Both the position numbers and the translations under genes were made by a program. The notes under the pieces were generated by a model that was given only the letters and a program-made list of their open reading frames with translations, made no database searches and was not told the DNA's origin. DNA of 64,000 bases, from positions 558,001-622,000 of the forward strand of contig CANUEZ040000207.1 of assembly GCA_948099385.1 (NCBI GenBank). The letters are read 5' to 3'. This document shows positions 1 through 64,000 of this stretch, one piece after another. The stretch is from Fasciola hepatica. Its lineage: Eukaryota > Platyhelminthes > Trematoda > Plagiorchiida > Fasciolidae. Positions within the stretch are counted from its first letter, which is position 1; each line of letters starts with the position of its first letter.

Positions 1-970
1 AGCCAGGCAAAAATAACGTTTTGAAAAGCAGATCTATGACTGTGGCCCAGAAGCAGCTGTGGGGTGGCGGAATTTGATTTTGAAGCCTTTCCATGAGAAG
101 TAGACGAAAAGCACACGGACGAAATAAAACAGACGTAAATCAAGTCGAGTGTGACCTTAATCGATCACCACTAGTCATATCCGCCGATATTAATATGGAC
201 TAGGAATCAACATTAAGAAAATGCATGATCAAGCCTTATAAGTCAGTGCTGCTGTTTACGCAAGTCATTTCTACTCACAGAAACAGTTTGTTTAGAGAAA
301 CCAGTTAGGTGATTCAAACTATGCTGTTGGCTTGACCACTTTTATGGGGGAAATGTTATCTCTATGCGTTGCAGATTTGTCCTTGTTATTCCTGAAATTA
401 AGTGGGTAGAACAAAAGCACGCATGGGCGAATGATGATATATTCAGCACTAGTATAAGTTAGGTGCAAATACAAGCATGTGGATGAAAAGGCATACAAGT
501 GGGTAAAACCTTTAGTTGGAGTTATGTGCAACTGAAAAGCGCAAACCAAGTTTGCAATCGGGTTGAGCCACAAAAGGCCGTTTGGCACGTGGTCCGATCT
601 GACTGCTCAGTACAGTCCGGTAATAATAGTAGTAGTAGTAGTTATATAAGTATTTGTCCAGAAGTTTGCAAATAGCTTGTCCTCAGCAGTAAGCACGCAA
701 TAAAGGTCAATGCAATAGGGATATACATTTATCCTCCCACCCCAATCAACTGCTGATGGCTAGGAAGCAAAGGTAGCATTATCCCGTATGTTTGATTTCA
801 AGACCAACGGTAGGACTACACTAAATTCCACACACCTGACACAGAGATAGGGAGATTTTGGACACCCTGCGAAACAGTACAGGCAAAGCCGTTTGAAGTT
901 TACCGTCAAGCTAATGACCCACCTTGAGAATATTAGCACGTTCCCCTGAGGACAGTATCTTGAAGTATGA
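1..970 (+). repeat. Left-flank duplicated segment, direct copy of 53,991-55,620
   Basis: This stretch aligns by eye, in the same orientation, to 53,991-54,865 and then to about 55,536-55,618. Shared landmarks are the start agccaggc, the phrase tggcggaatttgattttgaagc's core (tggcggaatttgattttgaa), an (AGT)n run near 625-645 and the shared gacaccctgcgaaac. It lies outside the left arm of the large inverted duplication. I see no convincing gene; the minus-strand ORF at 319-588 is only partly kept in the other copy and starts without context. What the segment originally was is unknown. Confidence 0.8.
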
Positions 971-1004
971 AAGACACAGAGATACAGGTGGCTCTACGAA
1001 TTTC

Positions 1005-1240
1005 CGTGAAATAGTTGTGGGTTGTTCACCGAAAGGCTTACGTTTGACGTAGGCCCCTACAGAGAGCCCATGCATCATTGTAGTCCACCGCTTTTTCAGA
1101 AACTTGGTAATACTTTTCAAAGCCAGAGACGGAATGGTGCTAATATCGTGTAGTGTATATATTCAACAAATCATTGAGGGCCAGCTCAAATGTTCGACTC
1201 ACAATCGTTCACCACGAGTTGAAATCTCGGTCAGAGCTCA
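1005..1240 (+). repeat. Decayed tRNA-derived SINE (leader plus tRNA-like part)
   Basis: The stretch matches the SINE at 57,130-57,390. Both share a leader with taggcccctacagaga, then gacggaa(t/c)ggtgct, then the (a)acaaa(t/c)c(a/g)ttgag phrase, then gttcgactcacaatcgttca before a B-box-like gttgaaatct. The A-box part is partly lost and the ribozyme part seen in the 57 kb copies is missing. The outer boundary of the left arm falls inside it, near 1,096. Insertion of the arm breakpoint in this element is an inference. Confidence 0.65.
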
Positions 1241-1845
1241 TTGAACCTTACCACCTAGGTCTCTCTGTACTGTATGTTTGTCCTCTTGAACTATGGCGCA
1301 TTAGGAGAAAGCTGTCTTTAGTGCTTGAACATTTTTTCACGCGTTTGAACATGGAATCCCTCCGTTGTCCTGATGAAACACTATGTGAAATTCTCACGGC
1401 AATACTTCTTTCTATGCAGAATAGCCTCCTCGTGGAATGGCTTACCACAGGGGATGGCCCACTGATATTTCTTCAGTGTGTTTGTTGGCATCATGGTCCC
1501 ACTGTAAGTATTTAGTACGTTTTTAATCCAGCCTAATCCGGCGACTCATATAGAAAGACAGTTATTCATTTAGTATTTCTGAATGAGTCCGGGTGCCTCC
1601 CATTGTTGTCCAGTGATCACTCTTCTAGCTCATGGAAAGCATAAACAAAGAGATGCACTTATGATCCAGGGATACATGGGCTCAGACCTCAGACCGGTCT
1701 ACTTCTTCCGAACATCACGACTTATTCTAGACAGATCCATTCCATTTTGACTTCAAGTGAACACCCCAATAGAACCATTGCCCAAACACAGGAGATCAAC
1801 TTGGTGGTTAATTGGACATCGTACTATGGCAACTATCTTACTCAC

Positions 1846-2025
1846 CAAATCTGGCATTGTCTAGGCCTGTGGTTGTCCTTCTAATTGGCCGTTCAAAACC
1901 TTCTTCCTAAACTTGTTATGCAAATCCACCATTAGTTGGTTCCTTTCTTCTTGTGTGACACCTAATGCAAGCAAGGTGGTGAAAAGATGAAGTAATCCAA
2001 ATAGCGAAACTTCCATTGTTTGCAT
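1846..2025 (-). pseudogene. CAP-superfamily (venom-allergen-like) first exon, broken by a stop
   Basis: Read on the minus strand from an ATG at 2,025, this is a 60-codon exon ending in a consensus donor (TTG then gtgagt) in phase 0. The first ~24 codons form a signal peptide with a Leu-rich core. The mature start carries the CAP N-terminal helix motif DLHNKFRKKV, then NGQLEGQPQA and TMPDL, the usual spacing before the next CAP exon. Codon 55 is TAG where the sister copies have a Lys codon, so this copy cannot make the protein. No second CAP exon is visible between it and the arm end. CAP proteins are secreted alpha-beta-alpha sandwich proteins, often abundant in helminth secretions. Confidence 0.8.
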
Positions 2026-2099
2026 GAAGCACTGCGCTGTTAAGCGATTGTGTACACACTTTGCAGTGAGTCTGATGCAGACGAGTGGTAATATACTAA

Positions 2100-2260
2100 T
2101 TTCAAAACGGGTATCACCCCTGCCCCGTAATCATCAACCCTACTCCAATCATTCAGCGTCTAACATGAGCTAGTTTGGACTGTTGGGCATCAGTTGGAGA
2201 TGAAGAGTTCTGAATCTGAGCAACACAATGGAAAACGTTTCTTAGTATAGTCATAATAAG
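2100..2260 (-). promoter_or_regulatory. Conserved block upstream of the CAP exon (left copy)
   Basis: This non-coding block just upstream of the CAP start aligns with the reverse complement of about 49,560-49,680 and with 26,330-26,450. Shared phrases include atcacccctgcc, the run gtaatcatcaaccctactcc (its right-arm version differs slightly) and aatctgagcaacac. It lies upstream of the CAP exon in all three copies, so it may hold the promoter or 5' UTR. No TATA box is obvious. The regulatory role is an inference from position and conservation. Confidence 0.45.
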
Positions 2261-3299
2261 TCAACCACTTACTTGTGCAATCATCCATAAAAAGGCAAGC
2301 ATTTGGTCAAATTGCAGCCAGAATGCGCTTACAGTGCACTGCATGAGCTCTGCGTTTTTTGATGGAGAAAAAACTCGCTTGATACAATTGCTTGTCTTGA
2401 GAAAATATATCCGGTTCATCACAAGTTACACACACTGCTAACTGACAATCTCTGTGTCACATGCATATGCGTTTCAGACAAAATCGAAACAAACAACAAT
2501 TGGATTTTGACTTTCATTGATACCTTCAATAGCTAGTGGAAATTTATTGGGGGAGTCCCCTTTCATTTAGTGGTTTGAGGCTACCTGCGGTTTGACACAA
2601 GTTCAAGTGCAATTTGTTCTGGTACCTTGAGACAGAGGTTTTCACTGAGGAATCTCACAACCTTTGAGAAAGGTTGCACTGAGGATTCCACCAATGTGAT
2701 GGTGTCAGTACCTCAGAGGTCGGATGACAAAGCGCTTCTAAGTAAAGACACATGCACAGAGAACAACTCAATCAAAAGGCTTATAAGAAGCCTTTCTGAG
2801 TAAGAGAAAGTTAATACAAATCAATTGCTCTCCGAAGTCTACACAAGATCTTAGCAGATCTTAGTCTCACAAGACCAAGAAGCATAGGGAGCCAGTAGAT
2901 ATTCTCCGTTCTTCTAATCTCGATCCTACTGATCATCATATAGGTGAATACAAAGTAGCTAACTAGACGTTGTCTGGGTTATGAGTGTACGCAGTTCAAC
3001 CACGGGATCATTCAAACAAATCTCCCTTTAATTTAGCATATTTTCGCTAATGTGTTGCTTCATTGTCTTATTCGCCTTGGCTTGCTTGCCAAGTTGCAGA
3101 ATATTTATAAATTACGATACTGAACAATCCCTCATCCGGTGAGAATGGTTGTGAATGGGTATTATCAAATGGTTCACTCGCGGAACAGTTTCCATTTTGC
3201 TCTCTCTCTTTGCGATCGGTTTGTTATTTCAGCTGCACGAAGCGTGGTCAATTCCAATTGCAATAAAATTTTGACGGAATAAGTACACATTCTGTTATC

Positions 3300-3415
3300 A
3301 CACATTTTGCTCGATTCGTGACTTCAAAATAACAGCCCGAAAGCGAAATAGAATATCAAAGTGGAAATTTAGAAGATACTTTATTCTTTTTTGTATTGAC
3401 TTCCTGATGGTCACC
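3300..3415 (-). other. Unit X, left copy (third copy of a conserved unknown segment)
   Basis: The minus strand here matches 47,370-47,480 and, more weakly, 27,185-27,300. The common part reads atcaggaagt...acaaaaaagaataaagta (left and right arms), with aaccacaaat(c/g)... or its left variant aagtcacgaat further on. The left reading frame is broken, while the other two copies keep short open frames. The function is unknown. It lies about 1.3 kb upstream of the CAP exon on the same strand. Confidence 0.5.
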
Positions 3416-3529
3416 GTCATTCTGCCCGTTACCACCACTCACTGGTTCTGATTTCACTTGAGCGAGTGTAATGGAATTTTCCTGTCCTATCCAGGACTGC
3501 ACAGGTGAGTACTTCACTTGACTTAACTT

Positions 3530-3899
3530 GAAGTTACTGGACTATGCTGAGAAATACATGAAGCATAAGCGTTGTCTTCTACAAAGGTAGGTTTAGATCT
3601 GTACAAAAAGGCATAATTGACCATCATAATTAGTTTGTTACATTGAGTTGGAGGATTTGCCATATGAGTGGAGCAGAAATGCACCAAAGTCAGAAAGTAT
3701 TCCGTGAACAACAAAATGGTACATGGTAGGCTTGAGAAAAATATGTGGAGGCTATTTTGTCTCCAGGTTTTCTTTCGTAGACTCCTTCAAGATAGAACTT
3801 TGTAGTATCCCAGTATAATAGCACGGTAAAGGTAAGCGACTCGGTATACCCAGAGTAACATCCAGAAATAAAGCGGACGTAATCAAAATAGAACAACAC
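3530..3899 (-). pseudogene. Conserved unknown ORF, broken left-arm copy
   Basis: Minus-strand reading frames encode pieces matching the intact right-arm ORF at 46,914-47,207: SGCYSGY, then YWDTTKFYLEGV, then AYHVPF, and in another frame SDFGAF and the DLNLPL end. At least one frameshift lies between the AYHVPF and SDFGAF pieces. The conserved part has Tyr, Phe and Trp but no motif I recognise. Downstream (lower coordinates) is a cacttgacttaacttgaag run resembling the pentamer tail of LINE-A. Confidence 0.45.
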
Positions 3900-4124
3900 T
3901 GCTAGTTTGCACTCCAGCGGTCTGGTCCACTTGCGGTAGTCGTTATTCAGTCCAAGGATGCAACCAGGTGTTTTGCATGTCTTCCTTTGGCTTATTGCAT
4001 TCGCTCCCTCTCACGTGGTCGCGTTCATTGTCACTCCGCAATTGGCCATAAATGAGTTATGCGTAGTGTGCTGTTTAATCAGTAATTAGTGAGCACAATT
4101 CACCATACTTCGTGAATCGACGAC

Positions 4125-4200
4125 ATTTCCATCCGGGACTCGAACCCGGTGCGTAGTATTTGGAGTCGTAAGTGGTGATACGAGGTCATCCAGGCTGAAT
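4125..4200 (-). repeat. tRNA-like SINE head, left copy
   Basis: On the minus strand there is an A-box-like tggatgacctcgtatcacc, then a B-box-like gggttcgagtcccggatgg about 35 bases on, the layout of a tRNA-derived SINE head. The right-arm partner at 46,590-46,680 keeps ccggatgacctcgcattacc and gagttcgaatc. No full cloverleaf with an acceptor stem is evident, so this is not called as a tRNA gene. Confidence 0.55.
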
Positions 4201-4250
4201 TCAGGACACTTTGAGCACAGTAAAATCTTACTTACTCCAGGCCACAGTTT

Positions 4251-4715
4251 TCAACCGTAGCCCTGGACACGGAAATTTATCGGTTTTCGTGCAATTCGCG
4301 TACGCTCACCCAAGTGTTGAAAAGACTGTCCGAACGATGTCTGGAAGTAAAATTGGCATGTTGGAAATAATAGAAACCTGCTATTGGGGTTTCGTATTAA
4401 AAAACGGTCATTGTGTTGCGGAAATTTACAGCAGTTCCTTTTCATTTCTAGCACGTGTGTGATAAATTTCAGATAGAGATGATAATAAAAAGCCAGTCGC
4501 AACATTCCACAATCAAATTGTGACCAGTTTTGGGCAAGCGAATGATCTTTTTCGCTTTTTTGTGAATTTTTGAAATTATTCTCGAGAGGGTTATGGGAGA
4601 ATGAATGATGCCTCTTCGACCGAAATGCGGTCCCATACACGAAAGTAAATTTGTAATAACTGCTCACACCTCTAGCAGTACAGATGTAAGTAGGAAGCCC
4701 CAACTGGGTCGACAA
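4251..4715 (-). other. Unrecognised 154-codon open frame, partly kept in the other arm
   Basis: The frame is open for 154 codons on the minus strand. The right-arm partner (about 46,100-46,560, plus) has the same order of pieces, such as LAQN(W/G)SQFD followed by YYHL and LEFIT/LKFIT, but is broken by stops. No domain, signal peptide or clear splice border was recognised. Because surrounding non-coding DNA is conserved to a similar degree, the open frame may be chance or an old exon. I do not assign a function. Confidence 0.25.
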
Positions 4716-5119
4716 CGACAGAGAGCTGGGGAACAGCAGTGTTGACCGGTAGTGCAGGATTTCCAGTCTCTCAATACAAGCATCAACACTAGATCATTCG
4801 AAGAGAGTGCCTCAGGGCTGATGCTATAGAATGTCTAGGTGTGAAGTTTCTGTTCTTGTTAATCTTCGAGTCCTTCCAAGTCTTGAGAAAATCAGTCCTG
4901 TAAATATTTATGCATCTGGGAAAAAATTGATTTGAGAATACCATCCGTGTAAGGAAGATAACAGGCAAGATGCAATAATAAACATGAAATTGTGGCAAAA
5001 TGTCTAGGCAATCAGAAAAACTCAAATAGTTTTTCTTGCGGATTGAAAAATACGACCCAGGTACAGATTTCACGGTTTGTAATGCAACTGATTGGTCTTT
5101 CTCTTAGGGATCGAAACCA

Positions 5120-5370
5120 TCATCGGAATCACTATCACCATTATCATTTAGATCATTGTCATCCAGATCATCGTCATCATCACCATCATCACCGTCATTA
5201 TCATCATCAGCCTCATCATCAAGTTGTCAAGCCCATCCTCATCCGAATTAATATTATTATTTTCATCATCCAGATCGCCATCATCATTATCACCATTGAA
5301 ATCATCATCATGGTAATCAACGAAATCATCAAAGTCATTATCACTAACACTAACAACGAGCAAAAAGTTC
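5120..5370 (-). repeat. CAT/ATC-rich block, degraded Asp-rich frame (left copy)
   Basis: The plus strand is dominated by cat/atc triplets; read on the minus strand this gives Asp/Asn/Glu-rich peptide. It begins like the right-arm frame (CRN(F/T)LLVVSVSD) and ends in DSDSDDGFDP before a stop, as the right copy ends in DSDYDFDP. A frameshift in the middle turns the Asp run into Met/Ile. It can be read as a degraded coding tract or simply as a triplet microsatellite. Confidence 0.55.
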
Positions 5371-5617
5371 CGACATTTAAAATTATCTGACAATGGCAGT
5401 GTGATTACTAGAGCAGACAGAGAGAATTCGTCTACTTTGAAATGAATCAGATTTCTATTGGCAACCTCACTCGCTAGTTTTCTCTCGTGAGGTGGTCGTC
5501 TCAGAGAAACCATAACTGTGATTTGCAGATAGTCCTGTACAAGTTAGTCAAAGATAACCTTGAGAATGATGATGCTGTCGTCGTGCTTGGCATTTTTGAT
5601 ATAATTACCATCTTCAG

Positions 5618-5678
5618 TTGGGTGGACAAAGTTTCTTTGAAGCATATGCCCGATTTCGTGGTTGCTGACGTTCATCCG
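5618..5678 (+). other. 61-bp exon-like segment with conserved splice borders (left)
   Basis: It is preceded by ttaccatcttcag and followed by gtatgc. The right-arm copy (44,820-44,879, minus strand) keeps the same acceptor and a better donor, gtaagc. Coding in one frame gives SLKHMPDFVVADVH in both arms. The two copies differ by one base in length, so at least one would be out of frame. It could be a micro-exon or a chance match; the gene it would belong to is not visible. Confidence 0.35.
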
Positions 5679-6542
5679 GTATGCATATCCGGTACTCCTA
5701 TCTATTCATTTATGTATAGTACTTTTATCACGAATGAGTACTCTTTTATCTCACTCCATGTCGACTCACACCGGAGCGATCAAGGAAAATTCAGATATAA
5801 ATTCAAGCACCTAATGCAAATGCGATAACTTACTTCTGGATATCACTTCAAACTGCAAAATTCTAACCGACATTTTGCTATTTTGTTGTTTACTGATCTT
5901 CGTTTGTGTCGTGACCAGATGTGCTACTGTTTACTCAGTGCTAAACTTATACAGCTACGTCCAAATAAAATTTCTGAAACACATATATCGGCCATAAAGC
6001 CCTGAAATTTTGCATGGTCTTAGCCTATGGTCGTCCGGTCAGCTGACAGTTCGATAATTTGCTCCGAATTCGTTGAACCACTTCAAAATGAGACCGTTTT
6101 TTCACCGTTCTCTGAGGGTGTCGCGGAATTCGATTCACGTTTGACGAGAACAAAGTGAAAATCTCAGTTGACTAAGTTTTCTCCTCTCTTCTAGGAATTC
6201 CAGGTGCTTGTGAAATTTCTTTGCAAACCATTTGCACGTACATTTTAATAATCCTCCGGTCGTGAGGAAAATGAGAAAAATTGGGGGTTTAATTGAATCG
6301 AGATGCTTTCAATTAGACATAGCTATGAATCTATCCACAGATTGCACGCACACGAGATGACTTCATTTTGTATGTGCACTAGTGAAAGGTGATGGGTTTG
6401 GTGCAGTTATCCAAGCCGGTTGGAGGTGGGGGTGTGTGACAGACCTCCGTACCTGATCTTGCAGTACTACTTACATCACAATCTGATAACGGTGTCGTCG
6501 ACAAGTGCATACTTCTCACAAAAAATTAGAAACTCAGGCTAT

Positions 6543-6728
6543 TTAGCAGTCATGTTTAATCCTGTTCGAGATTCTGAGGAACGCGAGCGCGTCTTGTAGC
6601 GCCTTTATTTTGTTTTTCATATAAAATAATTCTGTGGCACGAATTGGATTGAATGAAGTCCTTCGCTCTTCATAGGCTATTTGTGTTGCATTGTGCTTCT
6701 CGATTCTGAAAAATACTTTACTGGACAA
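6543..6728 (-). other. Unknown conserved ORF with exon-like border (left copy)
   Basis: On the minus strand an acceptor-like agtatttttcag precedes a frame with IEKHNATQIAYEERRTS, then a charged, possibly helical stretch (MKNKIKALQDALAFLRISNR) up to a stop codon. The right arm (about 43,765-43,935, plus) starts identically (FRIEKHNATQITYEERRTS) and then breaks into stops. This looks like the last exon of a gene intact only in the left arm. The family is not recognised. Confidence 0.35.
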
Positions 6729-6854
6729 TCAGCGGTAGACTGTTATAAGATCAAACAAACAACTCACAACCCACACAACTCTCAAACAAATAAACCTACT
6801 GACAAAACAATCAGGTAACTGCTGTTGTCATTCTCAGTAGCATATTAAGAAAAG

Positions 6855-7289
6855 TCACCCTCCCGAGGGTGGTTCCACTTTCGGTGGACAAATCTTATAT
6901 AGTGGCCCGATTGCCCACAAATTGAAGTATACAATCGTTGGCAGTTCACCTTTATCATTCACTGTTATTATTCCCTTCAGGTATACACCAACACCCTGAT
7001 CAGCGATCAAATTCTTGGGGCAAGAATGAGTAAGCAAATGGTAAGAATCAATGAGGCGGACACTTTACCAATGGGATACAACATTTGAAACTTCGATATT
7101 TTTTTCCAAATATGCCTTTACTCGTCCTAGTGGATGGGTTTTCAGCACAATGCTCATTGGTTCATTTCCCTTTCGATAAATTTGTTTTATATTCGGACAA
7201 TTGTAAGGAATAAAATAAGAACTTATTTTGAGCAGCTTTGACAAATAAAGATAGCAAAATGAGTAGGAACAAAGTGTTTCTGAATTCAC
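6855..7289 (-). other. Unknown conserved ORF pair (left copy)
   Basis: Two minus-strand frames lie end to end. The upstream one (7,289-7,065) ends VSNVVSHW with a donor-like gtaaag directly after. The second (7,037-6,855) contains LIADQGVGVYLKGI, YFNLWAIGPLYK and CPPKVEPPSGG. The second is clearly kept in the right arm at 43,349-43,549, with many silent or conservative changes. That suggests past selection, but I cannot name the protein. The Pro/Gly-rich end could be a linker. Confidence 0.35.
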
Positions 7290-7390
7290 CAGACATCAGT
7301 AAGAGGTGCTGCTGTATGTTAGGAGACGGAGAAGTAAAGATAAATGATGGGAGTCTGGTGGGTGTAGAAAATGTATTTATACCTGCCTGA

Positions 7391-7408
7391 TGGGGGCAAA
7401 TGCCCCCA
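7391..7408. repeat. Perfect short palindrome (tgggggca aa tgccccca)
   Basis: Eight bases pair exactly around a two-base centre in otherwise AT-rich DNA. It lies near one edge of the left-arm-only segment. It could be an element end or a transcript hairpin; no partner copy was found at the other edge. Confidence 0.6.
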
Positions 7409-7619
7409 GGTTATTACATATGCACAGGATAATTCGAGTCCGATGAGTGTTTCGGGCAAACTTTTCGCATGCAAAACATTATTTTTCTGTAATAAAATTG
7501 GTCACACCAAAACGATAGACACTACGCTATCGTGATGTAACTTTGATGGCTCTGTGCACAGTGATAAACTCGATCTTTCGAAGCCCCCTCAAAGATCACA
7601 GGTGGAAAATACGAAATTT

Positions 7620-8015
7620 TTAGTAAGGTGTTGTAGAACATGTAAGGATCTGAAGTAAAGGATAATAAAAGACAATCATCACATCTTTTTGAACGAATTG
7701 TGAGTGTGTTTGGATCAGATGAACTGACCGAACCTTGGGTATAGTTTTGTTGTCAATATGGTAAGCACAGCTACTCTCAGTTGAAGATAGACTTCTACTT
7801 ATGTCGATGGAGAACAGTCGGTGAACAGTTTGGTACTTTGTGAAGTGGACGTGACGACGTGGACCAATTGATAATACAAGATTAGGAGTCACTCCGTTTA
7901 GAAAATTGGAAGTTATTTTCAGATTTGATCTTAGCCGAAATATCATTGGAGTGCTATTCCAAATTGCCTCACTAAATCTGGTGAGGAGACATTTTTGCCT
8001 TCGAATCAGTCCCAT
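7620..8015 (-). other. Unrecognised 131-codon open frame
   Basis: A minus-strand open frame with a mixed, protein-like composition, starting MGLIRRQKC and ending CSTTPY. No domain, signal peptide or membrane segment is convincing. It lies downstream of, and on the same strand as, the candidate secreted exon at 8,223-8,363, so it could be a later exon of that gene, but no good acceptor was identified. Coding status is uncertain. Confidence 0.2.
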
Positions 8016-8222
8016 TTATTGATACAAACGTATGTACTGATCATAACTAAAACCGTACATAAAAGCTTGTAGGTCTACTGATAGACCTAAACGGCGCTTC
8101 TGGGTGGTTTGTGTGTTGGTACGAAGAGTTTGGTTGATTCGGCTCTGGAGGGTTCACACAAATGTTAACCGCTGATTGGTTTATTGATCGCTTGACCACC
8201 GATCACGTGCTGTCTGCTTCAC

Positions 8223-8363
8223 CTGACTGAGCTGTCCATTTGCAATTTGCTGGACCGTTTCTTCGTACGTATTCAACTGAGAGGTCGTCAGAAGCCTTGA
8301 GTAAGTAGCAAATAAAAAACCCAGAAAAATGGCAAAAATTGGCACCTGAAAGTACTCCTGCAT
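8223..8363 (-). CDS. Candidate first exon of a secreted protein
   Basis: A true ATG opens a 47-codon exon on the minus strand that ends in a consensus donor (CAG then gtgaag) in phase 0. Residues 6-20 form a hydrophobic core typical of a signal peptide (VPIFAIFLGFLFATYS). The mature part ends YEETVQQIANGQLSQ. That tail resembles the VLNGQLEGQ part of the CAP first exons nearby, so a divergent CAP gene is possible but unproven. No following exon was identified. The exon lies in the segment present only in the left arm. Confidence 0.35.
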
Positions 8364-8589
8364 TGGAGAGACTCAGATATGCCATCCAGTGTTGTGCATC
8401 GTGTGTTTTATTAGTGAGATAGTCTCTAGGCAATGACAACATACTTGAATGTATGCTTGGGTTTTGTAACTTTGACCTACCAACAAAATTGAAAGCAATT
8501 CTGTTATAAAGAAAAAGTAAAGGAAAATGCTTTCTAGTACAATCGAAGGAGAGTGACATGGAGTTGACTGAATGTGATAAGACGTCTAC

Positions 8590-9760
8590 TCTACAGCTTT
8601 TGTTTCGGTATGTAAATCGATAATCATCCTCAATAGCGATGCACTATTTACCACGTTTACGAAATTTATCGAAAACACCTTCAGAAAAACAACAAAGAAT
8701 GTAATTAGGCCTGCCCATTTCCTTTCGGGGTGTTTAGGGGATACAAGCTGATCCCCAGTGGTCGGCGATAGTGCTTCCTTCGATGCATTCGTGAAAAAGC
8801 ACCGCAAGAGGTTCGGGAAAGTGGAGGATACACTCCTTAAAGACGGTTGGTTAAAATTCGTCCTTTCAGCTCGGTTGGCAATTAGCTTGGGCTGACAAAA
8901 AAGCATCCATATTTAGGCTAAGTTCAAAATTGAATTCCCATAACACCATGTTGAGTGTTCGTAGTGTACAAAATATCAAAATAAGCGCCGTAATCGTCTT
9001 TTAGGTTACTTGCTACAAGAATCCCATGCCACAGAGCTTCTTCATCATGTTCCAAATTTGACGATGGCTGGAGTCTAAAAATATAATTCATACATACTGT
9101 CTGTCCATTTTTGATTTAAGAATGGATTATGTATTCATTTGCTTCACTGATGTATGATTTCCAGTGACATCAGCAAGTTCTTTCTATCTTCTCGATGTTT
9201 TTACTTAGGGTAAAGACAACTTGGTGGGTCGGATATAAGTTGACTCTAGTGGGCAACAAATATCGTAACAACATTTCAAGTAACTTGATAGACGATCGTA
9301 ATAGACTGAAAGAGATGGCTTGTAGAACTGACAAAAATCAGTTTCTCAAATCTTTCTCGTGGCAATGTCAGGTTTTTTACGTCGAACTGCCTACGGAGAA
9401 TCGTGCGGTCAGAAGAACGGGTATGTACAACATGGCGTGACTTGGAAAAAATATTGAGGTGACCTTTGGGGGTAAAGTGATCAGAGCCAGATAAGGGGGC
9501 TCTTATTTAGATGGAGGTTATATCAACATCGTTGACATAGATGAGATCAAGCTGTACATTGTCTCTTAGAGGAGCTCAAAATATTCTCTAGCGCGAGGCA
9601 CTTTACAGGTCTAAAGTCAACTTGGTCAGAATCTCCGGTGACCAAGACGGGGTGGGTGGGGGTGGGGCCTTTGAATATGACCGCACTATTCCATCTCGAT
9701 CGGAATACACATCATATAGCTGTACACACATCTTCAGCTTTACTGTTTTTCTCGCCATAG
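8590..9760 (-). mobile_element. LINE-B (CR1-like) fragment, left copy
   Basis: On the minus strand it aligns to the plus-strand element at 41,850-42,960. The right copy shows the endonuclease end (VVTGDFDQV, then LDFIYVNDFDITSI, then GSDP) and the start of the reverse transcriptase (AAGPDEFQPTFLKNC). Here the same parts are present but broken by stops; the RT piece is recognisable as RCFFTNASKEA followed by PERKWAG. The element is truncated before the catalytic RT motifs. It stands head to head with LINE-A. Confidence 0.65.
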
Positions 9761-9867
9761 TTACCATAGTAGTTGTTGTGCCGATAAAGTAATGCCTAAT
9801 CCGAGAAAAAAAACGTGCTGTTATTTAATGAAAAAAATAAGTAGCGGGGACCACTCAGCTTAACTGA

Positions 9868-12440
9868 TATCTTTTGGTCATATGTTACACAATATTCATC
9901 AACAATGCTCGATCTTTACTGGGCAATTTTCCAGTACCGTCGGATTGTTTTGAGACGAAAGAATACTCCCAGCTCAGAGTAATGCTTCTGCAAGAAACCT
10001 GGCTCCAAAGTGACGTTGACGATGAGATCGTTACACTTGATGTTTTTACGGGATACCGCATGGATAGCCCTACATCACATCGCCAGCGAGGTGGCGGAGT
10101 TATCACGTATATAAACAATCGTTAAAGTAAACGGGTCAGAAATAATTTTAGCTATTACACGATCTTTATTAGCTGCTTGATACATTTTTGCAAACCCACG
10201 TTTTTGAGCACTTTTCGATTACTTCTGTGGATAAATGTACATATTCCCCCCAAACGTTCCGCGACAGATTACCTAGAATTTGTTGATTCAATCTCACAAA
10301 TTTTGGTAGATTATACTGATAACTCATTGAACATCGTAGCTGGTGATTTTATTCGTTCTGGTGTGAGCTTCATTTATCCGTTCGGTCTGACGAACATTTT
10401 CACATTTCCAACTAGAATTGAAGCAATTCTGGACTTTCTTTCAGTTAAAAAACCATGTCATTTTTCATTTCCCATCACTCTCACCTAGGCTCCTCTGACC
10501 ACGCAATAATCGGAACCTCACGCAAGATCTAGTCATACGAATCCTGCCCACTTCACGGGAGGCCACGGGAAATGGTTTCCAAGAAAAAAATTTATGCATT
10601 CTCAGACACGGACCTTTCGGTTTCCTGGGATCAAATCATGGGTTATTTAAATTTTCACTTCAATCTTTGCTACCCAGTTGAAACTTTGCATTTGCGCCCT
10701 GATCGTCTGTCACTTTTCAGTCTCAAGCAATTTATTCGCAAGAGGGAATGCGCCTTCAAAACGTCATAATCCTCCAGCTGTCATGATTCTAACAAAAATC
10801 AATAAAGACTGAGTTACGGTGCTTCCACTCCAACTGCGCGCGTACCCTCCTAACCAACAGAAGTCATTGCGATAAATGGGAACACTTGCAGGAATTAACT
10901 AGTGACTCATCCGCACTCAAATCTGATGCTTTTAACGTAGACGAGCTCAACAAATCATTCGACAGAGAAGAGGAACGTTTTCTTTCCCGCACTGCTTGAA
11001 AACAGCCTATCTAAGGAACATGCGTTTACCTACATCCCTATACTCTCTGATCCTTCGAACTAATATCTGAGGTAAAGATGATTTCGGACAGTTGGAGAAG
11101 AGTAGCTATCAATCCTAATCCCATGAAAATCTCTTTCTCCAAAGACGGAAATTTTTTGAACTTTCCAGATCCTGATCAGTTGACTCACCGACGGTCACAC
11201 TCCTTTTTCGATGCTCTCACCATCTTGACAAATTACATTCTGTCCGAACTTGACAGAAAGACCTAAGCGGTAAGAATACGTTCTCTAGACTACAGGGATG
11301 TAATAAACTGCGCCGACAGAAACAAGCTGTTTTCCCTTCTTTCTCTCTCTCTCTCTCTGGTGTTCAGCTTTCACTTATTTCTTTGATGTGAGATTACTTT
11401 CACAATCGTCAGTTTTTCACACAGCATAACGGAAGAAACCTCCTCTCTTGTTACAGATAGCCATGGAGTCCATCAGGCGTCAAGTTGTCTCCTTATTTCA
11501 ATTTCTACCTAAACTTCTACTACTCATGTACAGGAGATTACTCTTCTAATCAGATATGCGGATGATGTCATATTTGGCTGGCGGTATACCTGCAATCCTA
11601 CATTCTCTACTCTACTAAATGGCGTCACTGAAATTTCAAATTCGTCTCATGCTCACAACTTAGGTGTTAACCATGTCAAGCGTGGTGACATTGCAGTTTC
11701 TCTTTTTTAAGGCGGAAAGCAACCGAGTTTTCAAAACGACTGCGTTTCCACCTAAATAAACGGGGAACAACAGAACCATTTTGATTCAGTGAAATACCTC
11801 GGAGTGCTGGACCATAACTTGACTTGGTCAAAACATGTTGCTTTTATTTTTGCAAAACGAGAAGCCTGTTTTTCTATTTTCTATGCTTTAAGTTCCACTC
11901 CATGCCCACTCATCTTATCAAAAGCCTCGTATTCTCTTGTGTCCTACCTCGTTGCCTTTACGTTTCACCCGTCATTTTTCCCGGCCTGTTGTTGAAGAAC
12001 TTCGAGTCCGTTGGTAATACCCTGAAGCCTTCATGGTCCAACGGCAGCATACCCCGACGACACTTTATTCACTTTGTCAAATCCGAACAGAGCAAAGTTT
12101 GCCAAAAGTTGTCTACAGAGATTCTCATCGATTCTGCTCATCCTCTTCACAAAGACCTGATGAAATGCATATCCGTTTCTTGCACCTGTTCTCCGTACAA
12201 ACACATTTATCCACGCACTAGGATAAACAGCTGTGGATCCATCCCGACCTGGTCAGACATTTGCACAATGCGGCTTATATAATATCAGAACTAACAGGAC
12301 ATTTTGGAATTACACGAATCCTAACCACCCATTCCCCAGGGTTCCAATTTTTCGGGACGTGTACATGGTTATATGAAGGTTAAATATTCACCTCTCGGGG
12401 TGCATAAAGCAATTACTTGACTTGACTTGACTGACTTGAA
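9868..12440 (+). mobile_element. LINE-A (CR1/Jockey-like) copy, left arm
   Basis: A dead non-LTR retrotransposon. The endonuclease part is at 9,880-10,480 (LLQETWLQSDVDDEIVTLD, then RGGGVITYINN). The reverse transcriptase follows; its catalytic YADD is intact at 11,555-11,566 within IRYADDVIFGW, followed by VKYLGV and the C-terminal region to about 12,290. Many frameshifts and stops break the frame. The 3' end has a ttgacttgacttgact-type pentamer tail at 12,413-12,437. The part up to 11,870 has a partner in the right arm; the last 570 bases do not. Confidence 0.85.
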
Positions 12441-15400
12441 TGTGGTTTCAATGTTTCTATTATTTCTAATGTGAAATTATCTGCGACTGCAGAAATGCCA
12501 TTTGATGAGCGAGGTAGCGAAATATAGAAATTCGTTGTGATAATCGATCAAAATTTGCCTAGGAATCGTGGTTTTATTTTCATAGATAAACGAGCAATCT
12601 GTCTGATAATATATGAAAATAATGCTTCTGAACTCTTGCGGCAGGATATTTTAATGTAAATAAATTGTCTGCTTCTGCAGTTCCGATCTTGATAACAGTG
12701 GTCAACCCGGTAGACGTGGAATTTTTCGAGTTCGATAGGCGAACCATCAGTTTCATGATTCAGCCACGTCTCCTACAGTATTTTGATTTCTAATGTAGCG
12801 AGTTCGGACAGCTTTGCGAAATTCACCAAATCTGTAATCTTTCCCGACAGAGAAAGCACCCTGATTGAGTGGGTGATGGGTTTTGATATATTTTTGTGGT
12901 CTGAATGACCTAAATTCACCTGTCAGCCAACTTGATGCATTCTAGTAATGCCACATTGTTTACGGCTCTGTGTTATGCTACCGCTAGACAGTTGGTGGGA
13001 TAATTTCCCAATAAATCTGAAGTCACGTGATAACACTGAAAGTCTGAGTTATTATGAGAACTTCGGGAAGTGGGTGAACATAACAGCTGCATAACGAGAT
13101 GGATTTAAACGATGATTCCAACCGGACGAGTGCGCATAATGGTTAAATCATCAGTGAGCACAAAAGCACGGCCTGATCGGAAGGATCCGCCAGTTGTCGC
13201 TAGTTTGATCTGTGTTTCTGCTTCAAGATGAGCATATTCACAATAACACACTGTGCATTTTATTATCTATTTTTGAGAAATTCAGAAAACCACAATGCTT
13301 GAATAATGCACATTTTTTTGCACCAGTCTGCAATCAACAGCACAGATTCGAAGATTCGAAGCACGTTGCATGAAGTCAATGAAACACAATGCCACTGAAA
13401 CCAAACAGTTTACAAGTTAACTCATTAGACAAATAAGCAACACTCTGGTGGGGGGAGAAGAGGTCCTCAGTCGGCAACAACCGTTCGACCACTTTCTGCT
13501 GACATCTCCTACTTCTCCTCGATCACCAAGGATGCCATATCTAAAAGACAAGAGAAAGAATACAAACGACTTGTGGCACTTGGTTCAGCTTCTTCCAGTA
13601 CACAAGATTTATTGTAATAGTGTTGGATGTGCCGATCAAAGTCAGTGTTGTATGCTAAAAGATACTCGGCTTGAATAAGCATCGTCAAGATTTTCAATGG
13701 TGGAACTGCTCTTTCAGGAGAAAATCGTATGTGAATTTGGTTTCAGACATTCGCTCAGATTCTGGGGTATGTCTTTATTCTGTTGGCTACCAGAAGGTGG
13801 TAACCAAATTCCCCAGTACTATGTTACATACAAGATTTTTTTATTTTACACTATCGTCAATGGACTACTGCGGAACGTTGTTTTCTGTAATTCTGCTTCA
13901 AAGGTATTTTTCGGTTTCAGCTGAATTACTTCACTACCTGTATTGATATATTATCTGTAGAGTACCCTAATAACTTCACGGCTGCGTTTCTTTTAAAGTT
14001 ACAGTTAGAACCAAAATTGTCTCAACAACGACTTCTATTCCAATTTACCAATCTAATTCTCAAATATTGACGGATTTGAACGAGATCCGGTCCGAACCGT
14101 ACCTCCATCTCACAAGCCTTTAGTTTAAAGCACATGAAGTTGGCTGTATTCTCAATATATACACATATATAGTGGTGGAAGATCCATATCATAACCAATG
14201 AGTCATCAAACAGTCTGACTGCTAAGCCTGCCTTTGAGAATCACAGAAGCACCTTCCTGGCTACCAAATGAGTCGGGTGATTTCTTATACAGGTAGAATT
14301 CCAGGTTTTACTACTGGGAACATTGTCAGTAGCCAAAAATTCATGTAACAACCATAGTGCTCGTGATCAAGGGATAAATTGCAACTTTGTTTACTGAATG
14401 CGCTTGTCACACATGTCTTCCAAATGGATGAATACGTTTGTCGAAATGGCCAAATGTTGGTAGGGCATACTAGGTCACGAAGTGCACTGGATGGATGTAA
14501 TGTAAAGACTCATCTGGCTTGGAACCATCTCAATTTACTAATATATAAAATGCAATGTGAATACGATGCATGGTGGTCTTATCCAAATTCTGACTCGCAC
14601 CTTGGTCCAACTGCTATCCACAGCCGGCTCTCCCGATTGGTTAGTCTCGTAATAAACGATTTTTGTCCATTAGGTCCAACGACAGTTGAAAATTGATTGG
14701 CCTGTCAGACCTATTAGTTCACACCTGTCTTCTCTCCGCTTCAAACTGGGCCAAGATGTGCTGGCTGCTCGCTAATCTATCATACCATCTTCTAAGCAAA
14801 CCAAGTCGTCTAATGGCGACGTGCCAGCCCCTTCGAAAAAATAAAAAGAATTATAGTCACATACTGGAAGTACCCTATTTCCGCTCGGCATGCCCCATCT
14901 TTCCCAACCAACTTCATTAGTAATTCTGGAGTTTTTTGATGGTGAACCGCTTCCCTTCGGTTATCCTATGTAAGTGTATGATGATTCACACACCATCTGA
15001 CCTTAGTACTGTAACGTAGAAGTGTGGAAGCATTGAAATTCCATTTTAAGTTACGGTATAACACATAAACACGACACTGAAAAATCGGCCAAATAAAATG
15101 ACTTCGTATATACGTCATCTAATTCTTTCTAACAGCAAATTGCTAAACACTTCTGTTGAATATGTTGGGAGCGTGTTTTAGGGCCACTTTTCAAACTATG
15201 GATTCATTCAAAGCTCACTTTTACCACAGAAGTCTGATCCAGTTGGTCGCCCATCTAGTTTATTAGTATGATGTATAAACTATTTTTCGGGATGTATCCA
15301 TTGGAAGGTTTCTGCCGGCAATTGGTCCAGCTTTTTTAATAAATAAATCTGGAGCTCTCCATCCTGTTTTGCTTTCACCCTTTTTCAGTATTTAAGCCAG

Positions 15401-16390
15401 CATCCTCTCCTTTGACTTGTTTGGAACAGTCATTACATATACTGATGTCGTAACTACTTGTTATATTGTATCAACAAAAGGGGACTTCTATAATTCATCT
15501 TCTAATCTTTAGACCACTGTGAATTTTTGGAGACAGAGTGATCTCTCCCATGACCCTAGGATTGACGTTAACACTGAGTAGTCCATTTTGTCTATTGTCT
15601 GGGCGAATTAAGTCGCATTCGTATTCCAGTTGGAAAGCTAGCGCCATTCTGCGTTTCCCTTATTTGTATATTTCCCCTTTTTATTGATGCTTTCTCACTA
15701 AAGTAGGTATTTTTATCTCCCGTAAAACTTTTCATACTATGGAAGTAGCATTTTGGTTTCACTACGTATGATGTCTTTCAAACCGTGATCTGAACTGATC
15801 AACACAATAGTGATTTGCATGTTACTACTTGCGAAAAACGTGACGGTTTCATGTGGATTTGGGTATGGTTCACCAGAAGCAAACCATCTTCCCTTCATGT
15901 TGAAATGAGAAAGTTACGTCCATTCTAATATGATGCTGTGATTTCCTTCCTCGCCGATCAATGATAGGTGTCGCGAGACTTGTCTAATGTTAGCGAGTCT
16001 TGTCCAACTTATCGCATCGTTCCAGTCTTCAGCGTGCACCGTTCACCAGACCTCACCGTTCGCATCACCGATGCAGGTGAATCAGTCAAAACCGCACTAA
16101 TTCACACATTTGAGTTCAATTCCTAACAGGTTCCGCGATGTTACTCACTTGCGTCGTGGTGCATTTATATCCACCGCAGACGATGACATTTTGACTGAGT
16201 TCATTTGTGGTCACTGACGCGGGCTTCAGTCAACGCGTGCAGTGCAATTGTCGATTCGGGCTATAATTTCGTTGGGATCATTTTGTCAGTGGGCCTGGGT
16301 TTTTCTTCTCCTTTTTTCCGAATTCCTGACTTTCAGCTGCCTGCATGTTTGTTCAGAATATTGGGCAGGACAGCAGTTTACTTTGATTTT
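12441..16390. other. No recognised gene
   Basis: Mixed AT-rich sequence. Short frames at 13,509-13,697 (minus), 13,448-13,946 and 14,379-14,920 (plus) have no recognisable motif or convincing splice borders. Some of 15,900-16,390 may be the eroded 5' part of the LINE that becomes recognisable further on. Confidence 0.4.
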
Positions 16391-18100
16391 TGACTAACTC
16401 AGTGTTTCCAGTTTTCTTTGAGCACGCTTCGTGGATTCCCGACTCTGAAATGAGACCCCGCACTCCTGCTCGTGTCAATAACAATCTCTTGGAAAAAGCT
16501 GCCTTCCTTTACACTAAAGTCATGCGATCTTACAGACCAATAACAAAAATGATTGTACACCGTCTATGGTAACCAGATTTCACCCCCTGAATGGCTTTTG
16601 ATCAGATAATATAAAAACACTCCAACAAGAAATCAGAAGAAACCCTCGGAGCCGATATCCATCACACACACACACAGTTCGTTCCAGGATCAAGAGAGGT
16701 CCATTCTATGCTTTACGCACCCAAAGGTGAATATCCAGCTGTTGCATAACCACTGCACAGATGATGTGTAAATTCTAGTGCGAGCAATCAGGTGTTTGTA
16801 CTGCGACTGAATTCTTCTACGAACTTTCCAAAAGAACCCTGACAGTTGGTCTATAAATCGAACAGGTTCACTGTGGATGCTATCGCTTTCCTAGTTCACC
16901 ATGCAACAAAATCCTTCGATGGATCAGCGAAGTCTGTGTGATGCACTTTTGAAGACAACTCGTTCGGTTTTTATTCTATTCCGCGACCTCTCCTCCTCCG
17001 TAAACTGGAAGCTTTCGGCTGTCCCTCACCTTAACTAGCATGGTTGTCTGAGTATTTTACCTGCAGATTTCAGTGCACACGATTAGGTTTTTTAACATCT
17101 AAACACTTGGTGAACAATTCGGGAATGCTTCAGGAAGCTGTACTTTCCCCTTAGTTATTTTCCACCCATCCCGTTCTTCTCCACATCTGTTTAAGTACAC
17201 CGATAATGTGGCCCTTCATCAATCTGCTTCTGTAACCAGGGACTTCAAAGACTTTTCCGAATATCTGTCCCATTGGGTGTCAGAACCGAGATTGGTTCGG
17301 AGTGTATCACTCCAGGTTCATTTGATTGTAAAAACAGTCTAGGAAAAGGTTACCATGGTAACCGAAACGTCGACAACCTACCAACGATTTCGACAACGCT
17401 GTGTTATTGAGCGATAAAACTCTACCACGATCTGTCCCATAATTATGATTTCTTCGTTAGACTCGGTTTACCTTTAAATTTGTCCAAATTCTTTGAATGC
17501 ATACTTACCATTCCTCAATCGGCTTATCCTTGTGATCCAGCTGTCATTTCCACGGAACCACCAGCTCGAGTGTGTTTTGACAAATACTCAGAAATTACCA
17601 TCGATGCAAATGTGAAGAGGTCATCTCACATTCCAAACGATGTGAAAAACCTACGTGGGCTACCTTAACCGATCCGAAATCTCAGGCGTTTCAACGTTGA
17701 ACAGAGTTATTCTCTTTTTATTTATCAATATATTTTCTGTCCTTATTTACTGTTCCGTGGTTATTTTCTGGCCTGTTGAAGAAAGATTTTAAAGTTCTTC
17801 AACGAGGTCTATTTGTTACTGGTCGAGTATCTTTTATACCCGCACCCGAAAATCTGCTAAGCTGTGTGAACTACACCTGACCGCATGTGAAATGTTTGCT
17901 CACAAAATCCTTGCAGATTGCTCTAACATTTTACACAGTGATGTGCCATAATGTAACCCTCTCACTTCTTAATGTTCTTCCTTTCGATCCATTCCCTCTC
18001 GTATTACCATCTACAAGAACTTTACCTTTCCATATTTAGCCCGATTCCTCACAAACCGGGCACGATTATCGGCAGAATTTAGTGGGAATTTTGATGTCAT
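16390..18100 (+). mobile_element. LINE-C (CR1-like) fragment with reverse transcriptase
   Basis: The plus strand reads through broken frames with RT motifs in order: TVDAIAFLVHHATKSFD, then SIPRPLLLRKLEAFG, then CFQC-like TCRFQCTRLG and LTSKHLVNNSG, then a YADD-like YTDNVALHQS (catalytic Ala and Asp altered to Thr and Asn). The C-terminal HKILADCSNILHS and FPYLARFLTNR follow near 17,900-18,050. This order is typical of CR1-clade LINE ORF2. It is multiply frameshifted and dead. Confidence 0.75.
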
Positions 18101-18109
18101 CTTTTGTTT

Positions 18110-18900
18110 TTCATCTTATCGTTTCCATTAGGTGCAAACTGTAAATCTTTCTTGACTGAAATGCGGATATCTGTTTATGCAAAAGTCTGAACAGATTACC
18201 ACATGCAAATACAAAGAAGATCGGGATGAAGGGGTTGAGTGCTGTCATTGAAGATCGTACGAGAGAAAGCCAGACAAGCGTTGTGCTGTTAGGTCTCGAT
18301 AAAGTGGATGAGCAGATCGCTAGTGATGCCACTGGGTTGAGATAAAGGTTGAAGAAACCTGACGATAATCCTAAAATCCTTGTCAATCATTCCGAGGAAT
18401 ATGAGAGGAAAGGCATAGAACCAGTGGAAAGATGCATCGAAGTACAAAACATTTAACCAAGTGAAATGCGGTAAAAAAAAGGCTCGTACCTCACCAGTTA
18501 GAAGCTGAGTCATCGAACTTTCATAAAGGCACCTGGGATGTGATCTGTCCAAGTAAGGTCACGGCTGATAGTTACACCGAGGTACTTGACAGGGGGCGCA
18601 CATTTTATCGGTTCTCCAAGGATGACAATGTTAGGATAGGATACCATCAAGTTGAAGTACTGATAGATTTTTTGGGGATCAAACAGTGTATCAAACAACT
18701 CTGAGTGATTCGTCCTTAGATTTGGACCGGAAGGCCAGTTGACGAGCTCAGCTGCTCTTTGTTGTAAAATGGGAAAAGCGGAGCTCCTAGAGTTGGGCAT
18801 TCCAAAAATCATACCATCGGCGTATTTAACAAGGAGACAATCGTCATCGCCTTTACCATCGAGGTGGTTGAAAGTTGAACCAATGAAGCAAGCTTTGTCA
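18110..18900 (-). mobile_element. LINE-A family fragment (RT, minus strand)
   Basis: On the minus strand: LLVKYADGMIFG (YADD altered to YADG), then ELVNWPSGPNLRTNHSE, ILGEPIK, VKYLGVTISRDLTWTDHI, and after a frameshift a C-terminal region ending near TQPLHPDLL. The latter matches the LINE-A C-terminus at 11,900-12,200 (AHPLHKDLM). The frame is broken and both ends are truncated. Confidence 0.75.
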
Positions 18901-18939
18901 ATTATGTCCTAAGCAATTGTCACAAGTTTCAACTACTTG

Positions 18940-19330
18940 ATCATTGCCTAAAAAGTTGGCGAAATTGACATGTTTCGTCCATAATCGGCAGTACAATCAA
19001 CTGGGTTTGATTTTGCTGCAAGAAACCCGGATCAACACTGATGTTGCTGATGAAATGATAACTCTGGGTGATTTCAATTCCTCTCGCATCAACCGCCCGG
19101 CTCCGTAACGTAAACGTTGCGGAATAGTTATCACTTCTATAATCGAACGATGATGTATACCGACAAAAATTGTTTGTACGTATTTCATATCTTACATCAG
19201 CACCTTTGTGATAGAGTGCAAGTCTAAACACCTCAGTAACCACACGTCTGCCATTGTTGGTAACGTACATTTCCCCAACTTGTCCTCACTTTGAGCTCCA
19301 TTTCATTCGACTCTAATCCATGGAATGTTT
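18940..19330 (+). mobile_element. LINE-A family endonuclease fragment
   Basis: The plus strand reads NRQYNQLGLILLQETRINTD, then ADEMITLGDF and CGIVITSI, matching the LINE-A endonuclease at 9,960-10,125 (LRVMLLQETWLQSDVDDEIV). It is a short, stop-containing fragment lying next to the minus-strand RT fragment, in the opposite orientation. Confidence 0.7.
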
Positions 19331-20412
19331 ACCATTCAGGCTTGTACAGTAGGTATATACAAGCCGTAGATGAATGCGCCTCGGCGTTTGGTGTTGCTTG
19401 GACCATGGCGCATGTATCTCAACTGAAATTTTGCTCTTGGTCATAAATTGAACGGAAATTAATTAATTGTCACGTCAAGTGGACAGGTAGCAGGGACGGG
19501 AAAAATGCCCTGGTTATTGATGTGACTAGCTTCCAGATTCCCATTAGTGATATAATTGAAAGAACCAATAAAGAAATTTTACTTCCTATCACAATATACC
19601 AGGGAAAGAGACTTCGAGGAAGACGGAGATGACGGGTAGCTCCCCTCCGGGTCGGCAATCATAGAGAGCTCCGTATCGACCGAAGAATACTATGTGGATT
19701 TTTTATGGAGCCCCGAATCGAAAATCTCTTCTTATTGCCTAAATATACAATATTTTATTGAAAAACCGATCATCGTCGCTTTACGCAACGATTTCGAATC
19801 CGAGACTCTATCTATTTTAGATCTCAATACAAAATCATGTGGAAACATCTACATGTACATTACTGATGCGATGCACACACCCCATGTAAACACACTAGCT
19901 TGGTCCTAACTAAACAAAAAAATCCAGCTCACACTTGGTCCAAGGATAAATAATGTCAGTTGTCAGCTGATTTACACGTAATTGGCGGATGCAGTGGTTC
20001 ATGTGATTAGTGATTCTGGTTAGTCCGTTATGCTTCGTGCTTCACGAGGCCTAAACAACTCCGGAAACGCCCATGGTTTGAATCACATCATTTCATAGTC
20101 TCATGAATTGTAAGTAATAAAACCCCGCTGCATGGAGTGAGACCATAAGATGGTGCGCACGAAATAGGCTGGAATGTAGAGTAATCGACAAATTGATGCG
20201 GGACTCTTGGATTGAATAACATGTTCAGTAAGTGAAAAACTTGTGTGCGTATGCCCGTGTGTTCGTGCCCGATCCTATTTGTTCACTGTTTTCATGCGAT
20301 TTTTATTGTTATCGAAGTAAGAAATGGGACAATAATTTCAGAACTTGAAAACTGAACAGAATCGGTCAACTGGGGACAGTCCACTGAAACAAATGAACAG
20401 GAGTGGATCAAG
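19331..20412. other. No recognised gene
   Basis: About 1.1 kb without a supported feature. Short frames at 19,470-19,658 (minus) and 19,694-19,909 (plus) show no known motif. A tRNA B-box-like ggtttgaatcac near 20,075 is too weak to call. Confidence 0.4.
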
Positions 20413-20749
20413 TCACAATAAATCATGAGATATCTTGAGCCAACATGTCCCGACTACGCTCAGTTGTATCCAGATAGACGCATAGCACATGGGTGATGCA
20501 CATTTGGTGCTTGCATTGTTTATTGCCACTAAAGTGGTTGGTGCTTCACTGTATGGTTTTGTCGTGGTTGCCAGTTTCGTAGTCTCCACAGCAGTAGTTG
20601 TATTCGTGGTGTTAATCAATGCACTCGATCTTTTTATCGTTGTCGTTTTTGTGTTAGTGGTGATGGTGGCCTCCGTTGTCGTTTTTACCGGTGGTGGACA
20701 TTGGCCGTTCTTGTCCACTTCGTAAGGACGTCCTCCTTCAATGCTTCGC
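20413..20749 (-). CDS. CAP gene last exon with Thr-rich tail
   Basis: An acceptor (gattttcccag) precedes a 337-base exon on the minus strand. It starts in the segment that follows the second CAP signature: IEGGRPYEVDKNGQCPPP resembles the G..PY..G..C end of CAP domains. About 65 residues very rich in Thr, with Ala, Asn and Lys, follow (for example KTTTEATITTNTKTTTI); such stalks are usually O-glycosylated. Then comes CASPMCYASIWIQLS, a Cys pair and a moderately hydrophobic end, up to a TGA stop. A Thr-rich stalk on a CAP protein is unusual. Assignment to this gene rests on the motif, strand and order. Confidence 0.5.
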
Positions 20750-21850
20750 CTGGGAAAATCCAGCAAGATAAAGCATAATCAGGGGAACTGCAGGATCTGA
20801 TTATTTTTTCACTTCTACGAAATTCAAATAGAAAGACTGATTGTGGATACTTGCTATTGTGTGCTTGACTGATATATATCAATAAGGATCATGATATATC
20901 TTTATCACTCCAAATTACTAGGTAATAACTAAATTGCCGGAATGACCTAGGTAACGGGTAACATGCCAAATGTTTCAATGACCGCAAACCACGGTAAGAC
21001 ATCGTTAGGATAGGTGAGAGACAATATGTGACGCAGCTTGTCGATCAGGCCTAGAGGTTAGAGCAACATCAGACATCAGGTTATCTGAGGGAGCTAGAAT
21101 TCACCCATTTACAAGCAGACCCGTCAAAGATGTTTTTCAAACGGCGGAAACCAGTGGTCTTCAAAGGAAGGGGACAAACAACGAGCAGCTCAGTAGCATT
21201 GAACAATATACGAACCGCCCATATTTATGTACTAATTGGTGGTGTTTGTCTTGAATAACTTTCATTATTGAATTCACATGTGAAATCAAAATTGTCTCCA
21301 GGTCATTACATATCTAAAGGGGTTACGTTTTGTACGGGATGGTTTGCAGATTGATATTACAAACATGTATAACTCGAAAGGTCTCCAAATTCCATTCACG
21401 GTACACAATTGATGGGGGAAAATTGAACCCAACAGAATAGTTCATTGGAATCGGATAATGTACCATGAATCAATTTACGCTGGATCGTAATTGCACATTA
21501 TCAAATCTAAGATCATATTGCCAGAAAAGCACATTTTTTGGGGCATCCTATTGCCTTCGATTTGGCCCAAACCATCTGTTCAAAGACAGTGACGAGAAGA
21601 ATTTCTTGTGTGTGTGTATGTGTGTCTGGGCATGAGATAATCCGGATTTTATTGAGTTCGTATACTTTATTTTCGACACATAAAGCGCACGGAGTGTTTA
21701 ATTACTAAGAGAATGACGGCATTGGTTTATGTCAACACAAGTGAATTGGAAGTGATAAGGCAATTTTTCCGAGTTGTCCGATTATACATGTTCCAATGAA
21801 TGTTGGTTGTTGGAATCCGGTCGTGATAAGGAAGTTTTCTTTTCGATGCC

Positions 21851-22001
21851 TGGTATTTGAAACAGATAATTTCCAAACGCTCGTGGACACCCAATCGACC
21901 TCGTGACACATTATTACGCGACATACTTATTGGCCATATTTTGTTATAAACATGGGCATGAGTGTTGCGGAACAGCCGTGGCTCATAGTCCCAAACGACA
22001 A
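21851..22001 (-). pseudogene. Degenerate CAP exon 4 (best guess)
   Basis: After an acceptor-like ataatgggacag, one frame reads VVWDYEP, as in the CAP motif that follows GHYTQ, while the next frame reads GCSATL, as in the GC...C part of the same motif. A one-base shift would connect them. Further on comes LEIICFKYQ, which resembles the VC.Y of the second CAP signature. It sits between CAP exons 3 and 5 on the same strand. The long open frame 22,107-21,727 also looks somewhat like an ephrin ectodomain (EIIC..Y, then NC.ITSNS), so this call is tentative. Confidence 0.35.
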
Positions 22002-22109
22002 CTGTCCCATTATGGAGAACCAGAAACCTGACCCGCAGACTTGGAGCAGTATAGAACTGCATGAGGAATATTTCGAAAGGCCACGAAGGTGTGTTAACAA
22101 ACCCCATTA

Positions 22110-23760
22110 GGTAGTGTGTTGCTGCCCTCGACCGGCTTCATCGAAAGCATCAAGACTGGAACCTCCGACTGCAGAGATGATAGAGTATGATATCATTCGA
22201 CACTACCCGATATCGGTAAAAGGCTCGTTGGGTGATCATAAGGGCTGCTGTTTTCACTGATCACCTAGGGTATTGTGTTCAGACATTGTTAGTAATGCGA
22301 AAAACAGTTCTTTGGCGCACGCTCAAACAAGTACGGAAAACTGAGCAAGCGCAAGCTGCACATGCAGTCGACACGGCCATGTGTGACTGTCCGGTTTCTA
22401 GAGAAATGTGACTGGATGAATGGTGCGGTCAGATGCCAGGTGCGTACATGTAACTTATCTTGTTGGCTTACAATCATGAGTCAGTAGGCAGTCAGTAACG
22501 GTATGTGTGTGTGGCTGTCTGACTGTATACGTGACTACTTGAACTGACACGAAATAGGGTCTATCAGAAGACATGCAGGTACAAACTTTTGGATTTATCA
22601 GCTCATAATGGGTCGACAGTCATATTTCAGAATCACTCTGTTCCGGAGAAACTAAAGAAATTGATATACAAAATATTCACTTCGCTAGTTGGAATATACT
22701 GAGAACTACAGGAAGGAGTGCGGGGTCGCATGCGTAATTTGGCAATAAAGATCAATAAGACAAATTGGAGTAAGCGTATAGAAAGACAAACTTTTGATAA
22801 TGTACGACTGATCTTAATGCGAAGCCGGATCAACGGATCTGTGATCCCTTGAGTTTCTATTCGACGGGCTCTTTTTCTACGGACGACCTGAGTGATCGGG
22901 CTCTGCTTGCAGCCCCTAACACACGCGCCCGTTAACAGTAATCAGAAGGGGGAAAACACAGTACGACAGTTGACAATGTATTGTCATGACATGAAGACGA
23001 ACTGTTGAAAAAAAGAATAACTTAGACCCGCTTTTCCAGTGGCATTTTCGCATCGTGGGGTCTGCTTGACTGAGCTTTTTTCTTTAGTCCACTAGGACCG
23101 ATTTTTTCAATGTTCACAACGTTGACTCAACAACATACGTGGTTGGAGGCGTGTTGATAAACTGACTCGGTTTGGCACCTTCACTCAGTTAGTAGCTTGC
23201 TTCCACGTTGGTTTTCGTGACACTCTGACGAAGGATGTGTATAACAACGATTATTTCCCATCCAATTTCTATTCACGAAATAGTGTCAGTATTCGGATGC
23301 TGTCGACATAATTGTGAAGATATCGTCCATCAGAACTGTAGTTTGACCATTCGCCAGGGCCTGGCCCAAGCATCATGAAGTCGCATCAATAGGGTATTGT
23401 TCATTGTCTCCTAGTGTTGACATTGTTCTTGATGGAGTCTGACGACAAACTTTTGATGCTCAGAAATATAACTGAGATGATTTGTGTATGGGTTATTTGA
23501 TCAAACCGTGAAGAAAACCCGTCAAGCGAGAGTCCCTCAAACCCGGTCTATCATGACCAACAGTTGTGATTTTCCACTGTCACCAACTGGAAGAATCCTT
23601 CGATTTGATTTCGTGGACTGAGCCTCATTTATTCAGCGCCGGTTTTGGACTGGAACCATCAGCCATTACAAGAGCTCAGTGCCCATCACTATCTTTGGGC
23701 TCGTGAAAAAGAAAGTGTGATCAGGGTGCGGGAAATTGCAAAATATATGCATGCTTTCTT
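22110..23760. other. CAP intron region, no other gene seen
   Basis: This lies between CAP exons 3 and 4. The frame at 22,289-22,477 (minus) has no known motif. A minus-strand frame near 23,190-23,290 with Cys residues (RCYTHPSSEC) was examined as a further exon but lacks a clear acceptor. Confidence 0.35.
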
Positions 23761-23762
23761 AC

Positions 23763-23882
23763 CTTCGTGTATTCTCCACACTCGTAACCCTTTTTGCATG
23801 AGTTCAGAGAGAAATCGTAGTTCTGATATTCGGAGGCCCATCCTTTCACTGAACTGGAGAATGAATGGAACAGAGCGGGTTT
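23763..23882 (-). CDS. CAP gene exon 3
   Basis: It has consensus borders: acceptor cactattcccacag and donor AAG then gtaaga. The 120 bases make 40 codons in phase 0 at both ends. It encodes SFSSSVKGWASEYQNYDF, the helix of CAP domains with the conserved Trp and Glu before the aromatic stretch. It ends CKKGYECGEYTK, the start of CAP signature 1 (C..GHYTQ), with the usual metal-site His replaced by Glu and Gln by Lys. No stops. It follows exon 2 without a phase change. Confidence 0.8.
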
Positions 23883-24022
23883 CTGTGGGAATAGTGTGTT
23901 AATGCAGTTCTGGCTAGGCACAAAATGAAAAAACCCTGGCTCATTTACCATGTACCGTTTATTCAGTGAAGGAATGACAAATGTGTTTGGACTCACAAAT
24001 CCCATGTGAATCTTATGCCAAC

Positions 24023-24136
24023 ATTTTGACCCATTGTTTGATAATTTTTAGTATTCTGAACTTTGATTTTATTGAAATCCATGTTACAGTTGTCCACCCA
24101 AGACTGGGCCTTAGCAGCCAATTCAAAATCACATAT
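24023..24136 (-). CDS. CAP gene exon 2
   Basis: After an acceptor (catactttcag in effect; the AG lies at 24,137-24,138), 38 codons in phase 0 encode ICDFELAAKAQSWVDNC, the classic CAP L.WD.ELA..AQ.WA..C block with the first Trp replaced by Cys. They end TMGQN, the GEN/GQN element. The donor is a weak gttggc. It joins in phase to exon 1 (ending MPHL) and exon 3. Length and boundaries fit a CAP exon well. Confidence 0.8.
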
Positions 24137-24889
24137 CTGAAAGTAGAATGATTTCTGTTGTTACTAACTACGGATGTTACGGTAGCATTACTGAACATTA
24201 CAACTGTATTTCAAAACGAGCGTTCTCTTTTTTCTGTACCAGTCGTCAATGTCTATTCAGTGTGACAGTGCATGTCTGACTTTATCTTGTCTGTTTTCCA
24301 AAATGATGTATCTGATTTGTCCGACCCGTTGGCTGAGCATTATGTGAGTGATAACTCCTTTAAATGGGAGGACATTTCCTCTTCGTTTCTCATAGTTAGT
24401 CGATCTGCATCATTGCTAGAAAATGGTTGAGGCCTAAATGAGCACAGAAACGACTTGATCATGTTGAAGCCTGTGAGGTATTTGTACGTCACTCTCACTC
24501 AGAACATCACATGATCGGAATAAACCAGATCTGCTTTTGATGTATTGACAACACAATCCTCTCAGTTCTGGCAAGTGTCCTGTCATGTTTCGTGCGTTGA
24601 TTTGCTGTCATTTACCCCCGTTTACTTAGAAAAGACTTTGGACTCAGCATTCCCTACCTGCGCAAGTGAATACCTCAAGTGTAAATGGTCCACTTCTTTC
24701 TAGTGTAACTCTTAAGCACATTTAATTGGTTTCCTGGTAGTTTGTTATGAAACCCTATGTATCTATTCCACTCTGAACCAAGTTAATGGATTTTTTCATC
24801 TCTACCTGCTCCTGCTATTTGTAAATGTGTTCTTTGATCTGAGAGGGCAAGGATAAGGGGGAGAGGGTTCATGTATTTGGCAAATGATT

Positions 24890-25000
24890 CATCAGTTTGA
24901 ATTCACCCTCAACTGATCACTGGAAACTCGCGGGAGCAGATGGTTCATTCTTGTCAGGAATCATCACCGGTACACATCCTCCGAGTCCCTAATGAGATTC
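24890..25000 (-). repeat. Decayed hammerhead SINE (minus) in CAP intron 1
   Basis: The reverse complement aligns with the SINE at 57,395-57,480. A damaged ribozyme core (tgatgattcctgacaagaat then gaacc), gtgtacc before it, and a tail like ccagtgatcagttgagggtg are visible. It forms an inverted pair with the fragment at 25,195-25,285. Confidence 0.6.
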
Positions 25001-25194
25001 AGAAGAGTATTTTAGCATCAACACTGAATGAGAAATTGCCCTCCCATCATGGGCTTTGAACAGTAACAATCGACCATTCACACTTGGGTTGACTCCTATG
25101 ATCAATGCCTTCCCCGCATGATCCCAAGTGAAATAAGTATTTCTGGCAGAGATTGTCTGCTTATTCATCATGAGTAATAATGGTGACTCCTAAT

Positions 25195-25285
25195 CAAGAG
25201 GAAACAGAAATGAGGATACGGTGTTTCGATGATCTTTAATGGTGAACTGAGCGTTGATATTCCTTGGTGAATCATTTCACAAGTG
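25195..25285 (+). repeat. Decayed hammerhead SINE tail (plus) in CAP intron 1
   Basis: The stretch ggaaacagaaatgagg, tacggtgtttc, then ctttaatggtgaactgagcg and ggtgaatcat matches the 3' half of the 57,425-57,500 SINE (gaaacgg, tacggtgcttcc, tttcaatggtgagttgaacg, gatgaatcat). The ribozyme's first half is weak (tggtgactcc). About 200 bases separate it from its inverted partner, an arrangement like that at 56.8-57.5 kb. Confidence 0.6.
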
Positions 25286-25900
25286 TACTCCTATGTTAGA
25301 AAAACCTATCCAATTTCGAATTCAAGGGAAAACACTAATCGCACCACATTTAAAACACAGATGAGTGATTAGATTGGTACTTGGATGTCGTCCCCAGTTT
25401 CAGTTGCATTACCAGTTCTACTAGCTGAAGTGACTGATCCAAATTGTAGTTATTCACGGGTACTGACTCATTGCAAATGGTAATGTCATCCGCCTGTTTG
25501 ACGTGCGTACCCATTCACGGATCCTAGTCACATTCTGATACTGAGTTCACTCTAACATTTGAGTGATTAGGTAAACCAGGCAATCGGGAGGGCCGGAACA
25601 ACTCAAAAGAGATGCAAATTTATATTTTCCGTTGATCATAAAAGCAACAAATAGAATGCATACCTTGGTAGCGAGCAAAAGAATCGACCATGTTTTAAAA
25701 TTTACAAATAAGTAGGGTCACAACCGAAACTACCACTGTGTGTATAGATAACACACATAAAAGTATAAGATGAAAAGAGAATGCTTGGAAATGAAGCTAA
25801 ATTTGTGAAATATATTCATCATAACTAATTACAAAACGGGACGATAGAATAGTCAATTGTGGTTCATGGGACTTAGTATTCTGACAGAAATTCAACTCAC

Positions 25901-26082
25901 CAAATGTGGCATCATCTTGGCTTTCGGTTGTCCTTCAAGTTGACAGTTCAGAACTCTTTTCCCCAACTCGTTGTGCCAAGTCAACATGCCCTGGTTCAAT
26001 TCGTCTAGTGTCAGTTCTTCCCCGGATTTGATTCTCGTAGATTAAAGAGAAGACAAACTAAAGCAAACGCCCAAACGTCCAT
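25901..26082 (-). pseudogene. CAP gene first exon, central copy, with frameshift
   Basis: The ATG at 26,082 opens a 16-codon signal-peptide-like stretch (MDVWAFALVCLLFNLR). Two bases later, in another frame, 44 codons run to the donor (TTG then gtgagt): LTLDELNQGMLTWHNELGKR, then QLEGQPKAKMMPHL, the CAP N-terminal helix and proline-containing loop. The left-arm exon has 180 bases against 182 here, which fits an indel of minus one or plus two. The stretch after the shift is free of stops. A different upstream exon could rescue it, but I found none in phase. Confidence 0.7.
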
Positions 26083-26156
26083 GGTTCATATGAAGCACAG
26101 TATTGTTAAACGCGAGTGTGTCTGAGACCCTCAAAATCACACTGATGGAAATGAGT

Positions 26157-26256
26157 ATATATATATATATATACATATAATATAAACATATATATAGATA
26201 TATATATTATATACATATGTATATATATATATATACATATATGTATACACATACAA
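26157..26256. repeat. (AT/ATAC)n microsatellite
   Basis: Alternating at and atatac units, upstream of the CAP start. The Ile/Tyr-rich minus-strand frame across it is an artefact of the repeat. Confidence 0.9.
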
Positions 26257-26329
26257 ATGACGTATACCTGCATCCCTTTTATGAATACCATCACCAGCAC
26301 CACTAATACCAACGCCACGATCATCATCC

Positions 26330-26560
26330 TAAACACAGTCGATTTTCTTCCAATGTGAGCTACCTGAAACTGTTGAGTACTAGTTGGGATGGATGTTTAC
26401 TCAATCTGAGCAACACAATCAATTACTGAATGCACTCCCACTCACACAATTCATCTCGTATGTTCATCGATGAACATTCCATTTTAGGGTCAATAATTCT
26501 ATTGGGGACCGAGTCCCACATTACTAAAAACATTCAATCAGAGTGTTCATCAGAAGCACA
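26330..26560 (-). promoter_or_regulatory. Conserved block upstream of the CAP gene (central copy)
   Basis: The plus strand shares with the reverse complement of 49,400-49,660 the phrases gttgagtact(a/g)gttgg, atctgagcaaca, cattcccactcac or cactcccactcac, and gtcaataatt against gacaataatt. Part of it also matches 2,195-2,235. In all three places it lies upstream of the CAP first exon. A promoter or 5' UTR role is inferred from position. Confidence 0.45.
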
Positions 26561-26889
26561 CAACTGTATTGCTCACTGATGCAATGAATTTTCTGCAGAT
26601 CCAAAATTCGCGTGATTTACGGATCTTGTGATTTTCATCATACTTTTGTTATAATTTTGATAGCTTTGTTACTACTTCTTGTGAAAAACACCATTTAAAG
26701 GCGCCGTAACCACTGAATCCGTATGAAGTTGAAACTGTAACTTTCCTGGCCCACAAAATGACCTACATTCAGGTAGTAGAAAGAATATGTTGAAAATTCT
26801 CTCAGGTGGTCCAATGTTTTGTTGGCTACTCCAAGCTGCATTCCATGGTTGAGCCAATAGGACAGGCCAGCATAGGCTTGTACTTTGGA

Positions 26890-27060
26890 TGTGACTGTGA
26901 AACACTACCTGGTGTCAAAGACCCGTTCACATTTTTTCATGTCTAAAATGTATTATCTTCTAATTCATGTAATATCTTCCTAATTCTGTGCATTTGGGTT
27001 CCACTCACGTGCCAAATTTTCTAACTGAAAGCAGCTAACCAGTTTTGGCAGTCTATTATG
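26890..27060 (+). repeat. Segment with a diverged partner at 31,150-31,310
   Basis: Both contain ctggtgtcaaa followed by ttcacattt, and later (g/a)ttccactcacgtgccaaatttt against attccatccaagtgtcaaactt, then tctaa(c/g)tgaa and ggcagt. It ends just before the unit-X copy. The nature of the repeat is unknown. Confidence 0.45.
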
Positions 27061-27149
27061 CGTTGTTATATTTTGTTAACTCTACCATTTTGAAGAGAAT
27101 GTTAATATTTCAAACTCCTCTTAGTATGGTCTAGTGCATTCTAGTCAAA

Positions 27150-27390
27150 TCAAATAATTACTTGTGCGGTCCCTTCTAGGGCAATGAAACTCCGGAAGTT
27201 GGTACGAAACAGCATGAAATATTTTCTGAATATACACTTGTATACCCTAGATAATTTACTTCTTATAACTTTGAAACCACAAATGGGACAATATATTTGG
27301 AAAAACATTTGCCAACTATTCTTTCTGCTTGCCGATGCGTTTGCTATACAACAATTTATAACAGTTCAGGTAGGTGGTAGCGATCAATGA
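27150..27390 (+). other. Unit X, central copy with short open frame
   Basis: The open frame encodes RKLVRNSMKYFLNIH, then LKPQMGQ and CQLFFLLADAFAIQQF. It matches the right-arm frame at 47,370-47,480 (RKLIQKRIKYLLNMH, then LQPQIEQ). The upstream non-coding phrase acttgtgcggtcccttctag matches acttgtgcagtcctgaatag of the right arm. The frame has basic and hydrophobic parts but no recognised domain. Relative to the CAP gene its orientation is opposite to that in the arms. Confidence 0.4.
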
Positions 27391-28382
27391 AAGCCTACCC
27401 AATGAAAAATTGACAAGATGTGGTGGGAATGGAAAACGGGCCGTGATAACCGTTTGACTACCGCCGACCACTCAGGAGCAGAATTACCCTCCCACATGTT
27501 TATTCCAGCCAAGATTGTCCACTCTTCATGCTGCTGAAAGAATAACAAGTACGTATGGACAGGGGGACATAGTTTGCGTTTGAGCTATTCTCAGTAAAGG
27601 AATGGTTATCCAGTACCTAATTTATCAAATTTATATAACAGTGTTTGAGCTGTGTAATGACATTTAAGGGGGCGCGATAACTACCTGACGGATTGGGCGA
27701 GCAAATCAAAGCGAATTAGAGAGAAAAACAGTACGTCAGTGACACAGTATGCAAAATACTCGAAACGGAAGGTTTTGATATCAACAGTATGGTATTGTGT
27801 GTGGATGACAGGAAGAAATTTCTCCGGGAGCACACGACTAGTTTCGCGGATGTTGCCGCTTATCAGGTGTGCGTATCCCCTACTTTCTAGCCCAATTATC
27901 TTTACGCTTGAGCATTGAGCGATTCTAAAAATGGACTTCACCCATGCAGGCTTTATTCGGTTCAGATGAGATTACAGCTGTAAAACGGAAATTTGTCTGA
28001 ATGGTTCCTACTGTGTCCGGAATAATCAGTCCCGCCTACTGCACGGAAAATCGATCGACATCATCTTTGTGCTTGTTTATGTGTAGTCATGCCATGTTTG
28101 TTGACCCACTGATCCCACTTTGTATCGACTAACCATGTTTGGCCTAAGGTAAGTGCGTGCTAGTACATGCATTTCACTGACATTACTTTGATAACTTCCA
28201 CGTGCCTGCTGTTTGCTCGCAAGCTACGGCCGCGTAGTACAAATAAATATATTGCCACCATCAAGTGGTCTACTAATAATTACGAACACAAAAGCCCCCT
28301 TTTTGAGCTTACTACTCATTACCTAGCTAATATCTTGTTAACCACGCTGCATTCACGTGGCTGATGATCAGTGAGAACAAGG

Positions 28383-28574
28383 TCAGGAATCCTTGAAAAC
28401 AACTGCTTGCCCTTCAGCCATTTTGGTCATTAAGTAATACTCATTGAAGTTGGAGAAGACTTTAGATAGTCCAAGTTGAAAGATAGAATTCTTCGACTCA
28501 GAGTGATCTATGAGTAATTGGCTAAACTGTTCCCTGTGTGTTGTGTGAAACTTTTTCATGTTAAGAAGATGCAT
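28383..28574 (-). other. Unrecognised 63-codon open frame
   Basis: A true ATG starts a minus-strand frame (MHLLNMKKFH, then REQFSQLLIDHSESK, then YYLMTKMAEGQAVV) with protein-like composition and a stop. No domain or conserved partner in the window is known. It may be an exon or chance. Confidence 0.2.
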
Positions 28575-28925
28575 ATTCCTGATGATTACCGCGCCTCGTG
28601 ATCACACAGAAATGATGCATACACATTGTGCCTGAACACCTAGGTACGGTGACAAACATGAACATTCAATTTAGAATTGTTGTCATACACGCTCATCAGT
28701 CGTGTACGTACGTATGAAATCAAACAAACAACTGAAATTGTGAAGAGAATTAGGTGACTGAAGTGATATCCATGGGACTTAGGTATTAGAAGGTAGAAAG
28801 GAATTATCCCAGAAATGTTTGTCTTCTGAATTGACTGTTCAAATATATGGATGTTCCGCAGTGTCACTTGTTTATTTGGTTTACGCGAAAACAGCTGACA
28901 GGTCGGGTGATTCCGTCCAATTTTA

Positions 28926-29339
28926 ATGGCTAATAAATATGCACTTTGTACGATGGTTCCAGTTACTATTCATGAGCTCAGTACTCAAATGAAAAACAAA
29001 AAGACTGACATATGGAATTGGCAAGGAAGGAATCAGGGTAAATGGCATCAATTCATAAACGTTTGTTGTGTGAATGCAAGAGGGCCGTTGGGTGCAACAT
29101 TCATCTCTACCTGTAAGTGGTTGTATCCAGGAGAGCTAGGCAGATCTTTAGGACCCAACCCAATCTGCCTAGCATACCTAGTTGTGATAAGTGTTTTTGT
29201 TTGTGTTTCCAGGGAATATTCTACTTATCCTGTTCTGGAAAGCCTAACATGGCTTAAAATTACCATTCGCCGCAGCAAACATTGTTGGCAGAGTCCTTCC
29301 CTGAATAAATGTGAAACATATCTGAATTTTATTGTTTGA
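28926..29339 (+). other. Unrecognised 137-codon open frame
   Basis: A true ATG opens a plus-strand frame that includes a hydrophobic stretch (ICLAYLVVISVFVCVS). No domain, partner copy or splice evidence was recognised, so coding status is uncertain. A further 75-codon frame follows at 29,349-29,576. Confidence 0.2.
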
Positions 29340-29579
29340 CGAGAGAATTTGATTCATTTGGCCAAAGCTTGGAGCCTAATCTCAGCATTGTTGTTTAAGC
29401 TTATCCACCAGGTGGTAAAGTGGTTCAGAAGGAATCAATATCTAGACAATATCAGTCTTCTTGTTTCCCATACCCACACAGAGCGGCCACTTTTCAGAGT
29501 TTCACAGGAGAATTATCTGTGCAGCGTCCACTCGTGGAAGTCTGAGATCTGCAAATGCCTAACAAATCTCCAGTAGACC

Positions 29580-32150
29580 CAGGTAGATTTCATATGATAA
29601 CCGACATCACTGAAATGTTACTGTCCACATAATTTTGAATCCAGGTGAAGCTGTTAATATCGCTTTTTCATCTTCCTTATTTTTAAGCGAGTCTCAAGTA
29701 TTGGTTGATCCGACCAGCTGTAACGTTCTCCTAATAGGGACACTTGATGGGTTTGACAGTGATCACTCGTTACCTGCCCACGAAATCTCCCATAACCAGT
29801 CATGAATCCAATTCGCAATAATGATTTCCATCACAAATGACCCGATCTATTACAGATGAGTAAAACCAGATTCTCAGGAGCCCATGGATGGAGAGTTTTG
29901 CCCACCGACTACTACACATGATGTTTGGTAACTGTGACATGTAAGATAAGTCAGATTTATGGTCTTACCGATCAATGGTTCGTTTTCCTAGAGCACAACT
30001 TGACTACTGGCCCATCAGTCCGTCTTGCGCGGAAACACATTGGGATTTAAAAAGGATCCACTTGAGGACAACATTTGGTTCAACTTTCAAGAGTTTCAAC
30101 AAAAATCCGACTAAGCAATCCCCAGAAAGTGGTGCAAAATGACATTTCAGTGAACAACACGACCGACGTGGAGGTCTCGAGATATTTTTCTGTCTTAAGG
30201 ACCAGGTTTAACTGCCGCAAACTGCTCTGGAAATAGCCATTTCTTCATCCCATACCTGTAACTCACCGTCCGTTGATCCAAATACCCACACAAAGCGTTT
30301 CATTCGGATTCCAAAAGAATCGGGGCAATTGGTGTGCCACAAAAAGAAAGTATGGAAAAACAAACCAGAAGGTCGCAGGCATTTCGCCCAAATAAAATCA
30401 AAATATGCTTATGGCACAAAGATTGCGCTTTGTGTTGCATGAACGAGATGAAGAATCGTTTAAACAGCTGTTCATATCATTTTGAGTTGACTAGCACTTT
30501 TGGTACAGTTGTGTCTATCTTAGGACAAAATATGTTTCATGAAATGTTTTACGTTGACAACTGTCACTGTCGATATCAAGTCAGGTCAAGTCAAGGATGG
30601 ACTTCATTCGTCCAAGGTGAGCAAACCTTCCGCGGATTATGTCACTTTGCAGTTGTCTAGATGACCACCTTGATGTTTATCTGATCGTCTGTCTATCAGT
30701 CACACAGAAGGCCCAGTAGTACAGGTTATAATTGTCCTTTATCGGAATAAAGAATTAGGTAGAAAGAATATTTTGTAAATATGTATGCATCAATCATATA
30801 TATATATATATACATATATATATACATATATATACATATATGTACTCGGTAATATCAATGTGATTTGGATGTTCCTAAGCACATCCGTTCAACTGGACTG
30901 CACTTTATACAAACCATTGCAGTTTGAGTTTTGGGCTTAGATAATCAGAACGTCTCAACTGAAAACTGCACACTCCCCCCCTGGATCACAGGATATTTTT
31001 TTGTTCCGTGCAGAGAATCATCATGATCGCAATTATACCGAGCTTCGAACAAGATTCATGATGTTGGAAGAACTATAATCCTGTCGGTAGCTGTTTGTTC
31101 CGTGATATTACATCGTGCCACAGTGGATATTATTTACCCCACACTCACACTTCCGATCTGCCGGCGAAGCATTGTCTGGTGTCAAAACATCTTTCACATT
31201 TCCTGTGAACTTCGCAATGTATCATATTGTCATTTTGATTCCATCCAAGTGTCAAACTTTCTAAGTGAACCCAACAAGCCAATCGGGGCAGTCAGTTTTG
31301 TGTTCTTTGTCCGCTCCAATCCGTCTCCGAAGAGGACAAAGGTTGGGTTGAAAATAAGTTTTGATATAGTTTTTATTTCAAATCAACTACCTACCGGTGG
31401 ATAGTGGCAAGAGATAAACTGCCAACGGCCATCCAGAAGGTGACATGGCATGAAAGCCGTTTCTAAATTGCGTGCTTCTAGTCGTGTTGAACTAATGGTT
31501 CAATATCATGTTTTACAACAAGGTGCTTAATCTGAGACAGCCTTTTTCTCGCCCGGTTTTTTACTGCTTTCAAATCAAGTCAATTGAATTCAGTAATTGA
31601 TTGGTGGATTTTCAGATTTTTACATCACTTCTACAGATTAAAAAAAAGCTTTTCGCGCACCATTTCAACAGAAGAAAAAGAGAATCAGAACGGGTTAAAG
31701 GTCGATAGCCAAATTGTTTTGTATTTCTGAGGGGGCCTGCTTGAGAGGTAGACGAGCGAGGTATGGCAAAACGGAATTGCGACAATTGGAGGTGTGTGTA
31801 AACAACAGTTGAAACTTTGAGTGTGTGGAGGATGTAGATTTAGCCTTTGCAAGTTCACTTTTCACGAGATGATGAAATTCAGAGATAATTTTGGAAATAA
31901 AACTATCACAAGCACAATAGTATTTATTCATGATGCTGTTAACAATTATAGCCATACATATGCACTAAATCTAGAGATGTGTTTTATGGACCTATGATCC
32001 ATGGAAAGCCCATTTTCAGCGAAGCATGTTCAAAAATGTGGGTATGTTGGCCCCATCCTGTGAAAAAAAACCTAATTTAGTGGGAGGTATTCGCTTGGAG
32101 TTAACTGGTTAGGTACTGTTTCTCCATTTGAAACTGTCGGGCATTTCTGA
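29580..32150. other. No recognised gene; AT microsatellite at 30,797-30,842
   Basis: Short frames at 30,334-30,660 and 31,102-31,404 (plus) lack recognised motifs. An alternating at/atac run lies at 30,797-30,842. The 31,150-31,310 part resembles 26,890-27,060. Confidence 0.4.
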
Positions 32151-32159
32151 ACAAGCTCA

Positions 32160-32390
32160 ACTTGGTGTTTCGGATCAGCCCGGACGGCAGCGGGGTGGCT
32201 CCGAGGCAATAAACACGCCTTGGAGATGAAAGGGCTTGGGTTCAATCCCTGGGCATGGCGAAGGATATGCGCCACTGATGAGCTCTAACAAAAGCGAAAA
32301 TGGAGTCTGGTGCCCCCAGTGCAGGTCGGTCATACGTGAAATGTACGGACTCCTCAGCCCCCAAGAACCTGGAGTATTTCCCACCTGTCG
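32160..32390 (+). repeat. tRNA-derived SINE, second type, with hammerhead core
   Basis: The head shows an A-box-like ggtggctccgaggcaataaa and a B-box gggttcaatccc about 35 bases on. It is followed at once by a hammerhead core (32,269-32,313) and a body with gtgcccccagtgcaggtcgg and the end cctggagtatttccc. The body differs from the 57 kb type. The tRNA part is degenerate and has no anticodon arm that I can defend, so this is a SINE and not a tRNA gene. Confidence 0.75.
32269..32313 (+). ncRNA. Hammerhead ribozyme core in a SINE
   Basis: Stem I is gcgcca (32,269-32,274) with tggtgc (32,308-32,313), six pairs with one G-U. The invariant ctgatga follows (32,275-32,281). Stem II is gct with agc, then the invariant gaaa (32,296-32,299), a very short stem III region with one mismatch, and a gtc cleavage triplet (32,305-32,307). 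A minimal stem III is usual for SINE-borne flatworm hammerheads. Self-cleavage is an inference. Confidence 0.75.
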
Positions 32391-33630
32391 ACACAGTTAA
32401 ATGCATCACTGTAGTCAAAAAGCTTACTCTGACCGCCTGACTTTTGTGGTTTGTTGGGGTTAAGAAATGGGTAAGTCATACTAAGACCTTCCGTGTGTAG
32501 CTTTAATTTTGGTATGCAAACTCGTTGGGATCCAGGGCATACGTCTGCGGGGAGATTGTACACAGAACGAGCTTTTCGAACACTTTGAGGGTAGCTGGCG
32601 TACAGGCAATGGACCGTTATTTTCATGATCCGTTTCAAGGCTTCGGAATAAAAAAGACCACTCTCCATCAGTCAGGAATTTGTTATTGAGTCAAGCATGT
32701 GCTGAATAATACCGACATTATTGGGGACAGTGATTCTGTGCACTTCTTTAGGATTATTGAAAGTAGACCGCCTGGATTGCTTATCTTGTTTGTCGAGAAT
32801 TGGGTCAGTTCTTTTTACCTATCCAAGGGAGGAATAGAATCTGAGACAGAGTTTTGTTTCGAGTCTGTAAATGAATTCAATGTTATTGCATGTTGAGCTG
32901 CATCAGTGAAGCGCCAATTCAGTTTTTCAACATCTTCCGGAAGTGGATATTTACCAGATCTTAGGCCACCTAACTGCATATTGGTTTTCCTGGTGTCCCG
33001 GCAGTTCTTATTTGAATTCATGGGTTGTGTGCGTAGGGCAAGGATCAGTGATTTTCTGTCGATGATTGGTCGTGTTCGGTCTCCAAAATAAAGAAACAGA
33101 ACAAAATCAATGAGCTCAAAGTTGGGCAAATGTATCATCGGGGAACCAAACTTTCAATAATCGGGTACCAATGAGACTATGAACAACCTGCTCACTACAC
33201 ACAATGCATAACCTTCTAAGGTCAGATTTAATTGATTGTTACATGTCAAATCAAGGAATAGGGTTTCCATATATAGAGTCTGTCCTAGTAGTGATGCTCG
33301 AAAGTTCACTGGTCACAGCCGGTAAACATGTCGGTCAAAGTGTGTCACTGACACAAACCTCGGATTCCGTGCTCAACTGCGATCGACATTGGAGTTCAGT
33401 TCACCGGTAGCTATAAGACCACGGACGAGACAGGTCTTGGTTGGAAACTGAGTAACCGATTAAGTGCGTGTTTGTGTTGGCGTACACACGTCGGCATTAG
33501 CTAGGATCAGCAACAAAAGGTACCGAGATTGATTACAGATCGCGATAGAGTTACTGATTGCAAAAATGTCAGTGTGACAACGAAAGCCAACCATTTTCGA
33601 TTGCCGTTATGCTGAGCAAGAGTAAGGGTA
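32391..33630. other. No firmly recognised gene
   Basis: A minus-strand frame at 32,668-32,354 contains KLFDYSDAFNCVDR, which looks like the start of an RT palm domain, but the rest does not support this and it runs into the SINE. Other frames (32,815-33,138 minus; 32,906-33,091 plus) have no known motif. Confidence 0.35.
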
Positions 33631-33639
33631 TTCATCAGG

Positions 33640-34680
33640 TTTGTCTCTTTGTCGAGAATAAGCGAAGTGCAGATAAAAAGTGAAAGGTTTTTAGTCGACG
33701 ATATCCGAGGAGGAATTCGATTACTACATGAACAGTACGCAAGATGGCAAGCCAATTTGAAGAAACTGTATCGGTTGAGGACAAAGCGAATAGCGGTCTA
33801 CCAAGAACGGCCATAAGCAAAGGTGTCTAACATGAAGCTAGAAAAAGCTTTCGAGACCACCCACAGCAAACCACCCTACCATTCGCAAGCAGGTGTCATC
33901 ACACGTGGTCGTTCTTGGTCCGGATTCTACAAGAGAACAACTTGAAGTCATTTAAGGCGAGTCATCTGCAACGGTTTCACTTAGAAAATGCATATTGTCG
34001 CCTTCAGTTTTGAACCTGGTATCTCAGTGGCGACATTGTACGGTGCACCTAGTTTAGCGATGAAGCCATATTTCAGGTACGTGGAATGGAAATCAGCTAA
34101 ATATACTTATTATAGGAGAATCCCAGGCAATTTTTCGCTGAAAAATATCAGCACAATACCAAGTTTATGGTTTGGGCAGGAATCCTGGGAGACAAAATTT
34201 ATCGGTCCTTATTTTTCGATGAAAAATTCACATGTGTAAAAAGATTTCATTTTATTGATTTTCAATAGGAACCGCCTTTGTGGACATGCCTCAACATTTT
34301 TAAGCTCCTCTTGTGAAGGCAGTGACAACAATCGCACGATGTTATGTATGAATTCAACAAGATGGAGCAACTGCTGACAAAACAACATATGTTTGGCAGT
34401 AAATCAAAAGCCTTTTTAAGGGACGTCTGATTGGAAGAGGTGGATCAGTTGAATGACTCATGGGTCCCCGGACTTGAATCCGTTAGACTTCATTCCGTGG
34501 TCCTACTTGAAAAGAAAATTGTATCAAAATTGACCGGAGACCTCGGAGGACTAGAAACCATCCATCACATTGCGGTGCAATAGAATAGCTGAGTTTGTTG
34601 GAAGAAGTGAAGATGTCTTCTCTAAAAGGTTGATATTGTGCAGACATAGAAATGGGTATCAATTAAACACCAAGTGGTAA
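33640..34680 (+). mobile_element. Dead mariner-like (Tc1/mariner superfamily) transposon
   Basis: The plus strand carries transposase motifs over several frames: FMVWAGILGDKI, then a second-Asp region (QQDGATADKT), then SPDLNPLDF, the third catalytic Asp region, with WSYLKRKLYQ after it, and a C-terminal stretch near 34,640. Order and spacing fit a DDE transposase of the mariner group. Frameshifts and stops are many. The N-terminal DNA-binding part is poorly preserved (from about 33,640) and no terminal inverted repeats were identified. Confidence 0.75.
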
Positions 34681-36310
34681 CCTTTAGCATTACTAGCTAT
34701 ACACCTCTAGATCAGTTAGAAACAGAGCTGCTTCGAAAGTTAGATGACTGGGAAACGAGGCCGCAGATTAGAAGTGAAACAACTGGCCTAAAGTTTTTGG
34801 TTATCACTTTTGATCATCTACGGTTTTACAATCCTAAATGGATAATAAATAGCTACTTCATCCGTAATTATTCACTGATAGGTAGCCACAACTATATGGT
34901 TAACACATCCACTCTTGTCATAGCCCCCTCACGCATGGAGAGAAAGGTTGAATTTCGTTCCAGTTTCTATGAAATGAATCTGCCCGATTTCTGTTCTTTA
35001 CAATCCCACGCTTAAATTGTACAAATGTCAGGTTGTTTTACTTGAACTATTGTGAGGAGTAAAAACGTTGTAACTTACTGTCGATCAAAATCATTCCAAC
35101 TTACAGGTACTGTCGGAGCCGTCGCATATGGGTGTTCGACAAACACATTTTCTGCTCGTGCACGACTACATTGAAGCACAACTGAATAATGTTATACTGA
35201 CCATAACAAGCACGTATTGGTGAAGTTTTGTGACAATAACATTTGCGGTCTGCTTGTGTGCGATGAGCAGCTATGCTCCAAAATCAGCTGACACTGTATT
35301 TTGCAACTGCCAGTTGGCCACAACTATGAAAGAATACGAGCCTCCGAGGGAAAACAGAAAAGCAATATTTTACTTTGAATCAACCCAATAGTATTCAGGA
35401 CAAAGTGCTCAAACACGGTAATAAACATGTGGTCTACCTAATTCCTTAGGATTTTCTGCATTCTCATCAGTACAGAGTCCACCATGTTGATGATAAAATA
35501 ATTAGTTATATTACGCACCATCATATATTGCACTTTTGACTCTAAAGGCCAGTGTTTAGATACCCCATTGACTAATCTCTTTGGAACAGATCAATTTTTT
35601 TGCTATTAAATTTAAATCAGCACTATCATGGGGTAATTTTATGAGCTGGAACTTGAAGTTGCGCATAGTCACGATAAATAATGAACGGGAAATTCGTTCA
35701 GCATGACTTTATTCACAGGTCTCTTGTGAAAAAAAGCATCAAGCAAAATCCTGAAAAACCAGTGCCTATCCAGTTAACTTTGTTTCGTTGACTTCTGGGA
35801 CTTTTTCAGTCATAGAATTGAAGAGTTCCCCAACATTCGATGCTTCTCTAACTGAAGTCCACCAGCAAAGCTAAATGTGTTCTATTCCAGTCCAGATCAA
35901 TAACGTTAGTTAGCATCATATACCAACATTTGGCGGGATAATTTTTCTGGGGAAATTACTACGCCGAGTGACCTTTTTCTGAGCCTTCTGCGGCTCATCA
36001 TATAACAAAAACGCATACGATAAACAAAGCCATCGCCGGAATGATGAGTTTCGTGATGTGTATCCCCCGGTGAAGCCAAAACGTGTCTTCATTTGTTGGG
36101 ATTGCAGTGCAGGTTTCATATCACATGATACAAGCCGCATTGAAAATTATCACTACATTATGTCCAACAGAGAATAAAAGTTTGAGAATATTCCAGAGCA
36201 GGACTAAGAACTGGGATTTCCGGCAATTTTTTTGATCGCAGGGCACATAAAATCGTCCCACCCATTCGATTTCCTAGGTCTTCTTTTTATTACACACGAA
36301 GGTAATTACA
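34681..36310. other. No recognised gene
   Basis: The frame at 34,674-35,015 (plus) and that at 35,916-36,140 (minus) show no known motif. There is no clear repeat. Confidence 0.4.
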
Positions 36311-36319
36311 GTAGAAGAT

Positions 36320-38760
36320 GTAGACCCCATAGTTCGGAAATATACTGTAGGAGGAGTCTATAGGGAACATTCTCGTCAAAACTAGTTTGTTGATCCAGCT
36401 TTTGAAAACAGAAAGGTTGTATTTTGGTGAAAAGACAGAGAGGGGAAGGGTGTTCCATAACTTAACCGTCCAGGGGAAACAGGAAACTGGAAGGTCAAGG
36501 TCCGTGGTTGAGCTGCGGAAAACTGATAAGGGTGACTAGCTGCCTTTGCTAGGGATTGGCGTTGAAAAGTAATGGGAATAGGAACAGCCGAGAGAAAGTC
36601 CGGAAGAACGAATCTCTAAATAATAGTGTAGAATAGGGACAACGAAACAACTGCCTGGCGAAGAGCAAGTAACTGCAAATTAGACGATAACACTGGGTCA
36701 TCTACCAGGCGAATGGCTTTACGTTGCACTAATTAGAGAAGAGATAAGGAAGGAGACTAAGATTCACCGCACAGCTGACAGCACCATTCAAGTGTGGTAC
36801 GGATTGAGCTACGTACACTAAGAGAGGGGGATGATTTGAGGATACGTGAGATGGGGAATAAAAATTCAGTTTTCCGCGCAGCACAATAAGCAAACTAAAA
36901 TAGGTATAAAGATAGAGATAGAGAGAAGACAGTCAAAAGACCCAGGAAAAGCATCGAGTTAGAGGGATGAAGGGAAACCGAATCAGAACTTAGTTAGAGA
37001 GAAAAGGAATGATATTTGACAGAAATTAGGAGAACACATGTTTCAGAAGCATTGAAGAGAAAGTGATTTTGAGAGCTCGAAGAGGAGGTCTGTTGAATGT
37101 CCAAACTGCGCCATGTTACAAGGGCAAAACGATCACGGTCGACGTTGGCAGTGGCATAACGGGAGGTGGGATACAAAAGGAAGTTGTGAAGGATGACATA
37201 CTCGGTAAAAGCGAAAATGGAAATGGAAGTAGTTGACAAGTGAACATTCACAAAAGGCGAAAAGAGGGTGAGTGAAAGTACATATTTTCGGGAAACACCG
37301 GCATTCATGGAGAGAGGCTGCCATTTTGCACCATGGACACAAACCGTAATGGTCCGATTACTGAGAAAACTCGCCATCCACATGCCAAGGATCGGAACAA
37401 ACCCGAAATTGGGCAATTTACACAGTAAACCACTGTGCCATACACGGTCAGAGAGGTCACCTTGCATAGCAGGGGAAAAAGATTGCGGCTTCTGTATATG
37501 GGGCGAGAAACATAACAGATTGGAAGGAAAGGCGAAAAGGATGACGTAAATTTGGTGCTTACTCCGGGGCGCTTATCTTTGGACGGTGGGCGGTATATCA
37601 TCCTAACTAGATGATTTATTCTGATCGAGTGATTGTAAAGTCCAAAGGACCATTCTGGTTGTGATAAGGCGAATAAAAGGGCGTCTCGTAAGGGTGGTTG
37701 GAGGTTGAATATTGGGATATTTGGGTAAAGTGGAAATAAAGGCAAATTGGGGAGCGAAACCTCGGCTTTCTCATGAGGTTTGAAGGCCAAAACGCCAACT
37801 TCTTCGTTATGGGAGAAAAATTAGAGGGAACAGCTTCGACGAAAGACCAAATCGAATGGCTACCAGTAGCGGAAGCTAGACGTTTGGCTTCGTGGCAGGT
37901 GAAACGATTCTTGGCTAATTGAATTGAAAGTGAGCATTTATTTTTAGCCCGCATGAAGATACTGCGATATGGGCCAGTGGTGGAGCGGCATCACCATCTG
38001 AATGCCACGTTCTTCAAGAGTACAGCGCCATGGCAGGCGTAGCTACATTACACAGGAGAAAGTAGTTTGCCAAGTTTGGAAAAGTGTAGAATAAAAAGAA
38101 GCGTGCCTTGAAGAACAATCGCAGTAAAATTTGCGATGGAGGAAGAAACATTCGAAGTGAAGCAGCAGTCACCTCAGAGATATGAAGATAGAAAATCAGA
38201 AAAACCTTCCCAGTTGGATGACTCATAACACCAAATGGTTTGTCTGGATTTGTACATAGAAACTGGCAGGGAAGATGGCGAAGAAGGACATAAGACAGTG
38301 GTTCGACCAGCAGAGTGGAGGAAGGGAGGTAATATCAGAGAATAAGGATGGAAAGGAAGTGAGAACAAGACCGAGATTATGTGCATGATTGCAAGCCCAA
38401 TCGGGAATGCGTGCGAGGAAGTCAACGAGTTGACTTCGATTGTTGAGTAAAGCGAAAGCTTCGGCTTTGCGTCCCAGAGCCGTAGTGTCCAAGAGTGCTA
38501 ATGCCACGTTAGCTGGAACTTGCAGTTGGCGAAGTTCAAGTGTGAGGTACGGGAGGTAGCAACCGACTGGTGAATGTAGGCACGGGAGCCAGCTTGAGAC
38601 AAAAATGAGGAATGTAAAATGTAGTTCGGAAACTGGAGACTGGTAGTATTCGCCGTGGGTGGGATTTGCGTTTCCGCCAGGAATAAGACTGGGGTATAAG
38701 GAGATTGAAAAAATAATGCTCAAAATCAGTATTGTGGTTCAAACCGCGAATTTTGGCAAG
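36320..38760 (-). mobile_element. LINE-D (Jockey/CR1-type) with endonuclease and RT
   Basis: On the minus strand the endonuclease end is at 38,500-38,240 (ALLDTTALGRKAEAFALLNN, SQLVDFLARIPD, LTSFPSLFSDI, PPLCWSNHCLMSF, the last being the SDH motif altered). The RT follows: DRVWHSGLLCKLPNFGF, MASFLSNRTITV, and near 37,240 a YADD-like position altered to FTEYVILH. The C-terminus near 36,470-36,330 reads VKLWNTLPLSVF. The order is collinear over 2.4 kb, so it is a fairly long copy, but it is broken by frameshifts and has lost catalytic residues. Confidence 0.8.
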
Positions 38761-39069
38761 TGCCCCAATTCTTCCTTATTGTGAATGCTGAGTAGACTTT
38801 AGCGATGACTTTCTGTGAGTTTTGAGTATAATGTTTTTTTGCAACCGTCATCCCAACCCTGGAATTTGGAGTGGCGAACCATGTAAGGCTCCAACAGGAA
38901 AGGCGGTGGTGCTACCCTGGGTGAGGGTGAGGTCGTCCACCTTCTCTGAAATGTGTGCTTGGGGTGATTCTTCTGTGATTCACCTGATAATTGGTGTTCC
39001 TTTTCGAGTTAAAACGTTGAGAAAGGTTCGGCTATGAAAAATCAAAACTATGAGCCTTTGCAATGCTAC

Positions 39070-39190
39070 CTTGATCTTCTTTAGGAAAGTGCCGAGAAAC
39101 TTCAGTTTCAGTAGATCCCTTCATCGCCATCGCGATAACAATATAAGCGATTAAGAAATGCGCCAAAATGAACTTGAAGACAACGCTCAT
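39070..39190 (-). CDS. Candidate first exon of a secreted protein
   Basis: A true ATG at 39,190 opens 40 codons plus one base on the minus strand. The first ~24 residues are a signal peptide with a hydrophobic core (FILAHFLIAYIVIAMA), then GSTETEVSRHFPKEDQ. The donor-like gtagca follows an AAG, giving phase 1. Downstream on that strand lies LINE-D, so later exons may be interrupted or lost. The family is not recognised. Confidence 0.35.
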
Positions 39191-39814
39191 GTTGATGTGT
39201 ACTGGAATTTCTCTTTTCCAGTGAGCCCGGCAGTCATTGCCAAACAGCATTTTGAACCATATTCATCGTGAAATCTCTAAATTATGAAATAGTTTCCCCT
39301 CACCTCATAGTAAACGCACAACCATCAAAAATATGTTGTCCGTAAAATCGGCTTATACCAAAATATTAGGATAGGAAACCTACCTATGTAAAACTTAGGA
39401 TGCTTTATACGGTCCTGTTGATCAGATTGATAATATTTCCATACCTTGGTAATTGCTAGTTTACTTTGCTCAAAGCACTTCACCGTGGCAAACAAGGTCA
39501 CACGCGCTTAGCTACTCTTAACCCAGCAAAGAAGCAATGCTAATTTGACGAAACATTGAATATATCAGTATCACTACCCGATAGGCTGATATACTCTAAA
39601 TAATTTATCAAGCTCGAGGTATATACTGAGTAAATTCTCGGATGTGTCACTATCGAAACTACTTGCATTCAGACCAGAACCCGGATGGTTTGCTGTAAGT
39701 GGCCTCAAATGCCTTCTAAGGCTTCATGTGACACCTTCATTTTCGGTCGACCGTACTTCCCTTTGTCCTCAACCAACCCCATTCCATCGAATTTTTTCAT
39801 TATTTGGAACATCT
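39191..39814. other. No recognised gene between LINE-D side and right arm
   Basis: About 0.6 kb of AT-rich sequence without a supported feature. The plus-strand frame starting at 39,644 overlaps the LINE on the other strand. Confidence 0.4.
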
Positions 39815-41640
39815 TGCTTTGTAAAATTGAAAGCAAAATGTTTTCACCCAAGTAAGGATACAGTCGAGCAGCACTCCAAAGTATTTTACTGAATCAAAAT
39901 GGTTCAGTTGTTTCTCGTTTATCGTAATGGACAAGCAGCCGTTCAGAAAACTTGGTTGCTTGCCACTTTTCAAAATAGAAACTACAATGTCACCACACGT
40001 GATTCGGTTACCATCTAAGTTGTGAGCATGCGACGAATTTGAAATTTCAGTGACGCCATTTGGTAGAGTTGGGAATGTAGGATTGCAGGTATACGGCCAA
40101 CCAAATATGACATCATCCGTATATCTGTTTAGAATAGTAATCTCCTGTACATGAGTAGTAAAAATGTGAGCTAAAATTGAAATATTAGACACTATGACAC
40201 CTTGGGGAACTCTACGGCCATTAGTAGCAAGAAAGGAGGTTTCTTCTGTTATTCTGAGTGACTTACTGACGATTGGGAAAGTAATCTGCCACAAAAGAAA
40301 TAAGTGAGGGCTGAACACCAGAGAGAGAGAAAGAAGGGAAAGCAGCTTGTTTTTGTCGGCGCAATTTAATGCACCTCTGTAGTTTAGAGAGCATATTCTT
40401 ACAACCTTACTCTTTCTGTCAAGTTTGGACAGAATGTAATGTTTCAAAATGATGAGAGTATCGAGAAAGGAGTGTGACCGTCGGTGAGCAAACTGATCAG
40501 GATCTGAGACATTTAAAATTTTTCATTTGTTGGAGAAAGAACCTTACAAAACCTTAAGGGAAACAGGCATGCAGGACATGGGACGGAATTAAAAGAACTG
40601 TTCATGGGATTCGGATTGATGGCTACTGTCCTCCCGCAGTCCGGAATCATTTTTCCTCAGATATTAGTTCGAAAGATCAGAGAGTATAGGGATGAGGATA
40701 AACGCAGTTTCCTTGAGCACTTTCGGGTTGAGTTCCTCTGATCCGGATGATTTTCCGGGGTTGAGAAGGAGCGGCTCTTTGTAGACGTCCACAGTAGGGA
40801 TACAAAATGGAGGTCCCTGAGATAGACTATTTTCAAGAAATGCGGGACAAAAAGGTTTCGCTACTCTGTCGAAAGACTTATTGAGTTCGTCTATGTCAAC
40901 AGCAGCAGACTTGAGTGCGGATGATTCACTAGTTAGATCTTACAGGAATTTCCACTTGTCGCAATGACTTCTGTTGGTTAGGAGGGTACGCGCGTAGTTG
41001 GAATGGGGGCAGCGTAGCTCGGTCTTTATTGATTTTTGTTAGAAATTTGACAACTGGGAGATTATGATAATTTGAAGGCGCATTACTTCTTGCGAAGGAA
41101 TTGCTTGAGGTGGAGAAGGGACAGACAATCAGAGCACGAATGCAAAACTTGAAATGGGTAGCAAAGATTGAAGTGAAAATGCAAATAGCCCATGATTTGA
41201 CCCCGGGACCCGAAAGGTCCGTGTTTGAGAATGCACAGAATTCTGTCTTGGAAATCGTTTGCCGTGGTCTCGCGTGAATTGTGCAGGGTTCGTATGAGTA
41301 GATCTAGCGTGAGGTTTTGATTAGTGGGTGGTCAGAAGAGGTTTCTTACTTGATCACATTAAAGATTGTTTATATACGTGATAATTCCGCCATATGATGT
41401 GGTGCAATCCATGTGATATTCAGTGAAACCATCGAGTGTAACGATTTCATCGCCAACTTCAGTTTGGAGCCTAGTTTCTTGCAGAAGCGTCACTCTGAGC
41501 TGGGAGTATTCGTTTGTCTCAACAAGATAGGACGGCACCGGGAAATTGCCCGGTAGAGATAGAGCATTGTTGCTGAATACAATGAGTAGGCTCATGATGC
41601 GAATAGTTTTTTTGCATAGAGATACTTTCCGGCCTGCGCC
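39815..41640 (-). mobile_element. LINE-A copy, right arm
   Basis: The minus strand carries the longest open frame of the window (40,447-39,800, 215 codons): the RT palm with YTDDVIFGW (YADD altered to YTDD), then HNLDGNRITCGDIVVS and FDSVKYFGVLLD. The endonuclease is at 41,595-41,359 (LRVTLLQETRLQTEVGDEIV, GGIITYINN). It is the inverted partner of 9,868-11,870. The C-terminus and 3' tail are missing because the arm ends inside the element. Confidence 0.85.
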
Positions 41641-41849
41641 ATGTTTTCTTCGATGAGCTCTAGATCTTCTAAAAAGTTCTTCCGACGATTGTGTACCATA
41701 TGATCAAAAGAGGTCAGTTACGCTGAGTGGTCTCCGCTACTGAGTTTTTTCACTAAATAAAAGGAATATTTTTTCTTGGATTAGACAATACTTTATCGCC
41801 ACAACAACTGCTATGGTAACCATGGCGAAGAAAAACAGTAAACCTGAAG

Positions 41850-42960
41850 AAATGTGTACGGCTATATGATGTGTATTCCGATCAAGATGGAACAGCACGG
41901 TCATATTCAAAGGCCCCACCCCCACCATGTCGTGGTCACTGGAGATTTTGACCAAGTTGGCGTTAGTTCTATAAACTGCTCCGCTCTAAAGAATATTACT
42001 AGCTTCTCTGCAAGAGAAAATTTGCAGCTTGATTTCATCTATGTCAACGATTTTGATATTACCTCCATCTAAATAAGAGCCCCTTTATCTGGCTCTGATC
42101 CCTGAACCCCAAAGGTCACCTCAATATTTTTTCCAAGTCACGCCATGTTGTACGTACCTGTTCTTCTGACCGCAGGATTCTCCGTAGGCAGTTCGACATA
42201 GAAAACCTGACATTGCTACGAGAAAGATTTGAGAAACTGATTTTCGTCAGTTCTACAACCCAGCTCTTTCAGTCAATTACGATCGTCTGTCATCTTACTT
42301 GAAATTTTGTTACGATATTTGTTGATCACTAGAGTCAACTTATATCCGACCCACCAAGTTTTCTTCACCCTGAGTAAAATCATCGAGAAGATAGAAAGAC
42401 CTTGCTGATGTCACTGGAAATCAAACATCACTGAAGCAAATGACTACCTAATCCATATGAAATCAAAAATGGACAGGCAGTATGTAGAAATTATGCTTGG
42501 AGACTCCAGCCATCTCCAAATTTGGTACATGATGAAGAAGCTCTATGGCATAATATTCGCATACCGGGCATCCCAAAGAACGATTTTAGCGCTCATTTAA
42601 ATATTTTGTACACCATAAACACTCAGCACGGTGTTACGGGAATTCAATTTTTGGACCAACCTGGATATGGTTGCGTTTTTGTCAGCCCAAGCTAATTGGC
42701 AACCGAGCTGAAAGGACTCGAAATCATAGTGGCTGCGGGACCTGACGAATTTCAACCAACCTTCCTCAAGAATTGTCTCTCATACTTACACGAACCTCTT
42801 GCGGTACTTTCTGACAAATGCATCGAAGGAAGCACCATCGCTGACCACCAATGATCAACTTGTCTCAGCAAAACACCCAGAAAGGAAATGGGCAAGCCCA
42901 GTTACATTCCTTGTTTTCCTTCCAAAAGTATCATAAAAAACATTCCTAAACACTTTTTGC
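41850..42960 (+). mobile_element. LINE-B (CR1-like) fragment, right copy
   Basis: The plus strand encodes the endonuclease end (VVVTGDFDQVGV, SFSARENLQLDFIYVND, then GSD) and, after frameshifts, the RT start (AAGPDEFQPTFLKNCLSYLH, then LSDKCIEGSTIADH), the usual L..KAAGPD..P..LK block of CR1-like LINEs. It breaks off at about 42,950, before the catalytic RT motifs. It stands head to head with LINE-A, about 0.2 kb apart. Confidence 0.75.
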
Positions 42961-43348
42961 ATGCGAGACGTTTGCTGGAAACACTCATCGGACTCGAATT
43001 ATCCTGTGCACATGTATTTATCTGGATGTGTTTTCTCCCATCAGCCAAGTACAAATTTAAACTTTTTTTACTCCCGGACAACCTACCATCGTTTATCTTC
43101 ACTCCCCTGTCTCCAAGATGCCTTGTCCCGACTCATTTTGCTATTTTTATTAGTAAACGCTGCTCGAACAAAGTTCTTATTTTATTCCTTAAAATTATCT
43201 GAATGTAAAACAGATTTATCCAAAGAATAATGAAGTGACGAACAAAGCACTGAAAAACCATCCAATGGAATGAATAAGGCCATGTTTTGGAATAAATTTC
43301 AAGTGTTTCAAATGTTTCATCCCATTGAAAAATTGCCCGCCTCATTGA

Positions 43349-43549
43349 TTGTTACCAATTGCTTACAAATCTGGCTCAAAACACTTAATCGCTGATCCGA
43401 ATAAAGGTGTCCACCTGAAGGGAATAACAACAGTGAATAATAAAGTTGAACTGCCAAACAATAAATACTTCAATTTATGGGCAATCCGGCCACTATATAA
43501 GGTTTGTTCACCGAAAGTGGAACCATCCTCGGGAGGGTGGTTTTTCTAA
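43349..43549 (+). other. Unknown conserved ORF (right copy)
   Basis: The frame includes KHLIADPNKGVHLKGITTVN, YFNLWAIRPLYK and VEPSSGG, closely matching the left-arm frame at 7,037-6,855. Differences are mostly single residues, and the frame is open in both. The protein is not recognised. The preceding exon-like piece (left 7,289-7,065) is broken here. Confidence 0.35.
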
Positions 43550-43764
43550 ATATGCTACTGAGAATGACAATATCACAATATCAGAGGCCGAGATTTGTGC
43601 GCACAAAAACAATGAACGTGGAAAAAAAGCAAGTTTTTATCACTTTGCCTTTTAAAGGAGATCACTTATTCAATCAAATAAATTGAAATCTCAAGTCAGC
43701 TCTGGTTTGTGAGTTATTGGTTGTTCGATCTTATTACAATCTACAGCTGATTGTACAGTAAAAT

Positions 43765-43935
43765 ATTGTTCAGAATCGAAAAGCACAATGCAACACAAAT
43801 AACCTATGAAGAGCGAAGAACTTCATGCAATGCAGTTCGTACCCAATAAATATTTTATGAGAAACAAAATCAAGACGCTACAAGATGAGCTCGCGTTCCT
43901 CACAATCTCGAACAGGATTGAACATGACTGCTAAA
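43765..43935 (+). pseudogene. Broken copy of the 6,543-6,728 ORF
   Basis: FRIEKHNATQITYEERRTS is kept, after which stops interrupt the frame that is open in the left arm. Confidence 0.4.
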
Positions 43936-44819
43936 TAGCCTGCGTTTCTAATTTTTTTGTGAGAAGTATGCACTTGTCGACGACACCCTTATCAGCTTCT
44001 GATGTTCGTAGTACTGCAAGATCAGGTACGGAGGTCTGTCTCACTCCCCCACCTCCAACCAGCTTGGATAACTGCACCAATCCCATCACCTTTCACTAGT
44101 GCACACACAAAATAAAGTAAGTGCGTGTGAGTGTGATCTGTGGATAGATTTGTAGCTATGTCTAGTTGAAAGCCTCCGGATTCAATAAAACCCCCAATTG
44201 TTCTCATTTTCCCCACGACTGGAGAAATTTCATTCTGATGACAGGGTTCCTAAAATGCAAGTGCAAAAGGATTGCGAAAAAATTTCGTAAGCAGCTAGAA
44301 TTCCTAGAGGAAGGAAGTAAACTTAATCAACTGAGTTTTCCAATTTGTTCTCGTCCAACGTGAAGTGAACTCCGTGACACCATCAGAGAACGGTGAAAAA
44401 ACGGTCTCATTTTGAAGTGGTACAACGAATTCAGAGCAAATTATCTAACTGTCAGCTGACCGGTCGACCATAGGCGAAAACCATGCCAAATTCCAAGACT
44501 TTATGGTCGATATATGTGTTTCGGAAATTTGATTTGGACGTAGCTGTAGAAGTTCAGCACTGAGTAAACAGTAACACATATGGTCACGACACAAACGAAG
44601 GTCAGAACACAACAAAATAGCTAAATGTCGGTTAGAAGTTTGCAGTTCGAAGTGATTTCCAGAAGTAAGTTATCGCAGTTGCATTGGGTGCTTGAATTTA
44701 TATCTGAATTTTTCTTGATCGCTCCGGTGTGAATCGACATGGAGTGAGATAATTGAGTATTCACTCATGATACAAGTACTATATATAGATGAATAGATAG
44801 GAGTATCGGATATGCTTAC

Positions 44820-44879
44820 CTGATGAACGGCAGCAACCACGAAATCGGGCATGTGCTTCAGAGAAACTTTGACGCCCAA
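44820..44879 (-). other. 60-bp exon-like segment with splice borders (right)
   Basis: On the minus strand: acceptor ttaccatcttcag, 60 bases encoding (in one frame) GVKVSLKHMPDFVVAAVHQ, and a consensus donor CAG then gtaagc. It is the partner of 5,618-5,678. Borders kept in both arms support a real small exon, but its parent gene is unknown. Confidence 0.35.
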
Positions 44880-45420
44880 CTGAAGATGGTAATTATATCA
44901 AAAATGCCAATAGCGACGACAGCTTCCTCATTCTCAAGGTTATCTTTGACTAACTTGTACAGGACTATTTGCAAATCACAGTTATGGTTTCTCAGAGAAC
45001 CGTTCTAAGCGGATCATCCACTCACATTCCTGATGTACAAATTAGATTGTTGTGAGCGTTTATTCCAATTTTTGCCAAAATCTGTATCTTCAAGTTTGAT
45101 CTACCAAAGTGATCAATCTTCATATTCATGGAGCATTCAATATGTGGATCGAAGAGCGCGTGAACTACAATTGTACAACAAACAAATATGCACGAATTCA
45201 AACATGTGGTCACTGCACTCAAGTTGTTCTTTCTAACTTACTATCATCATCACTTTTTGGGATGTATTCTGCAGTATTTGGTTTATGACTGGTAATTTGA
45301 GTCGAACAAATCACGAAGAAAGACTGGCGCATGTGTGCGGCAGTCGTAATCTGATTTGTTTCAACGTCGGCGAACTGTTTGAGTCTGCTCTAGTAATCAT
45401 ACTGATATTGACAGATAAAT

Positions 45421-45535
45421 TTGAAATGTCGAAACACTTTGCTCGTTGTTAGTGTTAGTGATGATGACTATAACGAATTAGATGATGACCGTGTTGATGA
45501 TTCCAATGATGATGATAACGGTGTTGATCTGGATA

Positions 45536-45573
<38 letters not shown>

Positions 45574-45738
45574 GATTCGGATAAGAATGAGGTTGACGAT
45601 TCAACTGATGATAATGATAGTGGTAATGACGGTAATAATGATGATGATGATTTGGATGATTCGGATGATGATGATGTTGATGACGATGATCTGGATGATG
45701 ATTGTGATAGTGATTCGGATTATGATTTCGATCCCTAA
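45421..45738 (+). other. Asp/Asn-rich acidic ORF (right copy)
   Basis: A 105-codon frame reads CRNTLLVVSVSD, then a long run of Asp and Asn with an (AAT)11-like core near 45,540-45,570, ending DSDYDFDP and a stop. The degraded left copy shares both ends. An acidic low-complexity protein exon and a plain GAT/AAT microsatellite are both possible. The overlapping Met/Ile and His-rich frames are shadows of the repeat. Confidence 0.35.
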
Positions 45739-46589
45739 GTGAAAGATCGACCAGTTGCACTGCACCTGGATCATATTTGCTACTCCGCAAGAAAAACTGT
45801 TTGAATTTTCTTCATTGTCTGGACTTTCTGCCACCACTTCCATCTTGTTTATACATTTTATCTTATCTTATCTTCCTTACACGGATGGTATTCTCAAATC
45901 AATTTTTTCTCAAATGTATAAATATTTACTGGACTGATGTTATCAAGTTTGGGAAGGACTCGAAGATTGACAAGAACAAAGTTTTCATTCCTAGACAAGC
46001 TATAGCATCAGTCCCAGGGCACTCTCTTCGAGTGATCCAGTGTTGATGCACTACCGGTTAACTCCCTTGTTCTCTAGCTCTCTGTCGCTGTCAACCCAGT
46101 TGCGTCCTATTTTCATCTGTACTCGTAGAGGTGTGAGTAGTCATTACTAATTAACTTTGGTGTAGAGGACCGCATTTTGACCGAAGATGCATCATTTATT
46201 CTTCCTTTTCCCTCTCGCAGAAAAATTTCAAAAATACACGGATTTGCTTGCCCAGAATGGGTCACAGTTTGATAGTGGAATTTACTGAAGTGCTACATAT
46301 TACCATCTGTGTCTGGAATTCATCACATACATGGGGGGGGGCAATTAAAAAGGAACTGCTGTGAATTTGTGCCACTCTACGATCAGTTTTAATCCAACAC
46401 TTTGATAGTAAATCTCAATTACTTCTAACATGCCAGTTTTGTTTTCAGCTGACGAAAAGTAGTTTGGACAGCCTTACCGGCACTTGGGTGTACTTACACG
46501 AACTACACGAAAACTGATGAATTCCCTTGTCTGGGGTTACAGTTTGCTACCATGGCCTAGAGTAAGTAAGATGAACTGTTCCCCATGCA

Positions 46590-46680
46590 TTCGAAAGTCA
46601 CCCCGGATGACCTCGCATTACCGCGTGCAACTCAAAATTATATGCATCGAGTTCGAATCTTAGATTGAGATGTTGTTCAT
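46590..46680 (+). repeat. tRNA-like SINE head, right copy
   Basis: It has ccggatgacctcgcattacc and, about 35 bases later, gagttcgaatc, at A-box/B-box spacing. It is the inverted partner of 4,125-4,200. Confidence 0.5.
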
Positions 46681-46913
46681 TTACAAATTGTGGTGCAGTA
46701 TTCCTATTAATCACTGAATAAGTAGCTGTTTGCTTATAACACAGTAATGGATAACTGTGGATTGTCAGTGAACTCGGCTACGTGACAGGAAGCGAATGCA
46801 ACAAGTTAATGGAAGGCAGGCAAATCACCTGATTGCATCCTCCGACTGGATAAAAACTGCCTCAAAGTGGGCTGGACAGCTGGAATGCAAGCTAACACCA
46901 TTTTTATGTTTTG

Positions 46914-47207
46914 ATGCTAGCTTTTTTTTCTGGATGTTACTCTGGGTATTGTACCCGGACCTCAACCGCGTCGTCATATTGGGATATTACAAAGTTCTAT
47001 CTTGAAGGAGTCTGCGAAAGTCTACCTGCAGATAAAATAGCCTACACAATTCTTCCTAAAGCCTACCATGTGCCATTTTTTATTCACGGAATAGTTTCTG
47101 ACTTTGGTGCATTTCTGTTCCACTTGGCAAATCGTCCAACTGATTGTAAGAAACCAATTATGAGGGTCAATTATGCCTTTTTTACAGATCTAAATCTACC
47201 TTTATAG
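46914..47207 (+). other. Conserved unknown ORF (right copy, intact frame)
   Basis: From an ATG at 46,914 the frame runs 97 codons: FFSGCYSGY, SYWDITKFYLEGVCESLPAD, KAYHVPFFIHGIVSDFGAF, NRPTDCKK, and the end DLNLPL with a stop. The left copy is broken. It is followed by aatttcaggtcaagtcaagt, a pentamer run. No family is recognised. The start has a short hydrophobic stretch but no clear signal peptide. Confidence 0.35.
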
Positions 47208-47369
47208 AGGACAACGGTTATGCTTCATGGGTTTCTTACCGCAGTCCAGTAATTTCAGGTCAAGTCAAGTCAAGTAAAATACTCACTTGTGCAGTCCTGA
47301 ATAGGCCAGAAAACCTCTGTGGTACTCGCTCAGGTGAAATCAAAACCAGTGGATTGTGGTAACGGACAG

Positions 47370-47643
47370 AGCGACGATGACCATCAGGAAGTTGATACAA
47401 AAAAGAATAAAGTATCTTCTAAATATGCACTCTGATATTCTGTTTTGCTTACTGGTTGTTATTTTGCAACCACAAATCGAGCAGAATTTCTGGAAATGGA
47501 GTTATTCAGTCACAATTTTATTGCAATGGGAATTGGCCACGCTTCGTGCAGCTGAACCTGTTACGCGGATGAACCATTTATTAACAGACGCAGTCACAAC
47601 CATTCTCGCCGGACGAATTATTGTTCAGTATCGCAATTTATAA
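47370..47643 (+). other. Unit X, right copy with open frame
   Basis: The frame includes RKLIQKRIKYLLNMH, ILFCLLVVILQPQIEQ and WELATLRAAEP, and ends QYRNL. It matches the central unit at 27,184-27,390 and the broken left one at 3,300-3,415. A hydrophobic part suggests a membrane segment. Function unknown. Confidence 0.4.
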
Positions 47644-49399
47644 ATGTTTTGTAACAAATATTGACATGTGTTAATATTATTGGGAGTGCCCGAGATCAAC
47701 CCGACGAATTTGGCAAGCAAACGGAGACACATGAGACAGAAAAACTTTACATTAGCGAAACATCCGCTGAAATAGAGGGGGATTTGTTTGAATTATCCCG
47801 TGGTTGAACTCCATCCACTCATAACCCAGACATCGTCTAGTTAGCTACATTGTATTCACCTATATGATGATCAGTAGGATCGAGATTAGAAGAACGGAGA
47901 ACAACTATCGGCTCCCTATGCTTCTTGGTCTTGTGAGACTAAGATCTGCTAAGATCTTGTGAAGACTTCGGAAAGCAAGCGATTTGTATCAACTTTCTCT
48001 TACTCAGAAAGGCTTGCAATAAGCTTATTGATTGAGTTGTTCTCTATGCATGTGTCTTTACTTAGAAGAGCTTTGTCATCCGACCTCTGAGGTACTGACA
48101 CCATCCCATTGGTGGAATCCTCAGTGCAATCTGTCTCAACAGTTGTGAGATTCCATAGTGCAAATATCTGTCTCAAAGTACCAGAACCGTGTGCAGTTGA
48201 CTTCCTGGCAAACGGTGGGAAATCTCAAATCCATGAATGTGTCCAGAAAGGAGACTCCCCAATAAATTCCCACTAGCTCTTGAAGGTATCAATTGTATTT
48301 CAACGAATAAGAAAAACCAACTGCTGTTTGTTCTGATTTTGTCTGAAAAGTAAATTCATGTGACACAGAGACTGTCAGTTAGCAGTGTGATAATTTTTGC
48401 TAAACCGGATATATTTTCGTAATACAGACAGTTGAACCGAATGATCGAAATTCTTTGGGATATTGTTCTTCTTCTTATACATTTCCGTCTTGTTGCAGCT
48501 TGCCCACTGACAGTGGAATGTGACACCTTTGTGGTTCATCATACAAACAGGCCGACAGCCACAGGCATGATGAGGGGAAGTGATTATCTCCAGAACAGTC
48601 TGTAACAGAAAAAGCTAATCCCACCAACACGAGCAGGAAAAACCGAGTGTCCTAGATTAAAAGCTTTGGAGCAAAATATGATTCGGTTGAGCGTAACAAA
48701 AAATGTATATTTATGAGGCATGTTTTATGTCGTTTTGCATCACCCAAAGGCAACTATCCCTTCATTGGGTATCACTTTCCACTGGTTTTATCGGAAAGTA
48801 TTTCGTAAAATATCACCATTTTATCGATGACTGCACAAGGAAGCAGTTGACTTATCATGACTGTGCTAAGAAACGTTTTCCAGTGTGAATTTCATCCCCC
48901 CTCCTCCCCCAAACAAAGTGGAGTTAAGTACCAAGAATCCGTAATTAACTCCTCATTAGATTGTTGCGATCAACTAGAAGATTGGCCACGTGAGTAGAAC
49001 AAGAATGCACGAAGTCTGAAGCTATTTCGTGAATAAGAGAATATTACATGAAGGGCTTGAGAAAAAATTTGAACGCTACTTTGCCACCAGATTGCGTTTC
49101 ACAGAAACACAAGCCTGTGACACAACCGGGGTGTGCACCCCAGAGTGGCCAGTTCAATAACGGGTAACCTCGGAGTGTGCTTGCACGGTATTCTCAGCTC
49201 CAGTGGTGTGCTTGTGCCGTTTCGCTTTCTTCTGAATTGTCGAACATGTGGTGCCACGTGGACTCAGTTGGCATGTGATCTTTGGTTTCGGATTTTCGTA
49301 GGGTTTACCGTCGGTGCTACAACAACAAAATGGAAATATACCGTACCCTTAACTTGAACAAACTTGTGCTCTAAAAAAGGTCTATTTCGTTCCCGTTCA

Positions 49400-49680
49400 A
49401 TGCCATCTTGAGCTCCTAATAGGCAAAGCCATGGAATGTTGTTATGACTATCATTCTCCGTGATCGCTCGAATTATTGTCCCTATTGCATCAATGTTCAC
49501 TGGTTCACATGAGAGATTATTAGAGTGAGTGGGAATGCAATTGGTGATTGACTATGTTGCTCAGATTTAGAATACATCATCTCCAACCAGTACTCAACTG
49601 TTCTCGCTAGCTCTAGTTAGAAGCTGGATGACTGGAGTAAGGTTGATGATGGTGAGGCAGGGGTGATAACTTTTTTGAGA
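49400..49680 (+). promoter_or_regulatory. Conserved block upstream of the CAP exon (right copy)
   Basis: The minus strand of this block matches 26,330-26,560 and 2,100-2,260. It sits directly before the truncated CAP exon on the plus strand. Regulatory role inferred. Confidence 0.4.
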
Positions 49681-49689
49681 GAAGTATAT

Positions 49690-49757
49690 AGACACTCGTC
49701 GTTTCAGTCTTATTGAAAGGACAACCACAGGCCAAGACAATGCCACATTTGGTGAGT
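49690..49757 (+). pseudogene. CAP first exon, right-arm copy, truncated
   Basis: Only the end of the exon is left: GQPQAKTMPHL followed by the donor gtgagt, identical in layout to the left (1,846) and central (25,901) copies. It keeps the Lys codon that is a stop in the left arm. The signal peptide and CAP helix are missing; alignment with the left arm suggests a deletion of roughly 0.1-0.15 kb joining upstream sequence to the exon's last third. Confidence 0.6.
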
Positions 49758-50385
49758 AAGATAGTTGCCATAATACGATGTCCAATTAACCACCAAGTTG
49801 ATCCCTTGTGTTTGGGTAATGGTGCTATTGGGGGCTTCGATAGAAGTCAAAATGGAACAGATCTGTCTAGAATAAGGCCTGATGTCGTGACGTAGTACGA
49901 TGGTCTGAGTTTGGAGCCCAAGTGTTCCTGGATCATAAAAGTATCGTTTTGGTTTTACTGTCTAAGAGCTGGAAAAGAGATCACTGGACAACAAGGAGAG
50001 GCACCAGGACTCACTCAGAAACACTGAACGATCAACTGTCCTTTGATATGAGTCGCCTGATTAGGCTGAATTAAAATCCTGCCTGAAGCTTACAATGGAA
50101 AAATGTACCCACAAACACCGAAAAATATCACTTATTAGATTTTTACTAATAAACAGAAAAATATTTTTTTCACCTGTATCTTATTATTCTTTTGAGAACA
50201 ATAACGGTACATACCGAAAGGAGTTTATGATAGACAGGAAAAAGGACAGAATTTCTATGTTGCATTGTGTGATGCCATGAAATAATGGTGACCTGTTGGG
50301 AAGCAATTGAAGATAAAATAATTTGGTCTACTGTGAAGCCGGTTTTACCTGTGATTATGAATGTGGCTTAGCTTTGAAAGAGTCC

Positions 50386-50706
50386 TTACAAGAGAAGTGA
50401 ACCATCTCCTGATGTAGGCCATTCCACGAGGAGGTTATTCTGCAAGGAACGAAGTATTGCCGTGAAAATTCCGCATAGTGTCTTATCATGCCAAAGGAGG
50501 GATTCCATGTTCGAACGCGTGAAAAAATGTTCAAGCACTAAAGGCAGCTCTCTCCTAATGCGCCGTAGTTCAAGAGCACAAACATAAAGTACAGTTAGAC
50601 CTAGATGGTAAGGTTCACTGAGCTCTGACCAAGATTTCAACTCGTGATGAACGATTGTGAGTCGAACATCTGGGCTGGCCCTCAATGATTTGTTGAATAT
50701 ATACAC
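50386..50706 (-). other. Outer arm ORF, partner of 1,153-1,515
   Basis: Both arms keep an open frame with YHLGL(S/T)VLYVC and LVLEHFFTR(L/S)NMESL (120 and 106 codons). The frame begins inside the SINE leader, so the start is not genuine. The high amino-acid similarity follows the high DNA similarity here. I do not recognise a family. Confidence 0.25.
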
Positions 50707-50760
50707 TACATGATATTAGCACCATTCCGTCTCTGGCTTTGAAAGGTATTACCAAGTTTC
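50620..50760 (-). repeat. SINE leader at the right-arm boundary
   Basis: On the minus strand: gaaacttggtaatacctttc, then gccagagacggaatggtgct, then the tgttgaa and cattgagggccag phrases, as at 1,096-1,190 and 57,235-57,310. Homology between the arms stops in it; the RTE element begins immediately outside. Confidence 0.55.
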
Positions 50761-52780
50761 CGATATTTTGTTTTCTTTTTGCCTGAGTGATGTCTTCGTG
50801 ACATTGGGGCATGATAATTCAACAAACACATTTTACGTTATTTGCACCACTGACATCCATGCTGAAGTTGGCTGTTCATTCCCAAAACACCACGGCCCAC
50901 CTTGACATTACTCAGCCGGTGTGACCACCAGAAACAAGCAATACTTCGGAGACATTGGTTGTCGAACACAGAATGACGCTGAACATCTTCAGAGTAAAAT
51001 GGTCAGGTCTCACGATGGTATAGAATACTAGGTCCGTGGCAATGCACACTCGCCGCCTGAGGGAGAGCCGGATGTCACGTCTAAGCCACAGTCAATGCAG
51101 GTTTGCGAAAGCTGCTCCAGCTTTCGCTTTTTGTGAGCTGATCTCCTCCCCAGTACCACCTCCATTCGTAATCGAGCTCCCGAGGCAGTCAAAGCAATCA
51201 CCTAACTCTGACTAGTCACCACAGTGAGTGCAGGCACAGACTCCTATCAATCTTGAAAAGGTACTTAGCCCTTAAAAGGCGCAAAGTGCATATCATATGT
51301 GGATACCTCAATCACAATGCGGTTCAGAATGTGTTGAGCTGCCTGTGTATTATCACTGCACAAATCCATTTCATCTGCATGTCACAAGTCGAAGCTTTGT
51401 TCTCTATTGAGTGGGACCTAGTTCGACCTGAGACGCGATGACATAATTCTCTAAGGGTTGGCATACTGTTCTTAGGTACTCCATTTCTCAACAAGAAATT
51501 CCATAGTGCATTCCTTTCAACAGTTTCGAAAGTCACACGAATCAAGTGTGTGATTACGGTAACTGTTGGTTTCTGAAATATGTGACTGCGATCTAGAGGC
51601 TTTCGGATGATGAAAATTTGGTTGATACATGCGCGACCAGGGGTAAAACACAGCTTGCTGTTTGTGAGTACCCTCTTCACGCGTTCGGTTTATTCTGCGA
51701 ATTGTGCAAACGCAAGCAGCTGCGATGCCTTTGGAATAGGGCCTTCGGCACTATGGTTAGCGTAGTCACTGTGCAGACCTTTCTCAAAGATGAGGACGGT
51801 ATTCGACTTCTCGCAAGGCGGGACTAACCTGGAAGTCCAAACCTCCAAAAGCAAATCATGAATTTATCTAACTAGCTGCCTTCCAGAGCATTCAGATAGC
51901 GCTTGGGGAAAGTCACGGAGCCCGGAGATTGGTGACGTCTTGAGGCTTAAACTCCCTCTTGGATATCCACCTGGATAGGTGGATATGTCAAAAGGGACCG
52001 TGTGCCAAAAGGCCTATGAAATGGGCTGATATTGAGGGCGGGCTAAACTTTATTCGATAATGTTGTGCCCAACGTTTGAGTAGCCACTGTTGTTTGTGAA
52101 TTGCTAAACCGTCAGTTTCACAGATTATTCCACTCACACCTAGTAGCTTTCTACTAGTGATTCGAATAAGAAAGAACAGCTTGGTTGAATTACCCATAGT
52201 GACTACATCTTGCATCTCCGATGCATATTGTGACCAACAGATTTTGAGATTCCTACGAACACTCGAACTAAGTGCATGTCTTGCTACGACTTGTGGTTCG
52301 TTATACTCTCTTGCAGCCGGTATCTACTGGCTTTTCTCGAGAAGGCACAGTGATTCAGCAGAAATCCAAGGTCTTGCTACACAACGAGATAAGCCACAAC
52401 TTTCAAGATCAGCAGAATGTAAAGCATTCTTGATAAGCTACCACTGCATGTTCATGCTATCAGGTGGGGCTACAGCTATCTTTTCAGCAAGCGTAGCTTG
52501 GAAGACGGGTAGGCGAGATGAATCGAAGAGCTTGTCGCAATCTAATAGTTTTTGGAACATGCGTTCCGAGCGCCCACCGAAGCACACAGACAGCTAAGTG
52601 CAAACTTGCGGATGGCCGGAATCAAGGGAGATGCTTTAATAAGAGCGATAGTCGTATGTGCAACCCTTCTTTTCGTGGCTTATAGGAATGTGATTGATAT
52701 GGGTCCATGGCTGCGTCGAAACAGATGGCGTGTGAGGAACAGACGATGGTCAGAGTAAAGGGCAAAAAACCGTCCCTTGC
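50760..52780 (-). mobile_element. RTE-clade LINE, dead
   Basis: On the minus strand, in order: an SDH endonuclease end (SDHRLFLTRH) near 52,755; linker motifs ALHSADLESCGLSRCV and RPWISAESLCLLEKS; ETDGLAIHKQQWLLKRWAQH; RT motifs CFTPGRACINQIFIIRKPLD and FETVERNALWNFLLRNGVP; then GGGTGEEISSQKAKAGAAFA and LRRDIRLSLRRRV at the C-terminal end, and traces of the final domain near 50,900. This order is that of RTE-clade elements of flatworms. Numerous frameshifts and stops. Confidence 0.85.
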
Positions 52781-53358
52781 TCCCGAGGTGACAGGAGAAC
52801 CAACCTTCTATCTGGTCTCACGGTGAATTAACAACAAAATACCCTCTATCGAACGACTAAAGACGACGCAAGCCGGTGGACAGATTCAAAAGTGTATTCT
52901 TTATATATTGGTACCCAAAAGAGTACCGATATGTAAGATACACGCAGTGAAAATGAAGGCAACTGTGAAGCAGGAAGCCAACCGCGTGTGCGTACAATTC
53001 GTGACGCACCGAAAGTGAAAGTGATTCAAAAATGAGGTCGACGGAAACCTCGGGACTGTCAGTTCAGGTAAACGGTGGGACCAAAAACAAGTGTAAGAAA
53101 AGATCGTAGAGGAAATAAATCTTAGATGGTGTGCGCAAAGCGGTCATTTTCTCAGCACGATCGAGGTTATTACAAGCCTCGTCCGACCGACTCAATCATT
53201 CATGCCTGCCAAAATTACTGTATCAGCCTAGCTCGCTTTACGTAATAGATCGTGGGGCTTTTGCAAAAGTTGTCTTTAATTACACCTCCGTTGCAATCTG
53301 TCGGTGGATTTGACAAAAATACAAAGATACTGCGTCTATCGAAATGGCGATTTCTCAC

Positions 53359-53723
53359 CTTGCACGAATCCCTCAGTCTCACTGTATATAAAGAAATGCT
53401 AACTTCGATCCACTCTAGCAGCGCCGCTTCAACACTTCGACCGATGATGGTTGAACCAACTCGTGTACAAGATTCGATTGTTGTCATCTTTGAGGCATCG
53501 AATATGTAACATTCTAAATTATTAGGATTTTTACCATCGTCAGCATCTCAGCAATAATCATAAAACTTGCCACTATTGCAACACACGAAATATTTCCGGT
53601 AATTTCAAGTTCCACCACAATGGACTTCTTTCGGTATAGCCGCACACATAGTTTATGCTTCCGGGACAAGTAACACTGAACAATGCCTTCGTGTCGGACG
53701 TTTTTATCTAATACTAGTCCCAA
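53359..53723 (-). CDS. Candidate two-exon gene fragment with a 47-nt intron
   Basis: On the minus strand an open frame from 53,723 reads VRHEGIVQCYLSRKHKLCVR and a membrane-like CVAIVASFMIIAEMLTM up to ATG/gtaaaa at 53,535. A 47-base gt...ag interval (53,534-53,488) is followed by an exon in phase (MTTIESCTRVGS, VEAALLEWIEVSISLY) ending AAG then gtgaga at 53,359, a consensus donor. Very short introns are known in flatworm genes. The upstream start is not found. No family is recognised; it could also be a chance arrangement. Confidence 0.3.
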
Positions 53724-53990
53724 TGCTTTAGTGTGAGTGCAGAGCTCTGTGTCACACTGTCTAATCTACGCATTCTCCCGTATTTACCTTTTCCGTATTA
53801 CACATTCTTGACGAATACACCTAGGTTTTCCTCAGTGTGATCACTCATCTCCTATCTAAAAGTTTCACTAAAGATGTAGATATCCATCGCTTCTATATGT
53901 ACTTGATTCAGAGGCTTTGTGCAGCTTCAACAAAGACCTACTTGATCTGGGCCCAACATTCTTCTAGATCCTGAGTCTCCGAGTGTTTCT

Positions 53991-55620
53991 ATAGCCAGGC
54001 GAAAATATCTTTTTGAAAAGTAGATCAATGACTGTGGCCAAGCAGCAGCTGCGGAGTGGCGGAATTTGATTTTGAAGCTGTTTTATGAGAAGAAGACGAA
54101 AAGCACACGGACGAAATATAACAGACGTAAACCAAGTCGAGTGTGACCTGATTCGATTCCCACTGATCAACTCCAATGACAACAATATCGATTAGGAATC
54201 AACACCAAGAAGATGCACAATCAAGCCAGATAAGTCAGTGCTGTTGTTTACGCAAGACATTTCTACTCACAGAAGCAGTTCGTTTTGAGAAAACAGTGAG
54301 ACAGTTTGATCACTTTTGGGGAGGGGGAAAGTTACCTCTGTGCATTGCCGACTTGTCCTTGTTATTCCTGAAGTTTAAGAGGTAGAACGAAAGCACGCAT
54401 GGGCGAATGAATATGTATTGAGCACTACCATATGGTAAGTGCAAAACAAGCATGTGGATGAAAAGGCAAACAAGTGGGTAAATACTTGATTTAGAATTAT
54501 GTGCAAATGAAGAGGGAAAATCAAGTTTGCAATCCGGTTTGGCCACATAGGGCCATTTGACACGTGGTCCGATCTGATTGCTCAGTGCAGTCCGATAATA
54601 GTAGTAGTAGTAGTTATATAAGTATTTGTCCGGAAGTTTGCAATTAGCTTGTCCACAGCATCAAGCAAGCAATGAAGGTCAATGCAATAGGGATGTACTT
54701 TTATCCTCCCACTCCAATCAACTGCTGATGGCTAGGCTACAAAGGCAACATTATCCCGTATGTTTTATTTCAAGATCAACGGTAGGACTAGACCAAATTC
54801 CACACACCCGAGATAGAGATAGGGAGATTTTGGACACCCTGCGAAACCGTAAAGACAAATCTCTGTAGATGCCTTCTTTGTCCTGACAGAAATAAATGCT
54901 TTTGGAATGTACCCAGAAATAACGAATAAGCACCCAATATTCGGTCTATTACTGTAGTCTAGTGCACACCCACTCAAATAAATCACGCATACATGGGAGC
55001 TGCTTCGAATCCAATACATAGTCTAAAATGAGTGCCTAACTGAACCCATTGCTGGCCTTACCACAAGCAAATTGAGCCTTCATTTGTCAACGACGTCATA
55101 TTTTCGCGATGGTACCAACACCAATTCGTTTTATCCGGGCCACCGGTCGATCACTCCCACAGCAAGCCCTCGGATGACGTATATAGGAGCTAAGACGTGC
55201 CTTAATTTCACCCAGAACATTTCAAGACCTCACTCTCAACCGATACTGTACTTTAGACTACGTCCAGCTTGTGAGACTATTGCGCGCATATGGGTTAGTC
55301 CAACAGCTGTCAAGTTTTCAATGAACCATGTTCACACGAACTTCCTATTGAGAATAAGCAATGTGGGAAACAAGCTCATTTTCAGCTGTTCATATTCATG
55401 CAACGAGTATATTATGCTGATCGGCTGCAAAGATCTGGTACTGCAGACATTAGGCTGTATATTGACGAAGCCAACCATACTGTATGATGCTGCCGCAGCT
55501 ATGGGCGCTTAGAAGTAGGTAGTAAAGCCTTTCGAAGTGCACCGTCAAGCTGATGACCCAACTTGAGCATATTAGCACGTTCACTTGTAGGCGGTATCTT
55601 GAAGTATGAGTGTCACACAA
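53991..55620 (+). repeat. Direct copy of the left flank (1-970), interrupted
   Basis: 53,991-54,865 matches 1-885 and 55,536-55,618 matches about 890-970, in the same orientation. Between them stand ~670 bases absent from the left copy. The (AGT)n run is at 54,600-54,614. The copy lies 3 kb outside the right arm, not next to it, and not inverted. Confidence 0.8.
54866..55535. other. Segment missing from the left flank copy
   Basis: It holds a plus-strand 146-codon frame (55,072-55,512) that I do not recognise (RMTYIGAKTCLNFTQN, then KLIFSCSYSCNEY). No target-site duplication or terminal repeat was seen, so insertion here and deletion in the left copy are both open. Confidence 0.35.
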
Positions 55621-56760
55621 AGCTTACATAGCATATTTGTAATGAGTTCCTTTCATGCATTTCAGAGTCTGCTGCTACTTAGCAGCCAGGTGTTCTGGTA
55701 GTTTTCATATTAGACAGTGATCCCGTTCATCGGAGAAATGCGGACGTACAATCACATATCAATCACGAAATTCGTTTTCCTCCACCGTACAGTCCTCTTT
55801 TAACCCGCTGGGAAAGGTACTCACTGGAAACCATTACCACGGTCAGCTGCGCACCTCGAGACCGTCACACTTTTCATTTGTTCAGCCAACTTTACAACAT
55901 TCCTTGACGTCATAGTTTCTGGTACTTTTGATTTGACTTGTTTGCAGTGGCAAGGCTAAAGGTTATGTGCTAATGCTAAAGGACTGTGGGTGGTGGATAA
56001 ATAGTTTCGAGTTTTAGCTAAAAGTTGCTAGGAGAATGTGTAGCGATTTTAAAATCCCAGACCAACTACTTTTGATCAAAGGTATGACTAATAATATCAG
56101 CCCAAAGTAAGCTATTAACTTCGATCAGTTAATCGCGTTTTCTTTCCGTTGCATTTACATTATTGCCTGTCTACCCAATCTTTATTGTTCTTCAGCCAAT
56201 CCAGTATCGTTTTCAACAGATTTCTACTTTTCATGCTTTGCTCAAAACATTCAGCGGGAACGATTATTTTCAGCACAGTGACACAATTTGAACCGAGGTT
56301 GGATTACTGTCTGCCTAATTTCTTTTACCGTTCTTCATGTGTGTATGAGAGAGAGAAAAAATTGCCTTGCTTATTTTGACTGCACTTGTTCCCGGACCGC
56401 TTCGTTCTGGGGATAGTGTTTGACCAGCTCCCTTAGTTGCCTCACAGCTCTCGATGGTGAAAAACGACATTGATCACTGTGGTCTTTCCGCGGTCCTGTT
56501 TGGAGCAGACAAAGCACCCCCGAAACTAAGTCAAGTATACAATTTTGGTATTTTCGTTCGCACAATCATTCCGCCTGCCTACTGAGGAATAGTATAAAAA
56601 CAAAATTTTGTCAACGAGGTGAGCAAACTCGTAAACACCGCAGGTCTGGGCGCAGCACAGGGGATTCGTAAGGGAATGTATATTTGGTCTGCCGTTTGTA
56701 CACACACACACACACATACAGCTGGTGCTACAGACACATATGCACATACTTTTTTATTGT
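55621..56760. other. No recognised gene
   Basis: Short frames only. A (CA)n-like run lies near 56,701-56,714. Confidence 0.4.
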
Positions 56761-56769
56761 TTCGTTTTC

Positions 56770-57045
56770 GTTGCTGATTTATTTTGAAGAATTTTGTAGT
56801 GTATAATATGATTCATCATGCCGCTTGAACGCTCAACTCACCATTGAAAACCATGGGAGCACTGTACAGCTGTTTCATCCTTGTTGGGAATCATCAGCAG
56901 TGCACATCCACCGAGCCCCCACGGGGACTCGAACACGGGGCGAACGATTGTGAATCGAACACCTTAACCACAAGGCTATCCGGGCTGGCTGGCTCTCAAC
57001 GGTTTGTTGAGACATCTAAACTACATGATATAGTACCCTGTCATG
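56770..57045 (-). repeat. tRNA-derived hammerhead SINE, minus strand
   Basis: On the minus strand: leader, then A box (gatagccttgtggttaaggt), B box (gttcgagtccccgtggggg), hammerhead core (56,903-56,859) and a tail with ggttttcaatggtgagttga and gatgaatcatatta. It closely matches the plus-strand copy at 57,235-57,540, with which it forms an inverted pair. A loose tail unit in plus orientation (57,050-57,125) lies between them. Confidence 0.85.
56859..56903 (-). ncRNA. Hammerhead ribozyme core in SINE (minus copy)
   Basis: On the minus strand: gcactg, ctgatga (56,897-56,891), stem II ttcc/gga, gaaac (56,876-56,872), short stem III, gta cleavage triplet, then cagtgc. Stem I gcactg/cagtgc pairs perfectly over six bases. 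The first pair of stem II is lost. Self-cleavage is inferred. Confidence 0.7.
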
Positions 57046-57129
57046 GTTTTCAATGGTGAGTTGAACGTTGAAGCTGCATGATGAATCATATTATATACAA
57101 ATCTAATCTCTTACTACTAAATTGCAGAT

Positions 57130-57540
57130 AGTAACCAAGCTCAGTAGGTTGTTCATAACGGAATGCCTTCGTTGTACTTAGGCCCCTACAGAGAAGCCAT
57201 CCATCATGGGAGTCGATCGCTGTGTGGGAAGCGGGTTGTTACCGTTCAATGCCAGTGACGGAACGGTGCTATATCATGTATTGAAGATGTTAAACAAACC
57301 GTTGAGAGCCAGCCAGCCCGGATAGCCTTGTGGTTAAGGTGTTCGATTCACAATCGTTCACCCCGTGTTCGAGTCCCCGTGGGGGCTCGGTAGATGTGCA
57401 CTGCTGATGATTTCCAACAAGGATGAAACGGCTGTACGGTGCTTCCATGGTTTTCAATGGTGAGTTGAACGTTGAAGCAGCATGATGAATCATATTATAC
57501 AAATCTAATCTCCTACTACTCAATTGCAAATTTTGTAGTG
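57130..57540 (+). repeat. tRNA-derived hammerhead SINE, plus strand
   Basis: Leader with taggcccctacagaga (57,180), tRNA-like part with A box (gatagccttgtggttaagg) and B box (tgttcgagtcc), a 3' stem-like gtgggggctcgg, hammerhead core (57,398-57,442) and tail to about 57,540. The tRNA-like part has no CCA or defensible anticodon arm, so it is a SINE promoter and not a tRNA gene. The same element in decayed form lies at 1,005-1,240, 24.9-25.3 kb and 50,620-50,760. Confidence 0.85.
57398..57442 (+). ncRNA. Hammerhead ribozyme core in SINE (plus copy)
   Basis: gcactg (57,398-57,403), ctgatga (57,404-57,410), stem II ttcc/gga, gaaac (57,425-57,429), a tiny stem III, gta (57,434-57,436) and cggtgc (57,437-57,442). 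Stem I has six pairs with one G-U. As in the minus copy, the closing pair of stem II is T/T. Confidence 0.7.
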
Positions 57541-60500
57541 GTTTTCCAGTCGAGTTTTATGAACCGAACCTTCAAGAACATTTGGTGAATGAATCAATTA
57601 TACAAACAGAATAATTATTTCTTTATCTATGGAAACTTTCCACCTGCAATATGAAAACCTAACTAGATTGCTATTAAACCCATAAATCACGGTTTACAGC
57701 CTTCAGATCCGGATTTTCAAGGACTAACAACAATGGGCGTCCACCGAATTCGGAATCGGAGACTGAAACCTGGTGTGTAAAGTTGTGCCAAAGTACACCC
57801 ACCCACATACATACATATAGACTCGCATGGATATATGCATGCACGCATACATACTCACGTGGACACATACATATACACTCGGCAATCGTGAGCCACTTGT
57901 CCCTCATACAGTAATCGATTATGGAAATGATCACGTGGCCTGATTTGGATAGTTGTCAGTTTCACCTCCGTCGTAAATGAGCCCCCACAAAGAGAAGATA
58001 CCAGTTGTACAGGATTGTCGTCCCGTAAATGAGTGACTCGCAGATAACCGAGCCTCTATGTCCAAAGGCAGAGAATCCAGGTTCGCTTTACTACGTGTAA
58101 TATGGGACATATGATCAAACAATAACAATGAAACCCCAAACTGTTGGCAAACGGACCACACACTCAATACGACCAACAAGGGCTTCAAAGCGCCCGAACA
58201 ATGATGGACAGAAAAAGCTCGAGATAGCAATGCAGTAGCGAGTCCAATGGTTTACAAGGAATGTCCTTATTTATGGGAGTATTTTGACCAGTCAACGGTC
58301 AAAAGAGAAGTTATGGTCCGAGGGAACACACTCACACAAGTGCGGGTGAAAAACAAACGGAATGGCATGGCTATGAGAAGGTGCAACATCAAGAACAGAT
58401 GGCCAAGTTCAGTCACTCACACGGATAAGGCAAGTGGAGAGAGAAAGATAGTTGCGTCTGAAAGGTTTCGACCTTGCCAAGTAGCCAAGACAATTATGAC
58501 GTATTGACAAAACGGGTCACGGATACCAGTGGGTCATTCTAAAACCGGGGAGAAAATATCGGTAAGCGACAATGTCGAACATACAAGATCAGTATTTAAA
58601 CTCACTGTCATGAATCAATTGATACTTGTCAAAGAAACAAGGCTAGAAGTTGCATGACACAATGGAGTGAACAAACAAATTATCATGTGGATGAAGTAGC
58701 CAAGGGGTGGTGGTCAGCGTGGAAACTGGTGGTGAAAGTGCTTAAAAAATAAACAATCTGTTTGGTAAATACAATGACGAAATTTTGATAAAAAGCATGG
58801 GATCTGGCCTAAATCGGTTTACCGGAGTTTCTCGAAATTGCGAGCTGAATTTCCTTGTGCGATTTCAGTAAATCTTCACTCCAGTCACGAAAACTAATTG
58901 CTGTATGAGTGAAGTAGTCTGTGTCCGAAGCTAGTAACGTATGGGCCTTACATCATACAGAAAGTCAAGATAAAGTTATCTACTGAGAACCAGCCTTGAC
59001 AGTTCAGTATTATATTGTACAATTCATTTTCGTGCACCCCGACCGAGTTCAAGTTCGAGTTGTGAAATGCATCGCAAATAACGATTCTAGACAGGCCAGC
59101 TGAGACAGTTACACAGTGCGTGTTGCGATGAAACGGCAAACGAGTGGGTTGAGTGCTAATGAATCAACCAACAGGCGGTGTCAGTACCTGACTACTTGAA
59201 TTATTATTTCCCTTTCTGTTTAGGCGCTGCACTTTGTCAGAAATAGATACCAAACGGCAAGAGTTATGCGAAGACTGTACGTGCTAGTGAACAGTAAACT
59301 TCAGTTTCATGATAGCCTCATATAATACTTCTAATAAATTCATCCCGGATCTTGAGCACCATTAGCTCTCTCACTCGCACTGAAACAACGAAATTCCCAT
59401 ATTATCGGTCGTTCGCATCTAAGATAATGAAAATTTTGACATAGGCGACAACGCTAATCCGAAGTGGCTCTCAAACTTGAATTGTTTAGTATCTATCTAG
59501 TCCCATTGGATCTGAAATTTAATCCGGACGTTTACACTAAATTCACTTTTGAAATGACTGAGTACTGTAGTCCCTCCAGATTGCAACCGCCCTAACTGCA
59601 ATATCCTCCATGCAAGATGCACTTTTGCGGTGTAAGGAAATTCTCTTCCATTGGCTATCACCCTCCATAATAGCAATATCTCTCGGCAAGAGACAATTTG
59701 AGTGATTCCCACCAGCTTTTCTTGACTACTATATTTTAGCACAAGGGGATTTGCATATAACCCATTCTGATGAACACTGCGCCCAAGTCTATTGTAAGCC
59801 GTATTTCTCTGCGGTCTCTTTTGCGGATAAACAGAAGACAACCTGCTAATGTGCTCCGGAAATCATTCTAGCAAGTAGCTTGCGATACGTTTGGTTCACC
59901 GTATATCGGTTGTTTGACGTTTTCAAAATTCTACGAGTGAAGATGAAATCTCGCCCATTTATTGTCAAACAGATACATAGGTTCGGATGTGATGCAAGCT
60001 TGCTGCCGATCTAAGTAAAATATTATAACCTGGGGACTAGTGTAAAACTCTTTCATCCCTGAATGTTTTTTAGTAGTTATACAGATCGGACTCCAATTTC
60101 AACTCATCTGTTCAGAAAAACAAAACGTTTGCATGATTTGCTTTTAAAGTGTCGTTCAAATCGTAGAGCATCTTACCTTGAGGTCAGACAGATATCGGAT
60201 GAAATTCTATGACAAATATAATAGATTTATATAATATAATTCGAATAGACTGAAAAGTTTCATGATCATGGTCATGTTAGGGACACGAAACTGGATAGCT
60301 ACCACCATTCGACTACTAAGCCCTGAACGATGTGCACAAAAGCGACCAAAGTCCAGGCTCTTCAGCTGCCCCAACATTGATCGAAAGTCACGGGTTGCCG
60401 ACTGGACCCCGAAAAACCTACCACCGATTATCACTCATGACAGCAGGAGTTTGACTCTCACTACAACACATACACAACAGAGACCTTTCCCCCTCAGGCT

Positions 60501-60595
60501 TCCTCTCCCCCCATTTTACAACGCTACGACAAAGATCTTTACCCGGGCCAGAGGCTAACGCATTCCGGTGTTACCTAACCAGTATGATGCAAATA
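57541..60595. other. No recognised gene
   Basis: The minus-strand frames 58,230-57,931 (with a hydrophobic PLLVVLSVWSVCQQFGVSLL) and 59,841-59,497, and the plus-strand frame 58,247-58,507, are protein-like, but no family or splice pattern was recognised. Confidence 0.35.
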
Positions 60596-60599
60596 GTGT

Positions 60600-61560
60600 T
60601 ATTTCATCAAAAATCGGAACTTTGTCCAAATTCAGTAAATCTTTACATCCCTTGTTGCTGGAAGAGCCTAGCAAATGGCCACATCATCGGCATATTTGAA
60701 TTTTTGTACGGGAGCTCTGGATGAAAGATCACTGATGTAGGTGGAGAATAAGTTGGAGGAAGGAACAACCCCTGAAGCACTCCTAAACTGTTCGCTAAGG
60801 GTTTGGATGTCTAAAGTCTAGTCCGGCGCACTTATTTCTGTTCGAAAAATAATCGGATATTCATGCTTAAAAGGTGTGGGACAACCGAAAGCCTCCAGAT
60901 TACTGAGGAGACTGCAGAATAGAATCAAAAAAGTGGTTTACTCTAGAAAACCACATCACATCGACATTGCTGATCCATTCAAGGATTTGTATATACGATG
61001 GACTAAGGGAGTACCGGTATCCACAGTGAATCTATTCGGTTTGTGTGCAGACTGTAACGGGTCATTGGGAGAGTTTATGAAATAATTCAAACGTTTAGGA
61101 ATGGCCCATTCAGAAATTATAGCAGTGTGATGAAAGCGTAAAGTTATATCAGTATTATTACAAAAGTCGAATCCTTGCCCCAAGCCGTTACTGTTGTGGC
61201 TGCATGGAAGTTCATTACCATCGAGCGGATCAGTGCGTCGGAGGAAAATGTTGTGATATGAAACTTGTCGGAGACGGATTTTGAAAAACAGACCAGGAGT
61301 ATATCTTGGGTCCCATGAAAAGCAGACAGTGGTCACCGATTGGGACAGGTGAACTCAATTTAAGGGAGAATGATTTTAGGTTGGTGATAATCCTGTCTGG
61401 AATAGAGTTACCTCTGGGTAGGGAAAATACAAAAACCAGTTGGGTCAAACCCAGTAAGGGTTTCGGTTGAAGCATAATTGAAATCGCCCACTAACAAATA
61501 AGCAAAAAAAGGTCATAAAAAGCGATCGAAAGATGAAATAGTTTTCTGTGTGCAAAACAG
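60600..61560 (-). mobile_element. LINE-E (CR1/Jockey-like) fragment
   Basis: On the minus strand, endonuclease traces near 61,475-61,150 (FNYASTETLTGFDPTGF, SSDALIRS) precede an RT palm piece near 60,790-60,670: SGVVPSSNLFSTYISDLSSR, then VQKFKYADDVAI with an intact YADD. The RT start is reduced or missing between these parts, and the frame is broken. The 3' part is truncated. Confidence 0.65.
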
Positions 61561-61928
61561 AGCACCGTGTGAGTTTGCTATAATAGTGCTTTCATGGCGA
61601 GAAAATTTGGGATGGTACTGCATGAGTAAACAATCAGTTCATTTCGGTGATTATGCGTAAACAACTGCGAACTAGTCACATCAGATGTAGTTGACGTTTG
61701 TGGTCAGTCCATGTCTAGTCTTTTTGTTCATGGAATTCCTGTCCTACCGGTCCAATTTGAAGCCATCTTTTGTCACAAGTGGGGCAACAACACAAGGATC
61801 TTAGCGACGATTCTTGCATGCCAATTTCACAAGTATGAACAACAATATGAGAACGAAGAACAAATGTTAGATCCGACATTTCAGTCAGTAGCGAACCTGT
61901 ATTGGAACTGAAAATGACGGGACGGACA

Positions 61929-62441
61929 TCATCGCTGGAGGGTCGCAAATAAGAGCAGCCAGCAAGAATACTCTTCTTGGGTTGAATGGGAATTTCTTGA
62001 TGAGCACAAGCCGTTTATTCTGATTGAGCGAAAAACACAGTAGTCCGTTTGAGTAGAAGTAATTCTGATTGGGCATACAGGAGTACAGCGACTATAGCGA
62101 ATGAATACCTTTAGTCTGACGAGTAAGTCACTAACGAACAATTGTAGCACAGCCAATAAAAGGGCCTGCTTCGTATTTATTTTGTCCTGAATTTGTAAAG
62201 CGCTTTCAGCTCTCGGTAATTCCCAGCCTAAAACTACATTGTGAATGCATCCATTTACAATGAACGTAGATATTGTTCGACGTGAAAATGAAAGGAATTG
62301 AGGAGTAAATTTCACAGTGAAGACATTATGGTCCACTGGAACAAGAGTGGACCATTTGCCATTGAAACGAGCGAAAAGTCTTCGGTCAGTGAAGTTGAAG
62401 GCAATCAGCTTGCGGACTTTATCGGTCAATACCACCCACAA
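61929..62441 (-). other. Unrecognised 170-codon open frame
   Basis: The frame is open for 170 codons but has no ATG at its start. It contains RRTISTFIVNGCIHNVVLGW, loosely like the ILG region of retroviral-type proteases of LTR retrotransposons, but no DTG active site was found. I leave it unassigned. Confidence 0.25.
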
Positions 62442-63815
62442 TAAGCTGATTCAACGGGGTCGGTCGATTAGGACAACCTAATATGTTTTTGTATCCTAAA
62501 AACACAATTTTGACAGTTTACTCTTTTGGCCTGAAGCCATAGCCAGTGAGTCGAAGACCGATAGGCAGACTTGGGTGTGTCTAATCCAGTAGTCTCCATG
62601 TTAACCCAGAGTAGCATAAGCCTCTCGAAAAATCTGAATGTTACAAAAATGAGGGTATGGAACAGTGCTTTTCAGGTATTTTCTTTGGGGCAGGCAACAT
62701 TTTGGTCAGTCTTCAAATGTCCCATATTTCACCGCATTTAGAACAGAAATGGTGTCAACACACACCTTGAGTACAACAGGCCAGGAGCTTTATCTATCTT
62801 CATTGTAGGAAAGTATTAGCGGGTTCGATAGTTGGTGGCTGAGGTGAGTTGTTGAAAACCAGCATGGAGGTAAACACTGCTACTGGGCTGAAATCAGAGT
62901 TCGGTTTTACTAACTAAGCTACTTCCGCATCGGCATTTTACGGCTTTCCATATGCTAGTGCAACTGACGTTTCCTAAGTGGCTATCTACATAAAACTTAT
63001 TCAAGCGTTTCACTTCAGGTCTGATCAGGTTGGTGAGTTGTTTGTTTTGCGTTCTTTGTCCTTGCTTATGTGCTTACCCTTTCTTTCTATGTAGCTATTT
63101 AGGTACGGTGAAGAACACTGACCATTTTGGAAGTGGACAGTTCTAATTGGTGAACAATGATTGAAACGAAACTCAAAGTAGTCAGTAACATGTACACATG
63201 AGACAGAATAGTTGTGGCTTGAGAAAGCTGGAAAATCGATTGAGGTGCCAAAGCACCTTAAGCTTAGCAGGATATCAAGAGAATGAATTATCGGCTTCAT
63301 TTTGCGATTGGTCTTCCCAACATGGCAAAATAAAACAAGCAAATAATGGAAATTTAAGAAACATAGCTCGCTTACTGTCAGCAGAAAGTAATGTGAAACA
63401 AGGGAATAATACTTGTACCATACATACCCAGTAATGTTCGCGCTATTCCCATCATCAGCTTCCGCAATCATGATATCCAAGTAAACGGAGGCTGCTTACG
63501 TCACTTCTCGGTCGGCTTTGTGTAGTCCTTGACGTAGCATCACGTACCGGGATAAAGCACTTCATCGAACACCAATTTCTTCCACAATGCACGCGACGCC
63601 GTCTTGTCCATAATCGGTGCAAGAACACTTGATTTGAGGAGTTACACTAAGACATCGATGTCTTAATTGAAGTAGCCATAGAAAGGTGCATGTAAATTAT
63701 CTCAAAACGAAACCTGTAAAATACTGTGCCTGGTACTATCGACAATTCAGATTCCACTGCGCTGTCTCTCGCTCCGGAGACGTAAGTTCCGGGAGTTCAG
63801 GAGGAGGTGTTTAGG
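62442..63815. other. No recognised gene
   Basis: A 151-codon minus-strand frame (63,480-63,025) and a plus-strand frame at 63,198-63,434 overlap each other. Neither has a known motif. Confidence 0.35.
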
Positions 63816-63816
63816 G

Positions 63817-63981
63817 GTGAGGAAATCATACTTGTTCGGATGGGCATTATTTTTCACCGGCGGCCTGGTATTCGTAATTTTCAACTTCCTTCATGATAAT
63901 GGTGAAAACCTCCTCCGTAACCAAATGTTAAACCAAGTCGTGGGGCACATCTTGGTCCCGAACACGAGTGCAGCCACTTGA
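63817..63981 (+). other. Membrane-segment ORF, possibly CD36-like N-terminus
   Basis: The frame reads RKSYLFGWALFFTGGLVFVI, a membrane anchor after a basic start, then LLRNQMLNQVV and LVPNTSAAT, and a stop (TGA). A single N-terminal membrane segment followed by a short helix and LVPNT-type residues resembles CD36/scavenger receptor B proteins. The stop, and the window end 19 bases later, prevent a test. An upstream ATG was not found. Confidence 0.25.
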
Positions 63982-64000
63982 ACATTCCACAATGTGATAA

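Follow-up and report, generated by a model that had tools for sequence, protein, structure and literature searches.

The 64,000-base stretch of Fasciola hepatica DNA analysed here (the window) carries two long arms in inverted orientation, which we regard, with a probability of roughly 0.8, as the product of a single old inverted duplication of mixed DNA. The original prediction had described two inverted arms of ~10.8 kb around a 28 kb centre and had named a self-alignment on both strands as its check. Self-BLAST of the window bore it out, with 11 collinear blocks on the anti-diagonal pairing 1096-11862 with 50763-39812 (arm spans of 10.8 and 11.0 kb), in close agreement with the proposed limits of 1,096-11,870 and 39,815-50,740. 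The blocks reached alignment lengths of 3.2 kb and E-values down to 0.0. As a chance control, the reversed, non-complemented window was searched against the window, which gave 18 hits at E<=1; among the best 10 of these 18, the strongest (E 1e-11) was a 78-base match to a TA microsatellite, and outside simple repeats no E was lower than 0.012. Since such hits are weak beside arm blocks at E 0.0, homology of the arms by chance is excluded.

Global alignment within the blocks showed 7,326 of 8,759 aligned pairs to be identical (83.6%; a few arm 1 bases are shared by overlapping blocks, and with each base counted once there are 8,725 pairs with 16.4% differences). The differences comprised 801 transitions and 632 transversions over the 8,759 pairs, and the K80 distance between the arms was 0.186. 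There were 75 gap events within blocks and additional large indels between them. The divergence of one base in five given in the original prediction was slightly high, the figure being one in six without gaps. The longest exact match between the arms was 52 bases, and the longest exact runs did not exceed a permutation null (mean maximum 43, largest 74 in 500 permutations). Both arms contain, in the same order, an exon relic, a spacer, a second exon-like relic, a spacer and a LINE. Among the 25 best results of a codon-position test on the arms, none was a convincing coding stretch. At eight large arm indels, an exact target-site duplication of at least 5 bases within 8 bases of the ends was found in 0 of 8, and terminal inverted matches reached at most 16/25, a value that stands without a null; because of these two observations, we think that most of the eight are probably deletions. 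The features of the window are collected in Table 1.

Table 1. Features of the 64,000-base window and their positions.
Feature	Position	Strand	Remarks
X, flank of arm 1	1-978	+	matches 53993-55617 directly, 83-84%; match reaches window edge
Repeat unit E, old copy spanning the outer end of arm 1	1017-1240	+	window self-comparison
Arm 1 of inverted duplication	1096-11862	+	self-BLAST, global alignment; repeats at both ends extend beyond those of arm 2
VAL-like (SCP/TAPS) exon-1 relic, arm 1	1804-2095	-	signal-peptide-like start and domain beginning; in-frame stop breaks frame
Second, older exon-1-like relic, arm 1	5980-6200 (approximate)	-	BLAST match 6005-6159, E 1e-5
Degenerate non-LTR retrotransposon, arm 1	9868-12437 (start uncertain)	+	endonuclease-like and YADD reverse-transcriptase-like frames
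Centre, 27,949 bases	11863-39811		reverse-transcriptase relics, microsatellites, third old copy
Third, older copy of arm sequence	25859-28469		59-78% per BLAST piece; one part inverted with respect to the adjacent part
Third copy of VAL-like exon 1, centre	25859-26165	-	frame broken near signal-peptide part; best PDB match of open piece VAL4 (weak)
Arm 2, reverse-complement homologue of arm 1	39812-50763	-	ends within LINE (39812) and repeat unit E (50763)
Degenerate non-LTR retrotransposon, arm 2	39812-41600	-	without 3' end
Counterpart of second exon-1-like relic, arm 2	44310-44530 (approximate)	+	BLAST match 44408-44492, E 7e-4
Remnant of VAL-like exon-1 relic, arm 2	49712-49793	+	most of exon missing
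X'	53993-55617	+	same orientation as X; 664-base interruption
Second copy of E, shorter and in opposite orientation to the first	56799-57037	-	matches 57265-57501
Repeat unit E, tRNA-like and type I hammerhead-like matches	57144-57531	+	Rfam, both below cut-offs

The exon relics resemble a venom-allergen-like (VAL) gene, a weak call given the E-values on which it rests. The open piece of the third-copy exon, searched as a single sequence against PDB (177,635 sequences), gave two hits, the better being VAL4 (4p27; E 0.047), and a two-sequence profile against the same number of sequences placed VAL4 first of seven hits (E 0.0037); three of the seven we take, from their names, to be members of the VAL family. 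Pfam and NCBIfam gave no match of the exon pieces to the VAL family, a protein-database search with the arm 1 exon piece gave no match, and a search with VAL motif patterns detected no later exon. Searches of short pieces against Pfam and NCBIfam returned weak, chance-level matches to unrelated families, none of which was accepted. Read by eye without a transcript, the frames of both the third copy and arm 1 meet GTGAGT after a whole codon, placing the first intron in phase 0; group 1 VAL genes have five exons and, in the available part of their description, intron phases 0/2/0/2 (PMC2270263). No intact five-exon reading frame was found, and because each exon copy examined has a stop, a frame break or a deletion, the VAL-like pieces are relics, not genes. 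The label "coding and non-coding" that the original prediction gave to the anchors has to be amended, as the coding-looking parts examined are broken.

The inner ends of the arms lie at a retrotransposon, which we take to be a LINE from endonuclease-like and YADD reverse-transcriptase-like motifs recognised by eye. Its frames had no match in Pfam, nor did the arm 2 reverse-transcriptase frame match the protein database. TTGAC repeats mark its 3' end in arm 1 (12417-12431). That end was not found in arm 2: searching 11863-12450 against window positions 13001-64000 gave four weak hits (E 0.03-0.6). TTGAC repeats also occur in arm 2 at 47259-47273, away from the LINE. A Pfam scan of long read-through frames covered ~61% of the two strands (plus 9001-32400 and 51001-60999; minus 1-9999, 17001-42000 and 54001-64000), and within that coverage no intact gene was found. 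It recorded a reverse transcriptase at ~16771-17163 (E 1.6e-6; 28.4 bits, below the cut-off of 29.6) and a DDE_3 transposase relic at ~55455-55817 (E 6e-4; 1.1e-5 in the short-piece search). An IBR_1 match (E 0.08) was taken as chance.

The outer end of arm 2, 50763, corresponds to arm 1 position 1096, which falls within repeat unit E, starting at ~1017 and shared with 57144-57388. Unit E gave tRNA-like matches of 24.3 and 23.5 bits (Rfam cut-off 29). Its hammerhead matches scored 28.8 bits (E 8e-5) and 21.9 bits (E 0.015) against a cut-off of 34, with E-values that apply to a search of 901 bases. In the part of PMC2770079 available, the SINE-like elements Sm-alpha and Sj-alpha of schistosomes combine a tRNA-derived part with a hammerhead motif. 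Unit E may likewise join tRNA-like and hammerhead-like parts in one short element, but its Rfam matches lie below the curated cut-offs and the likeness is one of described parts. Together with the weak VAL4 match, this repeat points to a probable flatworm host. A scan of viral and prokaryote DNA collections with a 27-base unit E pattern gave no match, which is what eukaryotic DNA would lead one to expect.

Under the duplication account, the ancestral block would have measured at least 10.8 kb and contained the VAL-like exon copies, the LINE and part of the SINE-like repeat from the outset. It would have been copied locally in reverse orientation ~28 kb away, with breakpoints in repeats, and substitutions and indels would then have driven the copies apart. 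Arm 2 is probably the daughter of arm 1, because both its ends fall inside repeats that extend further in arm 1. A later deletion could instead have truncated arm 2. In addition, the second E copy covers only 57265-57501, so that the stretch of E missing from arm 2 may lie beyond the element proper, in which case arm 2 may end ~40 bases outside E. Judged without an outgroup genome, the direction of copying and the occurrence of conversion are not proved.

Conversion enters the account through the uneven divergence of the arms. Identity varied from 71 to 94% by segment, and the first change point gave a gain of 12.6, against a largest value of 5.5 in 60 permutations. Per 100 pairs, gap events numbered 0, 0.36 and 0.38 in the three most similar segments and 0.80-1.61 in the other five. 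Patchy divergence with the fewest gaps in the most similar stretches is suggestive, though not proof, of old conversion between the arms, which would have homogenised short stretches while the arms were still similar. Alternatively, the high-identity patches may be conserved regulatory or RNA sequence, or have a low mutation rate, a reading that concerns one step of the duplication account and does not compete with duplication itself. We consider it doubtful, while allowing it a substantial chance. Within the patch at 5500-6930, positions 5629-5696 are homologous to 27816-27884, which match hammerhead HH9 weakly, but the patch also includes a broken exon-like relic, and Rfam gave no match at E<=1 in 5400-6900 or 43600-45100. 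Moreover, across seven BLAST-matched pieces the arms were 79-93% identical to each other and 61-68% identical to the third copy, which was no more similar where the arms were more similar; this comparison is confined to pieces matchable by BLAST, and the least similar segment, 3813-4503, contributes none of them.

The third copy and the direct match of 1-978 to 53993-55617 were absent from the original prediction. The third copy is located close to the arms' axis (25.2-25.9 kb), a position that we do not count as evidence. Two smaller order changes, one in part of the third copy and the other at X', next to arm 2, resemble inversions. The duplication may have been larger than the arms and have included X, with 50.8-57.1 kb later flipped between inverted, hammerhead-bearing SINE copies and the arms still exchanging short conversion tracts, a sequence of events that we hold to be improbable. 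Inversion between E copies is possible but unsupported: it predicts an identity step at 1096/57227, and no clear step was seen when the arm 1 copy was compared with the 57144-57531 copy (1017-1095, 77% of 79 pairs; 1096-1136, 68% of 41; 1137-1185, 81% of 48; 1186-1240, 75% of 55). If it did occur, the larger duplication with its flip would make the locus a legible trace of how repeats drove inversion within a flatworm VAL cluster, and 50,764-53,992 would be expected to have a directly oriented match just to the left of the window.

Three other explanations of the arms were weighed against the old duplication. The region is rich in mobile-element relics and arm 2 has repeats at both ends, as might be expected if the arms were two opposite-orientation insertions of one large mobile element; the mixed content (spacer and a LINE beside two VAL-like exon relics and a partial SINE-like repeat) and the different repeats at the two arm ends make this very improbable. 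We give still less credence to an assembly or scaffolding artefact joining paralogous or allelic sequence, given that 16% divergence and many indels are far above ordinary allelic difference and that the window contains zero N's. On the same grounds, including the 75 gap events and the large indels, the original prediction of an old genomic duplication and not an allelic or assembly echo was upheld. An equally slight chance attaches to a living flip-flop locus, in which recombination between the arms would continue and the 28 kb centre would occur in either orientation. The divergence is patchy, and the geometry recalls the flip/flop region of yeast chromosome XIV, which, as given in the accessible text of PMC9731477, has 4.2 kb repeats 24 kb apart; both loci thus have kilobase inverted repeats around a centre of 24-28 kb. 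The yeast arms, however, are 97.6% identical and repeatedly homogenised, bear live genes and re-invert their centre, whereas the arms here have decayed and are not kept alike along their length, with 83.6% identity and a longest exact run of 52 bases. Given these values and the 28 kb separation, it appears unlikely that the arms fold, recombine or invert the region between them today, as the original prediction suggested large inverted duplications can, and present-day recombination between them should be negligible.

The old local duplication has parallels in Schistosoma mansoni, for which the available portions of PMC5613093 and PMC2270263 describe local VAL duplication, tandem and proximal, blocks of ~10 kb and many duplicated sequences that are retrotransposons. 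The present locus shares the local duplication of VAL-like sequence, the ~10 kb block and the retrotransposon content. It differs from the blocks of at least 90% identity counted in PMC5613093 in being inverted, 83.6% identical and composed, in its VAL-like part, of broken pieces. Segmental duplication, in the portion of PMC5613093 consulted, denotes at least 10 kb at no less than 90% identity and not a high-copy transposon. The arms, at 10.8 and 11.0 kb, exceed that length and are mixed in content, and at 83.6% over 8,759 pairs they fall below that identity, so we term them an old duplication only.

Both arms are decayed into broken gene pieces and mobile-element debris, and we see no function for them; they are a genuine but unremarkable piece of genome history that raises no new mechanistic question. 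Collectively, the locus indicates that a single sequence can be enough to recover an old inverted duplication that falls short of the usual identity threshold, and to put part of its history in order, and it offers one example of how VAL-like gene clusters may grow and decay.

Comparison of the window with itself, together with a more sensitive arm-to-arm search, aligned 1096-11862 (arm 1) with 50763-39812 (arm 2) in 11 collinear blocks on the anti-diagonal, confirming the two inverted arms of the original prediction at near-identical positions; they enclose a centre of 28 kb. The blocks comprise 8,759 aligned pairs, of which 7,326 are identical (83.6%), with 801 transitions and 632 transversions; when overlapping block ends were counted once, 16.4% of 8,725 pairs differed. 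The K80 distance between the arms was 0.186. As a null, the reversed window was compared with the window, which gave 18 matches at E<=1; among the best 10 of these 18, the strongest were simple repeats, and the best match outside simple repeats had an E of 0.012. The window contains no N's.

Read inwards, each arm contains part of unit E (a short repeat with tRNA-like and hammerhead-like matches), a venom-allergen-like (VAL-like) exon-1 relic, a spacer, a second exon-1-like relic, another spacer, and a degenerate LINE pointing to the centre. Visual inspection identified the LINE by its endonuclease-like, YADD and YLGV motifs and, in arm 1, by a 3' end of TTGAC repeats; neither Pfam nor the protein database returned a match for it. 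For the exon, an open piece on the minus strand (25898-26026) had VAL4 (4p27), a Schistosoma mansoni structure, as the better of two PDB matches (E 0.047). This piece was 50% identical to the arm 1 piece, and a profile of the two placed VAL4 first of seven matches (E 0.0037); two members of the same family, Ves v 5 (E 1.1) and Ancylostoma secreted protein 1 (E 2), ranked lower. No match to the VAL-like exon pieces was found in Pfam, NCBIfam or the protein database. In arm 1 the first exon-1 relic is interrupted by an in-frame stop; in arm 2 most of its exon is gone, and in the third copy, an older copy of arm sequence in the centre, its frame is broken. Judged by eye, the exon of both the third copy and arm 1 terminates in phase 0 at GTGAGT, which fits the first phase in the series 0/2/0/2 that PMC2270263 gives for the introns of group 1 SmVAL genes.

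The third copy (25859-28469) matches arm pieces at 59-78%. Its exon side (25859-27033) lies in one sense relative to arm 2 (49793-48965), and the adjoining part (26878-28469) in the opposite sense (46995-47975). In arm 2, inverted repeats at 47011-47467 and 48671-49105 (60%) flank the flipped part. The flip between the third copy and arm 2 would be accounted for by inversion between repeats of this kind in a single lineage; the case is incomplete, and a counterpart of the distal inverted repeat was not found in the third copy.

The repeat unit at 56.8-57.5 kb gave tRNA-like and hammerhead-like matches, both under the Rfam cut-offs. Sm-alpha, as described in PMC2770079, combines a tRNA-like part with a hammerhead, an architecture that unit E would share. 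Together with the VAL4 match and the phase of the exon end, this points to a flatworm, perhaps a trematode, as the source of the window. Rfam found nothing over the two arm stretches holding 5629-5696 and 44802-44869.

Relics and repeats located in the window
Feature	Position	Match or relation	State
Second exon-1-like relic, arm 1	~5980-6200	against third copy, E 1e-5, weaker	broken
Second exon-1-like relic, arm 2	~44310-44530	against third copy, E 7e-4, weaker	broken
Unit E, inverted pair	56799-57531	96% complementarity across 209 bases, at a distance of 284 bases	
Unit E, weaker traces	24884-25293, 1017-1240, 50616-50763		
Hammerhead HH9, weak match	27816-27884 (-)	32.2 bits against cut-off 52, E 3e-4; 72% identity to arm 2 44802-44869; arm 1 counterpart 5629-5696	
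DDE_3 transposase frame	55455-55817		relic
Reverse-transcriptase match	16808-17262	E 1.6e-6	
Related copy, opposite orientation	61089-60630	66% identity to 16808-17262; reverse transcriptase just E 0.11	
Short repeat pair	39683-39793 / 33754-33876	one copy <=20 bases from arm 2 inner end	

Divergence between the arms is patchy. In 400-base steps the variance of the differences was 7.8 times the binomial value, and segmentation of the alignment gave eight segments (first change point score 12.6, against <=5.5 in 60 permutations) with identities from 71.3% (3813-4503) to 93.7% (1096-1363). Gap events per pair were also fewest in the three segments of highest identity (1096-1363, 5500-6930 and 9026-9554). 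Over seven BLAST-matched pieces, none within the least similar segment (3813-4503), identity was 61-68% between arm and third copy and 79-93% between the arms. The longest exact arm-to-arm run is 52 bases, and the longest exact runs are by themselves not unusual. Past short conversion tracts between the arms fit the patchiness somewhat better than constraint does, and mutation-rate differences may also have produced it.

Insertion of a LINE requires its 3' end. At the inner side, arm 2 ends at 39812 and lacks roughly the last 575 bases of the LINE as it stands in arm 1, the 3' end included; because of this requirement the arm 2 LINE is the truncated one. At the outer side, arm 2 ends at 50763, inside unit E, whose start in arm 1 lies about 79 bases further outward. 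Most simply, the copied block broke within the LINE and unit E, which would have given arm 2 its ends and would make arm 2 the copy. Three points count against this reading: arm 2 could have been truncated in the same way by a deletion at a later time; the second copy of unit E is shorter, so that the arm 2 end might lie some 40 bases beyond the element itself; and TTGAC repeats also occur in arm 2 at 47259-47273, distant from the LINE. Beyond the arms, X (1-978, flanking arm 1) and X' (53993-55617, beyond arm 2) match directly, not mirrored, at 83-84%, about the divergence of the arms. An insert of 664 bases, possibly with a target-site duplication of 5-6 bases, splits X'. X may be a mobile relic of independent origin (a transposase-like frame overlaps X' at its inner end); alternatively, the duplication was followed by a flip of the outer segment 50.8-57.1 kb, to which a junction test gave no support.

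Given that the 64 kb hold only eight ORFs of >=150 aa (bacterial code), that ARAGORN found no tRNA gene in the window and that GC is 38-45% across it in 2-kb steps, the window is read as repeat-rich eukaryotic DNA. Recombination between repeats requires long, nearly exact stretches. We think that the arms are inert today, since their longest exact run is 52 bases and the arms of the yeast flip/flop locus, which has a similar geometry, are 97.6% identical according to PMC9731477, against 83.6% here. Among the titles and starts of abstracts searched, no title about this locus was found, a negative that carries little weight. Local duplication of VAL-type genes is on record in S. mansoni (PMC5613093 and PMC2270263).
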